Assembly: GCA_029862045.1 (NCBI GenBank)
Contig: JAOTYE010000019.1
Span: 1-64,000 of the forward strand
DNA: 64,000 bases
Origin: Gammaproteobacteria bacterium
GTDB taxonomy: Bacteria > Pseudomonadota > Gammaproteobacteria > Steroidobacterales > Woeseiaceae
Direction: 5' to 3'
Below are positions 1 to 64,000 of the stretch, piece after piece. The position numbers and the translations under genes were made by a program. The notes below the pieces were generated by a model that saw only the letters and a program-made list of their open reading frames with translations, had not been told where the DNA came from and made no database searches. Within the stretch, counting starts at the first letter, position 1, and each line of letters begins with the position of its first letter.

Positions 1-1453
1 TAGCACCAACGATATTCCCTGGCTTGACGCCGTGCACATGACCGACCTCTATCCGGTACCGTTCCGCGCCACCCTCTACATCCCGAAGAGGCTTCATCCT
101 GGCTTTGCCCGTGTTCTTGTCGGGACCGAGCAGCATCGGCTTGTCACCAATGGTCATTTTCGCCAGGGCGGCTGCAATCTCGACTGCAGGAACGTCGTGC
201 TCCTGCCGGTATTGCTCGACGAGGCCCTGCATGAATCCGAGCTCACCGATGGCAAGCGTATCCGTAATCTTCTGTTTGAAATCGGCAACGCGTTTATTGT
301 TAACCGCTCCCGTGCTCGGCAACACCATCTGTTCGATTTTCTGCCGCGTTGCTTTTTCGATCGCCGACAACATGCGTCGTTCACGCGGCGCTACAAACAG
401 GATGGCATCGCCACGTCGCCCCGCCCGTCCCGTACGGCCGATGCGGTGAATATACGCCTCGGTGTCGTATGGAACATCGTAGTTGATGACATGACTTATC
501 CTGTCTACGTCGAGACCGCGTGCTGCAACATCGGTCGCGACCACAATATCCAGTGACCCTTTCTTCAATCGCTCAACGGTTTGTTCACGATGCTTCTGAG
601 CCATGTCGCCGTTCATCGCTGCGGCAGCGTAGCCGCGGGCCTCAAGTTTCTCGGCAAGTTCCGTTGTTGCGGTCTTGGTGCGAACAAACAGCAGAATGGC
701 ATCGAAGGTTTCAACCTCGAGTATCCGCGTAAGTGCGTCAAGTTTGTGCAGGCCACTAACCTGCCAATAACGTTGGCGAATGGTTTCTGCTGTTGCGGTG
801 CGCGCCTTGATCGAAATTTCCGCTGGGTTATTCAGATAGCGCCGCGCAATTTGTTCGACCTCCTTAGGCATCGTTGCGGAGAACAAAGCCATTTGACGTT
901 TGTCGGGCGTCTGATCGAGTATCCACTTCACTTCATCAATGAATCCCATGCGTAGCATTTCATCAGCTTCGTCCAGGACCACAGCCTGCAGGCCGCCGAG
1001 CTTCAGAGTACCTCTGCGCATGTGGTCCATCAGACGACCGGGGGTTCCGACGACAACCTGTACGCCCCGTTTGAGTTGCCGAATTTGACCGCCATATTCC
1101 TGGCCACCGTAAACGGGCAGCACATGAAATCCTCTGATGTGGGACGCGTAATGCTGAAACGCTTCGGCCACTTGAATGGCCAGTTCACGAGTAGGGGTAA
1201 GCGTCAGGACCTGAATGTTTTTGTTCTGCACGTTAATCCCGGACAGTAACGGCAAGGCGAATGCGGCTGTCTTTCCAGTGCCCGTGGGGGCATGCCCCAG
1301 AATGTCCCGGCCGTTCATCAATAGCGGTATCGCCTGGCTTTGAATCGGGGTCGGTGTTTCATAGCCGATCTCATCCAACACTCGTATCAGAGGTTCGGAT
1401 AGCTTGAGATCGCGGAAACTGGTCGTGCCTGGCTTGGCATCAGACTTGGACAT
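1..1453 (-). CDS. deaD: DEAD-box ATP-dependent RNA helicase, DeaD/CsdA type (3' end beyond window)
   Basis: This is an RNA helicase that remodels structured RNA, typically in ribosome assembly and cold-shock mRNA turnover, in the cytoplasm. Read on the minus strand from the ATG at 1453, the family motifs occur in order: Q motif PTPIQSQAI, Walker A APTGTGKT, VLDEADEML, the SAT motif, and motif VI HRIGRTGRAG. After the second RecA domain comes a stretch (RERRMLSAIEKATRQKI) typical of DeaD rather than RhlE or RhlB. At least 484 codons are visible, and the C-terminal RNA-binding extension runs off the left edge, so the gene is partial. It is divergent from the ABC-F gene, with about 100 bp between the starts. 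It looks like an ordinary core gene with no sign of damage. Confidence 0.95.
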   Translation of the reverse strand, partial: MSKSDAKPGTTSFRDLKLSEPLIRVLDEIGYETPTPIQSQAIPLLMNGRDILGHAPTGTGKTAAFALPLLSGINVQNKNIQVLTLTPTRELAIQVAEAFQHYASHIRGFHVLPVYGGQEYGGQIRQLKRGVQVVVGTPGRLMDHMRRGTLKLGGLQAVVLDEADEMLRMGFIDEVKWILDQTPDKRQMALFSATMPKEVEQIARRYLNNPAEISIKARTATAETIRQRYWQVSGLHKLDALTRILEVETFDAILLFVRTKTATTELAEKLEARGYAAAAMNGDMAQKHREQTVERLKKGSLDIVVATDVAARGLDVDRISHVINYDVPYDTEAYIHRIGRTGRAGRRGDAILFVAPRERRMLSAIEKATRQKIEQMVLPSTGAVNNKRVADFKQKITDTLAIGELGFMQGLVEQYRQEHDVPAVEIAAALAKMTIGDKPMLLGPDKNTGKARMKPLRDVEGGAERYRIEVGHVHGVKPGNIVGA

Positions 1454-1552
1454 CGTATTGCTCTGGAGTAGGAAAAAGCCGGTGGAGACCCCACGGGCGG
1501 GCGAAGCATGGTAGCATCCGGCCGCTGATTCACCCCCGCCCGGCCCAAACCC

Positions 1553-3163
1553 ATGATTTCTGCAAATAATCTGTCGATTCAGTTCGGCGCTAAACCCCTG
1601 TTCGAGAATGTTTCCGCGACCTTCGGCAACGGCAATCGCTTTGGCCTGATCGGCGCGAACGGTTGCGGCAAATCAACATTGATGAAAATACTGGCCGGAG
1701 AGCTGGAGCCCTCTGCTGGCAACGTTTCTATCGAGCCCAATGCCCGCGTCGGGCAGCTTTCGCAGGACCAGTTCGCGTACGAGGAATATCGCGTACTGGA
1801 CGTGGTGATGATGGGATACGAGAAATTCTGGGCCGTGATGCAGGAACGTGATCGCATCTACTCGCTGCCCGAGATGACTGACGAAGAAGGCATTCTTGTC
1901 GCCCATCTTGAGGGCGAATTCGCGGAAATGGACGGCTATTCGGCGGAATCGCGCGCAGGCGAGCTCCTGGAGGGCATCGGTATCCCGGTCAATCAGCACC
2001 ATGGACCAATGAGCGCCATAGCACCCGGCTGGAAGCTCCGGGTGCTCCTCGCACAGGCACTGTTCTCCGATCCGGACGTGTTGCTGCTCGACGAGCCCAC
2101 CAACAACCTCGATATCAACACAATCCGATGGCTGGAAGATTTCCTGGATTCCAGCAAGTCGACGATGGTCATCATTTCGCATGATCGTCACTTTCTAAAC
2201 CGTGTGTGCACGCACATGGCCGACCTGGACTACGGCAAGTTGCAGCTTTTTCCGGGCAATTACGACGAGTACATGACAGTGGCAACGCAGGTGCGTGAGC
2301 GAATGTACGCGGACAATGCCAAGAAGAGAGCCAAGATGGCCGAGTTGCAGGCATTTGTTAGTCGTTTTTCTGCCAATGCTTCAAAAGCGAAACAAGCCAC
2401 GTCGCGCGCCAGGCAACTTGAGAAAATTCAGCTCGAAGACATCAAACCGTCGAGCCGTGTCAGCCCGTACATTCGTTTCGAGCAGGCAAAGCCACTGCGT
2501 CGTCTCGCTGTCGAAGCGACGGGTTTGAGCAAGAGTTTTGATGATGGTCCGCTCTTTGAGAACCTGGATCTCACCATCGAGGCGGGCTCGCGTGTCGCGA
2601 TTCTTGGTCCGAACGGCATCGGCAAGACGACGCTTCTACGTTGTCTGCTGCAGGAGCTCGATGTTGATAGCGGCGAGGTCAAGTGGGCGGAGAACTCACA
2701 GCGTGGCTATTTCGCCCAAGATAACGCGCACGAGTTTGAACACGACATCAGCCTGTTTGACTGGATCACACAGTGGCAACCGACCGGCTCACCCGAGCAG
2801 TTGCTCCGCGCCACGCTCGGCCGAATGTTGTTTTCCAGGGACGACAGTGAGAAATCAGTGAAGGTCGTATCGGGCGGCGAACAACGTCGCTTGATGTTCG
2901 GCAAGCTGACTTTGCAGGAACCGAATGTAATCGTGATGGACGAGCCGACGAATCATCTCGACATGGAATCGATCGAGGCCCTGAATCTCGCTCTCGAAAA
3001 TTACCCTGGCACGCTGATCTTTGTCAGCCATGACAGGGATTTCGTAGCGTCGCTTGCGACACGCATCATCGAAATGACGCCGCAGAAGATCATCGACTAT
3101 TCGGGTACCTACGATGAGTACCTTCGTTCGCAGGGACTAATTGAGAGGACTCGCGCCGCTTAA
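1553..3163 (+). CDS. ybiT: ABC-F family ATPase YbiT
   Basis: This is a 536-residue cytoplasmic ABC-F protein with two ATP-binding cassettes and no membrane segments. ABC-F proteins act on the ribosome as translation factors. Walker A motifs are GANGCGKST near residue 37 and GPNGIGKTT near 351. Walker B segments are [12 protein letters not shown] and [12 protein letters not shown]. The first signature is the YbiT-specific variant APGWKLR, and the second is VSGGEQRR. Length and sequence follow E. coli YbiT (about 530 residues) closely along the whole protein, including the linker [19 protein letters not shown]. The ATG at 1553 gives the conserved N-terminus. The gene stands alone; a repeat remnant begins about 45 bp after the stop. 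Confidence 0.95.
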
Positions 3164-3208
3164 GCAGATAACGATCTCTCCTTTGAATTAGCTCTCTTCA
3201 CCTGGAGT

Positions 3209-3346
3209 GAACCGCTGACACGCGGAATTTCAGAACGCTAAGTATCTGATTCAGATCTTATTGATCAACACGTTACCGGGGCGCCCGTTCCTGTAAGTGC
3301 ATGACTGTGAAGAACGATGCACAACTGATCTCCGCAAAATCCACGC
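3209..3346 (-). repeat. Degenerate tRNA-Phe-derived repeat, arm family 2
   Basis: The segment keeps the core end GACACGCGGAATTTCAG, followed by a family-2 arm: GTTACCGGGGCGCCCGTT, a GATGCA motif, and a decayed version of the paired TCACGCA sites (CCGCAAAATCCACGC). The acceptor-stem half of the tRNA piece is missing. It lies between ybiT and the lipoprotein protease gene, in the same orientation as all other copies. Confidence 0.7.
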
Positions 3347-3401
3347 TGTCAGTTAGCTGACCGCCCCTTCCCGTATCTTGCAATTTTTCTGTTACCTTAA
3401 T

Positions 3402-3420
3402 ATAGTCCGAATCGGACTAT
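3402..3420. promoter_or_regulatory. Perfect 9-bp inverted repeat, probable PadR operator
   Basis: ATAGTCCGA-A-TCGGACTAT is a perfect palindrome around a single central base. It ends 10 bp before the ATG of the lipoprotein protease gene, where a bound repressor would block transcription or translation initiation. A PadR-family regulator is encoded two genes into the same presumed transcript. Palindromic operators near PadR-controlled promoters are common, so assigning this site to that regulator is an inference from position. Confidence 0.65.
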
Positions 3421-3430
3421 TGGGGTAAAA

Positions 3431-4621
3431 ATGAAATATTCGCTGATTGCTCGACTTCTGATTGGTGGACTGGCTTTTGTCTCCTTCACCGCTTGTGTGA
3501 AGGTCGAACCGGCGCCTAATCAGATCGGTGACCATTTGTACTTCGCCGGCGATAGCGTTCGGCTCAGTACAAATTCCGACGGCGCGCACGTGTTCGTCAC
3601 GGGGTTTGTCGGCTCCAAGCGTCCATTGAATTTCATTGTCGACACCGGGTCTCCCGTCAATGTGATCGACCGTGAGATCGCCGAGACAATGGAGTTGAAA
3701 AAGATTGGCGAAAAAGAAGTCCTCTCTGGCGGTGTCGAACCGTTGACAGCCGACATTGTTGTGGTTCCGAATGTAACGGTTGACGGTCTCACCATTAAGA
3801 ACGCCGAGTTTCTGACAATGGAACTGAGCGCCATGTCACGCGGGCAGCTTCAGGGTGTACTGGGAATGACGTTGTTTGACCAGTCAATGATCACATTCGA
3901 TCCCGCTAATGACCGCATCGTCGTTTCCCAAGCCGAGTTGACTGCAGGAGATGCAGGCGTGATCGCGTACGACAAGGATGCTCAGTCTGGATTTCGAATC
4001 GAGGCGGAAGTGGTCGGTCAACCGGTAACAATGAATCTTGACACCGGTGCCCCATCCAGTTTCACCTTCCCGCTGGCCTTAAGCGCGACGATACCTCTGC
4101 AAGGCGCGCTGCGCGACGGGCCGGTCGCACAACTTGTGGGAGGCCAGCGTTCAATCCAGCTCGGCACGGTCGACGGTGAAATTAGACTCGGAGAAATCAA
4201 ATACGACAATGCACAAGTTGCGTTTATCGACCCATCGACGACTCATGGAAACATCGGCAACGCCGTACTGCGAGACCTGGTTTTGAGCATTGATCAACGC
4301 AACGGTTTGTTGCAGCTACAAAAGAGTCCGGCTAGAAAAGTGACCCGCGTAGCCGCCGCAGAAAATGTCGGCGAGCCGCGACGGCTTGGAATGCAGCTGC
4401 GCTCGCTTCCTGCCGGCACTCCGCCGACAGTCACCATGATTGAATCCGGTTCTTTGAGCGAGCGTGCTGGCCTTAAAGTCGGCGATGTACTGGTGAGCGT
4501 CAATGGACAGCCAATGCAGGATCTCGATTTCAACGAACTGAGGACGTTGTTCAATAGCGCGACGCCGTTGCGTTTCGTAGCGGAACGTACCGGCGAGCCA
4601 TTTATCGTTGAGATCCGCTGA
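3431..4621 (+). CDS. Predicted lipoprotein with two retropepsin-like lobes and a C-terminal PDZ domain
   Basis: The 396-residue protein starts with a lipoprotein-type signal (lipobox FTAC, Cys at about 22), so it is probably anchored on the periplasmic side of a membrane. Two aspartyl-protease-like lobes follow, each with an Asp-Thr-Gly: FIVDTGSPVNVI near residue 74 and MNLDTGAPSSFTF near 200. A PDZ domain lies at about 315-390 (LKVGDVLVSVNGQPM). Having two DTG motifs in one chain is consistent with an intramolecular active site. The next gene, 18 bp downstream, is a PadR regulator, followed by another lipoprotein, so the three probably form an operon controlled at the palindrome just upstream. 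The substrate is unknown. Confidence 0.8.
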   Translation: MKYSLIARLLIGGLAFVSFTACVKVEPAPNQIGDHLYFAGDSVRLSTNSDGAHVFVTGFVGSKRPLNFIVDTGSPVNVIDREIAETMELKKIGEKEVLSGGVEPLTADIVVVPNVTVDGLTIKNAEFLTMELSAMSRGQLQGVLGMTLFDQSMITFDPANDRIVVSQAELTAGDAGVIAYDKDAQSGFRIEAEVVGQPVTMNLDTGAPSSFTFPLALSATIPLQGALRDGPVAQLVGGQRSIQLGTVDGEIRLGEIKYDNAQVAFIDPSTTHGNIGNAVLRDLVLSIDQRNGLLQLQKSPARKVTRVAAAENVGEPRRLGMQLRSLPAGTPPTVTMIESGSLSERAGLKVGDVLVSVNGQPMQDLDFNELRTLFNSATPLRFVAERTGEPFIVEIR

Positions 4622-4639
4622 CATGGAATCAGATTAGCT

Positions 4640-5185
4640 ATGCGAAAACTCAGTGAACTAGAGGGCGTTGCGGTTGGCATTATTTCCAAACGCCAACCCT
4701 GCACCGCATATGCATTGCGTATGGAGCTGAAAGCATCGCCGTCTTCTCATTGGCGGGCCTCAGCCGGGGCGATTTATCCACTACTGTCCCGATTGGAAGA
4801 CGAAGGATTAATTCGCTCGACCGACGATAGCAGCGACGGCCGTGGGCGAAGGCCGCTGTCGATTACACGGGAAGGAAAAAAGGCGCTCAAGGCGTGGATC
4901 AAGGAAATAGCGAATCCCACTCTACTATCGGAAATATTCGATCCATTACGAAGCCGTATGTTCTTTCTGGGTGCACTGGCACATAAAGAACAAATAGCGC
5001 TTGCTGAGAGGGTCCTGACAGATTTGGCCCTTCATCTTGAGAATAGTCGGCAATACGTGCGTCAAAATCCAGTATCGGATGATTTCTTCGAACATCTGGG
5101 TGCCGTAGGTGGCGTAATTAATGCAGAGAGCAGAATCAAATATCTGAAAACGGTGTTGACGCAGATTCGCGAACAACAGACTTGA
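4640..5185 (+). CDS. PadR family transcriptional regulator
   Basis: The 181-residue protein has the PadR winged helix at about residues 8-80: the segment HWRASAGAIYPLLSRLEDEG holds the recognition helix, followed by a wing with RGRRPLSITREG. A helical C-terminal dimerisation half (about 100-180) follows, so it is the longer PadR type. It sits between two lipoprotein genes, 18 bp after the protease and just before the next gene. It probably autoregulates the block through the palindrome at 3402-3420. The inducing signal is unknown. The family call is firm; the regulatory target is inferred. Confidence 0.88.
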   Translation: MRKLSELEGVAVGIISKRQPCTAYALRMELKASPSSHWRASAGAIYPLLSRLEDEGLIRSTDDSSDGRGRRPLSITREGKKALKAWIKEIANPTLLSEIFDPLRSRMFFLGALAHKEQIALAERVLTDLALHLENSRQYVRQNPVSDDFFEHLGAVGGVINAESRIKYLKTVLTQIREQQT

Positions 5186-5211
5186 AACAATCATCAATTG
5201 GAGGAGTCAAG

Positions 5212-6024
5212 ATGCGCAATGCCACTTTTTTTCTCGTAATGCTTGCCGGCTGTGCAACCGCCAGCACAGCTACCCAGCCGCTGGCGATTGGGGATGGCCG
5301 AATCGATGGAAGGAAAATTGCCGGCTATGAACTGCAGTGGCAGCAATGTGCCTTGACGGACGGGAACTGGGTCGACGGGGGAATGCTTACCGAGCAGGTC
5401 ACAGTTATCGGCGATCAGATTTTGCGGCTGCGTCAAATCGCCGAAAGACAAGGCGGCCCGACGACCGTTGCCACGACCTATTTCGAGCGCGATACCTTTG
5501 GACCACGGCGAATGGAGATTGTCGCGATCATGCCTGACGCGTCTCGAAAACTACTTGCGGTACAAGAATTGAATTCGGATGGCTATCAGGGCTGGAGCGC
5601 ACTGGGTGGCGCGCGCCAAAACGTACAGGGAAAAATCAACTCGAAGATGATGCATGGCGGCGCAATGGGGCTGCCGCTTGCCACACTGGGTTATCAGGAA
5701 TCACCTGTGGAGTTTGCGGCGTCAATGATGAACTTTGATGCCACTTACCGGGTCATTGCCAGTTGGGTGGGCCGGGAAACATTTGACTACAACGGACAAA
5801 AAATCGAGGCGCTGCTGGTGGATGTAGAATGGCATCATCACGAATCCGGGGATGTCTATCCGCCGGGACCAGATGCCAGCGGTGGCCGCTACTGGCTCGT
5901 CCCGAATCCACCGGAGGGCTTCCCGAACGTACCGCGTTATCAGACGGATACTTATACGGTGGAATTCGTAAGGGGCGTTTGTCCGGAGACTGAAGCTGCC
6001 GCCACTGCAGCGTCTCAACCGTAA
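5212..6024 (+). CDS. Predicted lipoprotein of unknown function in the PadR operon
   Basis: I chose the ATG at 5212 because GGAGGA at 5200-5205 lies at good spacing and the resulting 270-residue protein begins with a short lipoprotein signal (MLAGC, Cys at about 14). The reading frame is open further upstream, but that part overlaps the PadR stop. I recognise no domain. The mature part is rich in beta-type segments and contains a WHHHESGDVYPPGPDASGG stretch near residue 210 and a late Cys (VRGVCPE). It follows padR by 26 bp and is probably co-transcribed. It could be the physiological partner or substrate of the upstream protease, but nothing in the sequence shows this. Confidence 0.7.
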   Translation: MRNATFFLVMLAGCATASTATQPLAIGDGRIDGRKIAGYELQWQQCALTDGNWVDGGMLTEQVTVIGDQILRLRQIAERQGGPTTVATTYFERDTFGPRRMEIVAIMPDASRKLLAVQELNSDGYQGWSALGGARQNVQGKINSKMMHGGAMGLPLATLGYQESPVEFAASMMNFDATYRVIASWVGRETFDYNGQKIEALLVDVEWHHHESGDVYPPGPDASGGRYWLVPNPPEGFPNVPRYQTDTYTVEFVRGVCPETEAAATAASQP

Positions 6025-6050
6025 ATTCGATTGAGCGAACGGCGAAATGA

Positions 6051-6266
6051 ATGGGCCGGAAGTCAGGCCTCGTCGAGGGTGAGCGTTACGGATATGTATT
6101 CCAAGGTCGAGAGCAGGACCTGTCCGAATGGGAAGCTCTGGAAGCAGGCTGCAAACACATCACTCAGCTCGTCATCCTCAGACTCACTGACGCAAAATCT
6201 CAGGCGACCTGTGCTGCTCTTGTAAGGGAGGAGCTCGATGGAGAGAGACGTAAGTATTTAGAATGA
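6051..6266 (+). CDS. Small hypothetical ORF (71 codons), doubtful
   Basis: This short open frame fills the space between the lipoprotein gene and the next repeat copy. The predicted product is acidic and helical (ending EELDGERRKYLE) and no family is recognised. There is no convincing ribosome binding site before the ATG at 6051. It ends two bases before the repeat starts, so it may be the end of a longer gene that was disrupted there. I list it mainly because the 659-bp interval otherwise holds no gene before 6684. Confidence 0.25.
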   Translation: MGRKSGLVEGERYGYVFQGREQDLSEWEALEAGCKHITQLVILRLTDAKSQATCAALVREELDGERRKYLE

Positions 6267-6267
6267 A

Positions 6268-6502
6268 TGGTGGCCAGGGGCAGAATGGACTCGCTTCGCT
6301 CGCCCTGCGGGCGCACTACGTGCGTCTGTCGGCGCTGCACGCCTCGGCTGAACTGCCGACACGCGGGTTTTCAGAACAGGGAATCGACAACTTACCGTAA
6401 CCCACGATCACCTAACGTTACGCACTGTGGCGATTTCGTCGCTCGGTAAGTTCTCTTGAGTTGCGGTGAGTTCTCCTGGATTTGGCACCGAAGCGGGCAC
6501 CG
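6268..6502 (-). repeat. tRNA-Phe-derived repeat with T-loop insert M1, arm family 1
   Basis: TGGTGGCCAGGGGC (the CCA end of the tRNA, minus strand) is followed by an inserted hairpin module beginning GGACTCGCTTCGCTCGCCC. The core then resumes as GAACTGCCGACACGCGGGT and TTTCAG. The arm ends in TTTGGCACCGAAGCGGGCACC, a slightly decayed pair of TGGGCACC sites. From 6503 to about 6660 I see no gene, and the start of ybaK follows. Confidence 0.8.
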
Positions 6503-6683
6503 GAGATCGACCAGCCGCTCAGCTACCACTCACTGACGGAGTTGTTGCTCGCCGCCGAGTGCGTCGGCACTGGAGAGGGTCTCGAGTCCAAAATACGTAT
6601 AAGCCACTGTCCGGACCGCCGCCGGAGCCCGGCGCGAGGCGTATAGTGGTAGCGTACTGTGGATCACGATCGAGGTGGACACT

Positions 6684-7142
6684 ATGCCAGCACAGACACT
6701 CAAGGGTTTTCTCGACAGCAACCACGTCAAGTACACCACCATCACTCACTCACCCGCGTACACGGCACAGGAAGCCGCTGCAAGCGCACACATCCCAGGG
6801 AAGGATCTCGCCAAGACGGTAATCGTCAAGGTCGACGGTGAATTCGCGATGGCTGTACTTCCCGCATCCAAGCAGGTAAGCCTCGCGCGGCTGAGAGAAG
6901 CCGCCGGAGCCAGCGACGCCGAAATCGCGTCCGAGGAGGAGTTCGAGAAGCTGTTCCCGGATTGCGAACTGGGCGCCATGCCGCCGTTCGGCAATCTCTA
7001 TGACATGCCGGTCTTCGCCGCAGAGGAACTCACCGAGGACGACGAGATCGCCTTCAACGCCGGCTCGCACTCAGAACTCGTGCAGCTTGCGTACGGCGAT
7101 TTCGACAAACTGGTGCAACCGAAAGTTGTGGCGCTGAACTAG
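6684..7142 (+). CDS. YbaK/EbsC-type aminoacyl-tRNA deacylase domain protein
   Basis: The product is a 152-residue stand-alone YbaK/ProX-fold domain. Family members hydrolyse mischarged aminoacyl-tRNA in the cytoplasm. The conserved Lys region [12 protein letters not shown] lies near residue 45, with [13 protein letters not shown] and the [15 protein letters not shown] loop (about 95-110) after it, in the order expected for the family. The ATG at 6684 is preferred over the upstream GTG because GAGG at 6672-6675 is well spaced. The neighbours (a TolB/TPR sensor and a small secreted protein) give no functional link. I do not know which tRNA is edited, so no gene symbol is given. Confidence 0.88.
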
Positions 7143-7240
7143 CCTCCAGACCCCAAAAGGCTGGAAAGGCGGTGAGGCACGCGCAGCCAATAGCGCGCAT
7201 CTCAAACGCCAATAGACTGTGATTTCGGATAGGGAGCGCT

Positions 7241-9613
7241 GTGAACGCCGATCTCTTGCAGGGATTCTACCTCGGAGATCTGCTCGTCGAGCCACTGAAA
7301 GGTGAAGTCACCGGTCGGGCAGGCTCCAGGCACCTTCCGCCCAAGGCGGCGGAAGTACTATTATGTCTTGCGCGCGCCCCCGGTGAGCTCGTTGCGCACG
7401 AATCGCTGCTGGAGTGCGCCTGGGGACCGGGTCATGGCAGCCATGAAGCACTAAGTCACGCGGTTAGCGAGATTCGCCTCGCGCTCGGCGATCACGCCGA
7501 CGATCCGGTCTTTATTCAAACGCTGCCAAGGCTCGGCTACCGCCTGGCGGTTAGTCCCAAGCTCCCGGGTGAGCACGCAACAAGCGTTGTCATCGGCGCC
7601 CAGGGCGGAGTTGGCGTCGAAGACATCGGCTTGTTCGAAAACCTGCAGCGCCGCGGCGTGCTCGAGACGGCTCTCGCCTACCTGATAATCGGCTGGCTGC
7701 TCGTTCAGATCGCCGACACTGTCTTCGATCAATTGCTTTTGCCGCAGTGGGCCGGGACCTTCGTGACGGTACTGGTTATCTCGGGGTTCCCGATCGCGCT
7801 CATACTGTCCTGGTTCCTCGAGTTTCGCCGCGGCCTGGCCATCGTTGACAAGCTGTCTACAGCGGACGACCGCAAGCGCCGCTTCAGCCGGACCTATATC
7901 TCTGTCGTCTGCTCGCTTGCGATCGCGGGTGTCATGGTCGCGATCTATGACCAGGTCGTCGGCCTGCCCGAGGGCGAGCCGACGGTAACGACCGAAGTTG
8001 TGCACGAACCACAGCCGCCGCCGATCGTCGAAAACTCGATCGCCGTTCTGCCGTTCGTAAACCTGGATGGCAGCCGTGAAACACAGATTTTCGCTGATGG
8101 CCTGGTCGAGGGCGTGATCAACCAGCTGTCGCGCGTCCCCGGACTACGCGTCGCATCGCGCGGCGACTCCTACACCCTGGAGCCGAACGCCCCGTCACAG
8201 GAGGTTCGGGACCGCCTGCGTGTGGAGCTATATCTCGAAGGCAGCGTCGAAATGAACGCCGATGAAATGCGCGTCACGGTGCAACTGATCAATTCCGAAG
8301 ACGGCTTTCATATTCTGTCTCGCCAGTTCGACCGGCCTCGAGAGGATTTTTTCAACTTACATGACGAGATTACGAGTCTTACAGTTGCGAACGTGCGTGT
8401 CTCCTTGCCGCCCGCGTTACAGGCGTCATCTTCCGAGCCCGTGGAAGAACCGTCTCTTAACGCCTATGTGCTCTACCGCCAGGGAATAGAGGCGTCGCGG
8501 CAACCGACGTCCATCAACACAATCGCCTCGGCACTCGGCTGGTTCGATGCGGCGCTTAGTGTCGACCCGGAATACACGGCAGCGCATGCGGGCAAGTGTG
8601 CCGTCTATGTCAAAGGCTACGGCGAGGTAGACGATCCGTCGTACATCGAGAATGCCAAGTCATCCTGCGCGACTGCACTCGCGCTGAATCCTAACCTCGA
8701 TGTCGTTCACACCTCGCTCGGCAACCTGTACAGATCGACGGGCCGGTACAACGATGCCGAAGCTGCCTACCTGACGGCGCTTGCCAACGACCCCGCCAAC
8801 AACGACGCGTTAAAAGGGCTCGGGATCGCCTATCAGCGCCTTAATCGGCCGGAAGAAGCGGAAGCCGTCTTGCGCAAGTCCATCGATATCCACCCGGGCA
8901 ACGCCGGGCTGTTCAACTCGCTCGGCGTTTTACTGTTTGAGTGGGGTCGATTCGATGAGGCCGCGACGCAGTACGAATATGCCGTTGCTCTCAGGCCCGA
9001 TGACATGAAATACATGACGAACCTTGGCTCCGCTTTCATGTTGCAGGGCAACTTCGCAGCAGCTGCGAGGTACTTCCAGAGAGCCATCGACATCAGGCCC
9101 ACGAAGAACGCGTACAGCAATCTCGGCCTGATGCATTTCTACGTCGGGGATTACGAAGCGGCGATCGAAAGCCAAAAGGCCGCCGTCGAACTGCAGCCCA
9201 ACGATCATCTTGCCCGGGCGAATCTCGGCGACACGCTATTGGCGGCCGGGCGCGCCGCAGAAGCCCGGCAAGCTTTCGAGGAAGCGAACAGGATGGCGGC
9301 GAGCGCCCTGCAGGTAAACCCGAACGATCCTCTGATCATCATGGACCTTGCGTGGATCAAGACCGGGCTCGGGGAACAGGATGAAGCGCGAAGACTCATC
9401 GACCGGGCCATGAAGCTCGTGCCGGACGATCCTTATGCGCATTACTACAACGGCCTCATGCACAATCGGGTGGGCAATAACTCGCAGGCCTTCGCGGCGC
9501 TGCAGACCGCTGTGGACCTTGGTTACTCGACGGCCTTGCTGGCCGGCGATCCTAACATCGAGAATTTAAGAGGCGACTCCCGTTTCCGCGATATCGCCAA
9601 CGGGTTGCAATGA
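7241..9613 (+). CDS. Membrane-bound winged-helix regulator with TolB-like and TPR domains (CadC-like)
   Basis: The 790-residue one-component regulator has four parts. First comes a cytoplasmic OmpR/PhoB-type winged helix (residues about 10-105: HLPPKAAEVLLCLARAPGEL, then TLPRLGYRL). Next are hydrophobic segments between about 140 and 240. A TolB N-terminal-like domain begins ENSIAVLPFVNLDG near residue 263. At least seven TPR units (about 430-780) follow. The GTG at 7241 follows AGGGAG. This layout fits a DNA-binding protein tethered in the inner membrane that senses a periplasmic or protein signal through its TPRs. The target genes are unknown; the small secreted protein 34 bp downstream may be co-transcribed. 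Confidence 0.85.
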   Translation: MNADLLQGFYLGDLLVEPLKGEVTGRAGSRHLPPKAAEVLLCLARAPGELVAHESLLECAWGPGHGSHEALSHAVSEIRLALGDHADDPVFIQTLPRLGYRLAVSPKLPGEHATSVVIGAQGGVGVEDIGLFENLQRRGVLETALAYLIIGWLLVQIADTVFDQLLLPQWAGTFVTVLVISGFPIALILSWFLEFRRGLAIVDKLSTADDRKRRFSRTYISVVCSLAIAGVMVAIYDQVVGLPEGEPTVTTEVVHEPQPPPIVENSIAVLPFVNLDGSRETQIFADGLVEGVINQLSRVPGLRVASRGDSYTLEPNAPSQEVRDRLRVELYLEGSVEMNADEMRVTVQLINSEDGFHILSRQFDRPREDFFNLHDEITSLTVANVRVSLPPALQASSSEPVEEPSLNAYVLYRQGIEASRQPTSINTIASALGWFDAALSVDPEYTAAHAGKCAVYVKGYGEVDDPSYIENAKSSCATALALNPNLDVVHTSLGNLYRSTGRYNDAEAAYLTALANDPANNDALKGLGIAYQRLNRPEEAEAVLRKSIDIHPGNAGLFNSLGVLLFEWGRFDEAATQYEYAVALRPDDMKYMTNLGSAFMLQGNFAAAARYFQRAIDIRPTKNAYSNLGLMHFYVGDYEAAIESQKAAVELQPNDHLARANLGDTLLAAGRAAEARQAFEEANRMAASALQVNPNDPLIIMDLAWIKTGLGEQDEARRLIDRAMKLVPDDPYAHYYNGLMHNRVGNNSQAFAALQTAVDLGYSTALLAGDPNIENLRGDSRFRDIANGLQ

Positions 9614-9646
9614 GCGATATGCAGAGTCGCCATGGGAGGAAAGACA

Positions 9647-10087
9647 ATGAACAAGACTTATCTCTGTGTATTGCCGCTGACGGTCTTTCTGGCAGCGTCA
9701 TCAGGTTATAGCGTCGCTCAAGAAACCGAGTGCGCTAAGGACCCTGCCAAAACGCACAAATGCAAGGGAGATCCAAACGCACCGATAGTCAACTTGAACC
9801 TCAACACGATGAAAGCCAGTCCGCATTGCGTCCTTGCAAAGCCAGGAACGACCCTCGTGTTCACGCTAACCCCGAGGAAGAACCTTAAACGCAACACGGT
9901 GGAAATCCTTCCCAAGGATGATTTCGATGAATGGCTTCAGGGCAAGAACGAAGACTTCGAGGACCTCATCATCATAAGGATTCCACACGATTTTAAACCG
10001 AGCGAGGAACCCTGGTCCTCCGATCATGCCTACAGCATCAGGGCTCCCGGCAAGTGCCTCGACCCCAGGGTGCACGTGGAACATTGA
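9647..10087 (+). CDS. Small secreted protein of unknown function
   Basis: The ATG at 9647 has a good ribosome binding site (GGAGGAAAG), giving 146 residues with a signal peptide that ends near SVAQETE. The mature part has four or more cysteines (TECAKD, HKCKGD, PHCVLA, GKCLDP), suggesting disulphides in the periplasm or outside the cell. The pattern NAPIVNLNLNTMKASPHC followed by beta-like segments could be cupredoxin-like, but I see no clear metal-ligand set and do not call it. It lies 34 bp after the TPR regulator and is possibly in the same transcript. Confidence 0.65.
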   Translation: MNKTYLCVLPLTVFLAASSGYSVAQETECAKDPAKTHKCKGDPNAPIVNLNLNTMKASPHCVLAKPGTTLVFTLTPRKNLKRNTVEILPKDDFDEWLQGKNEDFEDLIIIRIPHDFKPSEEPWSSDHAYSIRAPGKCLDPRVHVEH

Positions 10088-10133
10088 TCGCGCTGCAGCC
10101 CACGGAGTACGTGGCGCAGAGCCTATATCAGGC

Positions 10134-10159
10134 AAAAAAGCCGGGCTAACGCCCGGCTT
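10134..10159 (-). terminator. Rho-independent terminator reading leftward
   Basis: A 9-bp perfect stem, AAGCCGGGC / GCCCGGCTT with loop TAAC (10138-10159), is followed on the minus strand by a run of six T (A-run at 10134-10139). It lies 38 bp beyond the stop of a broken minus-strand gene end at 10197 and was probably that gene's terminator. It also faces the plus-strand gene ending at 10087. Confidence 0.85.
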
Positions 10160-10196
10160 CGACAATTGCCTGATCCCGAGGGGGGTTAGATAGGGG

Positions 10197-10275
10197 TCAG
10201 GCAGCTTTCAGGGCATCCCCGGCGGAAAGATATTCGTATCCGAGATCACGGGCGACAGCCACCAAATGCTCGAGT
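10197..10275 (-). pseudogene. C-terminal remnant of a disrupted minus-strand gene
   Basis: On the minus strand an open frame ends with EHLVAVARDLGYEYLSAGD, ALKAA and a TGA at 10197-10199, followed 38 bp later by a strong leftward terminator. Upstream, the frame runs within a few codons into sequence resembling the T-loop of the tRNA-derived repeat (GAGTCAATCGAACC at about 10273-10286) and then loses coding character. The tail is too short for me to name the family. The combination of a coding tail, stop and terminator with no gene body points to a gene truncated by the repeat. Confidence 0.5.
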
Positions 10276-10336
10276 CAATCGAACCGAGCTAGTAGATGCG
10301 GTTACGTGAGGACGACACAAACGTATCTATTGAGGG

Positions 10337-10480
10337 GACACGCGGATTTTCAGTGAACAGGTTTCGCGATCCAGCGTAACTCAAGATAACCCAAGAGCAT
10401 GTAACGCGTCAGATTTGTGGCTCGGTAGATGCTGGTGAGTGACGGTAGGTGATGGTGGTTTGGGCACCAAAGTGGGCACC
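10337..10480 (-). repeat. tRNA-Phe-derived repeat, truncated core, arm family 1
   Basis: The copy starts at GACACGCGGATTTTCAG, so the acceptor half is missing or displaced to about 10273. A complete family-1 arm follows: TGAACAGGTTTCGCGATCC, an ACCCAAGA/TGGTGAGTGAC pair, and TTTGGGCACCAAAGTGGGCACC at the right end. The stop codon of the nucleoside phosphorylase lies 16 bp beyond. Confidence 0.85.
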
Positions 10481-10495
10481 GGGATTTTGCGATAG

Positions 10496-11428
10496 CTAGC
10501 GCGACATTTCGCTGGCTTTGTTCAATTGACACATGGCACTCAACGCGATGTCGATAGCGATTTCTATGCTGGCTGTATAGTCAAAAATAACGGTGCTGGA
10601 TGACGGCTTGCTAATGATGGGGCAAATGGTGCCCACGGGGCAGCCGAGATGACCGGCAATGTGAAACAATAAGCTCGATTCCATTTCCATATTGACGATT
10701 TTGTGCTGCCGCACCTGTAGTGCAGCCAATTGTGTCTTGATGGAAGGAACCGTATTCGCCAATCCTTCGATGTGCCGGCCAGACGGGCCGTAAAAACCCG
10801 GTGTTGCCGCGGTGATCCCTGTTACATATTCGACATTGAGAATCGCTGCGTGATTCGCTAGCTCGGCAGCGACGTCCGGCGATGCCTTCGAGGCATACGG
10901 AATGATTTTTTCTCTAAACCGGGAACCGGAGGGCGTGGCAGACACAACTATCTTGAATGCCTGCTCCTCAATGCTTGTAACGACTTTGTCTGCCGGAGGA
11001 TGGTCGTAATACAGACCGGCATTATCCAAACCTAGTCCATAGGTCGAAATCGCCATTGTTCCGGGTTCGATGTCCTCTTGGACCCCCGCCGACGTACCTA
11101 TCCGAATAAGCTTCAGCGGCGGTGTCCCTGACTGATATTCACTCTTGTCAAAGTCAAAAGCATGTACTGCGTAAGCCTCCACCAACGCGATTTCGACATT
11201 ATCCACGCCAATACCTGTGCCTATTACAGAAACCGGCATGCCGTTGAATCTACCGGTGATAGTGACGTACTCCCTGTTCCTTACCTCACAAAGAATGCTG
11301 TCGAATCGTTTCGCTACGCGAATTGCCCGAGCAGGATCACCCACCAGGAAGACATTTCCTGCCAGCTGCCCTTTGGCCAAACCCAGGTGTAAGACCTTGC
11401 CGTTCTTAACGACGATTTCCGAAGTCAT
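10496..11428 (-). CDS. Nucleoside phosphorylase, uridine phosphorylase-like
   Basis: The 310-residue cytoplasmic enzyme belongs to the PNP/UDP phosphorylase family, which splits nucleosides with phosphate into base and ribose-1-phosphate. Phosphate-site motif VFLVGDPARAIRVAK is near residue 30, GTGIGVDNVEIALVEAYA near 72, IRIGTSAGVQEDIEPG near 110, and NMEMESS near 245, the usual base/ribose contact. At 310 residues it is longer than E. coli Udp (253), with extra sequence in the middle. The substrate cannot be fixed from sequence. It is alone between two repeat copies, transcribed leftward toward the terminator at 10134. Confidence 0.88.
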   Translation of the reverse strand: MTSEIVVKNGKVLHLGLAKGQLAGNVFLVGDPARAIRVAKRFDSILCEVRNREYVTITGRFNGMPVSVIGTGIGVDNVEIALVEAYAVHAFDFDKSEYQSGTPPLKLIRIGTSAGVQEDIEPGTMAISTYGLGLDNAGLYYDHPPADKVVTSIEEQAFKIVVSATPSGSRFREKIIPYASKASPDVAAELANHAAILNVEYVTGITAATPGFYGPSGRHIEGLANTVPSIKTQLAALQVRQHKIVNMEMESSLLFHIAGHLGCPVGTICPIISKPSSSTVIFDYTASIEIAIDIALSAMCQLNKASEMSR

Positions 11429-11569
11429 AGTTCGCTGCCATCCGCGAAAAGAGAAAATTGCTCGTGTTGGTTATTATGCTTGGACCACAAACGTAGTTAC
11501 CAAAAGGGTGCTTGGCTAAATATTAATGTAAGAAGGACAGGATTTCGCCGCATAAGTGTTTGAGAAGAA

Positions 11570-11677
11570 TGGTGGCCAGGGGCGGAATGGACTCGCTTCG
11601 CTCGCCCTTCGGGCGCACTGCGTGCGTCTGTCGGCGCTGCGCGCCTCGGCTGAACCACCGACACGCGGATTTTTAGT
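11570..11677 (-). repeat. tRNA-Phe-derived repeat with T-loop insert M1, no arm
   Basis: TGGTGGCCAGGGGCGGAAT, then insert M1 (GGACTCGCTTCGCTCGCCC and onward), then GAACCACCGACACGCGGA and TTTTTAG. No recognisable arm follows; the outer-membrane barrel gene ends 20 bp to the right. The core is otherwise intact. Confidence 0.85.
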
Positions 11678-11696
11678 ACTTTTCACAAAATGCATA

Positions 11697-12893
11697 TTAG
11701 AAATACCGCGTAATACTCAGCTGCACGTAGTCGTCCTGCTGTAGCCAGTAGGTCGTGTCGCCCTGCTCTGCGCCTGAGAATGCTCGTACACGTAGCTCGC
11801 CAAACCAGTCCTCACCAAAGCGCCGTTCGGCCTCGATGTTGACGAAGATCTCGCCCGTGTCGGTGTCGTAGGAGAATCCTGCCAGCACGGCCGTGTCCTG
11901 AACGTCGTTTAACGCGAGCCGCGTACCAATGAACACGTCATTGTCGTTGATCGTTACCGGCTCGAACTCATCACGCCCGTCGTACTGGTATTCGAGCAGC
12001 AGGCCAACATCGGCGGATGATTCACTAACCTGGTACATCGTGTACTCAAAGCCACCAACAGCAGCGGCAAATGTACCCGAGTGACCGTCGCGTGCAATGG
12101 CCTCGAGCTTCCACAACCAGGAATCCTCTGTGTATTGCAGGTCGAGGCCGACCTGGTCGATCTGATCGTAGACCGGTAGAAGCGAGGCTCCATCAGGTGC
12201 CAGAACAAATCTTGGCTCGCGGCTCGTTCCTGAGAACACATTCAGACCAATGTCGATATCACCAATGTAATGGCTGTAACGCAGTGCCAAATCGACGTGT
12301 TTTTCCATATCTGAAGACTCGTACAGCGGGTTGTCGGTATCGACCGGTAACAGCGGACGAAAACGCCCATCCACACCGGCAAACGTGCGCTCCCGGAAGT
12401 ACGGCATGACAAACGCACTGATCTCGCCCCAGTCGCGTTGCAGCGCGAGGCTGACCATCGGCTGGCCGAGCTTGTCCTCGCCGTCAATATCGCCGGCGAA
12501 GTCGGTCTGGTTGATGATGTCGACAAGGTGCACCGACTCGGTCACACCCCAAAACACGGTGTTGGCGCCCACGAGCAGTTCGTAGTCATCGCCCTCGAAG
12601 GCCCAGTAGGCTTCCCTGAGGTCGGAGAGCGAGCGCTCGTCGTCGCTGGCGTCCCAGCGCAGGTACGGAATCAATGACGCGCGCTGGTTGCCGTCTTCAT
12701 TCCGCCACCGAAACTCCGTAATCGATACCACCGAGCCTTGCAGGGCCTGGTCGTCCTGGCCGACCCACTGAGGGTCGTTCCAGAACGCCCGGGCCTGCAT
12801 CTCAACACTCGCGGAGATGTCCACCTCCTCGCCGCGCGCAGGGGATTGGGGGAGTAGCGCGGCGAGGAGGATAACCAACAAGAGAGTACGCAT
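11697..12893 (-). CDS. Predicted outer-membrane beta-barrel protein of an RND export operon
   Basis: The 398-residue protein has a signal peptide cleaved after ARG (about residue 21), then alternating beta strands (EMQARAFW, TEFRWRN, VGLDLQY), ending in the outer-membrane signature SITRYF with C-terminal Phe. It is the last gene of a leftward operon, only 5 bp after the LolA-like protein and behind an MMPL/RND permease. Such triplets usually move lipidic or hydrophobic cargo across the envelope. I see no TonB box or porin family I can name. The role as the outer-membrane component is inferred from context. Confidence 0.75.
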   Translation of the reverse strand: MRTLLLVILLAALLPQSPARGEEVDISASVEMQARAFWNDPQWVGQDDQALQGSVVSITEFRWRNEDGNQRASLIPYLRWDASDDERSLSDLREAYWAFEGDDYELLVGANTVFWGVTESVHLVDIINQTDFAGDIDGEDKLGQPMVSLALQRDWGEISAFVMPYFRERTFAGVDGRFRPLLPVDTDNPLYESSDMEKHVDLALRYSHYIGDIDIGLNVFSGTSREPRFVLAPDGASLLPVYDQIDQVGLDLQYTEDSWLWKLEAIARDGHSGTFAAAVGGFEYTMYQVSESSADVGLLLEYQYDGRDEFEPVTINDNDVFIGTRLALNDVQDTAVLAGFSYDTDTGEIFVNIEAERRFGEDWFGELRVRAFSGAEQGDTTYWLQQDDYVQLSITRYF

Positions 12894-12898
12894 GACGC

Positions 12899-13696
12899 TT
12901 ACCTCAGGCGGCTCAGCCGGCCCTTGACGAAGTCGTTCTCGGCGAGACCTGTGTTAAAGGTGTAATCGCCATAGATCAGGTCGGTCTGCTTGTTGGTCTG
13001 GACGTTGCTCATCGAGAGCGTGTGGGCGCGCCAGATTCCTTTGTAGTTGCGATAGTCCTTGAGCTCGAGCACCTTCAGGAGGTCACCGCGGCGGTCGTAG
13101 AACTCGACCTTGCGGATCTGGTAGTCCGTCTGGTCGACCCACGACACCTGCTTGGTGTAGCCCGAGTTCTCGTAGCGCGGCGTGCGCTCGAGCACGTCGC
13201 AGGTCAGGTCGCCGCAGGCCACTTCACCCACGTACGTGTAGTCGAACTTGTTGAGCTCGATGGCCGTAAAGTCCTCGAACGCGAATTCACTGCCCACGAA
13301 CGGGCCGGACTTGTTCGACGATGAGATGCGCTTCACGCGCTTCAACGCCGGCAGGTACAGCCACTGGTCGTCAGGATCGAGAATCTTGGCGTGCGACAGC
13401 AATGCCGTGCCCTCGATGTCGCGCGGTGTGTCAAACACGACCAGGCTCTTGTCGCCGACGGTCTCGTCTGGCTTTTCGAGCGTGGCGATACGCAGTGCAC
13501 GTGTGGACTCTTGTCCTGCGGCATTACGCAGCACCATCTGCAATTCGACGTCGCTGTCACCAAAGCCGAGGTCGGTGCGGTCCGACCGGGCCGCGATGTC
13601 AAAGCCTTGGGTGTCGTCGGCGGCGAAGACGGCGCCCGCCGTGCCGAGCAATACGGCAGCGACGAGCGTCAGGATCATTACTCTTGTGCAATTCAT
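12899..13696 (-). CDS. Outer membrane lipoprotein-sorting protein (LolA-like fold)
   Basis: The start was set at 13696, where AAAGGAG precedes the ATG, giving 265 residues with a signal peptide (ending VFAADD). The mature protein matches the LolA-like periplasmic family encoded with MMPL permeases: DQWLYLPALKRVKRISSSNK near residue 115, GSEFAFEDF, and KVEFYDRRGDLLKVLELKDY. A Cys pair (VACGDLTCDVL) is present. Proteins of this type are thought to carry a hydrophobic ligand through the periplasm. It lies between the permease gene (26 bp) and the barrel gene (5 bp) in one leftward operon. Confidence 0.85.
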   Translation of the reverse strand: MNCTRVMILTLVAAVLLGTAGAVFAADDTQGFDIAARSDRTDLGFGDSDVELQMVLRNAAGQESTRALRIATLEKPDETVGDKSLVVFDTPRDIEGTALLSHAKILDPDDQWLYLPALKRVKRISSSNKSGPFVGSEFAFEDFTAIELNKFDYTYVGEVACGDLTCDVLERTPRYENSGYTKQVSWVDQTDYQIRKVEFYDRRGDLLKVLELKDYRNYKGIWRAHTLSMSNVQTNKQTDLIYGDYTFNTGLAENDFVKGRLSRLR

Positions 13697-13722
13697 GGTT
13701 CTTACTCCTTTCAATGATTCGA

Positions 13723-16083
13723 TTAGGCGGTCGACGGCAACAGCTTGGTGTCGCCCGCAATTTCGGGTTGCTCCTTGTTACGGCCGAACAGCAGCAGGGC
13801 CGGCAGGAACAGGAAGTCGAGGATCAGTGCGCCGACGATCGACAGGATCGTCATCAGTCCTAAGTCGACGTTCATCTTGAACGCGGACGTGGTCATAACG
13901 AAGAAGCCGGCCGCGAGGATGATCGTGTTCACGACGATGGCCATGCCGACGTTACGGAACGCGTAGCGAATCGAGTCCTCGACACTCAAATTGCGTTCGT
14001 CGCGTGCACGCACGTACTTCGACAGCCAGTGCACGGTGTCATCGACAATGATGCCGAGCGAGATCGAGGCAACCGTTGCCACCGAGAAGCCCACCTCGCC
14101 AACCAGTAGCGCCCAGGCGCCGAAGGTCGTGAGGATTGGCAAGCCGTTCGGTATCAGGCTCAGCGTGCCAAGACGCACACTCCGCAGCGAAAACATCATG
14201 ATGAGCGCGATGGCCGCGATCGCGAGAATCGTGCCCACCACCATGTTCTGCATGTTGCGCTCACTGATGTAGGTGAACATCACGGCCGCACTCGTTGGTT
14301 TGGCATGCATGTAGGACGGCAGGTTCTCCTGCATGAAGGCATCGACATCGTTGAAGAACGCCTTGGTCTCGGCGGATGTCGCCTGCTCAATGGTAGCGGT
14401 CACACGCGTAGCCGACTTGTCGACGTTGATACGGTCGTTGAGGTCAAGCCCGTACGGCAGCGAGAGCTCATACAGCAGCAGGTACTGCGCCGAGAGTTCA
14501 CGATTAGCCGGGATGCGATAAAAGCCGTCATCGTCGGCATGCATGTTGCGATTGAGGCGCTTCATGATGTCCGACAGCGAGTACACGTGCGTTACGAGTT
14601 CCTGCTCGCGCATGAAATCCGTCAAGCGCTCGAGGTTGGCCAGGTACTCGGGCTCCGAGATACCACCGGGGCCATTCGCCGGGATCGAATACTCGATCGG
14701 GTACAGGCCGAAGTGGTTCATGGCCTGGTCCGAGTCGACCCGAAACTCAATGCGCTCGTCGAAGTACTCCACCCACTGGTCATTGAAGTCCAGCGTTGGA
14801 ATGAATGCGATCAGTGCGAGCGTTGGCAGACCAACACCCACGAGCAAACCGCGATAGCGACGAATGACGAACTCGGACAGCCGGTCCATCGTGCGCACCG
14901 ACCACTCGGTGCCCTGTTTCTCTTTGACGCGGTACGGCAGGACGCTGATGGCGGCCGGCAGTACGGTTACTGAAAAGATCCAGGCCGCGAAAATACCGAC
15001 GGCCGTGATATTGCCCAGGTGCCAGTACGGCGGCGAGTCGGAGAAGTTCAGCGACAGGAAGCCGACGATCGTTGTCAGTGACGTAATTGTCACAGGCAGG
15101 AAGTTGATACGCACGGCCTCGATGAGCGCTTCGTGCTTACCCAGCCCCTCACGCATCAGGCTCCTCAGCGACATCAGGATGTGGATCGAGTCGGCCACGG
15201 CCAGTGTAAGAATCACGATCGGCGCCGACATCGCGATGGGCGTCAGTTTCACACCAAAGAACCCGGCCGTACCCATGGCCACCATCGTTGATAGACCAAT
15301 CACTAGTAAGGTTGAGAACGTCGCCGTCAGCGACCGAATGATCAGCCAGGTCAACAAAAAGATGACGCCGAACATCAGTGGCATCAGTGTGGCGCCATCG
15401 GCCATGCCCGTTTCTGCAAATGCGTTGTTGAGCATCGACACACCCGTCAGATGGATCGTCAGCTGCGGGTACTTCGCCTCGATGTCTGTTCGCAGCCCGC
15501 GAGCGAACTCAACGGCTTCGGGCACTTCCGTGAAAGCCTTCTCGGGGTACTGAAGTACGACGTTGATGGCCGTGACGTCACCATTGGCGGTCAGGATCTG
15601 ATTGCGCAAGAGCGGTTCGGCCAATGCCACATCGCGGCGCTCTTCGAGGAAACCGGCGTCCCTGCCTTCGGCATCGCGCACGAGGTCCTCAACAATGAGG
15701 TCGTCCTCGGTCGCGTAGGTGTGTTGGAAGTTCGACACAGAATCGACACGAATCGTGTACGGAATCTGCCAGGCCGCCTCGGTCAGTTCCTCGACCGCGG
15801 CCATGGTGTCACGATCGAACGCTTCGCCAGAGGCCGATTCCACGACAAAGAAGAAGTTGTCGTTCTTCGTGTAGGTGTTCTGCAATTCCTCGAAGGCCTG
15901 CAATTCAGGGTTGGCCTCCGAGAAGAACACCCGGTAGTTGGTGGAAAACTCGAGCTTCGAAGCGCCCGAGCCAAGTGCACCGGCAATAAGAACGGCGCCA
16001 ATAATCACCAGCCACCGGTTGGCGATGACCCGGCGGGTTAATGCTGCCGCGAAGCGGTCTATCGCCTTGAAATACGTACCCAT
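13723..16083 (-). CDS. MMPL/RND-family transporter
   Basis: The 786-residue inner-membrane permease has the RND layout in two repeats: TM1 near residues 25-43, a large periplasmic loop with NYRVFFSEANPELQAF, then a sterol-sensing-like five-TM block about 230-380. A second loop follows, then a second block about 615-770 (GEVGFSVATVASISLGIIVD). Conserved D/S pairs lie in the central helices (LTLAVADSIHILMSLRSL). This fits the MMPL group that moves lipids or hydrophobic molecules by proton motive force. A TetR gene lies upstream on the same strand, with a palindrome between them, so expression is probably repressor-controlled. Confidence 0.9.
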   Translation of the reverse strand: MGTYFKAIDRFAAALTRRVIANRWLVIIGAVLIAGALGSGASKLEFSTNYRVFFSEANPELQAFEELQNTYTKNDNFFFVVESASGEAFDRDTMAAVEELTEAAWQIPYTIRVDSVSNFQHTYATEDDLIVEDLVRDAEGRDAGFLEERRDVALAEPLLRNQILTANGDVTAINVVLQYPEKAFTEVPEAVEFARGLRTDIEAKYPQLTIHLTGVSMLNNAFAETGMADGATLMPLMFGVIFLLTWLIIRSLTATFSTLLVIGLSTMVAMGTAGFFGVKLTPIAMSAPIVILTLAVADSIHILMSLRSLMREGLGKHEALIEAVRINFLPVTITSLTTIVGFLSLNFSDSPPYWHLGNITAVGIFAAWIFSVTVLPAAISVLPYRVKEKQGTEWSVRTMDRLSEFVIRRYRGLLVGVGLPTLALIAFIPTLDFNDQWVEYFDERIEFRVDSDQAMNHFGLYPIEYSIPANGPGGISEPEYLANLERLTDFMREQELVTHVYSLSDIMKRLNRNMHADDDGFYRIPANRELSAQYLLLYELSLPYGLDLNDRINVDKSATRVTATIEQATSAETKAFFNDVDAFMQENLPSYMHAKPTSAAVMFTYISERNMQNMVVGTILAIAAIALIMMFSLRSVRLGTLSLIPNGLPILTTFGAWALLVGEVGFSVATVASISLGIIVDDTVHWLSKYVRARDERNLSVEDSIRYAFRNVGMAIVVNTIILAAGFFVMTTSAFKMNVDLGLMTILSIVGALILDFLFLPALLLFGRNKEQPEIAGDTKLLPSTA

Positions 16084-16120
16084 TGTTCTCTACTCCAGTT
16101 ATTACTTTTAGTTACAAATC

Positions 16121-16136
16121 ATGACCAATCGGTCAT
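16121..16136. promoter_or_regulatory. TetR-type operator between tetR and the RND operon
   Basis: ATGACC-AATC-GGTCAT is a perfect 6-bp inverted repeat 38 bp upstream of the permease start and 18 bp after the tetR stop codon. A related half-site, ATCGGTCAA, lies upstream of tetR itself (16796-16805). Both fit binding by the adjacent TetR protein; the assignment rests on position and symmetry. Confidence 0.7.
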
Positions 16137-16153
16137 AAATTAGACAAAAAAAC

Positions 16154-16753
16154 TCAAACCCAGGAATCGATCAATTCGTTCATCGTTTCCTTAATTTCTG
16201 CAGGTGCCAATACGCCCTTCACCATCGCGGCACCACCGGCCATCGTCATCATGAGCTGGCGCGCGAGCTTGTACGGCTCTGTTTTCACCGAGATCTCACC
16301 AGCCTCCTGGGCTGCGGTGATCATCTCGATGACAGCGTTCATGCGTTGCTCGCCAAAACCCTGCAAGGCGGCTTTGACGGCCGGATCGTGCGGGGCCAGC
16401 TCGACCATTGAATTGATCATCATGCAGCCCTTCTCGCCCGTGGCGTCGTCACAGATCTTGTTCACCAGCACCCGGATGATCTCTAACGGCGAGGTCAAAC
16501 CCTCCAACACGGCCGTCGTCGCGTGAAACTCCGAGTCGGCGTAGTGTTTAAGGGCGTTCATGAACAGCGTGTGCTTGTCACCGAACGCCTGGTACAGGCT
16601 GCCCTTGTGCAGGCCCGTGCAGCAGCACAGGTCCGCCATGGAGGTCGCCTCGAAACCCTTGGCCCAGAACGCATCCATAGCTGCCTCCAGGGCAGCTTCC
16701 TCGTCAAACTCGCGAGGCCGGCCTACATGCCGTGATGTCGCTTTCTGTGCCAT
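16154..16753 (-). CDS. TetR family transcriptional regulator
   Basis: The 199-residue repressor has an N-terminal TetR helix-turn-helix at about 15-65 (FDEEAALEAAMDAFWAKGFE, then CTGLHKGSLYQAFGDKHTLF). The C-terminal ligand domain includes EKGCMMINSMVELAPHDPAV, placing it in the AcrR/NemR-like group with a Cys in that segment. The same-strand RND operon begins 70 bp downstream with an operator between, so local control of the exporter is likely. The run CCCTG in the HTH (residues 43-46) holds several cysteines, which is unusual at this position. The inducer is unknown. Confidence 0.9.
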   Translation of the reverse strand: MAQKATSRHVGRPREFDEEAALEAAMDAFWAKGFEATSMADLCCCTGLHKGSLYQAFGDKHTLFMNALKHYADSEFHATTAVLEGLTSPLEIIRVLVNKICDDATGEKGCMMINSMVELAPHDPAVKAALQGFGEQRMNAVIEMITAAQEAGEISVKTEPYKLARQLMMTMAGGAAMVKGVLAPAEIKETMNELIDSWV

Positions 16754-16775
16754 AACTCGATCTATTGTTGAACGA

Positions 16776-16805
16776 ACGGTCTTGAATATAATACTGATCG
16801 GTCAA
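16776..16805. promoter_or_regulatory. Possible TetR half-sites and promoter upstream of tetR
   Basis: ACGGTCTT and ATCGGTCAA lie 20 bp apart upstream of tetR, around an AT-rich stretch (GAATATAATACT) that contains a TATAAT-like hexamer on the plus strand and TATATTC on the minus strand. One half-site matches the operator at 16121-16136. This suggests autoregulation, but the arrangement is imperfect. Confidence 0.4.
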
Positions 16806-16853
16806 GAATGCAAGGGCGAATATGTATCTATTGGCAACGACTTTGGATCACTG

Positions 16854-16960
16854 TGGTGGCCAGGGGCGGAATGGACTCGCTTCGCTCGCCCTGCGGGCGC
16901 ACTACGTGCGTCTGTCGCCGCTGCGCGGCTCGGTTGAACCACCGACACGCCGGTTTTCAG
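16854..16960 (-). repeat. tRNA-Phe-derived repeat with T-loop insert M1
   Basis: TGGTGGCCAGGGGCGGAAT, then insert M1, then GAACCACCGACACGCCGG and TTTTCAG. After the core comes AGCGCCAAGTGATCGG, like the start of the family-2 arms seen at 3234 and 33664, but the paired TCACGCA sites are absent. The short interval to 17089 carries no gene other than the leader of the dioxygenase. Confidence 0.82.
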
Positions 16961-17089
16961 AGCGCCAAGTGATCGGTTCTGCTCTTAAGGAGTGCCGGCA
17001 GCAGATCGCACCGCCCAAAAATATTCTATAGTGTCTAAAGAACGAAAAGAATATGTCGCCCATGCGGTACGCAACCACGGGGAAACCTC

Positions 17090-17842
17090 ATGCATAGAAG
17101 AAAAGTGATCAAGGGCCTGATGGCTTTGGCCGGTTCGGCGGGCGCCGGCCGTTTACTGGCGCAGGATGCCGCACCCAGCGCCACCGGCGCCGGTTCCTGT
17201 CGGCTGATTTCCCAGGATGTCACCGGTCCGTTTCACACCGAGCAATACCTGGAGCGTTCCAATCTCATGGACGGACAGAAAGGCGTGCCGCTCACGCTCA
17301 ATTTCCATGTCAGGGATGTTTTGACATGTAATCCCCTGGCGGGCGCCAAGGTACTCATCTGGCATGCCAACAACGAAGGCCATTACTCGGGCGTGGAGAA
17401 CCTGATGCTGAACGCGGACGGTACGGCGCAGGAAGGGATGCTCGACCTTCGTGACGAGACCTTCTGCCGGGGCATGCAGACCTCGGACAAGCAGGGGCGC
17501 GTGCAGTTCGTCACATCGTTTCCCGGCTGGTATTTCCCGCGCACCACTCACATTCACCTGAAAGTCTATCCGCCCGGTTTTGGCGAAGTGGCCACCACCC
17601 AGCTCTATCTGCGCAACGAGAATTGCGACGAGGTCTACGCCACGAAAAATTACCGGCATCGCGGCCCCAATCCGACCCGGCGCAACCCGGGCGACGAGTC
17701 TGGCATCTTTTCCTACGACGAAGGCGATCTTTGGCTGAATATCGTGAAAGACGCGGGTGGCTATGCGGCCACCCACGAGCTTGGCGTGATCTTTTACGGG
17801 GGCATGTTCGGAGAATTGCCGGATTACTATCGGCCGGGCTGA
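17090..17842 (+). CDS. Intradiol ring-cleavage dioxygenase, probably exported by Tat
   Basis: The 250-residue non-haem Fe(III) enzyme is of the catechol/protocatechuate intradiol dioxygenase fold. Likely iron ligands are visible: Tyr in NNEGHYSGVEN (about 104), Tyr in FPGWYFPRTT (about 149) and the HIH pair just after (TTHIHLKVYPPGF). The N-terminus MHRRKVIKGLMALAGSAGAG has a twin-arginine-like pair before a hydrophobic stretch, so the folded enzyme is probably exported. That is typical of the secreted intradiol subgroup of unknown substrate. It stands alone between repeat copies, so no aromatic degradation pathway is visible nearby. Confidence 0.85.
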   Translation: MHRRKVIKGLMALAGSAGAGRLLAQDAAPSATGAGSCRLISQDVTGPFHTEQYLERSNLMDGQKGVPLTLNFHVRDVLTCNPLAGAKVLIWHANNEGHYSGVENLMLNADGTAQEGMLDLRDETFCRGMQTSDKQGRVQFVTSFPGWYFPRTTHIHLKVYPPGFGEVATTQLYLRNENCDEVYATKNYRHRGPNPTRRNPGDESGIFSYDEGDLWLNIVKDAGGYAATHELGVIFYGGMFGELPDYYRPG

Positions 17843-17933
17843 TCCGGAGCCGGTGAGAAACGTCACATACGTCAAGACTCAGTAGATGCCCGTAGCAACT
17901 GACACTGAGTCGGGTATCGGACCTTGAAAAGAA

Positions 17934-18077
17934 CGGTGACCAGGGGCGGACGGATTTGCATCACTGTGCCTAACAATGCACGGCTGATTCACGCAAATCT
18001 CACGCATCTCGTTTTTTGCTCACGGCCCGTCGCGCATACATCAAGCCGCAACGTTGCGATAGAATCTCCTATCGATA
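17934..18077 (-). repeat. Internally deleted tRNA-Phe-derived repeat, arm family 2
   Basis: CGGTGACCAGGGGCGGA (tRNA acceptor and T-stem) is joined directly to the distal family-2 arm (GGATTTGCATCACTGTGCC, then TTCACGCAAATCTCACGCATC). The anticodon side and proximal arm are deleted. The conserved outer end GATAGAATCTCCTAT (18058-18072) is also present, as in the copy at 32572. The next gene starts at 18198. Confidence 0.75.
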
Positions 18078-18197
18078 GGTCGTATTGCTGATCGGCGTTT
18101 GGATCCCGATCACGACGTTTTGCGAGGTGGAATGCATGCGCTTTTTTTCTACATTCGGCGCCCGTGCCTATAAGAGCTGCTGGCTCCCTTTTGCCCT

Positions 18198-18680
18198 GTG
18201 ACCCTCGAGCAGCTCGGCAATCTCGGAGAACTCGTCGGCGCCATCGCCGTTATCGTCTCGCTACTTTACCTCGCCGTACAGATCCGGCACAGCAGCCGCG
18301 TGTCGCAATTTGAAGCGCATCGCAACATCAGTGAGTCGATCGCGTCGATCATGGGAGATATCGCCCAAGACCCTGATCTGTATCGGCTATGGAAGGTCAT
18401 GACCGAGACACCAGAGGAAGCAACCCATGACGATCGCGAGCGCTTCGGCATGCTGTTGCACCGTTTCTTCACCGTGTTCAGCGACGCGCATCGATTCTCG
18501 GACACCGATCCGCACCTTGCCGTGCGTTACCAGACCTTCATTAAACGTCTACTCGTGATGCCGGCTGTGCGCGACTGGTGGAGCCGTCAAGGCGTCTTGT
18601 ATAGCGATCCGTTCAAGCCTTTTGTCGATGAAATCGCCGCACAGGCTGAGATCAGTTCGAACGACGCGCAATCATCCTGA
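18198..18680 (+). CDS. Small single-pass membrane protein, conserved hypothetical
   Basis: The 160-residue protein begins LEQLGNLGELVGAIAVIVSL, one hydrophobic helix (about 8-28) that ends LYLAVQIRHSS and anchors a helical cytoplasmic domain. It belongs to a widespread group of bacterial hypothetical proteins recognised by this N-terminus; their function is not known. The start is a GTG at 18198 without a strong ribosome binding site. It is the only gene between the repeat copies at 17934 and 18748, and may be transcribed from the AT-rich conserved outer end of the first one. Confidence 0.7.
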   Translation: MTLEQLGNLGELVGAIAVIVSLLYLAVQIRHSSRVSQFEAHRNISESIASIMGDIAQDPDLYRLWKVMTETPEEATHDDRERFGMLLHRFFTVFSDAHRFSDTDPHLAVRYQTFIKRLLVMPAVRDWWSRQGVLYSDPFKPFVDEIAAQAEISSNDAQSS

Positions 18681-18747
18681 TCTCAGTCACGTCGTTTAAT
18701 GCGGCTAGCATTATCGCTTACATTAAGCCGGGAATGAGCCGTTATTG

Positions 18748-19061
18748 TGGTGGCCAGGGGCGGACCGATTCGCGAAGCGAATCAGGACAGCGTAGCTGCC
18801 CGTAGGGTGAGGATCGGCCCAAGCCGGTCCGAATCACAAAACGCGCAAGCGTTTTGGACGCCGAAGGCGCCCTTTAGGGTGAGGACCGCCCCAAGGCGGT
18901 CCGAATCAATCAACCACCGACACGCGGATTTTCAGTGAACAGATTTCGCGATCCGGCGTGACCCAAAGTGACCTAACAGAACGTTTGGAGGCAGATTCCG
19001 AGTCCGGTAGGTGCTCTTGAGTGACCGTGGATGATCCTGGTTTGGGCACCAAAGTGGGCAC
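18748..19061 (-). repeat. tRNA-Phe-derived repeat with inserts M2 and M3, arm family 1
   Basis: TGGTGGCCAGGGGCGGA is followed by stacked palindromic modules: M2 around GATTCGCGAAGCGAATC (18768-18784) and M3 around AAAACGCGCAAGCGTTTTGG (18838-18857). The core then resumes with CAACCACCGACACGCGGA and TTTTCAG. The family-1 arm ends in TTTGGGCACCAAAGTGGGCAC at 19041-19061. This is the most complete family-1 copy. Confidence 0.88.
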
Positions 19062-19155
19062 AGTGAAAGGTGGAAAATCGGCTCGACCCTGTATGCTCTG
19101 ATGTCTTCTCTCCGGCGTGGATCCTGAGTGGGACGGTCGCCAGGAGGTGAATCGA

Positions 19156-19227
19156 ATGGCGAAAATCGCTTACCATTGGCACTGCCCCCGCTTGGGCGTT
19201 CACCACAACTTGGGAGTACATCAATGA
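19156..19227 (+). CDS. Possible 23-residue leader ORF overlapping the start of yhcB
   Basis: ATG at 19156 is preceded by a near-perfect Shine-Dalgarno sequence (AGGAGGTG at 19142-19149). The frame encodes MAKIAYHWHCPRLGVHHNLG and three more residues, and its TGA (19225-19227) overlaps the yhcB ATG (19224) as ATGA. The product is His-rich (five His, one Cys). Strong initiation plus start-stop overlap suggests translational coupling to yhcB. It is too short to name, and chance cannot be excluded. Confidence 0.45.
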   Translation: MAKIAYHWHCPRLGVHHNLGVHQ

Positions 19228-19766
19228 GTCCGATTATTCTCGTCGGTGCCGGCATTTTGTTACTCGGTCTTGGCTTGGGCTTGGGTTATTGGTTCGCACA
19301 CAGTCAACGCAGGCGCGAAGCAACCAGGGCCAGCGATATCCAAAACGAGCTGGATGACTATCGGCGACACGTCACTGAACATTTCGGCGAGACGGCGCAA
19401 CATTTCCAGACGCTTGGGCAACAATACCAGTCGTTGTACAAGCACATGGCACAAGGCGCCGATGCTCTGTGTGACCCGGCTCATTCCGATGCTTTGCTCG
19501 GCTTTGCCGCTGGTAATGCTGCAGCGATAACGGCGAGCACCACCGACGAACCAGAGGAGCCGCCGGAAGTGATCAGAGACTACGCGACTGAGGAAGAGAT
19601 CGAGTCACCGAAGGTGGAACCGGAAGTCGAATCGTCAAATACGTCCGAATCGCTAGAGAATTCGTCTGTGCCCGACGACATAACGGCTGAACCTCCCGCG
19701 GAAGAAGTTGTCGCGGACCAGGTCGACACACCAACCCCTATCGAGAAAGAACGCACGGTGCATTAA
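19224..19766 (+). CDS. yhcB: YhcB/ZapG family inner-membrane protein (DUF1043)
   Basis: The 180-residue protein has one N-terminal membrane helix (about 4-24, GAGILLLGLGLGLGYWFA), then a coiled-coil cytoplasmic segment of the YhcB family (DDYRRHVTEHFGETAQHFQT, LYKHMAQGADALC). In E. coli the homologue connects the divisome and the elongation machinery at the inner membrane. The C-terminal half (about 110-180) is a long acidic Pro/Glu/Ser-rich tail, longer than in E. coli YhcB (about 130 residues). The ATG at 19224 follows GGGAG and overlaps a possible leader ORF. Being a core-type gene, its position between repeat copies is notable. Confidence 0.85.
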   Translation: MSPIILVGAGILLLGLGLGLGYWFAHSQRRREATRASDIQNELDDYRRHVTEHFGETAQHFQTLGQQYQSLYKHMAQGADALCDPAHSDALLGFAAGNAAAITASTTDEPEEPPEVIRDYATEEEIESPKVEPEVESSNTSESLENSSVPDDITAEPPAEEVVADQVDTPTPIEKERTVH

Positions 19767-19928
19767 ATTCACGCACGTTTCTCCTACAGAATCCGCACAG
19801 CCTGGCCGAGTGGCAATTGCGGTGTCCAGCTTGGTGCTGGTTCCACCCGGCCGAAGCGAAATGAGCGCCTGGACGAAATCGGGAGCTTTGTGATGACGCC
19901 GGTTTCGGTGTAACTCTCTGATTCGAAT

Positions 19929-20240
19929 TGGTGGCCGTCTCGATAGAAGCGAATTACCAGACGCAACGAACGCCTCTCTGACCTGTACGGCGGACCGATT
20001 CGCGAAGCGAGTCAGGACAGCGAAGCTGCCGTTCCATCAATCGAACCGTCCGGAGTAGATCGCCAAACTCACAGTCAAGCTGACCTCACTAGCGAAACAC
20101 GCGGATTTTCAGTGAACAGATTTCGCGATCCGGCGTGACCCAAGGTAACCCAACAGAACGTAATGCGTCAGAATTGTGGCCTGGTAAGTTGCCTTGGGTG
20201 ACGGTAGGTGATCATGGTTTGGGCACCAAAGTGGGCACCA
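19929..20240 (-). repeat. tRNA-Phe-derived repeat with inserts M4, M2, M6, arm family 1
   Basis: The copy keeps only TGGTGGCC of the acceptor end, then carries module M4 (GTCTCGATAGAAGCGAATTA) and M2 (GATTCGCGAAGCGAGTC). Module M6 (CGTCCGGAGTAGATCGCC) runs to AACACGCGGATTTTCAG. The family-1 arm (20116-20240) contains an inverted pair, GTGACCCAAGG and CCTTGGGTGAC, and ends in the TGGGCACC direct repeat. Confidence 0.85.
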
Positions 20241-20332
20241 GCAATTTTGACTGAAGCGGGGTCGAATCGCGGCTATTATCGAGACAACGGTTCGACCCCA
20301 ATTTTTCAATTTTTGGAGGTAGAGTAAACGTC

Positions 20333-21145
20333 GTGAACGATCCCGACGTGAAACTGCTGATTCTAATCGTGCTGGCTGCCGGTCTGGCTGGCGCGCTCTG
20401 GTATTTCCGCGACGACATCCTTCCTCCGGCCGACGAGCCCGTTGTAATACAGCCCGAGCCCGTCGTTGAAGACGTGGCCGCGCAAAACGATCCGATACAT
20501 CCGATCATACCGTCGAGATCATCAGGGTCCTTCGACGGCGAACTCGTGCCATTGCCGCCACTTGACGACAGCGACAGTTACTTCCTGCTGGCGCTGATCG
20601 ATATCTTTGGCGCCGACGTCGAACATATGCTTGTGGACGAGGCGCTTATCGACAAGTTCGTGACAACGGTGGACAACCTGCCCCGCGCTCATGTGACCGA
20701 GAAAATCCGGCCCGTTGGCAGGCTATCCACTGCGTTTGGTGTGGATGCGGCGGGTAATGACGGGCAGTTCTACCTGAACCCTGATAACTACGAACGATAC
20801 GATTTGCTCGTCAACCTGGTAGCCGGAACGGACCTCGAAGTTATCGCTTCAATGTATCGTCGCTTCTATCCGCTGTTCCAGGAGTCCTACGCGAGGCTTG
20901 GCTACCCGGACGGTTATTTCAACGATCGTGTCGTGGAAGTCATTGATCACCTGCTGATGACGCCCGAACCAGATGAGCCCATCCGTCTTGTCCAGCCGCA
21001 CGTGCTCTATGAATTTGCTGACGCGGATCTGGAAGCTCTTTCGAGCGGCCAGAAACTCCTGCTCCGAATGGGCGGCAAACACGCAGCAAAAATCAAGCGA
21101 GTTCTACAAGGCCTGCGGGCGCTTATCTCACGGCCGCCGGGATAG
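20333..21145 (+). CDS. DUF3014 family membrane-anchored protein
   Basis: The 270-residue protein has one N-terminal membrane helix (about 6-24, VKLLILIVLAAGLAGALWYF), then a Pro/acidic linker (to about 70) and the DUF3014 domain. The domain shows LPPLDDSDSYFLLALIDIFG, VDNLPRAHVTEKIRPVG, and NYERYDLLVNLVAGTDLEVI. The function of the family is unknown; it is common in gammaproteobacteria. The GTG at 20333 follows GGAGGTAGAG. The mtgA start lies 10 bp downstream, so the two are probably co-transcribed, suggesting an envelope-related role. Confidence 0.85.
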   Translation: MNDPDVKLLILIVLAAGLAGALWYFRDDILPPADEPVVIQPEPVVEDVAAQNDPIHPIIPSRSSGSFDGELVPLPPLDDSDSYFLLALIDIFGADVEHMLVDEALIDKFVTTVDNLPRAHVTEKIRPVGRLSTAFGVDAAGNDGQFYLNPDNYERYDLLVNLVAGTDLEVIASMYRRFYPLFQESYARLGYPDGYFNDRVVEVIDHLLMTPEPDEPIRLVQPHVLYEFADADLEALSSGQKLLLRMGGKHAAKIKRVLQGLRALISRPPG

Positions 21146-21155
21146 AACGGGTTAT

Positions 21156-21911
21156 ATGCGAACATTTCCGTCAGATCGAATAGGTCGAGGTTCCCGCCCG
21201 CGACGGCGACGAAAAAACAGAAAGAGCCGCGGTTTGCTGAAGCGGCTCAGACGCTGGTTTTTGGCAGGTGGCTTGTCGGTTTTCGGTCTGAGTCTGGTGA
21301 TGGTAGTGCCATTTCACTGGATCGATCCACCAACAACGGCGTTTATGCTTCAGGATCGAAGCAACAGAAAACCCGTGTTGTATGAATGGTTGTCCTGGAA
21401 AAACATGGGTGTCGCGCCCCCGATTGCCGTAGTCGCCGCGGAGGACCAAAAATTCGCGAGCCATTTTGGGTTTGACGTGAAATCCATTCGTGAATCGGTA
21501 GAGGATTTCAATGACGGGGCAGCCCTTCGCGGAGCATCCACAATCACGCAGCAGGTTGCTAAGAATTTATACTTGTGGCCGAGCAAGAGCTTTTTCCGAA
21601 AGGGGATTGAAGCGTATTTGACAGTCTTGATTGAGGCGACATGGTCGAAAAAACGCATTCTCGAGATATACCTGAACATCGCTGAATTTGGACCGGGAAT
21701 TTATGGCATGGGTGCAGCGAGCGAAATGTATTTTGGCAAGTCACCGATCGAATTGAGCGATGACGAGGCGGCGTTGCTCGCAGCAGTTCTTCCAAACCCT
21801 AAGCGGATGCATGTTGATCACCCAACTCCATACATACGCGAACGACAGAACTGGATTATTGCGCAAATGCAACGATTGCGTCGCGAACAGTGGTTAATGT
21901 CGCTGGAATGA
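21156..21911 (+). CDS. mtgA: Monofunctional biosynthetic peptidoglycan transglycosylase
   Basis: The 251-residue GT51 enzyme polymerises lipid II into glycan strands at the outer face of the inner membrane. A basic N-terminus precedes one membrane helix (about 32-55). Catalytic motifs follow: AAEDQKFASHFGFD with the catalytic Glu near 94, RGASTITQQVAKNLYLW near 125, and the conserved NIAEFGPGIYGMGAASEMYF near 175. The length is normal for MtgA, and no transpeptidase domain follows. I took the ATG at 21156, because the longer upstream frame lies inside the DUF3014 gene. It sits 10 bp after that gene and probably shares its transcript. Confidence 0.92.
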   Translation: MRTFPSDRIGRGSRPRRRRKNRKSRGLLKRLRRWFLAGGLSVFGLSLVMVVPFHWIDPPTTAFMLQDRSNRKPVLYEWLSWKNMGVAPPIAVVAAEDQKFASHFGFDVKSIRESVEDFNDGAALRGASTITQQVAKNLYLWPSKSFFRKGIEAYLTVLIEATWSKKRILEIYLNIAEFGPGIYGMGAASEMYFGKSPIELSDDEAALLAAVLPNPKRMHVDHPTPYIRERQNWIIAQMQRLRREQWLMSLE

Positions 21912-22038
21912 AATGACTACGGCACATTGATGGGGTCGAACCGCAATTTTGGGCGTCGACCTTCTGTCCTTTGACTCATAACGTGGCCAAACGGCGACCT
22001 TATGCGTCAAGGACACTCTTCTTATTGCTGATGTGAAA

Positions 22039-22441
22039 TGGTGGCCGTCTCGATAGAAGCGAATTACCAGACGCAACGAACGCCTCTCTGACTTGTACGG
22101 CGGATCGATTCGCGAAGCGAATCAAGACAGACGAATGCAATGAGTCTGCCCGTAGGGCGAGAGCCGGTCTCAGCCGGTTCGAGTCAATGGACTCGCTGCG
22201 GGCGCACTGCGTGCGTCTGTCGGCGCTGCGCGCCTCGGTTGAACCTCGCTTGGAAGAACTCAGCGCCACTCGGTTAGGGCATCGTAACTTTCTGCTGGAC
22301 ACGCGGATTTTCAGTGAACAGATTTCACTATCCAACTTAACCCAAGATAACCCAAGAGCACGTAACGCATCAGATTTGCGACTCGGTAGATGCTCTTGAG
22401 TAACGGTGAGTGATACTGGTTTGGGCACCAAAGTGGGCACC
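22039..22441 (-). repeat. Largest tRNA-Phe-derived repeat: modules M4, M2, M1, M5, arm family 1
   Basis: TGGTGGCC is followed by M4 (as in 19929), M2, a shortened M1 (GACTCGCTGCGGGCGCAC), and M5 (CTCGCTTGGAAGAACTCAGC, to TTTCTGCTG), then GACACGCGGATTTTCAG. The family-1 arm ends in TTTGGGCACCAAAGTGGGCACC (22420-22441). Modules M1 and M5 are in the same order as in the copy at 32572, although that copy has the other arm type. Confidence 0.88.
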
Positions 22442-22658
22442 ACGGTTTGGGGACCGGCTGCGACGGCGGCCCTCGAGATGTGGGAGCGTTATCAGCGCTG
22501 CGCACCTTTGAGTACGAAGGCGTCACTTAAGCGGGCTAAAAAATCTAGTTTCCGGATATCAGAAGGATGCAGGCCGCGCCGGCGAAAGCGCTGCCCGCGT
22601 GACCAATGTTTTGTCAAATACCGCTTGAAACAGAGCGGTTGCTAGCTTACGTTGGCCT

Positions 22659-22745
22659 TACTGACAAAGGCAAACCCGTCGAAAGACGGGGACGCAAAAC
22701 CACCGGTCTAATGACGATGATCGTCTACGACAGCGGAGTCGCCAG
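22659..22745 (+). promoter_or_regulatory. Cyclic-di-GMP-I (GEMM-I) riboswitch
   Basis: The segment carries the GEMM-I aptamer signature: GGCAAACC, a stem CCCGTC/GACGGG closed by a GAAA tetraloop (22675-22690), then GGACGCAAAACCACCGGTCT with the tetraloop receptor. A second, variable stem-loop follows (GACGATGATCGTC, 22713-22725), then the 3' closing segment GGAGTCGCC. It ends at the ATG of the AAA/FHA gene at 22746, so binding of c-di-GMP in the leader can control that gene. The ON or OFF direction cannot be told from sequence. Confidence 0.9.
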
Positions 22746-23960
22746 ATGAAACTCGCGGATACAGGGTTGCGCAAACAACCGTTTCTAACTCAGGGGAAAC
22801 CACTGGTACTGGTCCCCTACTCCTCCCAGAAAAACGCCATCCATTTTCTCGACGAGACCCGCGTCAACAGACGTGGCTTAGGCTTGTTCCATGGCCCGCC
22901 GCTCTCCGGCAAGACCACGATCATTCAGCAATTCGCGAGTTCGCTGCCGCGCGACCACGCGGTGGCGATCGTCGACGGGGCGCGCACGGACCCGGCCAAG
23001 CTCCTGAAAGAAATCCTGGGCCAGTACGGCTACGACCATGGCTTCAATAGTGCCAGTGAGCGTTTCAACATGATCCGGGTGGTCGCATTGCAGCAGGCTG
23101 CGAGCGGCCAAGCACCGGTACTCGTCATCGAAAACGTCCACAAGATGAGCCCCGTTCTGCTGGAGATGCTCTGCGAGCTGGCCGAGATGTCGTTCGATGG
23201 AACCAGCGCGCTGCGGATCATTCTCTCAAGTGACCGACCGATGCTGCCCATCGTCGAAGCGCCGGCCATGCGGTCGATCGAGACCCGCCTGACGGGCAAG
23301 TTCCTGTTGAAACCGTTGACGCGGACCGAAACGGCCGCCTACGCGCACAAGAAACTCAAGAGCGGCGGCTGTAGCGACCCCAGGGCCGTGATGCCACCGG
23401 CGGTGTGCGATCGACTGCATTCGGCGTCGGGCGGCTGGCCCGGTGTAATCGATCGGCTGGCAATGATGGCGCTGGCGAAAGCCGAGCGCATCCCCTTGCT
23501 GGTCGAACACATCCCTAAAAAGCCACCGAACAAACAGAAGCCGCCAAACGTCGTCGAGCCGACGCCGCAGCTGATCCTGACCTTCAAGCGAAAGACGCTG
23601 AAAAAGATCAGTCTGGACAAGCCGCGCTTTTTGATCGGACGAAACGCGCTTTGCGATATCGACATCGTCCACGAATGGATTAGTCGGCATCATGCCCTCG
23701 TCATTCGGAACGACGAATCGACGCTGATCGTGGACTTGAAGAGCCGCAACGGCACCTGCGTCAATGGTAAGCGCGTAAAGAACCACGTCCTCATCAACGA
23801 TGACATCATTTCCCTGGGCGATCATCGCCTCAAGTTCGTTGATCCGTCCGCTACCAGTCGGACCACAATGCGCGGCGCCGGATGGGACGACACGACACTG
23901 GCCGAGTCGATCAAGGATTTCCGCAAAGGGTTATTGCGTCAGTTGAAGAGCGCGAGCTAA
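22746..23960 (+). CDS. ExeA/GspA-like AAA ATPase with C-terminal FHA domain, under riboswitch control
   Basis: The 404-residue cytoplasmic protein begins with an AAA ATPase of the ExeA/MshM group (residues about 25-255; Walker A GPPLSGKTT near 50, Walker B PVLVIENVHK near 125). A short Lys/Pro linker leads to an FHA phosphothreonine-binding domain (about 280-370, with FLIGRNALCDIDIV, ISRHHALVI, KSRNGTCVNGKRV). It lacks the peptidoglycan-binding domain of ExeA. A GEMM-I riboswitch directly precedes it, so c-di-GMP probably sets its level. This suggests a role in surface attachment, pili or secretion, triggered by Thr phosphorylation. It is the only gene between two repeat copies. Confidence 0.85.
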   Translation: MKLADTGLRKQPFLTQGKPLVLVPYSSQKNAIHFLDETRVNRRGLGLFHGPPLSGKTTIIQQFASSLPRDHAVAIVDGARTDPAKLLKEILGQYGYDHGFNSASERFNMIRVVALQQAASGQAPVLVIENVHKMSPVLLEMLCELAEMSFDGTSALRIILSSDRPMLPIVEAPAMRSIETRLTGKFLLKPLTRTETAAYAHKKLKSGGCSDPRAVMPPAVCDRLHSASGGWPGVIDRLAMMALAKAERIPLLVEHIPKKPPNKQKPPNVVEPTPQLILTFKRKTLKKISLDKPRFLIGRNALCDIDIVHEWISRHHALVIRNDESTLIVDLKSRNGTCVNGKRVKNHVLINDDIISLGDHRLKFVDPSATSRTTMRGAGWDDTTLAESIKDFRKGLLRQLKSAS

Positions 23961-24134
23961 AGACTCGCCCCGGTGTACCGGGAAACGGCTTTCGAACTCC
24001 AGAAAACACTCGCGATCGCCGACGACGATTTCCTGTATCGGGACATTTCTCATGGCGCCGGATCGGAACCCGCTGATCACCCGCCTCGGGAGTAACTACA
24101 CAATCTTGGAGACGACGCAGGTCGTTGAAAAAAA

Positions 24135-24387
24135 TGGTGGCCAGGGGCGGATCAGTTCGCGAAGCGAACTAAGACAGCGAAGCCGCCCGCTAGGGTGAGG
24201 ATCGGCCCAAGCCGATCCGAATCACAAAACGCGGGAGCGTTTTGGACGCCGAAGGCGCCCATTAGGGCGAGGATCAGCCTTAGCTGATCCGAATCACAAA
24301 ACGCGGGAGCGTTTTGGACGCCGAAGGCGCCCATTAGGGCGAGGATCAGCCTTAGCTGATCCGAGTCAATCAACCACCGACACGCGG
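24135..24387 (-). repeat. tRNA-Phe-derived repeat with M2 and a doubled M3, no arm
   Basis: TGGTGGCCAGGGGCGGA is followed by an M2-like palindrome (AGTTCGCGAAGCGAACT) and then an exact 72-bp tandem duplication of M3 (24220-24291 and 24292-24363). The core resumes as CAACCACCGACACGCGG and stops before ATTTTCAG, where it abuts the 3' end of the CYTH-like gene. The gap from 23961 to 24134 has no recognisable gene. Confidence 0.85.
24220..24363. repeat. Exact 72-bp tandem duplication inside the repeat copy
   Basis: Two identical 72-bp units (24220-24291, 24292-24363) each hold a 7-bp stem AAAACGC/GCGTTTT, a GCC-GAA-GGC hairpin, and the palindromic GGATCAGC/GCTGATCC. A diverged third unit precedes them. 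Identity between the two units suggests a very recent duplication. Confidence 0.9.
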
Positions 24388-24410
24388 CCCAAGTACTATC
24401 GCCATGTTCC

Positions 24411-25043
24411 CTATACGCGCTGCAACCAGACGGGATAGGAAAAAGAGGCTTCCCGACTGAGGCTCAGCGGTGGTGGCTCTTTGAAGAAGTCTTCGGTGAC
24501 AAGCTCGAGGCCATCTTGCATCGTCTTCTCATCGCCAAAGGCCTCGAACGACAGGGTCCACCAAGGCTCCGCTTCGGACTGATCCTGCGTTCGGGACCAG
24601 GCCCTGATTGCCGTCAATTCGACCTGGCAGCCGCCTGACAGCCAGCCGTGATCTGGTGCCACCTCGGCGGGTTCCTCACCTTCCAGCGAGACCAGTCGCA
24701 GTTGCCGTAACTTGCTTACCGAGATCCAACGGTCTTCCGCACGCCCGACGAGTCGGCTGCTGGTATCGATATCGATCTTTGCGCTGGACCACTTGACCCA
24801 TGCGTCTCTTAAGCCGCTGATTCCGTGGTGGTAGGTCACGGAACCTGGTGACTGCGTCAGTGCCTTGACCTCGAACCGGCCATCGCGCAACTTCACACTT
24901 GTCGTCACGCAACCGGGCAACAAAAGATAATCATCCGTGCGTTGCGGCTCCGTTGTCGCCAGTCTCCCGGCCTCGAACCACAGCTGCATGTCGCCAGGCA
25001 GCCGACCCCTGAAAAACCAGCGAACTTCAGCACTGTGATACAT
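24411..25043 (-). CDS. CYTH-like (triphosphate tunnel) domain protein, divergent from the CYTH/CHAD gene
   Basis: I chose the ATG at 25043 because AGGAAAG precedes it; the protein is 210 residues. It starts MYHSAEVRWFFRGRLPGDMQ and shows a run of charged beta strands resembling the tunnel fold (RTDDYLLLPG, then SVKLRDGRFEVKAL near 60). The classical ExExK opening is replaced by AEVRW, so this is a CYTH-like relative at best. It is transcribed away from a canonical CYTH/CHAD protein 160 bp away, which supports a common theme of polyphosphate or triphosphate handling. The repeat core touches its 3' end. Confidence 0.6.
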   Translation of the reverse strand: MYHSAEVRWFFRGRLPGDMQLWFEAGRLATTEPQRTDDYLLLPGCVTTSVKLRDGRFEVKALTQSPGSVTYHHGISGLRDAWVKWSSAKIDIDTSSRLVGRAEDRWISVSKLRQLRLVSLEGEEPAEVAPDHGWLSGGCQVELTAIRAWSRTQDQSEAEPWWTLSFEAFGDEKTMQDGLELVTEDFFKEPPPLSLSREASFSYPVWLQRV

Positions 25044-25204
25044 GCAGACTTTCCTGTAAGAATCAGCGCACACAGATCCGATGATGCTTGGTATACAGCG
25101 TCGGGCGAGCGTGCCATATGCCGGAAACTACGACTACTCAGAGATGCGGCTGCGATGCGATAGTTACCCAGTGATTGACCGGCGATGGCCGTCGAGAACC
25201 GACA

Positions 25205-26791
25205 ATGACCGAAGTAGAGGCCAAGTTTCTGATCCGTTCGAACGAGCAGATCGACCAGGTACTGGCGACTCTCGACGAGCTGGGCTACCTGAAATCGGCC
25301 GGTGAAACCGGGCGCCACGTCGACACGTACTTCGACACGTCCGAATTCGACATCCTTCGTGCTGGCTGGACGTATCGGTGCCGGCAACGAGGGGGGCAGA
25401 GTACGCTCAACCTGAAGGCACGCGGCAGACACGACGGCCGGGTTTTCGTACGGGAGGAAATCCAGCAGCCACTGTCGCGCGACGCCGTAGCGACGTTGCA
25501 CAATTTGCCGACGGGACCGGTAAAGAATTTCCTGGACAGCATTGTCGATATGCGGCGCAGTCGAAAACTGTTCTGCGTTGCGAGCCAGCGTCGCGTGTTT
25601 GCCGTGACGTCCCCGGGAAGCAAGCCGGCACAGATAGAACTCGATGTCGATCGAACGAGAATAACGGCCGAGAAGGCGAACGACAAAGCGCCGGGAAGTT
25701 TCGAGTTCATGGAGCTCGAACTGGAACTCGCGTCGGGTGACGCGAGCGCCGTCGGCGAGCTCGCAGAGGCACTATTCGATAAATTGCGGCTCACGCCGGC
25801 GCAGTTCAGCAAGTTCGATCGCGGCATTCAGGCGGCAGGGCTATCGCGCAAAGCGCTAGCCACGAAACGCGACAAACCAACCATCACGGAGACGGATCCG
25901 TTCCTCGATCTCGTCTACCTTTTCTTTGACCGCCAGTTGCAACGAATAAAGAGATTTCAGCCGATTGCCTGGGAGGGCCTGGATCGCGAGGGCGTTCATA
26001 AAATGCGCGTCGCCATTCGACGATTTCGCACCATCCTGAGAGCTTATCGCGACGTACTCGGCAAACAGGTGGTCAAACCAATCAACAAGGAACTGCGCTG
26101 GTTGTTCAAACAGCTCGGCGAAGCCCGGGATGCCGACGTCGGTGAGATGGCGATACGGGAGTTCATTGCGTCCCTGCCTGCGGATGCCGCACGAGCAGCG
26201 GCACCTTACGAGGATCATATACGCCAGAAAACCTTCGACGCGTACACGAACCTCACGGAGGTATTTGTTGGCGGGCGATACCGCGAGCTGATCAACACGC
26301 TCGAGGAATTCGTTGCTGCGGGACCGCAAGAATCGATGCAAGAACGGGTCGGCGACCTGACTATTGCAGAAGCTGCCGACAGGGACATCCGCAAATCCGC
26401 ACGCCGTGTGATCAAGCGCGGCGATCGTGTCATCGCCGAATCGCTCGTCGAGAAGCTGCACAAGTTGCGCATCGAAGCTAAGCATCTGCGTTACTTGCTC
26501 GACTTCTACACGATGGCACAGCCGGTGAGATGGAAAGAGTCCATCAATGAGTTGGACAAGCTGCAGGACCTGCTCGGCTGGCATCAGGACGCGATCACGT
26601 CGCGGGAGCGGCTCGAGGCTTATCATGACTCCTTGCCCATAGCCGGCGAGGACTGTGTGCTCCGGTTATCCATCGACCGACTCATCAGCACCGAGAACGA
26701 GCGTATGGAGCAGTGCCGCCGCGAGTTTCCGGCCGCATGGCGGCAGTTCAAAACGGTGTTCGAGCGCCCGACGTTCTTGCTTCGTTCTTAG
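25205..26791 (+). CDS. CYTH and CHAD domain protein (inorganic triphosphatase/polyphosphate-binding)
   Basis: The 528-residue cytoplasmic protein has an N-terminal CYTH domain (1-205; opening TEVEAKFLI carries the ExExK signature, with TYFDTSEFDIL and TLNLKARG). A C-terminal CHAD domain (about 230-520; EGVHKMRVAIRRFRTILRAY and LHKLRIEAKHLRYLLDFY) is rich in conserved His/Arg/Lys. CYTH domains cleave triphosphate, and CHAD domains bind polyphosphate. Length and order match E. coli YgiF-type proteins. The start at 25205 gives the family N-terminus. Its stop overlaps the stop of a broken PAP2 gene end on the other strand. Confidence 0.9.
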   Translation: MTEVEAKFLIRSNEQIDQVLATLDELGYLKSAGETGRHVDTYFDTSEFDILRAGWTYRCRQRGGQSTLNLKARGRHDGRVFVREEIQQPLSRDAVATLHNLPTGPVKNFLDSIVDMRRSRKLFCVASQRRVFAVTSPGSKPAQIELDVDRTRITAEKANDKAPGSFEFMELELELASGDASAVGELAEALFDKLRLTPAQFSKFDRGIQAAGLSRKALATKRDKPTITETDPFLDLVYLFFDRQLQRIKRFQPIAWEGLDREGVHKMRVAIRRFRTILRAYRDVLGKQVVKPINKELRWLFKQLGEARDADVGEMAIREFIASLPADAARAAAPYEDHIRQKTFDAYTNLTEVFVGGRYRELINTLEEFVAAGPQESMQERVGDLTIAEAADRDIRKSARRVIKRGDRVIAESLVEKLHKLRIEAKHLRYLLDFYTMAQPVRWKESINELDKLQDLLGWHQDAITSRERLEAYHDSLPIAGEDCVLRLSIDRLISTENERMEQCRREFPAAWRQFKTVFERPTFLLRS

Positions 26792-26871
26792 CGTGCCGTG
26801 GCCAGCGACACTCCGATCGCTGCGCCGACGACGACGTCGCTCGGATGATGTAATCCGAATATGACGCGCGA
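26788..26871 (-). pseudogene. C-terminal remnant of a PAP2-family phosphatase
   Basis: The minus strand reads SRVIFGLHHPSDVVVGAAIG, then VSLATAR and a TAA at 26788-26790. This contains the complete third PAP2 motif, SRxxxxxHxxxD, with the following VxxG. Immediately upstream in this frame begins repeat module M3 (from about 26864), and no other PAP2 motif exists in the window. The phosphatase body has therefore been replaced by the repeat copy at 26864-27180, leaving about 27 codons. Confidence 0.7.
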
Positions 26872-27180
26872 GCGTTTTGGACGCCGGAGGCGCTCTTCAG
26901 GGTGAGGATCGCCAAAAGGCAATCCGCGCCGAGACCAGCGAAGCCGTTCGACAGACGCCGCAGGCGAGGCAGCGCAGCTGCCGTTCCATCAATCGAACCG
27001 TCCGGAATAGATCGCCAAACTCACAGTCAAGCTGACCTCACTAGCGAAACACGCGGATTTTCAGTCGCGAGCCGGATCGCCTGAGGCTATATATTTCAAT
27101 GAGTTACCGGGGCGTCTGTTGCCCAATTTGCAGCACAATGCAGGACTATGCAGAGCTAGTTCACGCAAAATTCACGCACA
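26864..27180 (-). repeat. tRNA-Phe-derived repeat, M3 and M6 modules, arm family 2
   Basis: The acceptor half is missing. The copy begins in M3 (GCGAGCGTTTTGGACGCC) and continues through a GGATCGCC/GGCAATCC hairpin and module M6 (CGTCCGGAATAGATCGCC, as in 19929) to AACACGCGGATTTTCAG. A full family-2 arm follows: TCGCGAGCCGGATCGCCTGA, GAGTTACCGGGGCG, GATGCA-like motifs, and TTCACGCAAAATTCACGCA. Between 27181 and 27277 only the capA leader is present. Confidence 0.85.
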
Positions 27181-27277
27181 GCTAAGGTAACTCTCCAAAA
27201 TCGCCACAAGAATCGCAGTGGTCTAAAATACAAACTACACACCTTACGCGTGTCCGGTTTAAGCAACTGAATCAGCG

Positions 27278-28540
27278 ATGAAGCGCCGAAAGTTTCTGCT
27301 CGATTACGGCAAAATCCTTTTGTTGCTCTCGAGCTCGAGGTTCAGTATGGGCGACACAATCGCCAAGCCATCGAGTGCGTCGGCACAGATTACCTTGTTT
27401 ATGTGCGGTGACGTCATGACCGGGAGGGGCATCGACCAGGTGTTACCCAGACCGTCCGATCCCCGCCTCTACGAATCATTCGTCAAAAATGCCACTCGAT
27501 ACGTCGAACTTGCGCAATCGGTTAATGGCCCGTTCCCAAAGCCGGTGGACTTTTCTTATCCATGGGGTGATGCCCTCGACGAACTTGAACGTGCGATGCC
27601 CGACGTCAGGATAATCAACCTGGAAACGGCCGTAACGGTCAGCAACCATTACTGGAAACGCAAAGGTATCAACTACCGCATGCATCCGGAGAACATTCTG
27701 TGTATCAAGGCTGCCAAGATCGATTGTTGCGTGATTGCCAACAATCACATTCTGGACTGGGGATATGCCGGTCTTGAAGACACTTTGGCCTCGTTAAAGC
27801 ACGTGAACGTCACAGGCGCTGGCGCGGGCAGAAACATCACCGAGGCGGAGGCACCGGCAGTAATGAACGTAAACGGCAAGGGACGGGTACTGGTGTTTGC
27901 GTACGCATCGCCGACCGCCGGCGTGCCGCGGGATTGGGCGGCGACGAATAGTCGAGCGGGCGTCAGTTTTCTGGCGGACTTATCGCACAAGACGGTTCGC
28001 CGGATCACGGCACAGGTGCAGAAGGTAAAACGACAAGGGGACATCGTCGTTGCGTCTCTCCATTGGGGCGGAAACTGGGGCTACGACATTCCCGATGAAC
28101 AAAGAAACTTCGCCCATTGGTTGATCGATGAAGCCGGCGTCGATGTGATCCATGGGCATTCTTCTCACCATCCGAAGGGCATCGAGGTCTACGACGACAG
28201 GCCAATTGTGTATGGCTGCGGTGATTTTCTGAATGACTACGAGGGAATTGGCGGTTACGAAGAATATCGAGACGACCTGGTGCTGATGTACCTTGTAACC
28301 ATGCAGCGGTGGACGGGCAAGCTCGTGCGGTTCGAGATGGTTCCGTTCCAGATTAAACGATTCAGATTGAATCGCGCATCAAGGGAGGATGCTCGATGGC
28401 TCGAGCGAACCATGAACAGGGAATGTGCGAGGTTCGGCGGCCACATAGCACTGAGCGAGACCGATCGCTTGATGCTGGACACAGCGGATAGCGCCGCGAT
28501 AGCAGCACTGACGCGTGACCGAGACATTAACCAGGCCTAA
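27278..28540 (+). CDS. CapA-like metallophosphatase-fold protein (poly-gamma-glutamate capsule type)
   Basis: The 420-residue protein belongs to the CapA/PgsA family, a calcineurin-like fold linked to poly-gamma-glutamate and other surface polymers. Metal-site motifs are visible: FMCGDVMTGRGID near 47, INLETAVT near 115, CVIANNHILDWG near 155, VASLHWGGNWG near 265, and VIHGHSSHHPKGIEVY near 295. The N-terminus MKRRKFLLDYGKILLLLSSS looks like a signal or twin-arginine-type anchor. No capsule synthesis genes (CapB/C) are nearby, as is common for solitary CapA homologues. It converges with the THEP1/radical SAM pair, with a 4-bp overlap. Confidence 0.87.
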   Translation: MKRRKFLLDYGKILLLLSSSRFSMGDTIAKPSSASAQITLFMCGDVMTGRGIDQVLPRPSDPRLYESFVKNATRYVELAQSVNGPFPKPVDFSYPWGDALDELERAMPDVRIINLETAVTVSNHYWKRKGINYRMHPENILCIKAAKIDCCVIANNHILDWGYAGLEDTLASLKHVNVTGAGAGRNITEAEAPAVMNVNGKGRVLVFAYASPTAGVPRDWAATNSRAGVSFLADLSHKTVRRITAQVQKVKRQGDIVVASLHWGGNWGYDIPDEQRNFAHWLIDEAGVDVIHGHSSHHPKGIEVYDDRPIVYGCGDFLNDYEGIGGYEEYRDDLVLMYLVTMQRWTGKLVRFEMVPFQIKRFRLNRASREDARWLERTMNRECARFGGHIALSETDRLMLDTADSAAIAALTRDRDINQA

Positions 28541-29118
28541 CCCCGAAACTTCCAATCTTTGCAACGCAGCCAGGCGAGGACGCGAGCCGGCATTTCTTGG
28601 CGGTTATCGTGAGTAACTTCCCACAGGGTACTCCCCGGCCACCGTTTGAGCTCAGCGATTGGCCCGCCTCCGGAGCGTGCGATCGTGCCAACGATCGTGC
28701 ACGGCCCATCGAGCAGCCCGCGCAGCGCGTCGATGAAGCGTGTGGACATACATTCCATCTTGCCGACTTCGTCCACCAGGTAAATGTCGGCCGGAGGCTC
28801 TTGCGAAAGCGCAGTCTTCGAGAGTTCGTCGATGGCCCCCACATCCACCCCGTATCGGCCAACGCGATAACGCTTCGGAAACTCGACATGCGCCATCACG
28901 GTGGAGCCGCCACGAAAGCCCTCCAAGCGAAACCCCTGCCTGATACCCCTATGCCGAATCTCCTCGGTACAGAAGCCGCCCAGGCTGTGGTTCGGCAGGG
29001 CCTCGGCCACTCGCTGGATCACCGTCGTTTTGCCGACACCAGGTACACCGGTTAACCAAAGCACGGGCGTCGCTTCATGGTCGTTTCCGTGCTCGCTCGT
29101 TGAATTTTTGTAGGGCAT
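28537..29118 (-). CDS. THEP1-type nucleoside triphosphatase
   Basis: The 193-residue P-loop protein is of the THEP1/NTPase family. Walker A is LTGVPGVGKTT near residue 25, the conserved GGFCTEEIRHRGIRQGF follows near 48, and Walker B is IYLVDEVGKME near 115. Members hydrolyse NTPs slowly; their role is unclear. It starts 3 bp after the upstream radical SAM gene, so the two are translationally linked and probably act in one pathway. The tail overlaps the capA stop by 4 bp. Confidence 0.88.
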   Translation of the reverse strand: MPYKNSTSEHGNDHEATPVLWLTGVPGVGKTTVIQRVAEALPNHSLGGFCTEEIRHRGIRQGFRLEGFRGGSTVMAHVEFPKRYRVGRYGVDVGAIDELSKTALSQEPPADIYLVDEVGKMECMSTRFIDALRGLLDGPCTIVGTIARSGGGPIAELKRWPGSTLWEVTHDNRQEMPARVLAWLRCKDWKFRG

Positions 29119-29121
29119 TAC

Positions 29122-30060
29122 TCAGCGGTTTCTGAGCGCAGCTTTGCGATTATCCAGACGATACAGACCCAGGTTCTCCGCCCAAGCAACTGCCCGGGAG
29201 AATTCACGGCCCATGATCGGGCGGTTGAGTGGCGGGTTCTTGTCCGCTCGATAACATGGACGGTACTGATCCATGAGATTGACGTAGGTATCGGATGAGA
29301 TTTCCTTTGCGAGAAACGCGAGCACACTGTCGGTGCCTGACATATTCTCCGGCAGCACGAGATGACGGACCAGCAATCCGTGCAGCGCGATCCCGTTCTC
29401 ATCCGTAGTGAGATCGCCGACCTGCCTGTGCATTTCCTTTACCGCCGCACGATTGACTTCCACGTAGTTCCGGACGTGGGAGAGCTGATGCGCCTTCCTG
29501 GAATTACCGTACTTCATGTCAGGCATATAGATATCAACAATGCCGTCGAGTAATTGCAGCGCTTCCAGGCTGTCGTAGCCACCTGTGTTGTAAACGAGCG
29601 GCAAGCCAAACCCTTTGCTCGCCGCAATCTCAACCGCTGCAATGATCTGCGCGACTACATGACTTGGCGACACGAAGTTGACATTGTGGCAACCCTGCGC
29701 CTGCAGGCCCAGCATCATATCCGCCAGTTCCTCCGGCTCGACTTCGTGGCCCAGCCCCTTTTGACTGATGTCCCAATTCTGGCAATAGACGCAGCGAAGA
29801 TTGCACCAGCTAAAGAAAATCGTGCCAGAGCCATTCCGGCCGCGTAACGGATCTTCTTCGCCGTGATGCGGGCCATGGCCATGCACGACCGCTCGATCGC
29901 CTGTTCGGCATACGGCGCCTTTGATTGTCTTTCGCCGGTTCATGCGGCAGTACCGGGCACAGAGGTCACAATCCTCCAAATGTCGCCAGGCGTTGGAGAC
30001 ACGAAGCGCGAGTTCGCCCGATTCGGCGAGGTTGAGATAACTGGGCTTCACGGCAGTCAA
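29122..30060 (-). CDS. Radical SAM protein, PflA-like, with an N-terminal Cys motif
   Basis: The 312-residue enzyme has the radical SAM cluster CxxxCxxC in FFSWCNLRCVYCQNWDIS near residue 90, and an extra N-terminal motif EDCDLCARYCRMNR (about 29-42) that could bind another cluster or metal. The sequence then follows the pyruvate-formate-lyase-activating-enzyme-like group (NVNFVSPSHVV, YNTGGYDS, YMPDMKYGN). It is encoded directly before THEP1. The start is uncertain: TTG at 30060 or GTG at 30051. The substrate is unknown. Confidence 0.87.
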   Translation of the reverse strand: MTAVKPSYLNLAESGELALRVSNAWRHLEDCDLCARYCRMNRRKTIKGAVCRTGDRAVVHGHGPHHGEEDPLRGRNGSGTIFFSWCNLRCVYCQNWDISQKGLGHEVEPEELADMMLGLQAQGCHNVNFVSPSHVVAQIIAAVEIAASKGFGLPLVYNTGGYDSLEALQLLDGIVDIYMPDMKYGNSRKAHQLSHVRNYVEVNRAAVKEMHRQVGDLTTDENGIALHGLLVRHLVLPENMSGTDSVLAFLAKEISSDTYVNLMDQYRPCYRADKNPPLNRPIMGREFSRAVAWAENLGLYRLDNRKAALRNR

Positions 30061-30170
30061 TAATACTATCTACATGCAATACGGATGCCGGATTTAATCC
30101 GCGGCATCTTTCGCTTTGACGGCTCTGGTAATACGGTCATGATAGGGCATGACATGTCCCCGGTTCTAAC

Positions 30171-30998
30171 ATGAAAGACGAGCAATGCGTGCGCTTTCTA
30201 CAGTGGGCGTTACCGCAATTGCGCATGCGTTGGCCCGGGTTTCGTAAGGTGCGCGGACAGGTTTGCAAGCGCCTCGACCGGCGTATTCGGGATCTTGGGC
30301 TGGAAGGTGTTGAGGAATACCAGACCTATCTGGGAGGTCACGCCGATGAATGGGCGTGCCTCGATCCCTTGTGCCGAATCAGCATCTCGCGGTTCTATCG
30401 CGACAAAGCGGTATTCGCATCCCTGGCACAGGAAGTACTGCCATCGCTGGCGCCTGCTGTACGCGAGCGTGGTGATAGTGCGTTGCGTATTTGGAGCGCC
30501 GGCTGCGGGTCCGGTGAAGAGCCCTATACGCTTGCAGTCCTGTGGGCCATCGAACTTCAATCACGGTTCCCGGAGATGACGCTGGACATCGTGGCCACCG
30601 ATGCTGATCTCAGAATGATCCGGCGTGCACTCGATGCCCGGTACAAATTCAGCAGCTTGAAAGACCTGCCCGAGAGTTGGCGCAATCTGGTCTTTGCGCG
30701 GGAGGACGATACCTTTTGCATCAAGCCAGAGTACACGCGCGAGATCAAATTTCTGGAGCAAGATATTCGCCAGGAACAACCCGGAGGTCATTTTGATCTC
30801 GTGCTCTGCCGTAACCTGGCATTTACCTATTACGATGATGCCCTTCAACGCCAGGTATTAAGGCGTATCGTCACCGCCATGCATGGCGGCGCGGCACTCG
30901 TACTTGGAGTTCATGAGCATCTGCCAGAAGGCGCACAAGAGTTGTCAATATGGCTCGACAAACAACGCGTCTACCGAAAGAGCAGCAGTACGATTTAG
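30171..30998 (+). CDS. CheR-type SAM-dependent methyltransferase
   Basis: The 275-residue protein has a CheR-like catalytic domain. The segment LRIWSAGCGSGEEPYTLAVL near residue 105 is the SAM-binding motif I, followed by DIVATDADLRMIRRALDARY and FDLVLCRNLAFTYYDD near 205. An N-terminal helical region (1-75) with CRISISRFYRDK resembles the CheR N-terminal domain but is short. No chemoreceptor, CheB or other chemotaxis gene is nearby, so the substrate may not be a chemoreceptor. It is alone on the plus strand between leftward genes. Confidence 0.82.
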   Translation: MKDEQCVRFLQWALPQLRMRWPGFRKVRGQVCKRLDRRIRDLGLEGVEEYQTYLGGHADEWACLDPLCRISISRFYRDKAVFASLAQEVLPSLAPAVRERGDSALRIWSAGCGSGEEPYTLAVLWAIELQSRFPEMTLDIVATDADLRMIRRALDARYKFSSLKDLPESWRNLVFAREDDTFCIKPEYTREIKFLEQDIRQEQPGGHFDLVLCRNLAFTYYDDALQRQVLRRIVTAMHGGAALVLGVHEHLPEGAQELSIWLDKQRVYRKSSSTI

Positions 30999-31203
30999 GA
31001 CATGCTCGAATGGAACTCGCCGAACGAAGTGTCGATTCTGAACGGCCGGCCCTGGAATGCCTCGACGGAGTTGAACGCTTTCTGCAGTCATCCGCCAAGC
31101 GAAGACAAACGCGGCGACTGTGGAATGGACCTTAGTCGAGTGCTGGCCATACGAAAATGGGCACAGAGAAAGCTGGAATTTCGGTTCGATCCCTCTTTCT
31201 CTG

Positions 31204-32412
31204 TCAGGGATGAACCCCGGTCGCATGCAGGGAGAATTCGATATCGGTCGTGGCACCGCTGCCGGTGACCGTTGTGATAACCAACAACACGCCGGTATCG
31301 CTGTTCGCGTCGTAAGTGCAAAGGCCTGGGCCCAAGCTGTTGCCATCGGCGGTAATAATGGCGCGGGGAATTGCAGCCCCATTGGTGTCACGTGCAATTG
31401 AGGCGGTTGCGAAATCGTCAAACGAGAACACCATGCAACCCTGGTGCCCGGGATCCGCCGCTAGAATGATCGGCGTGACCACCAATATGATACTGCCATC
31501 ACGCGCGACCGAGATATCCGCTTGTTCGATAGTATCCACGCCGAGATCAGCCGCATCTTGCCCATCAAGAATGGTGCCGACATAGTCATAGCCGGTCGGT
31601 GTTTGTCGTAACAACTCTGTGCGTTCAAGATCGGTCCGTCGACCCGCCCCATCGACAACCAGACAAGACGTTGCGAAGTACGTTTCGCCATTGAAAGCAA
31701 ACATGCCTGGCTCAGTTTGCAAAATGCAGTCGGCGAGTTCCGGGATCGCGTTGAAATCAATTGGCGCGCCCCAGGACGGAGACGTCGCTGCAAACTTGCC
31801 CCAAACGACGCTGTTGTCGCCGAGAAGATCGGGTGTCACTGCTGTTGTGCGCCAGTAGAGAAACTCCTGGCGTTCGTCGACACCGGTAACGGTTCCAAAC
31901 GGGTTGAAGTATTTCAGCCACAAAATCTGCCACGATCCTGTCGGCTCTTTCACCAGAGTTGACACTTCATGCGTACTCCACCCCATTACACCAGTGTCAG
32001 GATGTGCCTCCATCTGCATATCATTGACCGTGCGCACGAAAGTAAAGGACGCGCCATTGTCATCACTGCGAGCGAGTCGGGTGCGTACGCCAAGATCGAA
32101 AACGGCTGGCGGACCCGCGTCACTGACTTGTGTATTGAGCCAGCTATACGCCAACCATAGCGTTCCTGTGGTGACGTCATATTCGAGACTCGGATCACCA
32201 TAGCCACGAAACGGATCCGGCGCGTTGTTAACTACAGAGTGCGGGTCGCCAATAATCAACACCTCAGGGCAGGAAGCGTCCTTGCTGCAGTGGAATGTGA
32301 TAGGGCCGGGCGCGGGAGGTGGCGCCGCATCGCCACCGGAGCTACCACCACAGGCAGATAGACAAAGCAAAAAAGAGAAAAGTGCTACTGCTCTCGAGAC
32401 ATATGGATACAT
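31204..32412 (-). CDS. Predicted lipoprotein, possibly sialidase-like beta-propeller
   Basis: Taking the ATG at 32412 gives 402 residues with a clear lipoprotein signal (SFLLCLSACGGSSGG), which is why I prefer it over the open frame further upstream. The mature part has Asp-box-like strands such as LARSDDNGASFTFVRTVND and VARDGSIILVVTP, suggesting a six- or five-bladed propeller like those of sialidase-type glycoside hydrolases. No catalytic residues could be assigned. The interval 30999-31203 before it is without a gene. The family call is tentative; the lipoprotein call is better supported. Confidence 0.6.
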   Translation of the reverse strand: MYPYVSRAVALFSFLLCLSACGGSSGGDAAPPPAPGPITFHCSKDASCPEVLIIGDPHSVVNNAPDPFRGYGDPSLEYDVTTGTLWLAYSWLNTQVSDAGPPAVFDLGVRTRLARSDDNGASFTFVRTVNDMQMEAHPDTGVMGWSTHEVSTLVKEPTGSWQILWLKYFNPFGTVTGVDERQEFLYWRTTAVTPDLLGDNSVVWGKFAATSPSWGAPIDFNAIPELADCILQTEPGMFAFNGETYFATSCLVVDGAGRRTDLERTELLRQTPTGYDYVGTILDGQDAADLGVDTIEQADISVARDGSIILVVTPIILAADPGHQGCMVFSFDDFATASIARDTNGAAIPRAIITADGNSLGPGLCTYDANSDTGVLLVITTVTGSGATTDIEFSLHATGVHP

Positions 32413-32571
32413 GCGAAGATCGTATGTCAGCTGCATCGCGCCTAGCCCGTGCACCGGTCGCAATTATCAGCATTGTGCCTTGTTGGGGGTCGAGCCCACT
32501 TACTCCAGCATGCTGGCTCATAGAGCCGGCAAATCGATTTGACCCCTTCTTAATAGGAAATTCCCGAAAAT

Positions 32572-32906
32572 TGGTGGCCAGGGGCGGAATGGACTCGCTG
32601 CGCTCGCCCTGCGGGCGCACTTCGTGCGTCTGTCGGCGCTGCGCACCTCGGTTGAACCTCGCTTGGAAGAACTCAGCGCCACTCGGTTAGGGCATCGTAA
32701 CTTTCTGCTGGACACGCGGATTTTCAGTCGCGAGTAGGATCGCCTGAGGCTTTATATTTCAAAGAGTTACCGGGGCGCCCGTTGCCCAATTTGCACTACA
32801 ATGCATAACGATGCAGAGCTAGTTCACGCAAATCTCACGCATCCCGTCTATCGCTTACGACGGTCGAATCGTCGCAGATTAAGGTGCTATAGAATCTCCT
32901 ATTCTT
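32572..32906 (-). repeat. tRNA-Phe-derived repeat with M1 and M5, full arm family 2
   Basis: TGGTGGCCAGGGGCGGAAT, module M1, then M5 (CTCGCTTGGAAGAACTCAGC), GACACGCGGATTTTCAG. The longest family-2 arm follows: TCGCGAGTAGGATCGCCTGA, TTACCGGGGCGCCCG, paired GATGCA sites, TTCACGCAAATCTCACGCA, and the outer end GGTCGAATCGTCG to ATAGAATCTCCTAT (32889-32902). The kinase gene begins 19 bp beyond. Confidence 0.88.
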
Positions 32907-32924
32907 AATTATTTGCTGAGTGAC

Positions 32925-33488
32925 ATGCTATTCCTTGTAAGTGGAACCTCCAGGTCTGGAAAGACACTCATCGCTAAAAAAATCCTCGCGGACAAACAGA
33001 TTCCGTACCTGTCTCTTGATTGGTTGATGATGGGGTTTAATGATGGGATACCCGAATATGGAATTCATCATCTACTGTGGCCAAACGAAATTGCCGAAAA
33101 GATGGGGCCTTTTTTGCTAGGCATGATCGACAGTATGCTCATTGATGGCATGGATTATGTGATTGAGGGCGAAGCAATGCTTCCTCAGCTGGTCGCAGAT
33201 TTAGTCGAAAAACATCCTGACAAGATCAAGGTAGTGTTTGTGGGTTACACCGAAATCAGTGTAAAGGACAAAGTTGCGCTGGTTAAAAAGCATGGCGATG
33301 GGGAGAACGACTGGCTGACTAATGAATCAGATGAATACATCAGAGACCATATCGGAAATATGATTGCTTATAGCAAGATGATCAAAAACGGATGTGAAAA
33401 ACACGGATTGTCTTACTTTGATACTTCTGAAGATTTTTTGGGGGCGATTGAAGCAGCAACAGACTTTTTGGTTGGGGATTTGAATTGA
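32925..33488 (+). CDS. P-loop kinase-like protein (2-phosphoglycerate kinase/AAA type)
   Basis: From the ATG at 32925 the protein has 187 residues. MLFLVSGTSRSGKTLIAKKI holds the Walker A (GTSRSGKT), and MDYVIEGEAMLPQLVADLV near 85 is in the Walker B position. A small-molecule kinase is likely, but the substrate is unknown. Base composition is clearly more A/T-rich (many Lys AAA/AAG, Ile ATT) than all neighbours, suggesting recent transfer. It is the only gene between repeat copies at 32572 and 33535, and the conserved AT-rich end of the first copy may supply its promoter. Confidence 0.72.
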   Translation: MLFLVSGTSRSGKTLIAKKILADKQIPYLSLDWLMMGFNDGIPEYGIHHLLWPNEIAEKMGPFLLGMIDSMLIDGMDYVIEGEAMLPQLVADLVEKHPDKIKVVFVGYTEISVKDKVALVKKHGDGENDWLTNESDEYIRDHIGNMIAYSKMIKNGCEKHGLSYFDTSEDFLGAIEAATDFLVGDLN

Positions 33489-33534
33489 AAAGAATTTTGT
33501 AAACGAATGGGTGCTACCGCAATTTGTTTGGAAA

Positions 33535-33811
33535 TGGTGGCCAGGCGCGGACCGATTCGCGAAGCGAATCAGGACAGACGAACGCAGTGAGTCTGCCCGC
33601 AGGGCGAGAATCGACATCAAGTCGATTCGAGTCAATCGAACCACCGACACGCGGATTTTCAGAACGCTAAGTGGTTAATCTCGCCCTTATTTTTTAACCA
33701 GTTACCGGGACGTCCGTTGCCTTGATTGCATCACCGTGCATAACGATGCACAGCTGATACCCGCAAAACTCACGCGACCCGCCTATCGCTCACGACGCTC
33801 GAATCGTGGCC
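33535..33811 (-). repeat. tRNA-Phe-derived repeat with M2, diverged arm family 2
   Basis: TGGTGGCCAGGCGCGGA, then M2 (GATTCGCGAAGCGAATC) and a GAATCGACATC/GTCGATTC hairpin, then GAACCACCGACACGCGGA and TTTTCAG. The arm differs near the core (AACGCTAAGTGGTTAATC), then matches family 2 (GTTACCGGGACGTCCGTTGC, GATGCA, CCCGCAAAACTCACGC). From 33812 to 34283 there are about 470 bp in which I recognise no gene. Open frames on both strands there look non-coding. Confidence 0.82.
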
Positions 33812-34283
33812 GATTGACCAGTTCGGGCGGTGGATCCTGGCCTTCGGTGTTGTTACGCGTGAATCTCAGCGTTGAGCCATGCAGACCGAGGCGTCGACAA
33901 TATGCGCAAGGGCGCGGAACTGCCGACAGCGATCCACGGAAATCAGACGAACGCGATCCCGATCCGAAGCAAACATACTCGGCATTCGACGGCTCAACAG
34001 CATCAAGCTGGAGCGATCGCCCCGCTCTGAAATCGAATGCCGTCGTCTTCAGCAAACCAGCTTTCAACAAGTTGCCGAACAAACTTAAAACGGATGCCCG
34101 AAGTTGGCGGACCGCTTGCACAGTTACCATAGCTTGCGTCCGCGCACGGTCGGTGGACCCCTACAGTTGATCAATTTGACAATAGTTGACTTCAGCGCAG
34201 TGCGGGTCCACATTTGGTGGAAAATAACCACTAAAGAACGTACCCGCACTGGTCCCGATCTACGCGGCGATTCGCCGCGATCA

Positions 34284-35000
34284 ATGAACGGCACGGGGTA
34301 TTCCGGTATGCGACGTACCCTTGAAGGCACGGCGATCGGCGATTTCAGCGCCGGCGCCGCGATTGCAAACAAATTCGGTGTTCCGGGCACCCTGGGATCA
34401 TTCGGTCTCGCCCGGGACGATGACAGACTCGTGCTCCTGACGAGTCATCATGTGTTATTCGGCGCCAGAGCCGGAGAGCACGACACAGTCTGGGTCGCAG
34501 TGACCGGCCGTCAGCGATCGTTTCAGCGCGCCGCACAGACACGCCATGGCCGATGCGGAACGGTATGTTTTGGCGGGATCGACGTGCACATCGATTGCGC
34601 AACGGCCGAGCTTCGCCAACAACGCGTGCCGCACGGTTTCCAGGTAACTCCGGAACCCCCCGCGGAAACGCTGCTGCCCGGCGACCGGGTCTCCAAAACA
34701 GGCGCTGCCACGCAGACTACCGAAGGCATCGTCGTCGACACGAACCATACCGAAACGGCGTGGGTGCAGGGGCGCAAGCGCGTGACACCCGTGCAGATAC
34801 TCATCAAGTCGGCGGCGCCAGCTGATGCGTTTTCTGCCGACGGCGATTCCGGCGCCATCGTGCGAAATGCGGCAGGCGCCGCCGCTGGTTTGCTCTGGGG
34901 TATCGACCGGCGCGGGTTCGGTCTCGCCTGCCCAATAGAACCGGTGCTCGATGTCTTGCATATTCGTCTCGCAAAACTGGCACTGCAGGAGATCAATTGA
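34284..35000 (+). CDS. Trypsin-like serine protease, first gene of the seven-gene operon
   Basis: The 238-residue trypsin-fold protein has the full catalytic set in order: His in LLTSHHVLFGA near 53, Asp in GGIDVHIDCATAEL near 97, and Ser in ADGDSGAIV near 187. The ATG at 34284 leaves only a short N-terminal lead; the frame is open 60 codons further but has no family similarity. There is no signal peptide, so it probably acts in the cytoplasm. Its TGA overlaps the ATG of the next gene (TGATG at 34998-35002), starting a chain of coupled genes. It is the shortest of three proteases and lacks the C-terminal domain of the other two. Confidence 0.82.
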   Translation: MNGTGYSGMRRTLEGTAIGDFSAGAAIANKFGVPGTLGSFGLARDDDRLVLLTSHHVLFGARAGEHDTVWVAVTGRQRSFQRAAQTRHGRCGTVCFGGIDVHIDCATAELRQQRVPHGFQVTPEPPAETLLPGDRVSKTGAATQTTEGIVVDTNHTETAWVQGRKRVTPVQILIKSAAPADAFSADGDSGAIVRNAAGAAAGLLWGIDRRGFGLACPIEPVLDVLHIRLAKLALQEIN

Positions 35001-36565
35001 TGGCCTCGCGTGATGAGTTACTTGAGGCGAACACAGCGATCCGTAACGTACTGGATGCCGGGGCCGAAGCCCGACTGCGGAGTATCCCGGGTGTCCGGCA
35101 CGTGAGCGTAGGGCTGAAGATTGCCGGCGACACAATCACGGACGAGCTCTGTATCCATGTCTACGTGGCAGCAAAGCGGCCCGATGCCGATCTGCCTGCG
35201 GAGGAGCGCATACCCAAAGAGATCGACGGCGTTCGCACTGACGTGAACGAATTGCAGAAGGTGGATTTCACGGTCGACACGAACAGTTATCGCCCGCTGC
35301 AGGGCGGCTGCCTGATCGGCAACGACATCATCGATCTCGACCCCAGCGGCACCCGATCGCAGGTCGGCCCAGGAACCTTCGGTTGCACGGCAACGCGCAC
35401 GGGCGACGGCGCACCCGTTCTGCTCAGCAACTGGCACGTCCTGATGAAGAACGGGGCGCGCCTCAGCGACCCGATTTTCCAGCCGCCAATGGTCAGGATA
35501 CCTAATTTCGACGCGAACATGCTGCCGCGGCGGCCGGTCACCGACGACGACGCCATCGCCCACATTGTCAATGCGCGAATCACGAGCAAGGTCGATGCCG
35601 GCATTGCCAAGCTGGATGTGTCCTCCTGCTGTCGTTGCTGCGGCCTCGACTATAGCGACGAAATCATCGGACTTAGCGAGGGCGGCACGCCGCCCTCGAA
35701 CCAGCCCGCCGGAACCCGGGCCGCCGTGCCCGGTTCGACCGTCATCAAGGTGGGCGCCGTCACCGGCCGCACCGTCGGCAGGGTCGTCACCAATTCGGCC
35801 GGCCCGTTGGAGGGCCAACAGGACGGCGTGAACTTTACGCTTGAGGACCAGATCGAAATCGAAGGCCAGGGCGCGAGCCCGCGTTTCTCGGCCAAAGGCG
35901 ACTCCGGTTCCGTCATCATCGACGAAGACGGCTTTGTCGTCGGATTGTTATTCGGTGAGACACCCGTATCCCCCTTCCGCACCTTTGCCAACCACATTGA
36001 AGACGTGTGCGACCTGATGCGCATCACCATCAACTCGGCAGAGTCCCATGACACCGCCGGCTCCCGCGTTGCCTTCACACCCACGACCCTTCCGCCACTG
36101 TCACCGACCGGCCAGCAACTCTATGCAAAAACCCGCACCCGCCTGCTGGCCGACCCGGCTGGTGCCTGGCTGTGGTCGATGGCGGAGAAGTACCGTGAGG
36201 AGATCGTCACGCTGGTGACGACCGAGCGGCGCGTCAGCGTCGTCTGGCACCGGGTTGGTGGTCCGGCAGTGTTCGCCACCGCGCTGGAACACCTCAGAGC
36301 GGGCGACGACGACACCTTGCCCGTCCCGCCGAACGGCGTGTCGCTCGCCGACGCGCTCGAACGCCTCCGCGTTGCTTTGACGACGCATGGCAGTGACGAA
36401 CTCAAATCCGCGATCGCCGAGCATGGTTCGGCGCTGGTTTCGGCGGCGCGCGGCAGTGAGACGCTGACCGACTACCTCGAACGGTTGCGCCGGCTTGCGC
36501 CTCGCCACGAAACCGCGGCACCCGCACATCCGTTGCCCTCGTCACTGGCGAGCGACACTCTATGA
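35000..36565 (+). CDS. Trypsin-like serine protease with C-terminal WHR domain
   Basis: The 521-residue protein has an N-terminal alpha/beta-like segment (RSIPGVRHVSVGLKIAGD) and a trypsin fold: His in LLSNWHVL near 145, Asp in DAGIAKLDVSS near 200, and Ser in KGDSGSVII near 300. A distinctive Cys cluster (SSCCRCCGLD) follows the Asp. After residue 380 comes a helical domain with VSVVWHRVGGPAVFATALEH and THGSDELKSAI, also present in the next protein. It starts within the stop of the first protease gene (TGATG) and ends ATGA with the third. No export signal is seen. The role may be regulated proteolysis of partners encoded downstream. Confidence 0.85.
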   Translation: MASRDELLEANTAIRNVLDAGAEARLRSIPGVRHVSVGLKIAGDTITDELCIHVYVAAKRPDADLPAEERIPKEIDGVRTDVNELQKVDFTVDTNSYRPLQGGCLIGNDIIDLDPSGTRSQVGPGTFGCTATRTGDGAPVLLSNWHVLMKNGARLSDPIFQPPMVRIPNFDANMLPRRPVTDDDAIAHIVNARITSKVDAGIAKLDVSSCCRCCGLDYSDEIIGLSEGGTPPSNQPAGTRAAVPGSTVIKVGAVTGRTVGRVVTNSAGPLEGQQDGVNFTLEDQIEIEGQGASPRFSAKGDSGSVIIDEDGFVVGLLFGETPVSPFRTFANHIEDVCDLMRITINSAESHDTAGSRVAFTPTTLPPLSPTGQQLYAKTRTRLLADPAGAWLWSMAEKYREEIVTLVTTERRVSVVWHRVGGPAVFATALEHLRAGDDDTLPVPPNGVSLADALERLRVALTTHGSDELKSAIAEHGSALVSAARGSETLTDYLERLRRLAPRHETAAPAHPLPSSLASDTL

Positions 36566-38286
36566 AAACGCCGCAGAAGAGCAATGAAGACATCCGTTCG
36601 GACGGTGACGCGTTCATCGATGCCTATCTGAGGGCACGCGATGAACTGGGGCGGCTCGACGGCGTCGTTGCCGTCGGCTTCGGCCGCAAGGAGGTCGTAG
36701 ACAAACTTACCGCGGACCTATCGATAACAGCCTTCGTGCTGGAAAAGATACCGGACAGCGAGATTCCTCCGGATCAGCAGGTGCCGCCGACTTTCGAAGG
36801 TTACCGTACCGACGTCAGGGTGGTGCCTGACATTACGCCGGCCAAGTGTGACAACGAGGACAAATACGATTCCATCGAAGGCGGCATCCAGATCCAGGCA
36901 CGCAACGAGAATTCCTCGTTTTCCGGCGACGACGGCAAGGGGACACTGGGCTGCATTGTCAGGAAGCGCGGTAACGACAAATTCAAGAATCATTATCTGC
37001 TGACCGCCGATCATGTACTCAATACCGATAACGCCAGGCGCGGCGGCCTGGTCCATCATCCCTACGCGCCGCCAGCGGGTGATACGACGGGTAGCCAGGT
37101 GATTGCCTTTATCGAGGATTACGGCTGGCGCGAGTCGGTCGACTACACGGCCCACCGGCCCTCCGGCGAAGAGTTTCCCATGAGCGGCTACATTGACTGC
37201 GGGATCGCGCGACTCGACCTCGAAAGCCGGTGCTGCGGTATAGCGTGCAGTGCCGACAACGTGCAATTCGACACCACGATCACTGATCTCGACCCGGACG
37301 ACGCCACCAACAATACAATTGCGGACGTCAGGGACCTCAGTCTCGACTTCGCGATAGCCATGCCTCTGGACGACATCGGCACGGCGACCGACGCCAACCG
37401 TGTCGTCAAGGTCGGCCGCACCACCGGACGCACTGTGGGAATTGTAACCGCGGTCAATTCCGCCGCCCTGGACGGCGGCGACATAATTGCAGGCCTCCTG
37501 GAAGTCGAGTTTGATCCGGCATCAACAACCGATGGCGTAAACTGCAAGGGCAATGCGTTATTCATAGAAGGTGGCGATTCCGGCGCGTTGGTGCTGGACA
37601 TGAACAACAACGCGGTCGGATTGGCCTTCGGAACCAAAACACGCCCGGATGACGGCAGGATTTCCTGTTTTGCCTGCCACATCGTGGCAGTACTAGACAC
37701 ACTGCGTATCAGCATCCCAACAACCGGAGGCACAAGCCACGGCAGCACTCTCGCGACGGACGGCAGCGGCATCGCCCGCTACGGCGGCTCCATCGCCGAT
37801 GTAAGCGATAGCGGAAACGTGCTTTTCTCCTCGCAGGCCGTCGCGGGGACGCTCAAGAGCGCTTCGCCGGCATACCCCCCGAGAGAGCTTCAGCTGGTCG
37901 AGGACTTCGTTAATCGACTGCGCGAGACCAGGGACGGGCAATTTCTTCACGATGCCTATGTCCGTTCCATCCGTGAGATCGGCTACCTGATTCGCAACAA
38001 ACGCCAGGTCATGGTTACCTGGCACCGCAACAAGGGACCGGCGTTCCTGGCCGCGATTGCGGACCACCTGCGTGGCATTGCCACATCGATACCGGTCGAG
38101 ATCGATGGCATCTCACGGACGACAATGCTCACAAACTTGGAACGGGTTCTGCTCGAACACGGCAGCCGGGAGCTGCGTGACACCATCGAGAGCCAGCGCG
38201 ATGCAGTGATGCGCTGCAACGAAGCGACGACCGCCGAGGAGTGCATCCGAATCCTCGGCTATGCCGAAACAGAGGCAATCGCGTGA
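36562..38286 (+). CDS. Trypsin-like serine protease with C-terminal WHR domain (paralogue)
   Basis: The 574-residue protein has the same architecture as its upstream neighbour. The N-terminal segment ends in VPPTFEGYRTDVRVV. Trypsin residues are His in LLTADHVLN near 149, Asp in DCGIARLDLES near 212, a Cys group (CCGIAC) at the equivalent place, and Ser in GGDSGALVLD near 338. The C-terminal domain (about 440-560) has VMVTWHRNKGPAFLAAIADH and EHGSRELRDTI. It overlaps both neighbours (ATGA upstream, GTGA downstream), implying tightly coupled translation. The paired proteases may form hetero-oligomers; this is inference. Confidence 0.85.
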   Translation: MKTPQKSNEDIRSDGDAFIDAYLRARDELGRLDGVVAVGFGRKEVVDKLTADLSITAFVLEKIPDSEIPPDQQVPPTFEGYRTDVRVVPDITPAKCDNEDKYDSIEGGIQIQARNENSSFSGDDGKGTLGCIVRKRGNDKFKNHYLLTADHVLNTDNARRGGLVHHPYAPPAGDTTGSQVIAFIEDYGWRESVDYTAHRPSGEEFPMSGYIDCGIARLDLESRCCGIACSADNVQFDTTITDLDPDDATNNTIADVRDLSLDFAIAMPLDDIGTATDANRVVKVGRTTGRTVGIVTAVNSAALDGGDIIAGLLEVEFDPASTTDGVNCKGNALFIEGGDSGALVLDMNNNAVGLAFGTKTRPDDGRISCFACHIVAVLDTLRISIPTTGGTSHGSTLATDGSGIARYGGSIADVSDSGNVLFSSQAVAGTLKSASPAYPPRELQLVEDFVNRLRETRDGQFLHDAYVRSIREIGYLIRNKRQVMVTWHRNKGPAFLAAIADHLRGIATSIPVEIDGISRTTMLTNLERVLLEHGSRELRDTIESQRDAVMRCNEATTAEECIRILGYAETEAIA

Positions 38287-41200
38287 GCGAGCAGACCGAT
38301 ACCCTCGCAAGCGTTGCCGTCGAACTCGGCAAACTGCTCGAACCTCTTCGCACCGAGATAGTTGAGCCGCGCACCCGCGGGTTTTTTTCAGAGATCGGCA
38401 TCCCGCTGACGAATACCCAGGCTACGGCGCTCGGCGCACCCCTTACGACAATCGTTGACAGCACCGATGAGCTCCTGACGCTGATCCCCGACATCATCTC
38501 GGCCATCGACGCCGAAGACTGGGGCACGGTTGTAGAAAAGGCGATCCTTGCAACGGTAAAGGTCGGCGACGCTGTCATCGCAATGGATGCGCTGGCCGCT
38601 GCCGCCCAGGGACTCGCCGTTCCGGATGCAGACGTCCTGGCAAAACGCATCTTCGACGCTCTGATCGCGCGCTATCTCAACGCAATTCGCGGCCTCAACG
38701 ATGTACTGGAGTTCATCGGCCTGCTCGACCGAGAAGACTTCAATGTCGATTCGGTAGATCCGGCGAATCCGTTTTTCACGCTTCACACCTTCGATTTCGG
38801 CGCTATCGGCGACTGGCTCAGCGACCCGGCGGCCAAAGCGGCGGCACTCTACGGATGGGGGTCCGGGTTCGATGGCACGCTGCTGTTCCCGCGGCTCGAG
38901 CGACTGATTGCGCACCAGGGCCTGCCGGTGTTCTACGACGCCGCGGCGGGCAGCCTGAACCTCGTCTATGTCGAGATGCTGCCGACCACGTCCGGTGCGG
39001 CTGGTATCGAGATCCGCCTGGCCACCGACTTCGATCCGGGTGCGATCTCACTGCCGCTCGGGCCGGACGCAACGCTCGAGTTCGACGTCGCGGCGTCGAT
39101 GCCGCTCAATACGAACCTAACCATCCGCAGCGACGGCAATGTGAGCTTTACACCGCCAACGGCCAGCACCTTCGGCGGCGAGTTGGCTACCAGGCTGATC
39201 GTTCGCCGCAACCCGCCCGAGCCGTTTGTCCTCTTCGGCCAGGCGGAGAGCAGCCGCCTCGAATTCGGCGACTTTGTGTTGTCGGTGCTGGCACAGCTGC
39301 AAGCGTCAAGCGGCGGGGCCGATGGCCAGCTCGACATCAGCGGCATGCTCAATGACGGCAAGGTCGTCATCGACGGCAGCGACGGCGACGGTTTCATCGG
39401 CAAGATCCTGCCCGGTACAGAGATCGAGGCCGATTTCTCGGTGCTCATGGGCGTGTCCACCGAACGCGGCTTCTACTTCGGCGGCAGCAGCGCGCTCGAG
39501 GTCAGGTTGCCTACGCACATCGAACTCGGGCCGATCTCAATCGATGCTTTGACACTGGGTGCCGGGCTCGAGGACGGCGAAATTCCACTGAGTCTCGGCG
39601 CGGACATCGGCGCCGAACTCGGTCCTATCTCGGCCGTCGTGCAAAACATGGGTGTCACCGCGACGCTGTCCTTCCCGGCCGGCAACGCCGGCAACCTGGG
39701 ACCGGCGCAGTTCGACATCGCGTTCAAACCGCCAAACGGTGTGGGGCTGCGGGTCGATGCCGGCCCGATAACGGGTGGCGGCTTCCTGTCGCTGGACTTC
39801 GAGAAAGGCGAGTACATCGGCGCGCTCGAACTGTCGTTCAAAGGCGTGTTCACGTTGAAGGCGGTCGGCATCATCAATACGAAGATGCCCGATGGCAGCA
39901 AGGGCTTCGCGCTCCTGATCCTCGTCACCGCAGAATTCACGCCGATACAGCTTGGATTCGGCTTTACGCTGATCGGCGTCGGCGGCCTGCTGGGCCTGAA
40001 TCGATCGCTCCACTCGGATGCACTTCGGCTCGGCGTACGGACGGGTTCTGTCAGCAGCGTGCTGTTCCCACCGGACGTCGTCGGCAACATCGTCCAGATC
40101 GTCAGCGACCTCAAGTCCTTTTTCCCGATCGCCGAGGGGCACTTCATCGTCGCGCCGATGGGCAAACTCGGTTGGGGGACACCGGCCCTGATTACGCTGG
40201 AGATCGGCGTCATCCTCGACATCCCGGTGCCGCAGTTCACGATCATAGGCGTGTTGCGCGCCATCCTGCCGGAGGAAGACGCCCCGATTCTCAAGCTGCA
40301 GGTGAATTTTGCCGGCGGCGTGGATTTCGACCGCGGGCTGATCTGGTTCGACGCGTCACTCTTCGATTCCAACCTGCTGGTGTTCACACTCAGCGGCGAC
40401 ATGGCACTGCGCATCGGCTGGGGTGACGAGAAGCTGTTTGTCATCAGCGTCGGCGGGTTTCACCCGGCATTCAAGGAAGTGCCTTCCGACCTCGTCGGCA
40501 TGAAGCGGCTCGGCATCTCACTCCTGTCCGGCAACAATCCGAGACTGTCTGTCGAGACTTACTTCGCGGTGACTTCCAACACCGTGCAATCGGGCGCACG
40601 GGTTGAACTGTATGCGGGCGCCGCCGGCTTTAACGTTTACGGTTTCCTCGGCTACGATTTGCTGGTCCAGTTCAACCCGTTCTACTTTGTTGCCGCCATC
40701 TACGCGGGCCTTGCGTTGCGCAAGGGTTCCAGCGTCATCGCGGGCATTGACGTTTTCTGTGAACTGTCGGGGCCGACGCCGTGGCGCGCGCGCGGCCATG
40801 CCAAGTTCAAGATCCTCTTTATCACGATCAAGATCGGTTTCGATGAGGAGTGGGGGCAGGACCCTGACGCCCTCCCGGTCGACACGGTCGACGTACTCGC
40901 ACTCATGGAGGCAGCGGTGAGGGACGGGCGCAACTGGACGACCGCCCTGCCGAACAATGCGAGCCAGACGGTCACGCTGCGCCAGACCGACCTTCCCGAC
41001 GATGCCCTGCTGCTGCACCCGTTCGGTGTGCTCAGTGTCAGCCAGAAGGTTGCGCCGCTCGGCCTGCCAATCGACAAATTCGGCAACCAAGTGCCGGCGG
41101 GTGACACGACATTCACGATCTCTCGCGACGTCGGATCGAACGAGAACGCTCAGGAAGAGTTTGCAATAGCCAATTTCCTGGAGCTGTCCGACAACGAAAA

Positions 41201-41645
41201 GCTCTCGCGAAAGTCTTTCGAGTCGATATGGAGCGGCTTGCGTTTCGCAACGGGTGATGCTTCCGATACCGGCGCTACGGTCGACAAGGATATCGACTAT
41301 GAAATGGCCTACCTCCGCCGCAAGGTCACGGTACCAGCCGGTCGCTTCAATCTGCCGAAATCCCTGTTCGACATCATGTCCGGCGGCGGCGCGGTCATGA
41401 GCAACTCATTGTCCGTTGCGGCCCGAAAGGCCGGCGGCAACGGCCCGGCGGCCGTTGGCCTCGCCGATGGCGGATACCAGGTGGTCACCGTCGAAGACCT
41501 GTCGCCAGCGGCGGACGGGGCCAGTGCCGGCAGCCAGGCGGAGGCCTTCGCACTTCGCGATCAACTGGTCCGCGAGGATCCTTCCCTGGCCGGCAGGATC
41601 CAGGTCGTCGCCGATCATGAACTGTTCATGGACGACGTCGCATGA
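38283..41645 (+). CDS. Very large DUF6603-type protein of unknown function
   Basis: I set the start at the GTG overlapping the previous stop (GTGA at 38283-38286), giving 1120 residues. The protein is mostly beta strands with many Gly. The central part (about 530-880) matches what I know of the DUF6603 family: FTLIGVGGLLGLNRSL, VLFPPDVVGNIVQIV, GKLGWGTPALITLEIGVILD, FDASLFDSNLLVFTLSGDMA, VISVGGFHPAFKEVP. The N-terminus (1-130) is helical. No signal peptide or membrane helix is evident. The function of the family is not known. Its place after three proteases and before three huge proteins implies a multi-component assembly. Confidence 0.8.
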   Translation: MSEQTDTLASVAVELGKLLEPLRTEIVEPRTRGFFSEIGIPLTNTQATALGAPLTTIVDSTDELLTLIPDIISAIDAEDWGTVVEKAILATVKVGDAVIAMDALAAAAQGLAVPDADVLAKRIFDALIARYLNAIRGLNDVLEFIGLLDREDFNVDSVDPANPFFTLHTFDFGAIGDWLSDPAAKAAALYGWGSGFDGTLLFPRLERLIAHQGLPVFYDAAAGSLNLVYVEMLPTTSGAAGIEIRLATDFDPGAISLPLGPDATLEFDVAASMPLNTNLTIRSDGNVSFTPPTASTFGGELATRLIVRRNPPEPFVLFGQAESSRLEFGDFVLSVLAQLQASSGGADGQLDISGMLNDGKVVIDGSDGDGFIGKILPGTEIEADFSVLMGVSTERGFYFGGSSALEVRLPTHIELGPISIDALTLGAGLEDGEIPLSLGADIGAELGPISAVVQNMGVTATLSFPAGNAGNLGPAQFDIAFKPPNGVGLRVDAGPITGGGFLSLDFEKGEYIGALELSFKGVFTLKAVGIINTKMPDGSKGFALLILVTAEFTPIQLGFGFTLIGVGGLLGLNRSLHSDALRLGVRTGSVSSVLFPPDVVGNIVQIVSDLKSFFPIAEGHFIVAPMGKLGWGTPALITLEIGVILDIPVPQFTIIGVLRAILPEEDAPILKLQVNFAGGVDFDRGLIWFDASLFDSNLLVFTLSGDMALRIGWGDEKLFVISVGGFHPAFKEVPSDLVGMKRLGISLLSGNNPRLSVETYFAVTSNTVQSGARVELYAGAAGFNVYGFLGYDLLVQFNPFYFVAAIYAGLALRKGSSVIAGIDVFCELSGPTPWRARGHAKFKILFITIKIGFDEEWGQDPDALPVDTVDVLALMEAAVRDGRNWTTALPNNASQTVTLRQTDLPDDALLLHPFGVLSVSQKVAPLGLPIDKFGNQVPAGDTTFTISRDVGSNENAQEEFAIANFLELSDNEKLSRKSFESIWSGLRFATGDASDTGATVDKDIDYEMAYLRRKVTVPAGRFNLPKSLFDIMSGGGAVMSNSLSVAARKAGGNGPAAVGLADGGYQVVTVEDLSPAADGASAGSQAEAFALRDQLVREDPSLAGRIQVVADHELFMDDVA

Positions 41646-44600
41646 CGCTTACCGTCGGCAAATACACATTCAGTTCCTGGCTGCGCCGGGGAATCGGTCG
41701 GGACATTGTTGAAATCGATACCCTGGGCGCCGCGAACGGGTCAGTGCTGGAACGCGCCGTCGTGCCCGTCGAGGTCAACGTCAACACACGCCCAGTACGC
41801 AAGGAGTTCCCGCTGCTCGGTCCGGGCGACGTTATCGGTATCAGCCCCGACAACGTCGTTCGCACGGAACCGCGGCACTGGGTCACCGATGCCGAGCCGA
41901 ACTACCTGGCCTTCGTCGAATTTTACGATGAGGATTTCCTGTGGCGGTTCACGCCGGCAGACGCGGCAGGCAATCGCCTGCGCCCGTGGCTCATGCTGGC
42001 GATTCTCGAGGAAGAGACGGCTGACCAGGCTGGCGAATATACGCGCAGTGACGCCCGGCTCCCGTTGCCGTCGATCACCGTATCGTCCACGGCCGCGTTG
42101 CCGCCCCATACCCAGACCTGGGCGTGGTCGCACGTACATACCAACGAGACGTTCTCGGACGCCACCGAGTTCGAGCGGTTCCTCGATTCCCTGAATACTC
42201 CGGATCACCCGAATGCCGACCGAATAACCAGTCGGCTGATGAGTCCGCGAAAGCTGCAGCCGAACACCGCCTACGGTGCATTCGTCGTGCCCGCCTTCGA
42301 AACCGGCCGGCTGGCGGGGCTGGGACAGGATCCGCAAGCAGCAGCCGCGCAGCAACCGGCCTGGACCGACGCCGCGGGTCCCGTCGAACTGCCGATCTGT
42401 TACGAGTGGCGCTTTCGTACCGGCGAAAACGAGGACTTCGAGTCAATGGTGAAACGGCTTGAGCCGCGCATTGCCAGTTCCGCTGTCGGAATTCGAGACA
42501 TGGACGGCGAGAAGCCCGGCTGGGGCCTCACGGAAGGCACCGATATTGGCCAGATCGTACCCACGGACGCGAAACAAACGGTTATCGGTCTCGAAGGTGC
42601 GCTGAAGGCACCGTCAACAAGATCGCGGCCGTTGAACATCGACACGAGCAAGCCGTTTTTCACTCAGCTTGTCACAACGCTCAATCTGCCCGAAGAACGA
42701 CGCAACAACCCAGCCACCGCAGATCTGCCTGTCATCGCGCCGCCCATTTACGGCGAGCACCATGCGTTGACGCACGAAGTAGACGCAGCGGGTAACGGCT
42801 GGCTCGACGTGTTGAACAGCGACCCGCGCAACCGTGTTCCCGCGGGATTTGGCGTGCGCGTGTTTCGCGAGCACCAGGAAAATTACGTCGCTCGCGCCTG
42901 GGCGCAGGTCCAGCGGATCCTCGAATCGAACAAGGTCATCCACTTTGCCGCGGTCGCCATGCAGGTTAGCCAGACCGTGTATGCAAACCTGGCCGCAAAA
43001 CTCTCGCCGGAACGCTCCGTGATGTTCTTCTCCGCCGCACTGCGTAAGGTCCGCGGCTCTCCGACGACGCTGCAACACCTGCTGCAGACAAGCACATTGC
43101 CGCCGGCGGCCGTCAGCGGGGCATTGCGCCGGTTCCTGCGCCCCCGCGGCGCTTTCGCGCGACGCATCGCCCGCGCCCACCCGGCTTTTTCGCAGGCGAC
43201 GCTCGTGGCGGGTCTGGCGGACGGAACCTTGAGCGCGGCGCCGCCCCGGACGCCCGCCGGAGACCTGGCCATCGACACGGAAATCACCGACCGCGTTCCG
43301 TCGCACATCTTGCCGGCCTGGTTGCTCTGGCTTATCCGCAACCGTTGGCTGTTTGTCATTGTGCTGCTGGTCGTCGCGCTGCTGCTGTGGTTATTCGGCG
43401 GCGGCTTGATGCCGGCCGCAACGCTGGTCGTTTCGGCGGTCATCTTGGTGGCTGCAGCCGAGCGATGGGCCAGGACCTATCCAGTCGACACGAATTCCGG
43501 ACCGGGCTCGATCGTCGATCCGGAAACCGTGGCCGAAGTACTCGAGGCGACGCCGCCACGTCAATCGTTCAGATTCGTCGAAACGGATCCCGTCGTACCG
43601 CCGCAGTCCGGCGCCGGCAGGGAGGTAACGACCGACACCGAAAAGACATCCGACTCGGCAGACGCCGTAACTTTCGACCGCTTTATCTCGTTTACGCCGG
43701 GTGAACCGGGCGAAGACAGTGCCGAAGCGAAGGCGTTCCGCATCGCAGCAACCTCGCTGAAACAGCGCCTGTCGTTCGAGGCCCCGGCCGCGGAGCGCGC
43801 GACCTTCGACCTGCAGAATGCCCACGCCAAACTGACGGCGGCCGTCAATCCGCTCCGGGCGTTTCCGCGTCGCGTAAGCGCGACCGTGGGTTTCGCCTTC
43901 GACCCCGGCTGGCTGCTCGAGCCCGAGCATCTCGTCCCGGCGATGGCGTACCCCGACTTCGACGACCCCATGTACGAAAGACTGCGCGACCTGTCCTCCG
44001 AGTTGTTGTTGCCAAACCTCGAACTGATACCACCTAACAGCATTACCCTGCTGGAAACCAATCCGCCGTTCATCGAGGCATACGTATGCGGCCTCAACTA
44101 CGAAGGCGGCAAGGAGCTGTTGTGGCGCAAATATCCGACGGACCGGCGCGGCAGCTACTTCCGGCAGTTCTGGGATACCCGGGGCATCCTCGCCCGCGAC
44201 AGCGGCGAGTCCGACGAGGCCGTCTCGGAGCGTTCCAAAGACGTTACGCCGCTGGACACCTGGCCGTCGAGATCGGCACTCGGGTCCCATCGCAATCCGT
44301 TACGCCCGCCGGGCGAGCAGCTGGTACTCACGGTCCGCGGTGACCTGCTCAAGAAGTACCCGAACACCCTGATCTATGCCCAGAAAGCGCACATCGGCCG
44401 CGATGCCGAGGGCAACCCGGTGCCGAGCAGAGACCCGGTGATCGCCACCGTCGAGAGCGAAGAGGATATCGAACGCGAGATCAGGTTCCCGGTGTTCAAG
44501 GCCGCTGTCGATCCCGACATTCGGTTTTTCGGATTCGATCTTTCGATTGAACAGGCGAAAGGTGCGGAGGACCCGCAAGCAGAGACAGACGACTGGGGAT

Positions 44601-44893
44601 ACTTTTTCATCCTGCAGCAATTGCCGGGCGAGCCGCGGTTTGGCATGGACCTGGAATTCTCGCCCGATAACGATGCGGAGACGCCGATTACCTGGAACGA
44701 CCTGGCGTGGACGATGTTTGCCGAGGGCCAGCCGTTCATCGACACCGGCGTTTTGCCAGGATCATTCACACCGGCCGGTCCCGGAGAAAGCCTGGCGCAG
44801 TGGGGCAGCAACTCGGCGCGCATGGCGTCCATACTGTTCCAGGCGCCGGTCATGATCGCGGTGCACGCGACAGAAATGCTGGATGCCACATGA
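41642..44893 (+). CDS. Large protein of unknown function with a central membrane hairpin
   Basis: The 1083-residue protein overlaps the DUF6603 gene (ATGA) and begins LTVGKYTFSSWLRRGIGRDI. I recognise no catalytic domain. Two long hydrophobic stretches lie near the middle (about 557-606: RWLFVIVLLVVALLLWLFGG, then MPAATLVVSAVILVAAAE). They form a probable membrane hairpin with large soluble halves on each side. The C-terminal half has conserved-looking segments VGFAFDPGWLLEPEHLVPAM and NPPFIEAYVCGLNYEGGKEL. It is the only gene of the operon with clear membrane helices and so may be the anchor of the complex. Confidence 0.75.
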   Translation: MTLTVGKYTFSSWLRRGIGRDIVEIDTLGAANGSVLERAVVPVEVNVNTRPVRKEFPLLGPGDVIGISPDNVVRTEPRHWVTDAEPNYLAFVEFYDEDFLWRFTPADAAGNRLRPWLMLAILEEETADQAGEYTRSDARLPLPSITVSSTAALPPHTQTWAWSHVHTNETFSDATEFERFLDSLNTPDHPNADRITSRLMSPRKLQPNTAYGAFVVPAFETGRLAGLGQDPQAAAAQQPAWTDAAGPVELPICYEWRFRTGENEDFESMVKRLEPRIASSAVGIRDMDGEKPGWGLTEGTDIGQIVPTDAKQTVIGLEGALKAPSTRSRPLNIDTSKPFFTQLVTTLNLPEERRNNPATADLPVIAPPIYGEHHALTHEVDAAGNGWLDVLNSDPRNRVPAGFGVRVFREHQENYVARAWAQVQRILESNKVIHFAAVAMQVSQTVYANLAAKLSPERSVMFFSAALRKVRGSPTTLQHLLQTSTLPPAAVSGALRRFLRPRGAFARRIARAHPAFSQATLVAGLADGTLSAAPPRTPAGDLAIDTEITDRVPSHILPAWLLWLIRNRWLFVIVLLVVALLLWLFGGGLMPAATLVVSAVILVAAAERWARTYPVDTNSGPGSIVDPETVAEVLEATPPRQSFRFVETDPVVPPQSGAGREVTTDTEKTSDSADAVTFDRFISFTPGEPGEDSAEAKAFRIAATSLKQRLSFEAPAAERATFDLQNAHAKLTAAVNPLRAFPRRVSATVGFAFDPGWLLEPEHLVPAMAYPDFDDPMYERLRDLSSELLLPNLELIPPNSITLLETNPPFIEAYVCGLNYEGGKELLWRKYPTDRRGSYFRQFWDTRGILARDSGESDEAVSERSKDVTPLDTWPSRSALGSHRNPLRPPGEQLVLTVRGDLLKKYPNTLIYAQKAHIGRDAEGNPVPSRDPVIATVESEEDIEREIRFPVFKAAVDPDIRFFGFDLSIEQAKGAEDPQAETDDWGYFFILQQLPGEPRFGMDLEFSPDNDAETPITWNDLAWTMFAEGQPFIDTGVLPGSFTPAGPGESLAQWGSNSARMASILFQAPVMIAVHATEMLDAT

Positions 44894-47800
44894 CGGACTA
44901 CGCCGAAGCCGCATTGGCAGTACGCCGAGCCCGCGAAGCCCGCGACGCCGCCGCGGACGATCTTTATCGGGCACAACTAAACGGCCTGGCTCTGGATGCG
45001 GCGCGGCAGCGCGAAGCCCGGGGTGAAGGCGTATTTGATCCCACCGCGGAATCGACGCTGCGTCGGCTGCAAGGTCAACGGCAAACATCCGTAGCTCGGC
45101 GTCAGGCGGTGATGTCACGACTGGATGGGCTGGCGTCCGTGGATGCAGACGTAGATCGGCTCGAGACACGCCTGACTGTCGCACCGGAGGCAGAGCAGGC
45201 GTTGGTTGCGCGAATCGCGCAGCTCGCCAATGCACTGGAATCCACAGACGAACCCGCGGATCGGCGTCGGCACCAGGCCGAGCTGCAGACGTTGCAGCGA
45301 CAACGCGCTGCGCTGGCCAATGCGGTTTCGAACGACCGTGAGGCGCTGACGGCGGCACGCGACCAACAATCGCTGACCGACGAACTGCGCAGTGAGGCGA
45401 CTGAACTCGCCGCCAACATATCGGATATACAGCATGCCATCGAGCACGAAACCGGGCGCGCACGGGAGGTCGATCTCGACGCCGTTACCGCCGAAACAAA
45501 ACGCGTAATCGAAAATGCGAGAGACCTGAAGTCCCTGCGCGAGGCCGATATCCGGGCTGCAATGGAAGTGTTATACGGCGATCGCCCGCCGCAGGAACTG
45601 ATCGAGGCATGGGACGACGAAATACCGATCACGCTCTTGCCGCTGCGACTCGAGACCCGCTGGAAGACCGATCCCGGTGCGCCGCCCCAGCTCTGGGTGC
45701 GTGTCTATCCGGACGACATCGGCGTGCACAATCACGAACCTACGCTGACCGTGCCCGAAGTAACGCACGGACAGCTTTACTGGACCGTCACCCGGGAGGC
45801 TGCCGGCGATGCGGACAGCGAGGCGGTCGCGTGGGACGCCCTGGCGCGGCGCTTCGGCGGCAACCGCGCCGCCTGGGTCGCACGCCAGACGCAAGCACTG
45901 AACTGGGATGAAGCGCTTGCCGATACTGATGTCGTGCTCGACTTTCCGGACCTGCCGACCAAATCCGACCCGTGGACCGTGGCTCCGCACAGCCGCGTGC
46001 TGCCGGACCGATTTGTCCTGCTGGCCTGGCGCGGTGACGAACTGCGTATCAATGAAATCGGAGAAGTCGTCGACGATGTCGTGGTCCTGGGCCCGTCGCC
46101 TGTCGATGCCACTGTTGGTGAAGCGGCCATCGGGCACGAGGACGAGAACAATACTCTCGAGTTCGGCGAGGCGTTTCGCTGGGTGCGGGATTTCGACAAC
46201 GCGGTCGATCGTGGCATGGGATTTCGGGTGGACATCAGTGCGGAAGACGTGGACGCGGGCTTTGATCGGTTGCTGGTGCTTGGTCTGAAGTTGTCGGCCG
46301 ACGCGGCGGAGGCCCAGGCGATGGTCGAGACGCTGATCGCCAATCACCAATATTCAGAAGACGGCTTCGAACTGATCACGCAGGGCACGCCCACGAACAA
46401 CACCGGCGGCAACGATTCCGGTTACACGCGCGCCGGTGAGACCGGCGTCGCCGGCGCGAGCCCGCCGCGGTTTACACCTGGCGACGATCGTTCAGCGGCC
46501 AGCGACGGCCAGCGATTCGCGGATTTTCTCGGTATCGACTACACGACACTGCAGCACGTCGATGGCAGCGACCACAACGACCATGTCGAGGCCGTCGCCA
46601 TGAACCGTGCGCTGTACGCCGGTACGCTGGGTTATTACTTCGATCACATGTTGAACGAGGTCATCGACGAAAGCACCTTCAACACACTGCGCCAGCGCTT
46701 TACTGACCAGGTAACCGGCCGCGGACCGGTCGCTGCCATTCGAGTCGGCGATCAACCCTACGGCATCCTGCCGACGAGTTCGATGGCGCGCTGGCGGACG
46801 CCCAAAATCAGGGAGGACGATAACGGGAACGCGATGCCGGCAGAGCCGGTGGAGCGCGCGCTGGTGAGTACCCTGCGGGCATTTGACGAGGCCTGGACGT
46901 CGTTGCTGCCCGGCGTGTCCCAGCTCGGTAGCGGGGAAGACCCTTCGGCGAGTTCGCTCAAAATACTCGGTTTGCACCCGACGTCGGCGGAGTTCCACCA
47001 CCGCGTGGGTTACAGCTACGACTACCTGCGAAACCTCGAGGAGTTTGCCTGGGGCGGCGAGAACATCGGCGACGTTATCCGGATGGCCCTGGAGGGCATG
47101 GCCGCGCGCGGTGTGTTGCACCGATTCGGCTATACGAGCGCGCGTGGGGACGGTACGTCGAAACCCGACCCACTGCTGCTGCAGCTTATCTGGCGGCACT
47201 ACCAGACAGCACTCGACCCGCTGCAACTCATCGACGGCCAGCCCTTGTCGGAAGAAGCGACCCTCCAGCCCTACAACGCGGCGGGCGGTAATTATCTTGA
47301 CTGGTTGATTGCCAACTCGGCAGATGCCGCTGCTCTCGAGGCCCAGGATTTCGACGGTGCGGACCGGCCAACGGCACTCTTATATATGTTGCTGCATTTT
47401 TCGCTCGTCATGGAGGGCAGCCGCGCCATTCATCACTGGCTGGGTGACCGCGAGGTGAATGCGGACGAGCTGCTGCGCTCGCGCAAATTCCTCAATGTGA
47501 CGGGTGCATCCCCTTCGATCTGGGAAGTGTTTCACGCGCCGGCAAATCGTGTTGTAAGGACCGAGACTGCAACAGACCCACTGTATTCACTGATGCACGC
47601 GCCACAGCAGGCAGCAACCACCGGCAAATGGGTGCAAAAGCAACGCGCGGCGCTGGAAACGCTTCGGGAACTGCCAACGGCGCGTCTCGAACGGGCGTTG
47701 GTCGAACATGTCGACACGCTCAGTTTCCGCCTCGACGCCTGGCAAATAGCGCTGTTTGCCGATCGGCTGCAGAAACAGCGCCGCCTGCATGGGCCTGTCG

Positions 47801-50220
47801 AAGAACGGCGTACGGGTCTGTACCTGGGCGCCTACGGCTATCTCGAAAACCTGCGCCCCAGCGATCGCGGTCGCACGCGCGTCGAGGAACCGGTGGAGGA
47901 CGATGTTCTGCCGCAAGGCGCGAGGCCAGACCTGTACAGAGAGGCCGGGAATGGCGGGCGCGTGATGACGCCGACGCTCAATCACGCCACCGCCGCGGCA
48001 TTGCTGCTCAGCGGGTATCAGACGCATGCGGTACCGGAGGACCCTGACGCACTTGCCGTCAATCTCTCATCCGGACGTGTTCAACGGGCGAAAGCCTTGC
48101 TCGAGGGCATTCAGAACGAACAATCCCTGGAGTCGCTGCTAGGTGCGCAGTTCGAGCGCGGACTGCAGGACTGGACGACACGATCGGTCAATCCGGTCGT
48201 CCTGAGCCAGCTCAAACCGCTGTTTCGTGCACGGTTCCCAATCGTGCGCACGCGCGTGCCGCAGGCCGCCAACGCGGCGGCGGGCGCCGCGGAGATCGAG
48301 GAAGATTACAAGGTGGTGAACGGCTTGGCTCTCGCGCAGACGACGACGCCGTTCCCCTGGGGGATTGCCGAGTTGTCTTCCCTCAGTGCCGCGCAGCAGC
48401 AGGCGCTGCAAACGGAAAAGGATGCGATCGAGAATACGCTCGATGCACTGCGCGACCTGCTGACCGCCGAATCGGCGTATCAGCTCGCGCTCGGCAATTT
48501 CGACAGGGCGGCCGCTGTTCTGCAATCCACCGGCAATGGGTCGTTGCCTCCGGATATCGAGGTCATAAACACGGTACGGGGTACGGGTGTCGCATTCACG
48601 CAGCGACTCGCGGTGCAGTTCGACGACAACGTCGTCGCGAATCCCTGGGGTGCAACACAAAGTGCCCGCGCCGACCTCGATCCGCCACTCAATGCGTGGC
48701 TCGGCGACTTGCTGGGAGCGCCGGATCTAATTGCCTGCCACGTAGCGGCGGTTGATGCCGACGGCGCGGTCATCATCGACGGCGGCGGGCCCGTCGAAGG
48801 CACGATTACACTTGAAGACCTCGACCTGCAGCCCGTCGATTTTGTTTACCTGGTGCGCAGCCAGTCGGAGCCAAGCGGCGCGGCGGAACTCGAGATGCGG
48901 GTACGGTACCGATTCGTTCGCGACCGTGCGTTGCCCGACGACACGATTGTTCGTATCGCGTTTGCCGATGACGGTGGCGTTGCGGACATGCGCTCGTTTG
49001 CGGAAGTTCTGCCGCTGGCCGATCGACTCCGCAAACTTCTTGGTACAGCACGACCGCTCAACGCCAGCCATTTCGACAGTGCGTCCCACGATGCTCCCGG
49101 AAATCCGGACAACCCGGGTCGTATCGATACGGCGGAACTGATCGCCCGGATTACCGCAAGCATCACCTCGGTTCGCGCCTTGTTCCCGTTGCTGCAGACC
49201 GCCACCGATGCTGCGCGGCTGGCCACCGACACCGCAGTCCTCGACGCGCTGCGCGATGAGCTGTTTAAAGTCGCCCGTGGCGGGGTGTCCTTTGCGATGC
49301 CACGTTCGGCGGTCGGGGCCGGGGCGGAACCGCGCGACGTGCTCGTCCAGCAAGCAGATGAGCTCCTGGCGCGAGCCAACGTGCTGGGACCGACAAGCGA
49401 TGAGTTGCTCGGCAAAGCGGCGGCGGCAACTCGCGCAGAGCAGGTTGTGTCGGAACTGGAGCTCGCGGCGAGGGCCTGGATGGGCGGCGATCTGCTGATT
49501 GTGCCGCGCTTCGATTTTCGCGACCCGGCAACGGTTAACGCAGCCCATGCGGCCAGCAACGATTTGTTGCATCACGTTCGCGATGTCGTGGGTGTCCCGT
49601 TACCGATGGAGGAGTGGCTGCACGGTGCGGCCTGCGTCCGGGAGCGCGTGGGCGATTTCGAAATCGCCCGTGCGATGGCTGACGCGGTGCGCGATGATCC
49701 GCTGCCGCTGGCACCTGTGCAGTTTCCGTTTCGCAGCGGAGATGCCTGGCTGGGTGCGGAATACCCGCCCGACATCGAGGTAGTACACGACACCGTATCC
49801 GTCGTCCGCCACCTTCCGCAGGGCTTTGACGCGGCCGGCGCGCAATGTGGACTGCTGATTGACGATTGGACGGAGTCCGTGCCACTGCGCGAGCAGGTCG
49901 CAGGACTGTGTTTCAATTTCGATGCCCCCGACAGCGCGCCACCGCAAGCGCTGCTGCTGGCGATCACCCCCCGCGAGACCGGCAGCTGGTCGTGGGACGA
50001 TCTCGTCGATACCGTTCTCGATACATTCCGCCGCGCAAAATTGCGTGCTGTCGAGCCCGACGCCATCGGCGAATTGCCCGGTATCGGTACCCTGCTCCCC
50101 GCGGTTGTAGCCGAGTTCAGCACCAGTGCGGCAAGCGTGTCGCTCGACTATTCAATGACCGTACCGGAGATCGGCGCGCCCGTTGTTCAAATGATGGCCA
50201 CGCCGTGGACCGAAGGATGA
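44890..50220 (+). CDS. Giant 1776-residue protein of unknown function
   Basis: The start at 44890 (ATGA overlap with the previous stop) gives 1776 residues; an in-frame extension upstream lies inside the previous gene. The N-terminal 230 residues are Ala/Arg/Glu-rich coiled coil. A conserved-looking segment follows, ITLLPLRLETRWKTD (about 246) with LWVRVYPDDIGVHNHEPTLT. Further on are AAIRVGDQPYGILPTSSMAR (about 615) and several helical Ala-rich zones. I have seen this type only as large hypothetical proteins and assign no reaction. The Met-Thr start, length and operon position suggest a scaffold or structural component. Confidence 0.75.
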   Translation: MTDYAEAALAVRRAREARDAAADDLYRAQLNGLALDAARQREARGEGVFDPTAESTLRRLQGQRQTSVARRQAVMSRLDGLASVDADVDRLETRLTVAPEAEQALVARIAQLANALESTDEPADRRRHQAELQTLQRQRAALANAVSNDREALTAARDQQSLTDELRSEATELAANISDIQHAIEHETGRAREVDLDAVTAETKRVIENARDLKSLREADIRAAMEVLYGDRPPQELIEAWDDEIPITLLPLRLETRWKTDPGAPPQLWVRVYPDDIGVHNHEPTLTVPEVTHGQLYWTVTREAAGDADSEAVAWDALARRFGGNRAAWVARQTQALNWDEALADTDVVLDFPDLPTKSDPWTVAPHSRVLPDRFVLLAWRGDELRINEIGEVVDDVVVLGPSPVDATVGEAAIGHEDENNTLEFGEAFRWVRDFDNAVDRGMGFRVDISAEDVDAGFDRLLVLGLKLSADAAEAQAMVETLIANHQYSEDGFELITQGTPTNNTGGNDSGYTRAGETGVAGASPPRFTPGDDRSAASDGQRFADFLGIDYTTLQHVDGSDHNDHVEAVAMNRALYAGTLGYYFDHMLNEVIDESTFNTLRQRFTDQVTGRGPVAAIRVGDQPYGILPTSSMARWRTPKIREDDNGNAMPAEPVERALVSTLRAFDEAWTSLLPGVSQLGSGEDPSASSLKILGLHPTSAEFHHRVGYSYDYLRNLEEFAWGGENIGDVIRMALEGMAARGVLHRFGYTSARGDGTSKPDPLLLQLIWRHYQTALDPLQLIDGQPLSEEATLQPYNAAGGNYLDWLIANSADAAALEAQDFDGADRPTALLYMLLHFSLVMEGSRAIHHWLGDREVNADELLRSRKFLNVTGASPSIWEVFHAPANRVVRTETATDPLYSLMHAPQQAATTGKWVQKQRAALETLRELPTARLERALVEHVDTLSFRLDAWQIALFADRLQKQRRLHGPVEERRTGLYLGAYGYLENLRPSDRGRTRVEEPVEDDVLPQGARPDLYREAGNGGRVMTPTLNHATAAALLLSGYQTHAVPEDPDALAVNLSSGRVQRAKALLEGIQNEQSLESLLGAQFERGLQDWTTRSVNPVVLSQLKPLFRARFPIVRTRVPQAANAAAGAAEIEEDYKVVNGLALAQTTTPFPWGIAELSSLSAAQQQALQTEKDAIENTLDALRDLLTAESAYQLALGNFDRAAAVLQSTGNGSLPPDIEVINTVRGTGVAFTQRLAVQFDDNVVANPWGATQSARADLDPPLNAWLGDLLGAPDLIACHVAAVDADGAVIIDGGGPVEGTITLEDLDLQPVDFVYLVRSQSEPSGAAELEMRVRYRFVRDRALPDDTIVRIAFADDGGVADMRSFAEVLPLADRLRKLLGTARPLNASHFDSASHDAPGNPDNPGRIDTAELIARITASITSVRALFPLLQTATDAARLATDTAVLDALRDELFKVARGGVSFAMPRSAVGAGAEPRDVLVQQADELLARANVLGPTSDELLGKAAAATRAEQVVSELELAARAWMGGDLLIVPRFDFRDPATVNAAHAASNDLLHHVRDVVGVPLPMEEWLHGAACVRERVGDFEIARAMADAVRDDPLPLAPVQFPFRSGDAWLGAEYPPDIEVVHDTVSVVRHLPQGFDAAGAQCGLLIDDWTESVPLREQVAGLCFNFDAPDSAPPQALLLAITPRETGSWSWDDLVDTVLDTFRRAKLRAVEPDAIGELPGIGTLLPAVVAEFSTSAASVSLDYSMTVPEIGAPVVQMMATPWTEG

Positions 50221-50224
50221 GCCA

Positions 50225-51997
50225 ATGGTGCAACTGACAGAAGTAATGCTCAACACTTCGGAGCTCATGTTCGAGTGGTATCGCGAGCCTGCGATAACCG
50301 CATACAACCGTCTCGAAGCGCGCCCTCGTGCGCACGACTTTACGCGCAGCCTCCGCGCCGAGGTGCGTGATCCGCTGTGGATGCTGACGCGCCAATGGCA
50401 GCTCGGTGAATTCACCGCCGAAGACGCAGGGACACCCATCGACGCGCGGCTGGTAACTCGAAAACTGAGCGTCGATCGTGTGCAGCTCGGCGATGGTTCG
50501 CCGCAGACCTACGACGACAGTGTCCCGCTCGAGGCGGCCGTGGAGCGTGAACAGGTCCCGTTCACGCACACCCTGCGTGTGCAGGCAGCGCAATACTTCC
50601 TGCGACTGCACACGGCCGCGCTGCGGCAAAAGTACCTGCCGCGTTACAAGACACAGTATCCGCTCGTGCAGGATGCTGAAGCGGAATTCCGCGGCCAGGT
50701 CGACGGCCTGAATTTCTATCTTGCGACCCGACGCGCATCCTTCGATGGGGAACGGGTGCTGGCAGCGATCGACGATGGGACCTTTTTTGCGGACGTGCCG
50801 ATTGACGCCGGCGACCTGGTGGACATGCAGCGAATCACCGCAGCATTCGGACAGTGGCTGCAGCGGCAATACCTGCAGCCGAGCACCGCCGCGCCGGCCG
50901 CGTGGGACTCTTCCAAACTGAGTTATCCGGTGCAGGCCGCCGCCCCCGGCGACGGCGACGAGCAGGTTGTCCTGAGCGCGCCTCGTTATCCCGGTGGACG
51001 CCTCGACTGGTATTCGTTCGAGGTGGACGAGGGCGGGGCTGCGCTGGACATCGCTGACGACGACTATGTGGCTCCGCCGCCGGTCCGGGAGGCGATCTCG
51101 TTTTTACCCGTGCCCGCATCGTTCAAGGGCATGCCGAACCCGCGTTTCTGGGAGTTCGAGGAACGCCAGGTCAACTTCGGCGCGCTGGATGCCCAGACGA
51201 CCGATCACCTGCTGCTGGTGTTCGCAGAACTGGGGCTCGTGTATGGCAACGACTGGTACGTAGTGCCTTACTCGATACCGGTTAATTCCCTTTGCGAAGT
51301 TCAAAGCCTGATCGTGACGGACGTGTTCGGCGATCGATTGTTAATCGATGCTGCTGACGAAGGCGAGGGCAACGACTGGCGGCGCTGGAGCGTATTCGGG
51401 CTGAGCAACCGCGACGAGCCGGGGAGTACCAACGAACAATTCTTCCTGCCATCGGCTGTAGGCGCAATCCAGGAAAGCGATGCGCTGGAGCGTGTGCAGT
51501 TTGCGCGCGACGAGATGGCAAACATGGTGTGGGCGGTAGAGGAAGTGATCCCGGATGCAACCGCGCGCGGCATCAACGGGCACGACGCCGCGGACAAGAC
51601 AGCCATACTGCCTGACGAGATTGCAGATTCGCCAGCATCCATCCGCTATGTCCTCGGCACGACGGTGCCTGAGAACTGGATTCCGTTTGTGCCCGTCCAC
51701 CGTCCTGGAACCATCCAGGACATCACCTTCCAGCGGGCCGCCATGCCGACGATGGGTGTGCCGCCGCGCGAGATTATCAACGCGAAAGGGGTGCTGTTGA
51801 ACGAACCCGGGCTGCCCTGGTTTATCAACGAGGAAGAAGTTCCGTTCACAGGCACCACAATTGCACGCAGCTACCAGCGTGTGCGTTGGTACGATGGCCG
51901 GACCTTCGTCTGGATCGGTCGGCAGCGCCAGACCGGGCGTGGCGTCGGCGGCAGCAACCTGCGCTTTGACCAGATACTGCCCACGGAGTCCGCATAG
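50225..51997 (+). CDS. Large hypothetical protein, last gene of the protease/DUF6603 operon
   Basis: The 590-residue protein starts 4 bp after the giant gene. Its N-terminal part carries the striking motif RDPLWMLTRQWQLGEFTAED near residue 45, characteristic of a family of bacterial hypothetical proteins. Later segments include FWEFEERQVNFGALDA and FGLSNRDEPGSTNEQFFLPS (about 395). No catalytic motif, signal peptide or membrane helix is visible. It closes the seven-gene coupled operon, and the only uninterrupted tRNA-derived repeat lies 230 bp downstream. Function unknown. Confidence 0.75.
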   Translation: MVQLTEVMLNTSELMFEWYREPAITAYNRLEARPRAHDFTRSLRAEVRDPLWMLTRQWQLGEFTAEDAGTPIDARLVTRKLSVDRVQLGDGSPQTYDDSVPLEAAVEREQVPFTHTLRVQAAQYFLRLHTAALRQKYLPRYKTQYPLVQDAEAEFRGQVDGLNFYLATRRASFDGERVLAAIDDGTFFADVPIDAGDLVDMQRITAAFGQWLQRQYLQPSTAAPAAWDSSKLSYPVQAAAPGDGDEQVVLSAPRYPGGRLDWYSFEVDEGGAALDIADDDYVAPPPVREAISFLPVPASFKGMPNPRFWEFEERQVNFGALDAQTTDHLLLVFAELGLVYGNDWYVVPYSIPVNSLCEVQSLIVTDVFGDRLLIDAADEGEGNDWRRWSVFGLSNRDEPGSTNEQFFLPSAVGAIQESDALERVQFARDEMANMVWAVEEVIPDATARGINGHDAADKTAILPDEIADSPASIRYVLGTTVPENWIPFVPVHRPGTIQDITFQRAAMPTMGVPPREIINAKGVLLNEPGLPWFINEEEVPFTGTTIARSYQRVRWYDGRTFVWIGRQRQTGRGVGGSNLRFDQILPTESA

Positions 51998-52227
51998 AAC
52001 CGCGGGATGTCCTGTTTGTCGATCAGCTGCAGGTAAACGATCTGGTGGCGATCGTCCGTGGGCTCGTTGTCAAAAGGCGCATGTTCGTGGGCATCGAGCG
52101 CCGGATTTGCCTTATTGCACGTACGCGCGTTGGCTGGGGCCGCTCGAAAACCCGTTCGCTGCTAAAGTGTTACCTATGTGTCCGGAACAAGGTGTAAACC
52201 ATGTGACCGGTATACACCTGAAAAGAT

Positions 52228-52425
52228 TGGTGGCCAGGGGCGGAATCGAACCACCGACACGCGGATTTTCAGTCGCGAGTAGGATCGCCCGAGGCCCTAT
52301 ATATCAATGCGTTACCGGGGCGTCCGTTGCCTAATTTGCAGCACAATGCAGGACGATGCAGAGCTAGTTCACGCAAAACTCACGCATCGCATCTACCGCT
52401 TGCAGCAGTCGAATCGTCGCGGGAC
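52228..52425 (-). repeat. Uninterrupted tRNA-Phe 3'-half attachment-site repeat, arm family 2
   Basis: The 45-bp core 52228-52272 is, on the minus strand, exactly tRNA nucleotides 32-76 with canonical spacing: loop CTGAAAA (anticodon GAA), TCCGC, variable GTGTC, T-arm GGTGG-TTCGATT-CCGCC, acceptor CCTGGCC, ACCA. There is no D-arm or 5' half. The family-2 arm follows, with ATGCA repeats (52347-52360) and TTCACGCAAAACTCACGCA (52369-52387), then the outer end with CAGTCGAATCGTCG. This is the reference copy for all others. Confidence 0.92.
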
Positions 52426-52487
52426 TAGGGACTCACGCTCATCCCGACAATGTTCGATAACACCGTAACGGCGATCCGTGTCCCAAA

Positions 52488-52949
52488 ATGTTGACGCGCC
52501 GGTCAGAAACCCTAACCGGCCATAGCCTTGCGGAGCTGATCTCCTATCGGCAGCTCGCGGAAGTGCAGGCCGCCGAGTCGATAGAAGTCGTTCTTCACGT
52601 CGTCCTCGCGGAACCACACGAGCTGGATCGGCCATCAGTTTGCTTCAATATCCAAGCCTGTGCCGAGAACAGGCTGTCCGACGCGCAGCGCATCTACAAA
52701 TTCGTCCAATCGGAATTTCCCGATGGCCGTTCAAACCTCTGGGTCGCTCACAGCATCATGAGTCAGAAGGAGCAAGCGATTGAGACGCTGCTCGATCTTG
52801 ATGAGAGCGAGGATATCGGGTCGTTGAGCGTATTTCTGGTCTACGCCTACTTCGATGCGAGGCCATTTCCGAATCTGATGGCGCTGCTAAAGTCGCAGGG
52901 CGTTGTGCCGCGCCAACCGCGTGACATTCCGTGCCGCTGCAAACTCTGA
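52488..52949 (+). pseudogene. Probable 3' remnant of a TPR-type protein gene
   Basis: The frame of 153 codons has no ribosome binding site. Its first 50 residues look unrelated to its end. The C-terminal 100 residues have TPR-like helices (AQRIYKFVQSEFPDGRSNLW, AIETLLDLDESEDIGSLSVF) and finish RPFPNLMALLKSQGVVPRQP, the kind of ending seen on TolB/TPR regulators such as the one at 7241-9613. It lies between a repeat copy and a partial repeat (52960). I read it as the tail of a truncated gene, though a small intact protein is possible. Confidence 0.45.
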
Positions 52950-52959
52950 TAAGCGAAAG

Positions 52960-52976
52960 TGGTGGCCGGGGACGGA
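52960..52976 (-). repeat. Short tRNA acceptor-end fragment
   Basis: TGGTGGCCGGGGACGGA resembles the CCA end and T-stem of the repeat core, with two differences; it may come from a related tRNA. Nothing like an arm follows. From 52977 to 53336 I see no supported gene, only the leader of the hydrolase gene. Confidence 0.4.
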
Positions 52977-53336
52977 GGCGAGAATTGCTTGTTCAATTCT
53001 GAACACGATGACGACGCCAGGAATGCCCGAGCGCTGCTGCGCCACATAACGGCGCACAGCGTCATTCCACAACCTGCCTTCATGTTCGGTTACGCAACAA
53101 GGCCATGCTGACCTCGAAAGACCAAGTGCTGTTCGCGGTTGCACTCGACCAAAAATGGGCTATATTGAACATCGAGCTTCGCGAATTTTTTTCGACAGAC
53201 AATGCGGACAGGATAGACGGGACCCGCGGTCTGGCAGCGCTCATGGATTCGCAAGCTTGACTGAATCGCCGGTTTTTGCCCTGTTCCGAATCTCGCTTTA
53301 GGTCGTCGCGTGACCAGGACATCCAAGGAGGAGATC

Positions 53337-54290
53337 ATGCCGCACGTAACTTTCATTCACGGAATCGCCAACAAGCCGCCCAAGGAAAAGCTGCTCGAGG
53401 ACTGGAACGATTCATTGATAGACGGCGGCCTCGACCTCGTCAGTTCCGGCGTAACCACGTCCATGGTCCACTGGGCGGACGTCATGTATCCCGAGCCCGA
53501 AGAGTCCGGTGGCGGCTACGAAAGTGTGGATGCCGGATTGGGTACCGAAAGTTCCGATGACGACGATATGGAATGGGCCACGGATCTGCCCCCCGACGAA
53601 CAGGCCTTCGTCAACAGCCTTCGCGAACGGCTTCGATTCGATAAGGACTCACCAGACGGCGACGAATTCGTGCCGCCCGCCCCGCCCGAGCCGGGCTCCG
53701 CGGAAGAGGCAATCGCCTTCGAGGCCGTACCGTTGCCCTGGTTCATCAAGCGCCGGGTCATGAAACGTCTTCTCAAAGATGTCTACTATTACCTTTTCAA
53801 CAAAGATTTTCCGCACGCAACCGACGGAAACGTAATCAAGGTGCAGGATTACATCAGAGACCTGTTTGTCAAGCAGTTGCAGGAAGACGCCAGGCAGAAT
53901 TCCGGTGGAGCACATGTGGTCGTGAGTCACAGTATGGGAACCGTGATTTCCTACGACTGCCTTAAGTATGTCGATGACTGTCCACCCGTAACCGGTTATA
54001 TGACCGTGGGCAGTCCTTTGGGTCTAAGTGAGGTTCACGACAATTTCCCCGGCTATGACAAACGTGATGCGTTTCCCGGAACAAAAGTGGCCTCGAGCTG
54101 GATCAACGTCTACGACAGGCTCGATCCGGTCGCATTTGACTCCCGGTTGGCTAACGATTATCAAAAGAGCGGCGAAAAAGCGATTCACGATCAAAAAGTT
54201 CGCAATGAAGGCGCATGGCGGCACAGCAGCTGGAAGTACTTCGGCCAGGAAACATTGTGCAACCATTTGCGAACGCTCCTGGATTTATAA
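53337..54290 (+). CDS. Alpha/beta-hydrolase (lipase/esterase-like), first gene of the conflict island
   Basis: The ATG at 53337 has an excellent ribosome binding site (AAGGAGG at 53324-53330); the product is 317 residues. MPHVTFIHGIANKPPKEKLL gives the oxyanion-type HG near residue 8. The nucleophile elbow is VVVSHSMGTVISYD (Ser about 198). Asp lies in NVYDRLDPVAFD near 262 and His near HSSWKYFGQ or LCNHL at the end. An acidic linker (about 50-120) is unusual. Lipase-like hydrolases of this size often act as membrane-damaging effectors in bacterial immunity. It is followed within 6 bp by the TPR-trypsin gene, so the two are one transcription unit. Confidence 0.82.
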   Translation: MPHVTFIHGIANKPPKEKLLEDWNDSLIDGGLDLVSSGVTTSMVHWADVMYPEPEESGGGYESVDAGLGTESSDDDDMEWATDLPPDEQAFVNSLRERLRFDKDSPDGDEFVPPAPPEPGSAEEAIAFEAVPLPWFIKRRVMKRLLKDVYYYLFNKDFPHATDGNVIKVQDYIRDLFVKQLQEDARQNSGGAHVVVSHSMGTVISYDCLKYVDDCPPVTGYMTVGSPLGLSEVHDNFPGYDKRDAFPGTKVASSWINVYDRLDPVAFDSRLANDYQKSGEKAIHDQKVRNEGAWRHSSWKYFGQETLCNHLRTLLDL

Positions 54291-54296
54291 TCGCCT

Positions 54297-56216
54297 GTGA
54301 CACGCAAAAAGAGTAGCTCTCCGCTGGATGATCTGACCCAGGCCATCCTCGATGGGGATGCGTCCGGTATTGACCGAGCGGCCAGCGAGCTGAGGGCGGA
54401 GCCCAAGTCTTCGCCGCCCGATCCGAAATTCCTTGTCAAGATGGTGAAGGAACTCTCGGCAGCTGGCTGCGATTCCTTGATCGCCGCGATTGCCGGTGAA
54501 TACACGGCCCGACTTCGTTCGGACGTGCTTATGTATCCGCAGACTTTTGCAACGGAAATTGCCAGGGCCGCCAACGAATTCGATAAAGAACGGGTTACGG
54601 AGCTCTGCAGTCAGTTTATTCAACATCAGCGTACCGCCGACAAACCTTTTCCGCTGCCCATCCAAAACTCGATCCTTTACGAACTGCAGCGAAAGCGATA
54701 TTTCGACCTGATGCTCAAAGTGGGCGATACGCTCATTTTGCGCAATGGGCTCACAAAGAAGAATGACAAAGTAGCGACGAAGAAGGACAATCTGGCAGTC
54801 AGGCGCCGCTACGCTCAGGCGCTCATCGAAACAGGCCAACTGGCCGCCGCCCTCACATTCCTGATCTCATTGGCCACCGAAGCCGAGGCCAACCAAGTGC
54901 CCAAAGAGCTGGCGGAAATTCAGGGCCTCATCGGCCGAACGAATAAACAGTATTACATGGATGCGGCGGCTCAATCGGATGGCGCCAAGCTCGGCGACGC
55001 ACACCGGAACGCCCTGTCCGACGCCATTGACGCGTACGGAATTGTCTATGACGGTGACAATTCAAAAACCTGGCACGGAATCAATACTGCCGCATTGATT
55101 CAGCGCGCCAGCCGCGACAAGATTCGATTGAAAACAATAAGAAAACGCAGCGCGAACCGCATTGCGAAGAACATTCTGAAACGCATTGACGGTCAAGACG
55201 GGCCGGCCAATCTCTGGGACAGTGCGACTACCGCGGAGTCGAATCTGGTACGCGGCAATTACGACCAATCGCTCAGACGCGTGATCGACTACACGAACGC
55301 GGCTGGCGCAGATGCGTTCGAGTATGCCAGCACGCTGCGACAGTTCGAGGAAGTCTGGCAGCTCGACGACGAAAACGCTGAACACGCGAAGATTCTTCAG
55401 CTTTTGCGTGCCGCACTGCTCAAGAAGGAAGGCGGTGAAGTTGAAATTCACAACCTCGACCAGGAAGTCGAATCTGCCGAGCGAATTTCAGCGGATGCAA
55501 ACTTTGAAACGATATTGGGCAAGGATCGCTACAAAACCTACCGTTGGTACGTTCAGGGTCTCGATCGGGCGACGGCTGTGGCAAAGATCTATGACAGAGC
55601 GGGCAACGGCGTCGGCACGGGATTTCTGGTCAAAGGCACGGTCGTTCACCCGAGCATAACGCAAGACTGGGTTTTTGTGACCAATGCACACGTCATAAGC
55701 AACGATCCGGAGGAACAAAACGGCTCGCCGCGAGCGCTGCCGCCTGAAGATGCCGAAATCATCTTCCAGGCAGGTACTGATGCCAATAAGAAGTTTGGCG
55801 TCGAGCAATTGTTATTCACGTCGCGACGAACCGACCTCGATTGCACGATTGTCACTCTGGACAAGTCATTGTCATTCGACAAGGCGTTCCGCGTTTCCAA
55901 GTCATTGCCACCGGTAGGCAACAAGAGTGATCATCGTGTGTATGTGATCGGTCATCCAAAGGGGGCCGGACTGGCATTTTCGCTCCACGACAATCTGCTA
56001 CTGGACCATGAATCGCCCAAAGTCCACTACCGGGCGCCGACGGAGGGCGGCAGTTCGGGCAGCCCGGTCTTCAACTCGAACTGGGATCTGATCGCGCTTC
56101 ACCACCTGGGCGGCAAATCCGTACCAAAACTGAACAACAAACCCGGAGTTTACGGGGCAAACGAGGGAATTTTTATTCAGAGTATCCTGGGCGCCGTCGC
56201 AAGAAAGCTGGGCTGA
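54297..56216 (+). CDS. TPR-S-like (DUF4071-type) sensor fused to trypsin-like peptidase
   Basis: The 639-residue protein has an N-terminal helical region, then a TPR-type domain (about 165-390) with the pattern ELAEIQGLIGRTNKQYYMDA and TWHGINTAALIQRASRD, resembling the DUF4071/TRAFs-binding domain of ASK-type kinases. A C-terminal trypsin fold follows: His in VFVTNAHVISN near 462, Asp in RTDLDCTIVTLD near 513, and Ser in GGSSGSPVFNSN near 584. It starts with GTG at 54297, 6 bp after the hydrolase gene. Proteases of this architecture are predicted to cleave and activate a co-encoded effector, here perhaps the hydrolase or the TIR protein. Confidence 0.8.
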   Translation: MTRKKSSSPLDDLTQAILDGDASGIDRAASELRAEPKSSPPDPKFLVKMVKELSAAGCDSLIAAIAGEYTARLRSDVLMYPQTFATEIARAANEFDKERVTELCSQFIQHQRTADKPFPLPIQNSILYELQRKRYFDLMLKVGDTLILRNGLTKKNDKVATKKDNLAVRRRYAQALIETGQLAAALTFLISLATEAEANQVPKELAEIQGLIGRTNKQYYMDAAAQSDGAKLGDAHRNALSDAIDAYGIVYDGDNSKTWHGINTAALIQRASRDKIRLKTIRKRSANRIAKNILKRIDGQDGPANLWDSATTAESNLVRGNYDQSLRRVIDYTNAAGADAFEYASTLRQFEEVWQLDDENAEHAKILQLLRAALLKKEGGEVEIHNLDQEVESAERISADANFETILGKDRYKTYRWYVQGLDRATAVAKIYDRAGNGVGTGFLVKGTVVHPSITQDWVFVTNAHVISNDPEEQNGSPRALPPEDAEIIFQAGTDANKKFGVEQLLFTSRRTDLDCTIVTLDKSLSFDKAFRVSKSLPPVGNKSDHRVYVIGHPKGAGLAFSLHDNLLLDHESPKVHYRAPTEGGSSGSPVFNSNWDLIALHHLGGKSVPKLNNKPGVYGANEGIFIQSILGAVARKLG

Positions 56217-56225
56217 GTCGTCAAC

Positions 56226-56630
56226 ATGGACGTTTTCATCAGTTATAGCCATAAAGATCGGGATTGGAAAGAGCGCATCGCAACGTTCATGCGCTGTATG
56301 CAAATCCAGAATCGTTTCGATTATGCGACCTGGGACGACGGCGAAATCAATCCCGGGGAGGATTGGCGCGATCATATTATGAACGCGATCGATAAATGCA
56401 AGATTGCGGTCCTGCTCGTGTCCCCGGACTTCTTAGCCTCCGAATTTATTCTTAAACAGGAAGTACCACGGCTGGAAGATCTGCGAGATCAGGGGCAGGT
56501 TCACATCGTTCCCGTAATAATCCGGCCCTGCACATGGGAAATCGTGGATCTCCTCGTCAAGCTGCAGCTCCACCCTGCCGACGGATCGGCTTTGTCCGGA
56601 AAGAGTGATATGGAATCGAGGAACAACTGA
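56226..56630 (+). CDS. TIR domain protein (N-terminal part of a probably frameshifted gene)
   Basis: MDVFISYSHKDRDWKERIAT opens a TIR domain. The BB-loop region has WDDGEINPGEDWRDHIM near 39, and the likely catalytic Glu of NADase-type TIRs is in LASEFILKQE near 75. Domain similarity continues to VDLLVKLQLHPADG and then the frame stops at 56630. The expected last helix (IEEQLKLLCLEVNRLI) continues in the -1 frame, so the complete protein was probably encoded over 56226-57076. It lies 9 bp after the TPR-trypsin gene. TIR enzymes cleave NAD+ or make signalling nucleotides in antiphage systems. Confidence 0.8.
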   Translation: MDVFISYSHKDRDWKERIATFMRCMQIQNRFDYATWDDGEINPGEDWRDHIMNAIDKCKIAVLLVSPDFLASEFILKQEVPRLEDLRDQGQVHIVPVIIRPCTWEIVDLLVKLQLHPADGSALSGKSDMESRNN

Positions 56631-56635
56631 AATTA

Positions 56636-57076
56636 TTGTGTCTTGAAGTGAACCGCCTGATCGGACCGCCCACCGTCCGAGAGACCAGCAATACGGCGCG
56701 TGCCGGCAATGTTTCCACTTCATCGAAGTTGAAGTTTCGGTTTTTTTCTCAAGAGCAAATCGGCGACTTTCTCAACGCGGAATTCGGCACCGTGGCGCGT
56801 GAGTATTTGCAGATTTTTGACACCCGTTTGCAGAAAATCTGGCTTGTCCGGACCGAGGACGATCGTCTGTATTGTTTCCTCGATTCCGAGACAACGCAAA
56901 CAGCCGGCCAGCTCGATCAATGGAGAATCAAGTTGAGACCAGGCATCACTGTAACGGTACGACCGAGGTCCCGTTACAAGAACTCGGGTACCGTTGATAT
57001 AGGCAAGCGCCAAAACTGGCTTTACAGCAAGAAGTTGCACCCCGACCCGCAGGAACTCCAGCGGAAGATACGCTAG
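56636..57076 (+). CDS. C-terminal part of the frameshifted TIR gene, or separate hypothetical protein
   Basis: The frame is open from a TGA at 56606-56608 and no ATG fits its beginning; the first possible start is TTG at 56636. The first residues (LEVNRLIG) complete the TIR helix. After a short linker comes a domain of about 105 residues (FFSQEQIGDFLNAEFGTVAR, KIWLVRTEDDRLYCFLD, then the basic end RSRYKNSGTVDIGKRQNWLY). I cannot name the domain. Most likely it is the downstream half of one protein split by a small indel in the 22-bp overlap 56607-56630. Confidence 0.55.
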   Translation: MCLEVNRLIGPPTVRETSNTARAGNVSTSSKLKFRFFSQEQIGDFLNAEFGTVAREYLQIFDTRLQKIWLVRTEDDRLYCFLDSETTQTAGQLDQWRIKLRPGITVTVRPRSRYKNSGTVDIGKRQNWLYSKKLHPDPQELQRKIR

Positions 57077-57114
57077 ATGATCGCCGTTTAAACGTCGAGC
57101 GACACTCTGCCACT

Positions 57115-58569
57115 TTAATTCGTGCCGAGTTCTCTAATTATCTCGTCCAGATTGTCGATGGCGGTGGTATCTTCGTGAAATGCATTGCGCTGAATTTTCA
57201 TATTCTTGGTGGTGGTATCGCGCATCCAGCCGAATGCGGGAATCGCGATCAGATCGATCAACAGATCCTGTGCCGTTTCCCAGTCTTTCGCCGCCGTGGC
57301 CAGCTCCAGTTTGGTGGCAATCTGCCAGTATCGTTCCATTTCGCTGCCGCCTTGCGGCGCACGCTCAACGGCAAATCGCACAACCGGGACATAGGTCGTC
57401 AGGAACTCGAGATCTTCTTGCTTGCCGCGCACCAGCCGCAGGGTCACGGCATTGACGCCCGGGTAGTAGTCACGTGGATCCGATCGAAATCCCTCTTCAT
57501 AGCTGTCGATCGCACGCCGTAGCATTGCATTCGCTTTGACGGTGACTTTCTCGTGCGCGTCGATTTCCGCATCGTACTGGCCTTTGTAAATGCGGCCCAA
57601 AATACCGTGTGTCTCGCTGGTTCGATGTTCGTCGCGAACGCCCTCGAGGGTTTCAAGTGCCCTGCGCCGATATCGATCAGCTTCGATCTCGTCACCAGCC
57701 CTGGCGCTGCTCTCGGCGAGGCGGTTGTATGCGAGAGCTAGTTGTTCGTTTGCCACGGGCTGGTTTTGTAGCTCAGTCGGAAGCCGCCCATGCAGCTCGA
57801 CCATCTCGGCATAGGCCTTATTTTCCCGGTAGCCCAGATACACGGCGAGGAGTGCCGTGTGCAATTGCGCGACTGTGTCCGGTCCCGCGTAAATTTCGTT
57901 TTCGATTTGTTTGAGTACTGCGACCGGATCGTCGGCATCGTTCAAGGCGTCGGCAACGCGTTCGCCGATTTCACTGGCGTATCGCATGCGATGCAGAAAA
58001 GTGTCCGTCTTTTCGTGATCAACACGGCCGCCCGGTACGAATGATGTCACCTGCATTACCGGGTTGTCGATCGGTAATTCGCCGCTGCGTGCGGCCATGA
58101 GCTGCGATGCCAGCGTTTCGGTCAGTTCTGCCCGCCCTTGCTCACTCAGACCGCCCTGATTGTCCGGCTCGTAAGGAATGACCCTGAAAGGCGCAAAGTC
58201 GAACGGCAGCTTCTGCAATGCCTCATTCTGCGCCCCGATCAGTATCGTGTGTCCGGAGGAGACCCCGTGGCGAAGACCGACTTCATACGCCACGTTCGGA
58301 TTGGCGAATGTCAGATCGGCAATGACATATTCGGCAAGGAGCAATCGTTCGAACATCGCGCGATGAATGAAGCCGCCACTGGTTTCGAAGTCAGCCCGGA
58401 TCGCCTCCAGGCCGGCCGATTCGATGGCGTCGGCGATTGCCTCATGAATGGCATCGAAGTCCAGCACCGGTTCCTGCTCGCCGGGCGGCGCTTTCCTGCC
58501 GAATGGCATCGCAATAAAACACACGGGCCGGATCCCGGTATTTTTTTGTTTATCAGCTACTTCAGGCAA
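57115..58569 (-). CDS. Nucleoside-deoxyribosyltransferase-like domain fused to TPR-S (DUF4071-like) domain
   Basis: The protein is about 484 residues with TTG at 58569 as start. GGAGG lies 8 bp before it, while the upstream GTG lies inside the Shine-Dalgarno sequence. The N-terminal domain (about 12-120) has PVCFIAMPFGRK, FIHRAMFERLLLAEYVIADL and NPNVAYEVGLRHG, the signature of NDT-like enzymes that cleave N-glycosidic bonds of nucleotides, with catalytic Glu in YEVG. The C-terminal part (about 290-480) is TPR-like with ETHGILGRIYKGQYD and YYPGVNAVTLRLV, matching the ASK-kinase TPR-S pattern. It converges with the TIR operon. It may act as a sensor-effector pair in one chain. Confidence 0.82.
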   Translation of the reverse strand: MPEVADKQKNTGIRPVCFIAMPFGRKAPPGEQEPVLDFDAIHEAIADAIESAGLEAIRADFETSGGFIHRAMFERLLLAEYVIADLTFANPNVAYEVGLRHGVSSGHTILIGAQNEALQKLPFDFAPFRVIPYEPDNQGGLSEQGRAELTETLASQLMAARSGELPIDNPVMQVTSFVPGGRVDHEKTDTFLHRMRYASEIGERVADALNDADDPVAVLKQIENEIYAGPDTVAQLHTALLAVYLGYRENKAYAEMVELHGRLPTELQNQPVANEQLALAYNRLAESSARAGDEIEADRYRRRALETLEGVRDEHRTSETHGILGRIYKGQYDAEIDAHEKVTVKANAMLRRAIDSYEEGFRSDPRDYYPGVNAVTLRLVRGKQEDLEFLTTYVPVVRFAVERAPQGGSEMERYWQIATKLELATAAKDWETAQDLLIDLIAIPAFGWMRDTTTKNMKIQRNAFHEDTTAIDNLDEIIRELGTN

Positions 58570-58832
58570 TATCTTCACCTCCGAAGAAGATGCGGGGCCA
58601 TGTAATCCATTCGATCGGCAAAGTCCATCGTAACGCTATTTCGTCCTTCGCGGCGCAGCTAAACCGACAAACTGACAATAGTCGGAATTCACGGCGTCGG
58701 CCACTATCGTCGGACAATCGATTTTGGCTTTGCTACGGAATATGCCCGCGGCATCTGACTTGCCTACCGCGCACTCCGTGGCGTAAATTTGAGTTTGAGG
58801 CTCCAGAATTCCAACGATCAGGAGAAACCAGG

Positions 58833-59570
58833 ATGCCGCATTCACCAAACGTTAATCAATGCTTCCTATGTGGACAGATTGCCGGAGATGCGTCGCGGGA
58901 CCTCCTTGCGCAAATGCTCCCGTCGCATCTCTATCGGCGCCGCGTGATTCTCGAAAACGAGACATTTGCGGTCATCCCGAGCCTTGGTGCGCTATCGCCC
59001 GGGCACGTGCTTCTTTGTCCCAAGGTCCACGTGAAAAGTCTTGCTCAACTGGGCAGCGGCTTGGCAGGTAACGTCGAAGGCGAATACTCGGATCTAAAAA
59101 TGAAGCTCAGGCGCTTGCTCGAGACGCATTACGACGCGGACGTTCACTATTTCGAGCACGGCATGGCTACGGTCTCAAGTCATATTCCGTGTACGACTGA
59201 GCATGCGCACCTGCATTTCATTCCCGTGCCGCGATCCGTCGCGGTTGTCGCAAATGAGGGCGGCACGTGGAGTACCTGCAATAAGTCTTTGACCGCTATT
59301 GCGGCGTATACCGGCGATCAGGAGTATTTGCTGCATGAAACGCCCGACGGGGTTACTCGAATTGCTACCGGCCCGGCCGGGAGTTTCCCGTCGCAAAGCA
59401 TGAGACGCCTCTTTGCGTCGCGCCTAGGTTACGGCGACTTGTGGAATTGGAGAACGAGCCCAAGGCCCGAATCGGCTGATAAGACCTGGCGAGCACTGCA
59501 GCAAACGGCGGCGGCGAACGAAGACGAATCGGCCGACGCGCAGGTCTTGACCACCGTCTCCGTCACCTAG
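58833..59570 (+). CDS. HIT family (histidine triad) nucleotide-processing protein
   Basis: The ATG at 58833 follows AGGAG; the protein is 245 residues. CFLCGQIAG near residue 9 is a zinc-type CxxC. FAVIPSLGALSPGHVLLCPK matches the HIT fold, and TTEHAHLHFIPVP near 128 is a full H-x-H-x-H triad. HIT proteins cleave nucleotidyl phosphoramidates, Ap4A or similar dinucleotides. A C-terminal extension (about 150-245) is unusual for the family. It begins a four-gene plus-strand unit with the NDT/macro protein 13 bp downstream, which suggests processing of the nucleotide signal made or sensed there. Confidence 0.87.
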   Translation: MPHSPNVNQCFLCGQIAGDASRDLLAQMLPSHLYRRRVILENETFAVIPSLGALSPGHVLLCPKVHVKSLAQLGSGLAGNVEGEYSDLKMKLRRLLETHYDADVHYFEHGMATVSSHIPCTTEHAHLHFIPVPRSVAVVANEGGTWSTCNKSLTAIAAYTGDQEYLLHETPDGVTRIATGPAGSFPSQSMRRLFASRLGYGDLWNWRTSPRPESADKTWRALQQTAAANEDESADAQVLTTVSVT

Positions 59571-59583
59571 TCATCTGACCGGC

Positions 59584-60786
59584 ATGACGGAGAACAACAC
59601 ATGCTTCGTCATCATGCCGTACGGCGTGAAAGAAGACATCGATGGCAACAAGATCGACTTCGACGGCATATACAAGAACCTGATCAAAAAGGCGTGCGAG
59701 CAAGTTGAGGCCCTCAAGGTGCTTCGCTGCGATGACATCCAGAAGCCTGGATTTATTCACGAGCGTATGATCGAGCACATCCTCGAGGACCGCGTAGCCA
59801 TCGTCGACACGAGCACGCTCAACGCGAATGTGTTCTACGAGCTTGGGGTACGGCATGCTCTCCGGCAATCGGTCACGGTGCTTGTGCATCGTCAAGGCAC
59901 GTCCTGGCCGTTCAACATCGCCGGTTTGTCCTCCATTGAATACGGAGAGTCCCCCGCGGAACTCAGAGCTGCGCGCAAGACGTTGTGCGCGTACGTCAAA
60001 AATGCGCTGGACGATCCCGATAACGTCGACAGCCTGGTCCATGTAACGATTCCCAATTTGCGCGTCGAACGCGGCCCGGATCGCGTGCCGAAGAGAATCA
60101 CACGATTCGGAACCGACGAGTACCCGCTCGTGGCACAAGCTCAGAAACGAATCGGCTTTGTCACAGGGGATTACGAGGCGATCAACATAGCTGATGTCTG
60201 GGTGACGTCCGAGAACACCGACATGCAAATGGCAAGCTACTACGACAAGTCCACGTCGGCGACGGTTCGGTATCTCGGTGCCCGAAAACATCCGGTGACC
60301 GGCCGGGTCGCCGAGGATACGATCGCCGATGAACTCGCGTCGCTGATGGGCGACGAAAAGAATGTCGCGCCAGGTACAGTCGTCGTCACCGGCGCCGGCG
60401 CCCTGGAAAGCAACAACGTCAAGTGGATCTTCCACGCGGCGAGTGTCATAGGGCAACCGCGGGAGGGCTACAAGCCTATTGAGCGTATCGATCGATGCGT
60501 TCGCAATGCACTGAAGACGGCGGATTCGACTGCTGTGCAAAGCGACCCGCCGCGCTCGATTCTGATGCCACTGTTCGGCACCGGCCCGGCAGGGGGCGAC
60601 CTCGAGACGCACGTGACCAAGTTCATCGCCGCCGCGGTCGCTTATCTCGAGAACCACCCCGACTCGAATACTGAAACCGTATATTTTTACGTGTGGAGCG
60701 ATGTCGACCTTGAAACCTGCCATCGGGTAGCTCAAGAGTGCGATAGTCTCGGTCCACAATCGACGGGTGACGGGGCTGGTGGCTAA
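59584..60786 (+). CDS. Nucleoside-deoxyribosyltransferase-like domain fused to a macro-like domain
   Basis: The 400-residue protein has an N-terminal NDT-like domain (1-115): TCFVIMPYGVKED, KPGFIHERMIEHILEDRVAI, NANVFYELGVRHA, the last with the catalytic-type Glu. The C-terminal half (about 205-395) reads as a macro domain: IADVWVTSENTDMQM, GTVVVTGAGALESNNVKWIF and a late GTGPAGGDL loop. Macro domains bind or remove ADP-ribose. One enzyme could thus release base or ribose products from NAD-like nucleotides and bind the product. It sits between the first HIT gene and the membrane NDT-like gene, overlapping the latter by 20 bp. Confidence 0.8.
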   Translation: MTENNTCFVIMPYGVKEDIDGNKIDFDGIYKNLIKKACEQVEALKVLRCDDIQKPGFIHERMIEHILEDRVAIVDTSTLNANVFYELGVRHALRQSVTVLVHRQGTSWPFNIAGLSSIEYGESPAELRAARKTLCAYVKNALDDPDNVDSLVHVTIPNLRVERGPDRVPKRITRFGTDEYPLVAQAQKRIGFVTGDYEAINIADVWVTSENTDMQMASYYDKSTSATVRYLGARKHPVTGRVAEDTIADELASLMGDEKNVAPGTVVVTGAGALESNNVKWIFHAASVIGQPREGYKPIERIDRCVRNALKTADSTAVQSDPPRSILMPLFGTGPAGGDLETHVTKFIAAAVAYLENHPDSNTETVYFYVWSDVDLETCHRVAQECDSLGPQSTGDGAGG

Positions 60787-62110
60787 CGACACTAACGGCC
60801 CGCCTAATGCCGCGGATGACCGCGAGCAACTTGAACTCGATATTATCTCCCCGGTCCGGGCGAGTGTGTTCTTCAGCGGGCCGCCGCCAGGCCCGAGTTT
60901 GGCACCGTTTCTGCGCCACCTGGACCAGGCTGGTATCCGCGTTGTAAGCGATGTCGACGACATGGACGGCGATCCGCCTCGTGTGCGCCGGATTATCGGT
61001 GGATGCGGCGGTTTGATAACGATGATTTCGCTCGAGCACTTACACGACATCAGGGAATCCGGAACTGATCCCGTCATAGTCGAGACCGATAATACAGACC
61101 GCCCGCATCTCGTTCTCGTTGAAAAAGGGCTTTCGTTTGATACAAATTGCCACGACAACAAGGCGACTGTCTCGATCGACAAATCCACGTTTTTTCATAC
61201 GACCCGAACTTCGTTGCATGGCCCCCACGAGTTTGAGCTCGAAAGCTCCGAACTTGACGCGGGGACTCGCGCGCTTGTCGATTCGTTTGTGGCTCGAGTC
61301 TGTGAAATACCAGTAGCGGAAGCGTTCGCGTTTATGATTGGCCGCCTCGAGCGGGACTTCGCGCACGCGCGCGAGGCAATTCGTGCTGCCGTCGAGCTTG
61401 AAGCCGGGATTCCGTGCCTGTGGTCGGACGACGGCCGCCATCGTATAAAAACGAAGAGCGTGCGGCTAACCACGCAATTGTTGTTGCAGCACGCCGAATT
61501 CGTAATTGCCGACCTGACGCTGGGACCGGAAAACCCTGAAAACGAGAACCCCAGCCGCGCCCACGAGATCGGAATAAGCGTTGCGCACCATCGTCCGTTG
61601 ATGTTGTGCAGCCGCGAGCCGAGGCGATACCCGTATTTCTCGATCGGCGATCTGCAGATGTTCTTCTGGTCCGACGAACGCGACCTCTATGAACGCGCCA
61701 CGGAATGGTTGCGGGCCGAACGCGCATCGATTGGACGGACAGTACTGAACAACCGCCTGCGCGAATGGCTTCCAGGCTATCATCCTGTCGTAAAACCGGT
61801 GGAATTCGCGTTTGATGCCAAGCGTCGTTATCTCTGGCCACTGACCCGACCCTATTCCGATCTGGAAATCCTCGCGATGTCCGCCAGCATCGGCGGCATC
61901 GCCCTGTCAGCAGCGCTCACGACAGACTTGGGCGATCGCCTGGGCCCGGCAATTTACCCGGTTGCGGGCCTGACGGTCGCCGTAGCATTGGTTGCGCTGC
62001 CCCGTTGGTCCTCACGATTACGGGCTTCGCTCGGCCAGATCGCCAGCCTGGTGCCGGTCGCGCTGGTGATAAGCGCGCTCGCCTTCGCGACGTTGGCCCT
62101 CATCGAATAA
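60767..62110 (+). CDS. Membrane-anchored protein with TIR-like and NDT-like domains
   Basis: The 447-residue protein (GTG at 60767) has three parts. The first is an N-terminal Rossmann/TIR-like segment (about 30-90: VRASVFFSGPPPGPSLAPFL, then GGCGGLITMI). The second is a middle NDT-like domain (about 185-300: AFAFMIGRLERDFAHAREAI, AEFVIADLTLGPENP, SRAHEIGISVAHHR). The third is three hydrophobic helices at the C-terminus (about 366-447). The membrane tail suggests an inner-membrane effector or receptor tied to a nucleotide-derived signal. It overlaps the NDT/macro gene by 20 bp, and a second HIT gene begins 6 bp after it. Confidence 0.7.
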   Translation: MTGLVANDTNGPPNAADDREQLELDIISPVRASVFFSGPPPGPSLAPFLRHLDQAGIRVVSDVDDMDGDPPRVRRIIGGCGGLITMISLEHLHDIRESGTDPVIVETDNTDRPHLVLVEKGLSFDTNCHDNKATVSIDKSTFFHTTRTSLHGPHEFELESSELDAGTRALVDSFVARVCEIPVAEAFAFMIGRLERDFAHAREAIRAAVELEAGIPCLWSDDGRHRIKTKSVRLTTQLLLQHAEFVIADLTLGPENPENENPSRAHEIGISVAHHRPLMLCSREPRRYPYFSIGDLQMFFWSDERDLYERATEWLRAERASIGRTVLNNRLREWLPGYHPVVKPVEFAFDAKRRYLWPLTRPYSDLEILAMSASIGGIALSAALTTDLGDRLGPAIYPVAGLTVAVALVALPRWSSRLRASLGQIASLVPVALVISALAFATLALIE

Positions 62111-62116
62111 TCCTGA

Positions 62117-62812
62117 ATGAATTCCGAAGGCATACCGATCGACGTCCAGGCACGCTGCGTGTTTTGCCTGGATAACAACAACTTCCGGGATGAGCAGATA
62201 TTGTTCCGGGGGTCGACATCCTACCTGGTCGCCCCTCTCGGTCAACTCGTCGAGGGCTATCTGGCCATCGCCCCATACGCTTGTGGCAACAGTCTTTCGC
62301 AACTGCCGCCAGCGGCATTCCCGGAAATCGCGCGGTTGCAGAAGATGGTCGAGGACTTCTACCGAGTCGAATATGCGAGCGCCGACTCAACGTTTTATGA
62401 ACAGGGACGGGCCGGCGGAGGCGCCCTCTATGACCAAACAGATGGCTTTCCGTACCACGCGCATCTCTGCGGTCTGGCCGTAACCTGCGATATGCACGAA
62501 ATTCTGGGCCAGACTTTTCGTCGTCTCGATCTAAACGAGCTTGCCGACTTGCCGTCAGCCGTGGGTGTGCAGCCATACCTGTATGTCAAGACCGGGAATG
62601 GGCACTGTGTGTACGTTGGTGATTCCGAGTCCGCCCGGCAAGCGCTGGAGCACTCGCGGCTCACACCGCAGATCGCGGAACATCTGGGAATCGAGGATCG
62701 TGGATCCTGGAGAGACTACCCGGGCGAACGTGAACTCGAGAATCTTCTCATTCTATTCCGGCAGTATCAAAAACGTTCAACCGGTTCGGGCGCGCGTCCC
62801 CATTCGACCTAG
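62117..62812 (+). CDS. HIT-like protein with altered triad
   Basis: The 231-residue protein has an N-terminal CxxC (RCVFCLDNNNF near 14) and the HIT fold order (YLAIAPYACGNSLSQLP). In the triad position it has FPYHAHLCGLAV near 118, that is H-x-H-x-C in place of the third His. It is therefore a diverged HIT protein, possibly without hydrolase activity or with changed chemistry. It is the last gene of the unit that starts with the canonical HIT gene at 58833; two HIT genes flanking two NDT-like genes is a regular arrangement. Its stop overlaps the RyR gene on the other strand by 4 bp. Confidence 0.72.
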   Translation: MNSEGIPIDVQARCVFCLDNNNFRDEQILFRGSTSYLVAPLGQLVEGYLAIAPYACGNSLSQLPPAAFPEIARLQKMVEDFYRVEYASADSTFYEQGRAGGGALYDQTDGFPYHAHLCGLAVTCDMHEILGQTFRRLDLNELADLPSAVGVQPYLYVKTGNGHCVYVGDSESARQALEHSRLTPQIAEHLGIEDRGSWRDYPGERELENLLILFRQYQKRSTGSGARPHST

Positions 62813-63186
62813 TCGGTGCCAAGCATAACCCGGATTACACGAAATCCGGCCATCGACCGGGCACGGTAGACAAACGGCAGGTCTTTCCAGGGGACCAGGA
62901 GCGGTGACACCTTTTTTTCCTCATTGCGCACCGTCCCGTACTTCCACCCGGCCGCGAGTCGCGCCACCCGCCACGTCTCGTGTTCATCCTCTGCCGTCAA
63001 TTCGGAATTCTGTCGCAGCAATTCGATCTGTCGAAACGAGTCTTCTTTCTGCCACGCGTCTTCGGGCAGCTCATGCCAGAACGGAATCTCGTCATCTCCG
63101 CCCCTGCGAATGGATGCAATGAGATTGTGCGTTGCCTCAGCGATTTCCTCATCGGAAAAGCCGGGTTTCGTTTTATCTATCGCCAT
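62809..63186 (-). CDS. RyR-domain protein
   Basis: I set the start at the ATG at 63186, giving 125 residues, because upstream in-frame sequence is low-complexity and lies in the intergenic space. The protein has the bacterial RyR pattern: ETWRVARLAAGWKYGTVRNE near 72, then KKVSPLLVPWKDLP. RyR domains, named from ryanodine receptors, occur in prokaryotic conflict operons with NAD- or nucleotide-targeting enzymes and are predicted to bind such ligands. It is in the same leftward unit as the TIR gene (150 bp upstream). Confidence 0.8.
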   Translation of the reverse strand: MAIDKTKPGFSDEEIAEATHNLIASIRRGGDDEIPFWHELPEDAWQKEDSFRQIELLRQNSELTAEDEHETWRVARLAAGWKYGTVRNEEKKVSPLLVPWKDLPFVYRARSMAGFRVIRVMLGTD

Positions 63187-63335
63187 TCGGTCTCCGCATC
63201 GAATCGGCACGACCGTGCCATCGTGTACCGGGACTTGAAACCTGTTTGTACTAACAGACAATACTAGATTACTGGAAGAACAAAAAGCCCCGATCGTCTG
63301 TCGGTCCGGAGCAGCTTCGAGCGATGTTTTGCCTG

Positions 63336-64000
63336 TCAAGCCCAGAGTTTGCAGCATTTGCTGACAATGCGATCGGCAACGTTTCCAGCCTGTGCCGGAC
63401 CTGGATCGGCCGGCAGCAACACCCGCTCCGTTGGCTTCGGCAGGCCAGGGCGCCTCCGGTACACGCGCATCGGATCGAGAGCAACGCGCTTGGTACCGCG
63501 ACCGCTTCCGGCCCACTCCCGCCCAGTCCAGTTTTCACCGTCGATTTCCGAAGGCGTGCCATAGAGATTGCGCCAAACACCCAGCACGGCGCTACACTGA
63601 TCGAGCCCCTGCGCGAGGAGTTGCGTGAGCTGTTGGTCGCTCTCCTGAGCGAGCTTTCGTCCGCCAGTCCCCGCAAGCGCGACACGATCGAGCCAGACGG
63701 CCACACCCCTTCTAGCGAGCTCGATTGCAAGCTGATCGAGGAATTTAAGTGACTTGATGTCGTCGAAATCATCATGCTTGTAGCTGATGAACATCGATTG
63801 GCGAATCGACGCCTTGGCCAGATCTTCGAGCGGCCCTGCACCCAGTGACGACTTCTGGCCGGCGACGTCGTGGCCGACCGGCGCGATTCGCATTGGGTTC
63901 TGCAAACGCTTGCCGTGCTGCGAATTCCAAGGTCGTCCGGCGTCGGTCGACGGTAAACGCCAAACTTTGCTCTTGCAATTTATGAACGCGATTTTCGCCA
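63336..64000 (-). CDS. TIR domain protein (5' end beyond window)
   Basis: The reading frame is open from 63336 to the right edge, so the gene may extend beyond it. The first Met-type codons inside are TTG at 63905 and ATG at 63893. A TIR domain begins at SMFISYKHDDFDD and includes GVAVWLDRVALAGTGGRKLA and ENWTGREWAG, which holds a possible catalytic Glu. A preceding segment (VWRLPSTDAGRPWNSQHG) may be part of another domain. The C-terminal end is Arg/Pro-rich and less typical. With the RyR gene downstream it forms the right end of the visible island. Confidence 0.7.
   Translation of the reverse strand, partial: AKIAFINCKSKVWRLPSTDAGRPWNSQHGKRLQNPMRIAPVGHDVAGQKSSLGAGPLEDLAKASIRQSMFISYKHDDFDDIKSLKFLDQLAIELARRGVAVWLDRVALAGTGGRKLAQESDQQLTQLLAQGLDQCSAVLGVWRNLYGTPSEIDGENWTGREWAGSGRGTKRVALDPMRVYRRRPGLPKPTERVLLPADPGPAQAGNVADRIVSKCCKLWA

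Follow-up and report, generated by a model that had tools for sequence, protein, structure and literature searches.

Tc (ABC) toxin complexes are large multi-protein devices that work free of NTP and have an exchangeable enzymatic part. The likeness of the system described here to these complexes concerns the working principle only: the core proteins (g4 to g7) contain no TcA, TcB or TcC-RHS Pfam family at E ≤ 1, and the fold of g7 has no match among Tc structures, XptA1 appearing only at E 0.75. Effector-swapping conflict systems such as the vWA-MoxR systems also combine a conserved core with varying peptidase effectors, as is the case here, but they rest on NTPase cores (PMC7159879), and there is none in g1 to g7. 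Extracellular contractile injection systems (eCIS) favour environmental microbes with large genomes, archaea among them (Geller et al. 2021, PMC8213781). Those of the PVC/Afp type have a host range similar to that of the core and are occasional neighbours of core loci; the operon itself encodes none of the sheath, tube, baseplate or cap proteins of eCIS, T6SS or phage tails, and g4 to g7 gave no such Pfam or PHROG match. The system is previously undescribed, and a literature search found no paper that names DUF6603, the family of g4, nor one that combines the cargo types reported below.

Operon layout and the leading proteases

The operon lies at 34284-51997 of the window, which is the whole analysed stretch of 64,000 nucleotides (contig JAOTYE010000019.1, from a gammaproteobacterium of the Woeseiaceae), and consists of seven co-directional genes on the + strand that all overlap or abut. 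Read from the sequence, the junctions from g1 to g7 are TGATG, ATGA, GTGA, ATGA and ATGA, followed by a 4-bp gap between g6 and g7, and about 5,900 residues are encoded in total, which confirms the seven-gene coupled operon of the preliminary description in its coordinates, five overlaps, gap and size. The fixed stoichiometry that had been claimed with it does not follow from gene overlaps.

The first three genes, which occupy the cargo slot, encode trypsin-like peptidases, as had been proposed: all match the phage-protease family phrog_20754 (E 1e-12 to 1e-31), g1 and g2 have a further, weak match to Trypsin_2 that stays under the Pfam cut-off, and all retain the H, D and GDSG catalytic motifs in a phrog_20754/S1 context. 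The serine peptidase g1 (34284..35000, ATG start, 238 aa, phrog_20754 E 2.9e-12), for which an in-frame TTG start at 34104 is a possible alternative, has these motifs as TSHHV, IDCATA and GDSG. The protein g2 (34997/35000-36565, E 3.6e-31) has a NAL1-like N-terminus according to a weak Pfam match and is 48.5% identical to a copy in Gemmatirosa, and g3 (36562..38286, E 1.9e-20) is the third of the group. The catalytic domains of g1 to g3 belong to the NAL1-like/phrog_20754 peptidases, from which g2 and g3 differ by an extra C-terminal domain that is restricted to the core system and that g1 does not have.

This domain of about 120 residues (36125..36490 in g2, with the motif WHRxxGPxF, and 37900..38256 in g3) is a candidate docking or sorting domain. 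It is common to trypsin-like and subtilase cargo, which have unrelated protease folds, and to a stand-alone 128-aa ORF. It is found almost only beside the g4–g7 core: 50 host genomes gave 22 matches, of which 21 are no more than about 16 kb away from g7 and one is at a contig end, and among 399 genomes of the window's phylum the only one with the domain is the window's own. The domain may dock the enzyme to the core; cargo of the PhoD, M64, caspase-like, oxidase and PLD types does not have it, so that docking, if any, must proceed in another way in these.

A conserved core with an exchangeable enzyme

A scan of 84,980 species (genome_contigs) that used g6 alone, so that g4, g5 and g7 played no part in the selection, yielded 317 relatives, and about 80 of these loci were examined for neighbourhood and cargo. 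In all 73 complete loci g4, g5, g6 and g7 occur together on one strand, and in 72 of them the order is the same, because of which the frames can be taken as genes and not as chance. The sole permuted locus (L042) reads g5-g6-g7-M64-g4, and there, too, the enzyme stands directly before g4. Thus, g4 to g7 are a conserved core and g1 to g3 lie outside of it; for the core, the linkage assumed in the preliminary description is borne out, and the genes are not independently distributed. The core is thinly scattered over at least 13 bacterial phyla, Gemmatimonadota and haloarchaea. No conserved downstream gene or immunity gene was found at the core loci, no conserved P-loop/NTPase motif in g4 to g7, and no obvious signal peptide or Sec-type signal on cargo or core. 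Cysteine makes up 0.14-0.35% of the core proteins versus 1.04% in neighbouring ORFs, as in many exported proteins, and some cores have fusions of a surface type: an LTD on haloarchaeal g7, FG-GAP on Streptomyces g5 and, on the PhoD cargo of Streptomyces, a peptidoglycan-binding domain.

A same-strand ORF of at least 200 aa lies directly before g4 in 63 of the 67 cases in which a g4 gene has enough upstream DNA. Among 58 classified slots, 15 hold PhoD phosphatases, 13 trypsin-like proteases, ten M64 peptidases, nine caspase-fold-like proteins, seven subtilases, three Kelch oxidases (one of these loci also has a tyrosinase) and one a phospholipase D (PLD), most of these enzyme classes being of extracellular type; in a few loci (L013, L015 and L016) no cargo could be recognised beside the core. 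Of the nine caspase-fold-like proteins, which are likely clan CD peptidases, every one has a motif of the [IV]xIR[GA]C type and five have an H motif detected by pattern; the members scanned have no Pfam match. Constant co-occurrence of the proteases, a point raised in the preliminary description, is not seen, with trypsin-like cargo in only 13 of the 58 loci. The system is modular, with a fixed core and an exchanged enzyme: the g7 tree implies at least 25 cargo changes among 56 loci (the minimum possible is 6), sister cores have unlike enzymes (L054 with a subtilase and L074 with a trypsin, L056 and L075, L053 with a trypsin and L087 with PhoD), and in a congener of the window's organism the slot holds an M64 peptidase.

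The core proteins

The DUF6603-type protein already named in the preliminary description, g4 (38283..41645, GTG start, 1120 aa), matches PF20248 with E 2.8e-134 and 449 bits against a cut-off of 27, over positions 2-501 of the 502 of the profile. It is a clear member of this family, which has no known function and for which the operon is the first functional setting. A second context of DUF6603 consists of giant proteins of 3,200-3,500 aa that adjoin a GVHLHWAMPDAL protein, and this partner is not homologous to g5 or g6. Structural models were made for g4 and g7. The AlphaFold2 model of g4 (mean pLDDT 83, pTM 0.57) has an N-terminal helical bundle (about residues 5-145), then about 45 long antiparallel strands (about 215-860), in parts of which hydrophobicity has a strong period of two residues, and finally a C-terminal part of poor model quality. 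The best Foldseek matches are outer-membrane barrels and ushers, at E 1.5e-5 to 8e-4 with TM scores of only 0.10-0.16 (0.15 at E 1e-5); the modelled strands weakly resemble outer-membrane barrels. The hosts of g4 include haloarchaea and a Paenibacillus, which are without an outer membrane, and a crude hydrophobicity scan of 65 homologues showed no N-terminal hydrophobic segment. The protein g4 may meet membranes. Profiles of g4 and g6 compared with PDB sequences gave only chance matches to helical proteins, designed coiled coils among them.

The protein g5 (41642..44893, 1083 aa) has two conserved halves and a variable middle in an alignment of 65 sequences, and in Rhizobium lusitanum it is split into two separate genes. 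The central membrane hairpin described earlier is real in g5 (about residues 570-607), and at least one segment of this type is found in 33 of 65 homologues, which leaves about half of them without a hairpin. No homology of g5 to g6 or g7 was detected. The largest core protein, g6 (44890..50220, 1776 aa), has an N-terminal helical/coiled-coil region of variable length and no significant family match. For g7 (50225..51997, 590 aa) the model is confident (pLDDT 81, pTM 0.77) and, at E ≤ 0.001, matches no fold from the PDB and no viral fold, so the predicted fold appears to be unlike any known fold; also, none of 73 homologues matches any Pfam family. As g5 to g7 have no Pfam, NCBIfam, PHROG, PADLOC or PDB family match, it holds that these three proteins are of no known family, but g7 with its 590 aa is not the giant that it had been called. 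The earlier view, a large apparatus of proteins for which no counterpart has been characterised, is supported, and the two proteins modelled show no structural match to a known apparatus.

Possible function of the system

Three families of the core, of 600-1,800 residues and unannotated, travel together over very large evolutionary distances with their order kept, which is seldom seen except in essential complexes and known machines. The best explanation, held tentatively and at somewhat below an even chance, is a modular carrier or translocator for exchangeable enzymes that acts outside the producing cell. The proteins g4 to g7 would form an NTP-independent apparatus, presumably as one physical complex that assembles around or beside the enzyme, and the upstream gene or genes would encode the cargo enzyme as its payload, replaceable without a change of the core. 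In the protease lineages, the C-terminal domain of about 120 aa would recruit the enzyme. The helical bundle and long amphipathic antiparallel strands of g4 could, together with the g5 hairpin, be a membrane-active, pore-forming or lipid-binding part, which would bring the enzyme onto, or through, a membrane external to the producing cell. After its presumed export and assembly, the system may be directed at neighbouring cells or predators, or may be used as an extracellular digestive device. It is possible, with rather more doubt, that this is an undescribed class of prokaryotic enzyme-delivery machines, apart from phage tails, Tc toxins and known secretion systems, with four families of which three are without known relatives, an exchangeable slot, and a dedicated C-terminal cargo tag in the protease forms. 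As unrelated enzymes are swapped at one slot, the function is testable: the core should act on any enzyme placed there. If it moves enzymes, it would introduce a new principle into the biology of secretion and toxins and might also serve as a new protein carrier.

The four large proteins might instead sense an invader inside the cell and switch on an enzyme effector for defence or cell suicide, which would be a new class of defence. Such systems typically pair a conserved core with effectors that can be exchanged, peptidases of the trypsin-like, caspase-like and subtilisin-like kinds are among their known effectors (Kaur et al. 2020, PMC7159879), and a TPR-S/trypsin protein (Pfam), a type used there, is encoded just downstream of the operon; but g1 to g7 match no PADLOC model at E ≤ 0.01, the core has no conserved NTPase motif, tyrosinase, galactose/glyoxal-type oxidase and M64 peptidase would be unusual intracellular effectors, and the low cysteine content and the LTD, FG-GAP and peptidoglycan-binding fusions point outside, which makes this unlikely. 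Rather unlikely is also that the core is a surface or extracellular scaffold for feeding, which holds degradative enzymes outside without delivery into other cells. The hosts are environmental bacteria, many of them polymer degraders, the cargo consists mostly of hydrolases and oxidases, and the absence of an immunity gene and of a conserved downstream gene would agree with such a role; against it stand the single enzyme type per locus (though the window has three paralogues), the lack of signal peptides, the very large size for a scaffold and the rarity of classic binding modules.

That the core is a payload or accessory module of eCIS is suggestive but very improbable and was rejected. Sheath, tube, CIS_tube and Pvc16 genes lie directly downstream in Flavihumibacter (L017) and a Flavobacteriaceae member (L093), which is adjacency in 2 of about 80 loci. 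Pvc16_N occurs in 25 of 48 host genomes, and in eight of nine Pseudomonadota hosts (two close Nitrosomonas included) versus 14 of 299 genomes of the window's phylum, taken here as Pseudomonadota, but it is absent from the window's whole genome, and within the Chitinophagaceae the excess (4/8 core-bearing versus 27/112 others) is not significant (Fisher p 0.20). As eCIS favour the same hosts as the core (Geller et al. 2021, PMC8213781), shared ecology can explain it. The idea of the preliminary description that the machine is controlled or matured by its own proteases has the least probability. Three proteases with intact catalytic motifs lead the operon, and M64 peptidases, subtilases and probable caspase-fold peptidases also fill the slot, but the same core is found with PhoD phosphatases, Kelch oxidases, tyrosinase or phospholipase D in their place, so a proteolytic step cannot be general to the core.

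Origin of the operon

A phage origin was considered and rejected. A scan of viral_contigs with the g7 profile gave zero relatives, and the only phage record with g5 to g7, MT835531.1, which is marked UNVERIFIED, has 75% G+C, with genes for an AfsR/SARP-type regulator and a BtuF-like protein, and looks like an actinobacterial fragment. At 33636 and 52246, on either side of the operon, stand exact tRNA-like repeats of 27 nt. The intergenic repeat family of which they are members has many copies in the window, and they were therefore not taken as att sites of an integration island. The G+C content of the operon (58-68%) lies above that of both flanks (about 55-56%), and the operon is thus probably acquired DNA.

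Conservation of the core

The genes g4 to g7 of the seven-gene operon at 34284-51997 encode a conserved four-protein unit. A g6 profile scan of 84,980 species yielded 317 relatives, the best 80 of which were compared together with plasmid loci, and all 73 complete loci have g4, g5, g6 and g7 on one strand, 72 of them in this order, the sole exception being L042 (g5-g6-g7-M64 peptidase-g4). As the loci were gathered by g6 alone, the presence of g4, g5 and g7 beside it is independent evidence for a functional unit. The 80 loci come from 13 bacterial phyla, to which the plasmids add Gemmatimonadota and Halobacteria: by tblastn with g6, the block was found on plasmids of Gemmatirosa (Gemmatimonadota; 61% identity, likewise accompanied by three proteases), Streptomyces, Rhizobium and haloarchaea. 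The Rhizobium copy has two genes for g5 and two for g6, and these splits mark domain borders. In the window itself, the coupling of all seven genes noted in the preliminary description is borne out: they share the + strand, overlapping at five junctions and separated by 4 bp at the sixth. The operon DNA was probably acquired, as its G+C content (58-68%) lies above that of the flanks (about 55-56%) and g7 is rare: of 399 genomes in the phylum it is present in the window's alone, and of 37 in the genus in the window's and one other.

Exchangeable enzymes beside the core

The enzymes encoded beside the core are exchangeable. Upstream sequence was long enough to judge for 67 g4 genes, of which 63 directly follow an ORF of 200 residues or more on the same strand; in the 58 classified loci this slot holds PhoD phosphatases (15), trypsin-like proteases (13), M64 peptidases (10), a family with His and Cys motifs that suggest a caspase-like enzyme (9), subtilases (7), Kelch oxidases of the galactose/glyoxal-oxidase type (3, one of them with a tyrosinase) and a phospholipase D (1); several further slot families are unknown. 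On the g7 tree, sister cores at full support bear unrelated enzymes, and the cargo labels require at least 25 changes (lowest possible 6, shuffled mean 35), the labels still being somewhat clustered, as is expected if exchange is superimposed on descent. In the congener G427 an M64 peptidase is the cargo of the same core, and in G459 two trypsin-like genes are placed after g7 instead. The earlier idea of a machine controlled or matured by proteolysis is thus wrong in general, as phosphatases, oxidases, tyrosinase and phospholipase D occupy the slot as well.

Both g2 and g3 end with a helical-looking domain of about 120 residues with the motif WHRxxGPxF, which Pfam does not recognise in either protein and which has no meaningful match in the PDB. 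It is also present at the end of cargo subtilases from Cyanobacteria, Nitrospira and Saprospiraceae, and in Dyadobacter it stands alone as a 128-residue ORF; cargo types other than trypsin-like proteases and subtilases do not carry it. Within the phylum (399 genomes) the window's operon is its only location, and 50 host genomes and plasmids contain 22 occurrences in 15 genomes, 21 of them within about 16 kb of g7 and the remaining one at a contig end. On protease cargo, the domain is restricted to this system; its presence on protease folds that are unrelated to each other, always in a single gene neighbourhood, makes a putative docking or sorting domain the best reading.

Core proteins and possible mode of action

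The protein g4 belongs to DUF6603 (PF20248), a family without known function. Its AlphaFold2 model (pLDDT 83, pTM 0.57) shows an N-terminal helical bundle followed by about 45 long antiparallel strands, and the top Foldseek matches are a Deinococcus S-layer barrel, ushers, LptD and apolipoprotein B (E 1e-5 to 1e-2, but TM near 0.15); this resemblance is taken to indicate a predicted long amphipathic beta-meander and not to establish a barrel. The model of g7 is confident (pLDDT 81, pTM 0.77) and has no fold match in the PDB or among viral models, nor do any of 73 g7 homologues match Pfam, and g5 and g6 have no match in any of the family and structure libraries searched. Clear membrane segments are confined to the central part of g5 and are present in about half of its homologues, with weaker hydrophobic stretches in g4 that lie mostly inside the strand region. 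A crude scan, made with no trained predictor, revealed neither N-terminal hydrophobic segments in the core nor obvious signal peptides on the cargo. As side observations, a haloarchaeal g7 (L014, 24206-26926) carries fused lamin-tail (LTD) domains and a Polyangium g7 (L089, 14311-17385) fused Kelch repeats.

The core proteins and the enzyme may physically assemble, with the cargo docking to the core and with g4 and the g5 hairpin contacting a membrane, and the system would act outside the producing cell. The enzyme classes speak for such an external action, as do the low cysteine content of the core (0.14-0.35% versus 1.04% in other ORFs of the window) and occasional fusions to LTD, FG-GAP and peptidoglycan-binding domains. 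The main rival reading is a defence system that works inside the cell, but none of g1 to g7 matches any PADLOC model and an NTPase is absent, no P-loop being conserved across the g4-g7 alignments. When tested for membership, the system belonged neither to Tc toxins nor to contractile systems nor to known defence families.

In two loci, g7 is directly followed by what looks like the complete start of an extracellular contractile injection system (L017, 17676-25394; L093, 19797-25574). Pvc16_N is present in 25 of 48 host genomes, compared with 31 of 120 genomes in Chitinophagaceae and 14 of 299 in the phylum of the window, and is absent from the window's genome; within Chitinophagaceae, the difference between core-bearing genomes (4 of 8) and others (27 of 112) is not significant (p 0.20). 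According to published work, these systems (eCIS) occur in 1.9% of genomes, with enrichment in Chitinophaga, in Algoriphagus and in large genomes of environmental origin (PMC8213781). The co-occurrence is most simply explained by shared ecology, and the core may have a role beside injection systems in some hosts.

Neighbouring genes and related loci

A second DUF6603 system (L101-L104; genomes G235, G261, G031 and G246) has DUF6603 proteins of up to 3,200-3,500 aa adjoining a protein of 1,100-1,300 aa with the motif GVHLHWAMPDAL and without homology to g5 or g6. The genes g5-g6-g7 are also found in an UNVERIFIED "Bacteriophage sp." record (L210, MT835531.1), which, with 75% G+C and bacterial regulators, is probably mislabelled actinobacterial DNA.

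Just downstream of the operon, lower-G+C DNA at 53310-56216 encodes a weak alpha/beta-hydrolase (LCAT/PGAP1-like) and a 639-aa TPR-S/trypsin-like protein with a weak match to PADLOC RT-Protease_XI models, which together look like a separate conflict-type pair. Two further proteins (57115-58578 and 59584-60786) have similar starts (CFIAMPFG / CFVIMPYG ... DFDAIH / DFDGIY) and by eye resemble nucleotide-sensor proteins of conflict systems. A dispersed repeat family has many partial copies in the window (33520-33815, 52244-52420, 32711-32880, 22100-22191, 3209-3346, 18748-18836, 27049-27177 and others; also in L209), several with a tRNA-Phe-like 3' half (TCGAACCACCGACACGCGGATTTTCAG); exact 27-mers of this repeat flank the operon, and one further copy lies on another contig.
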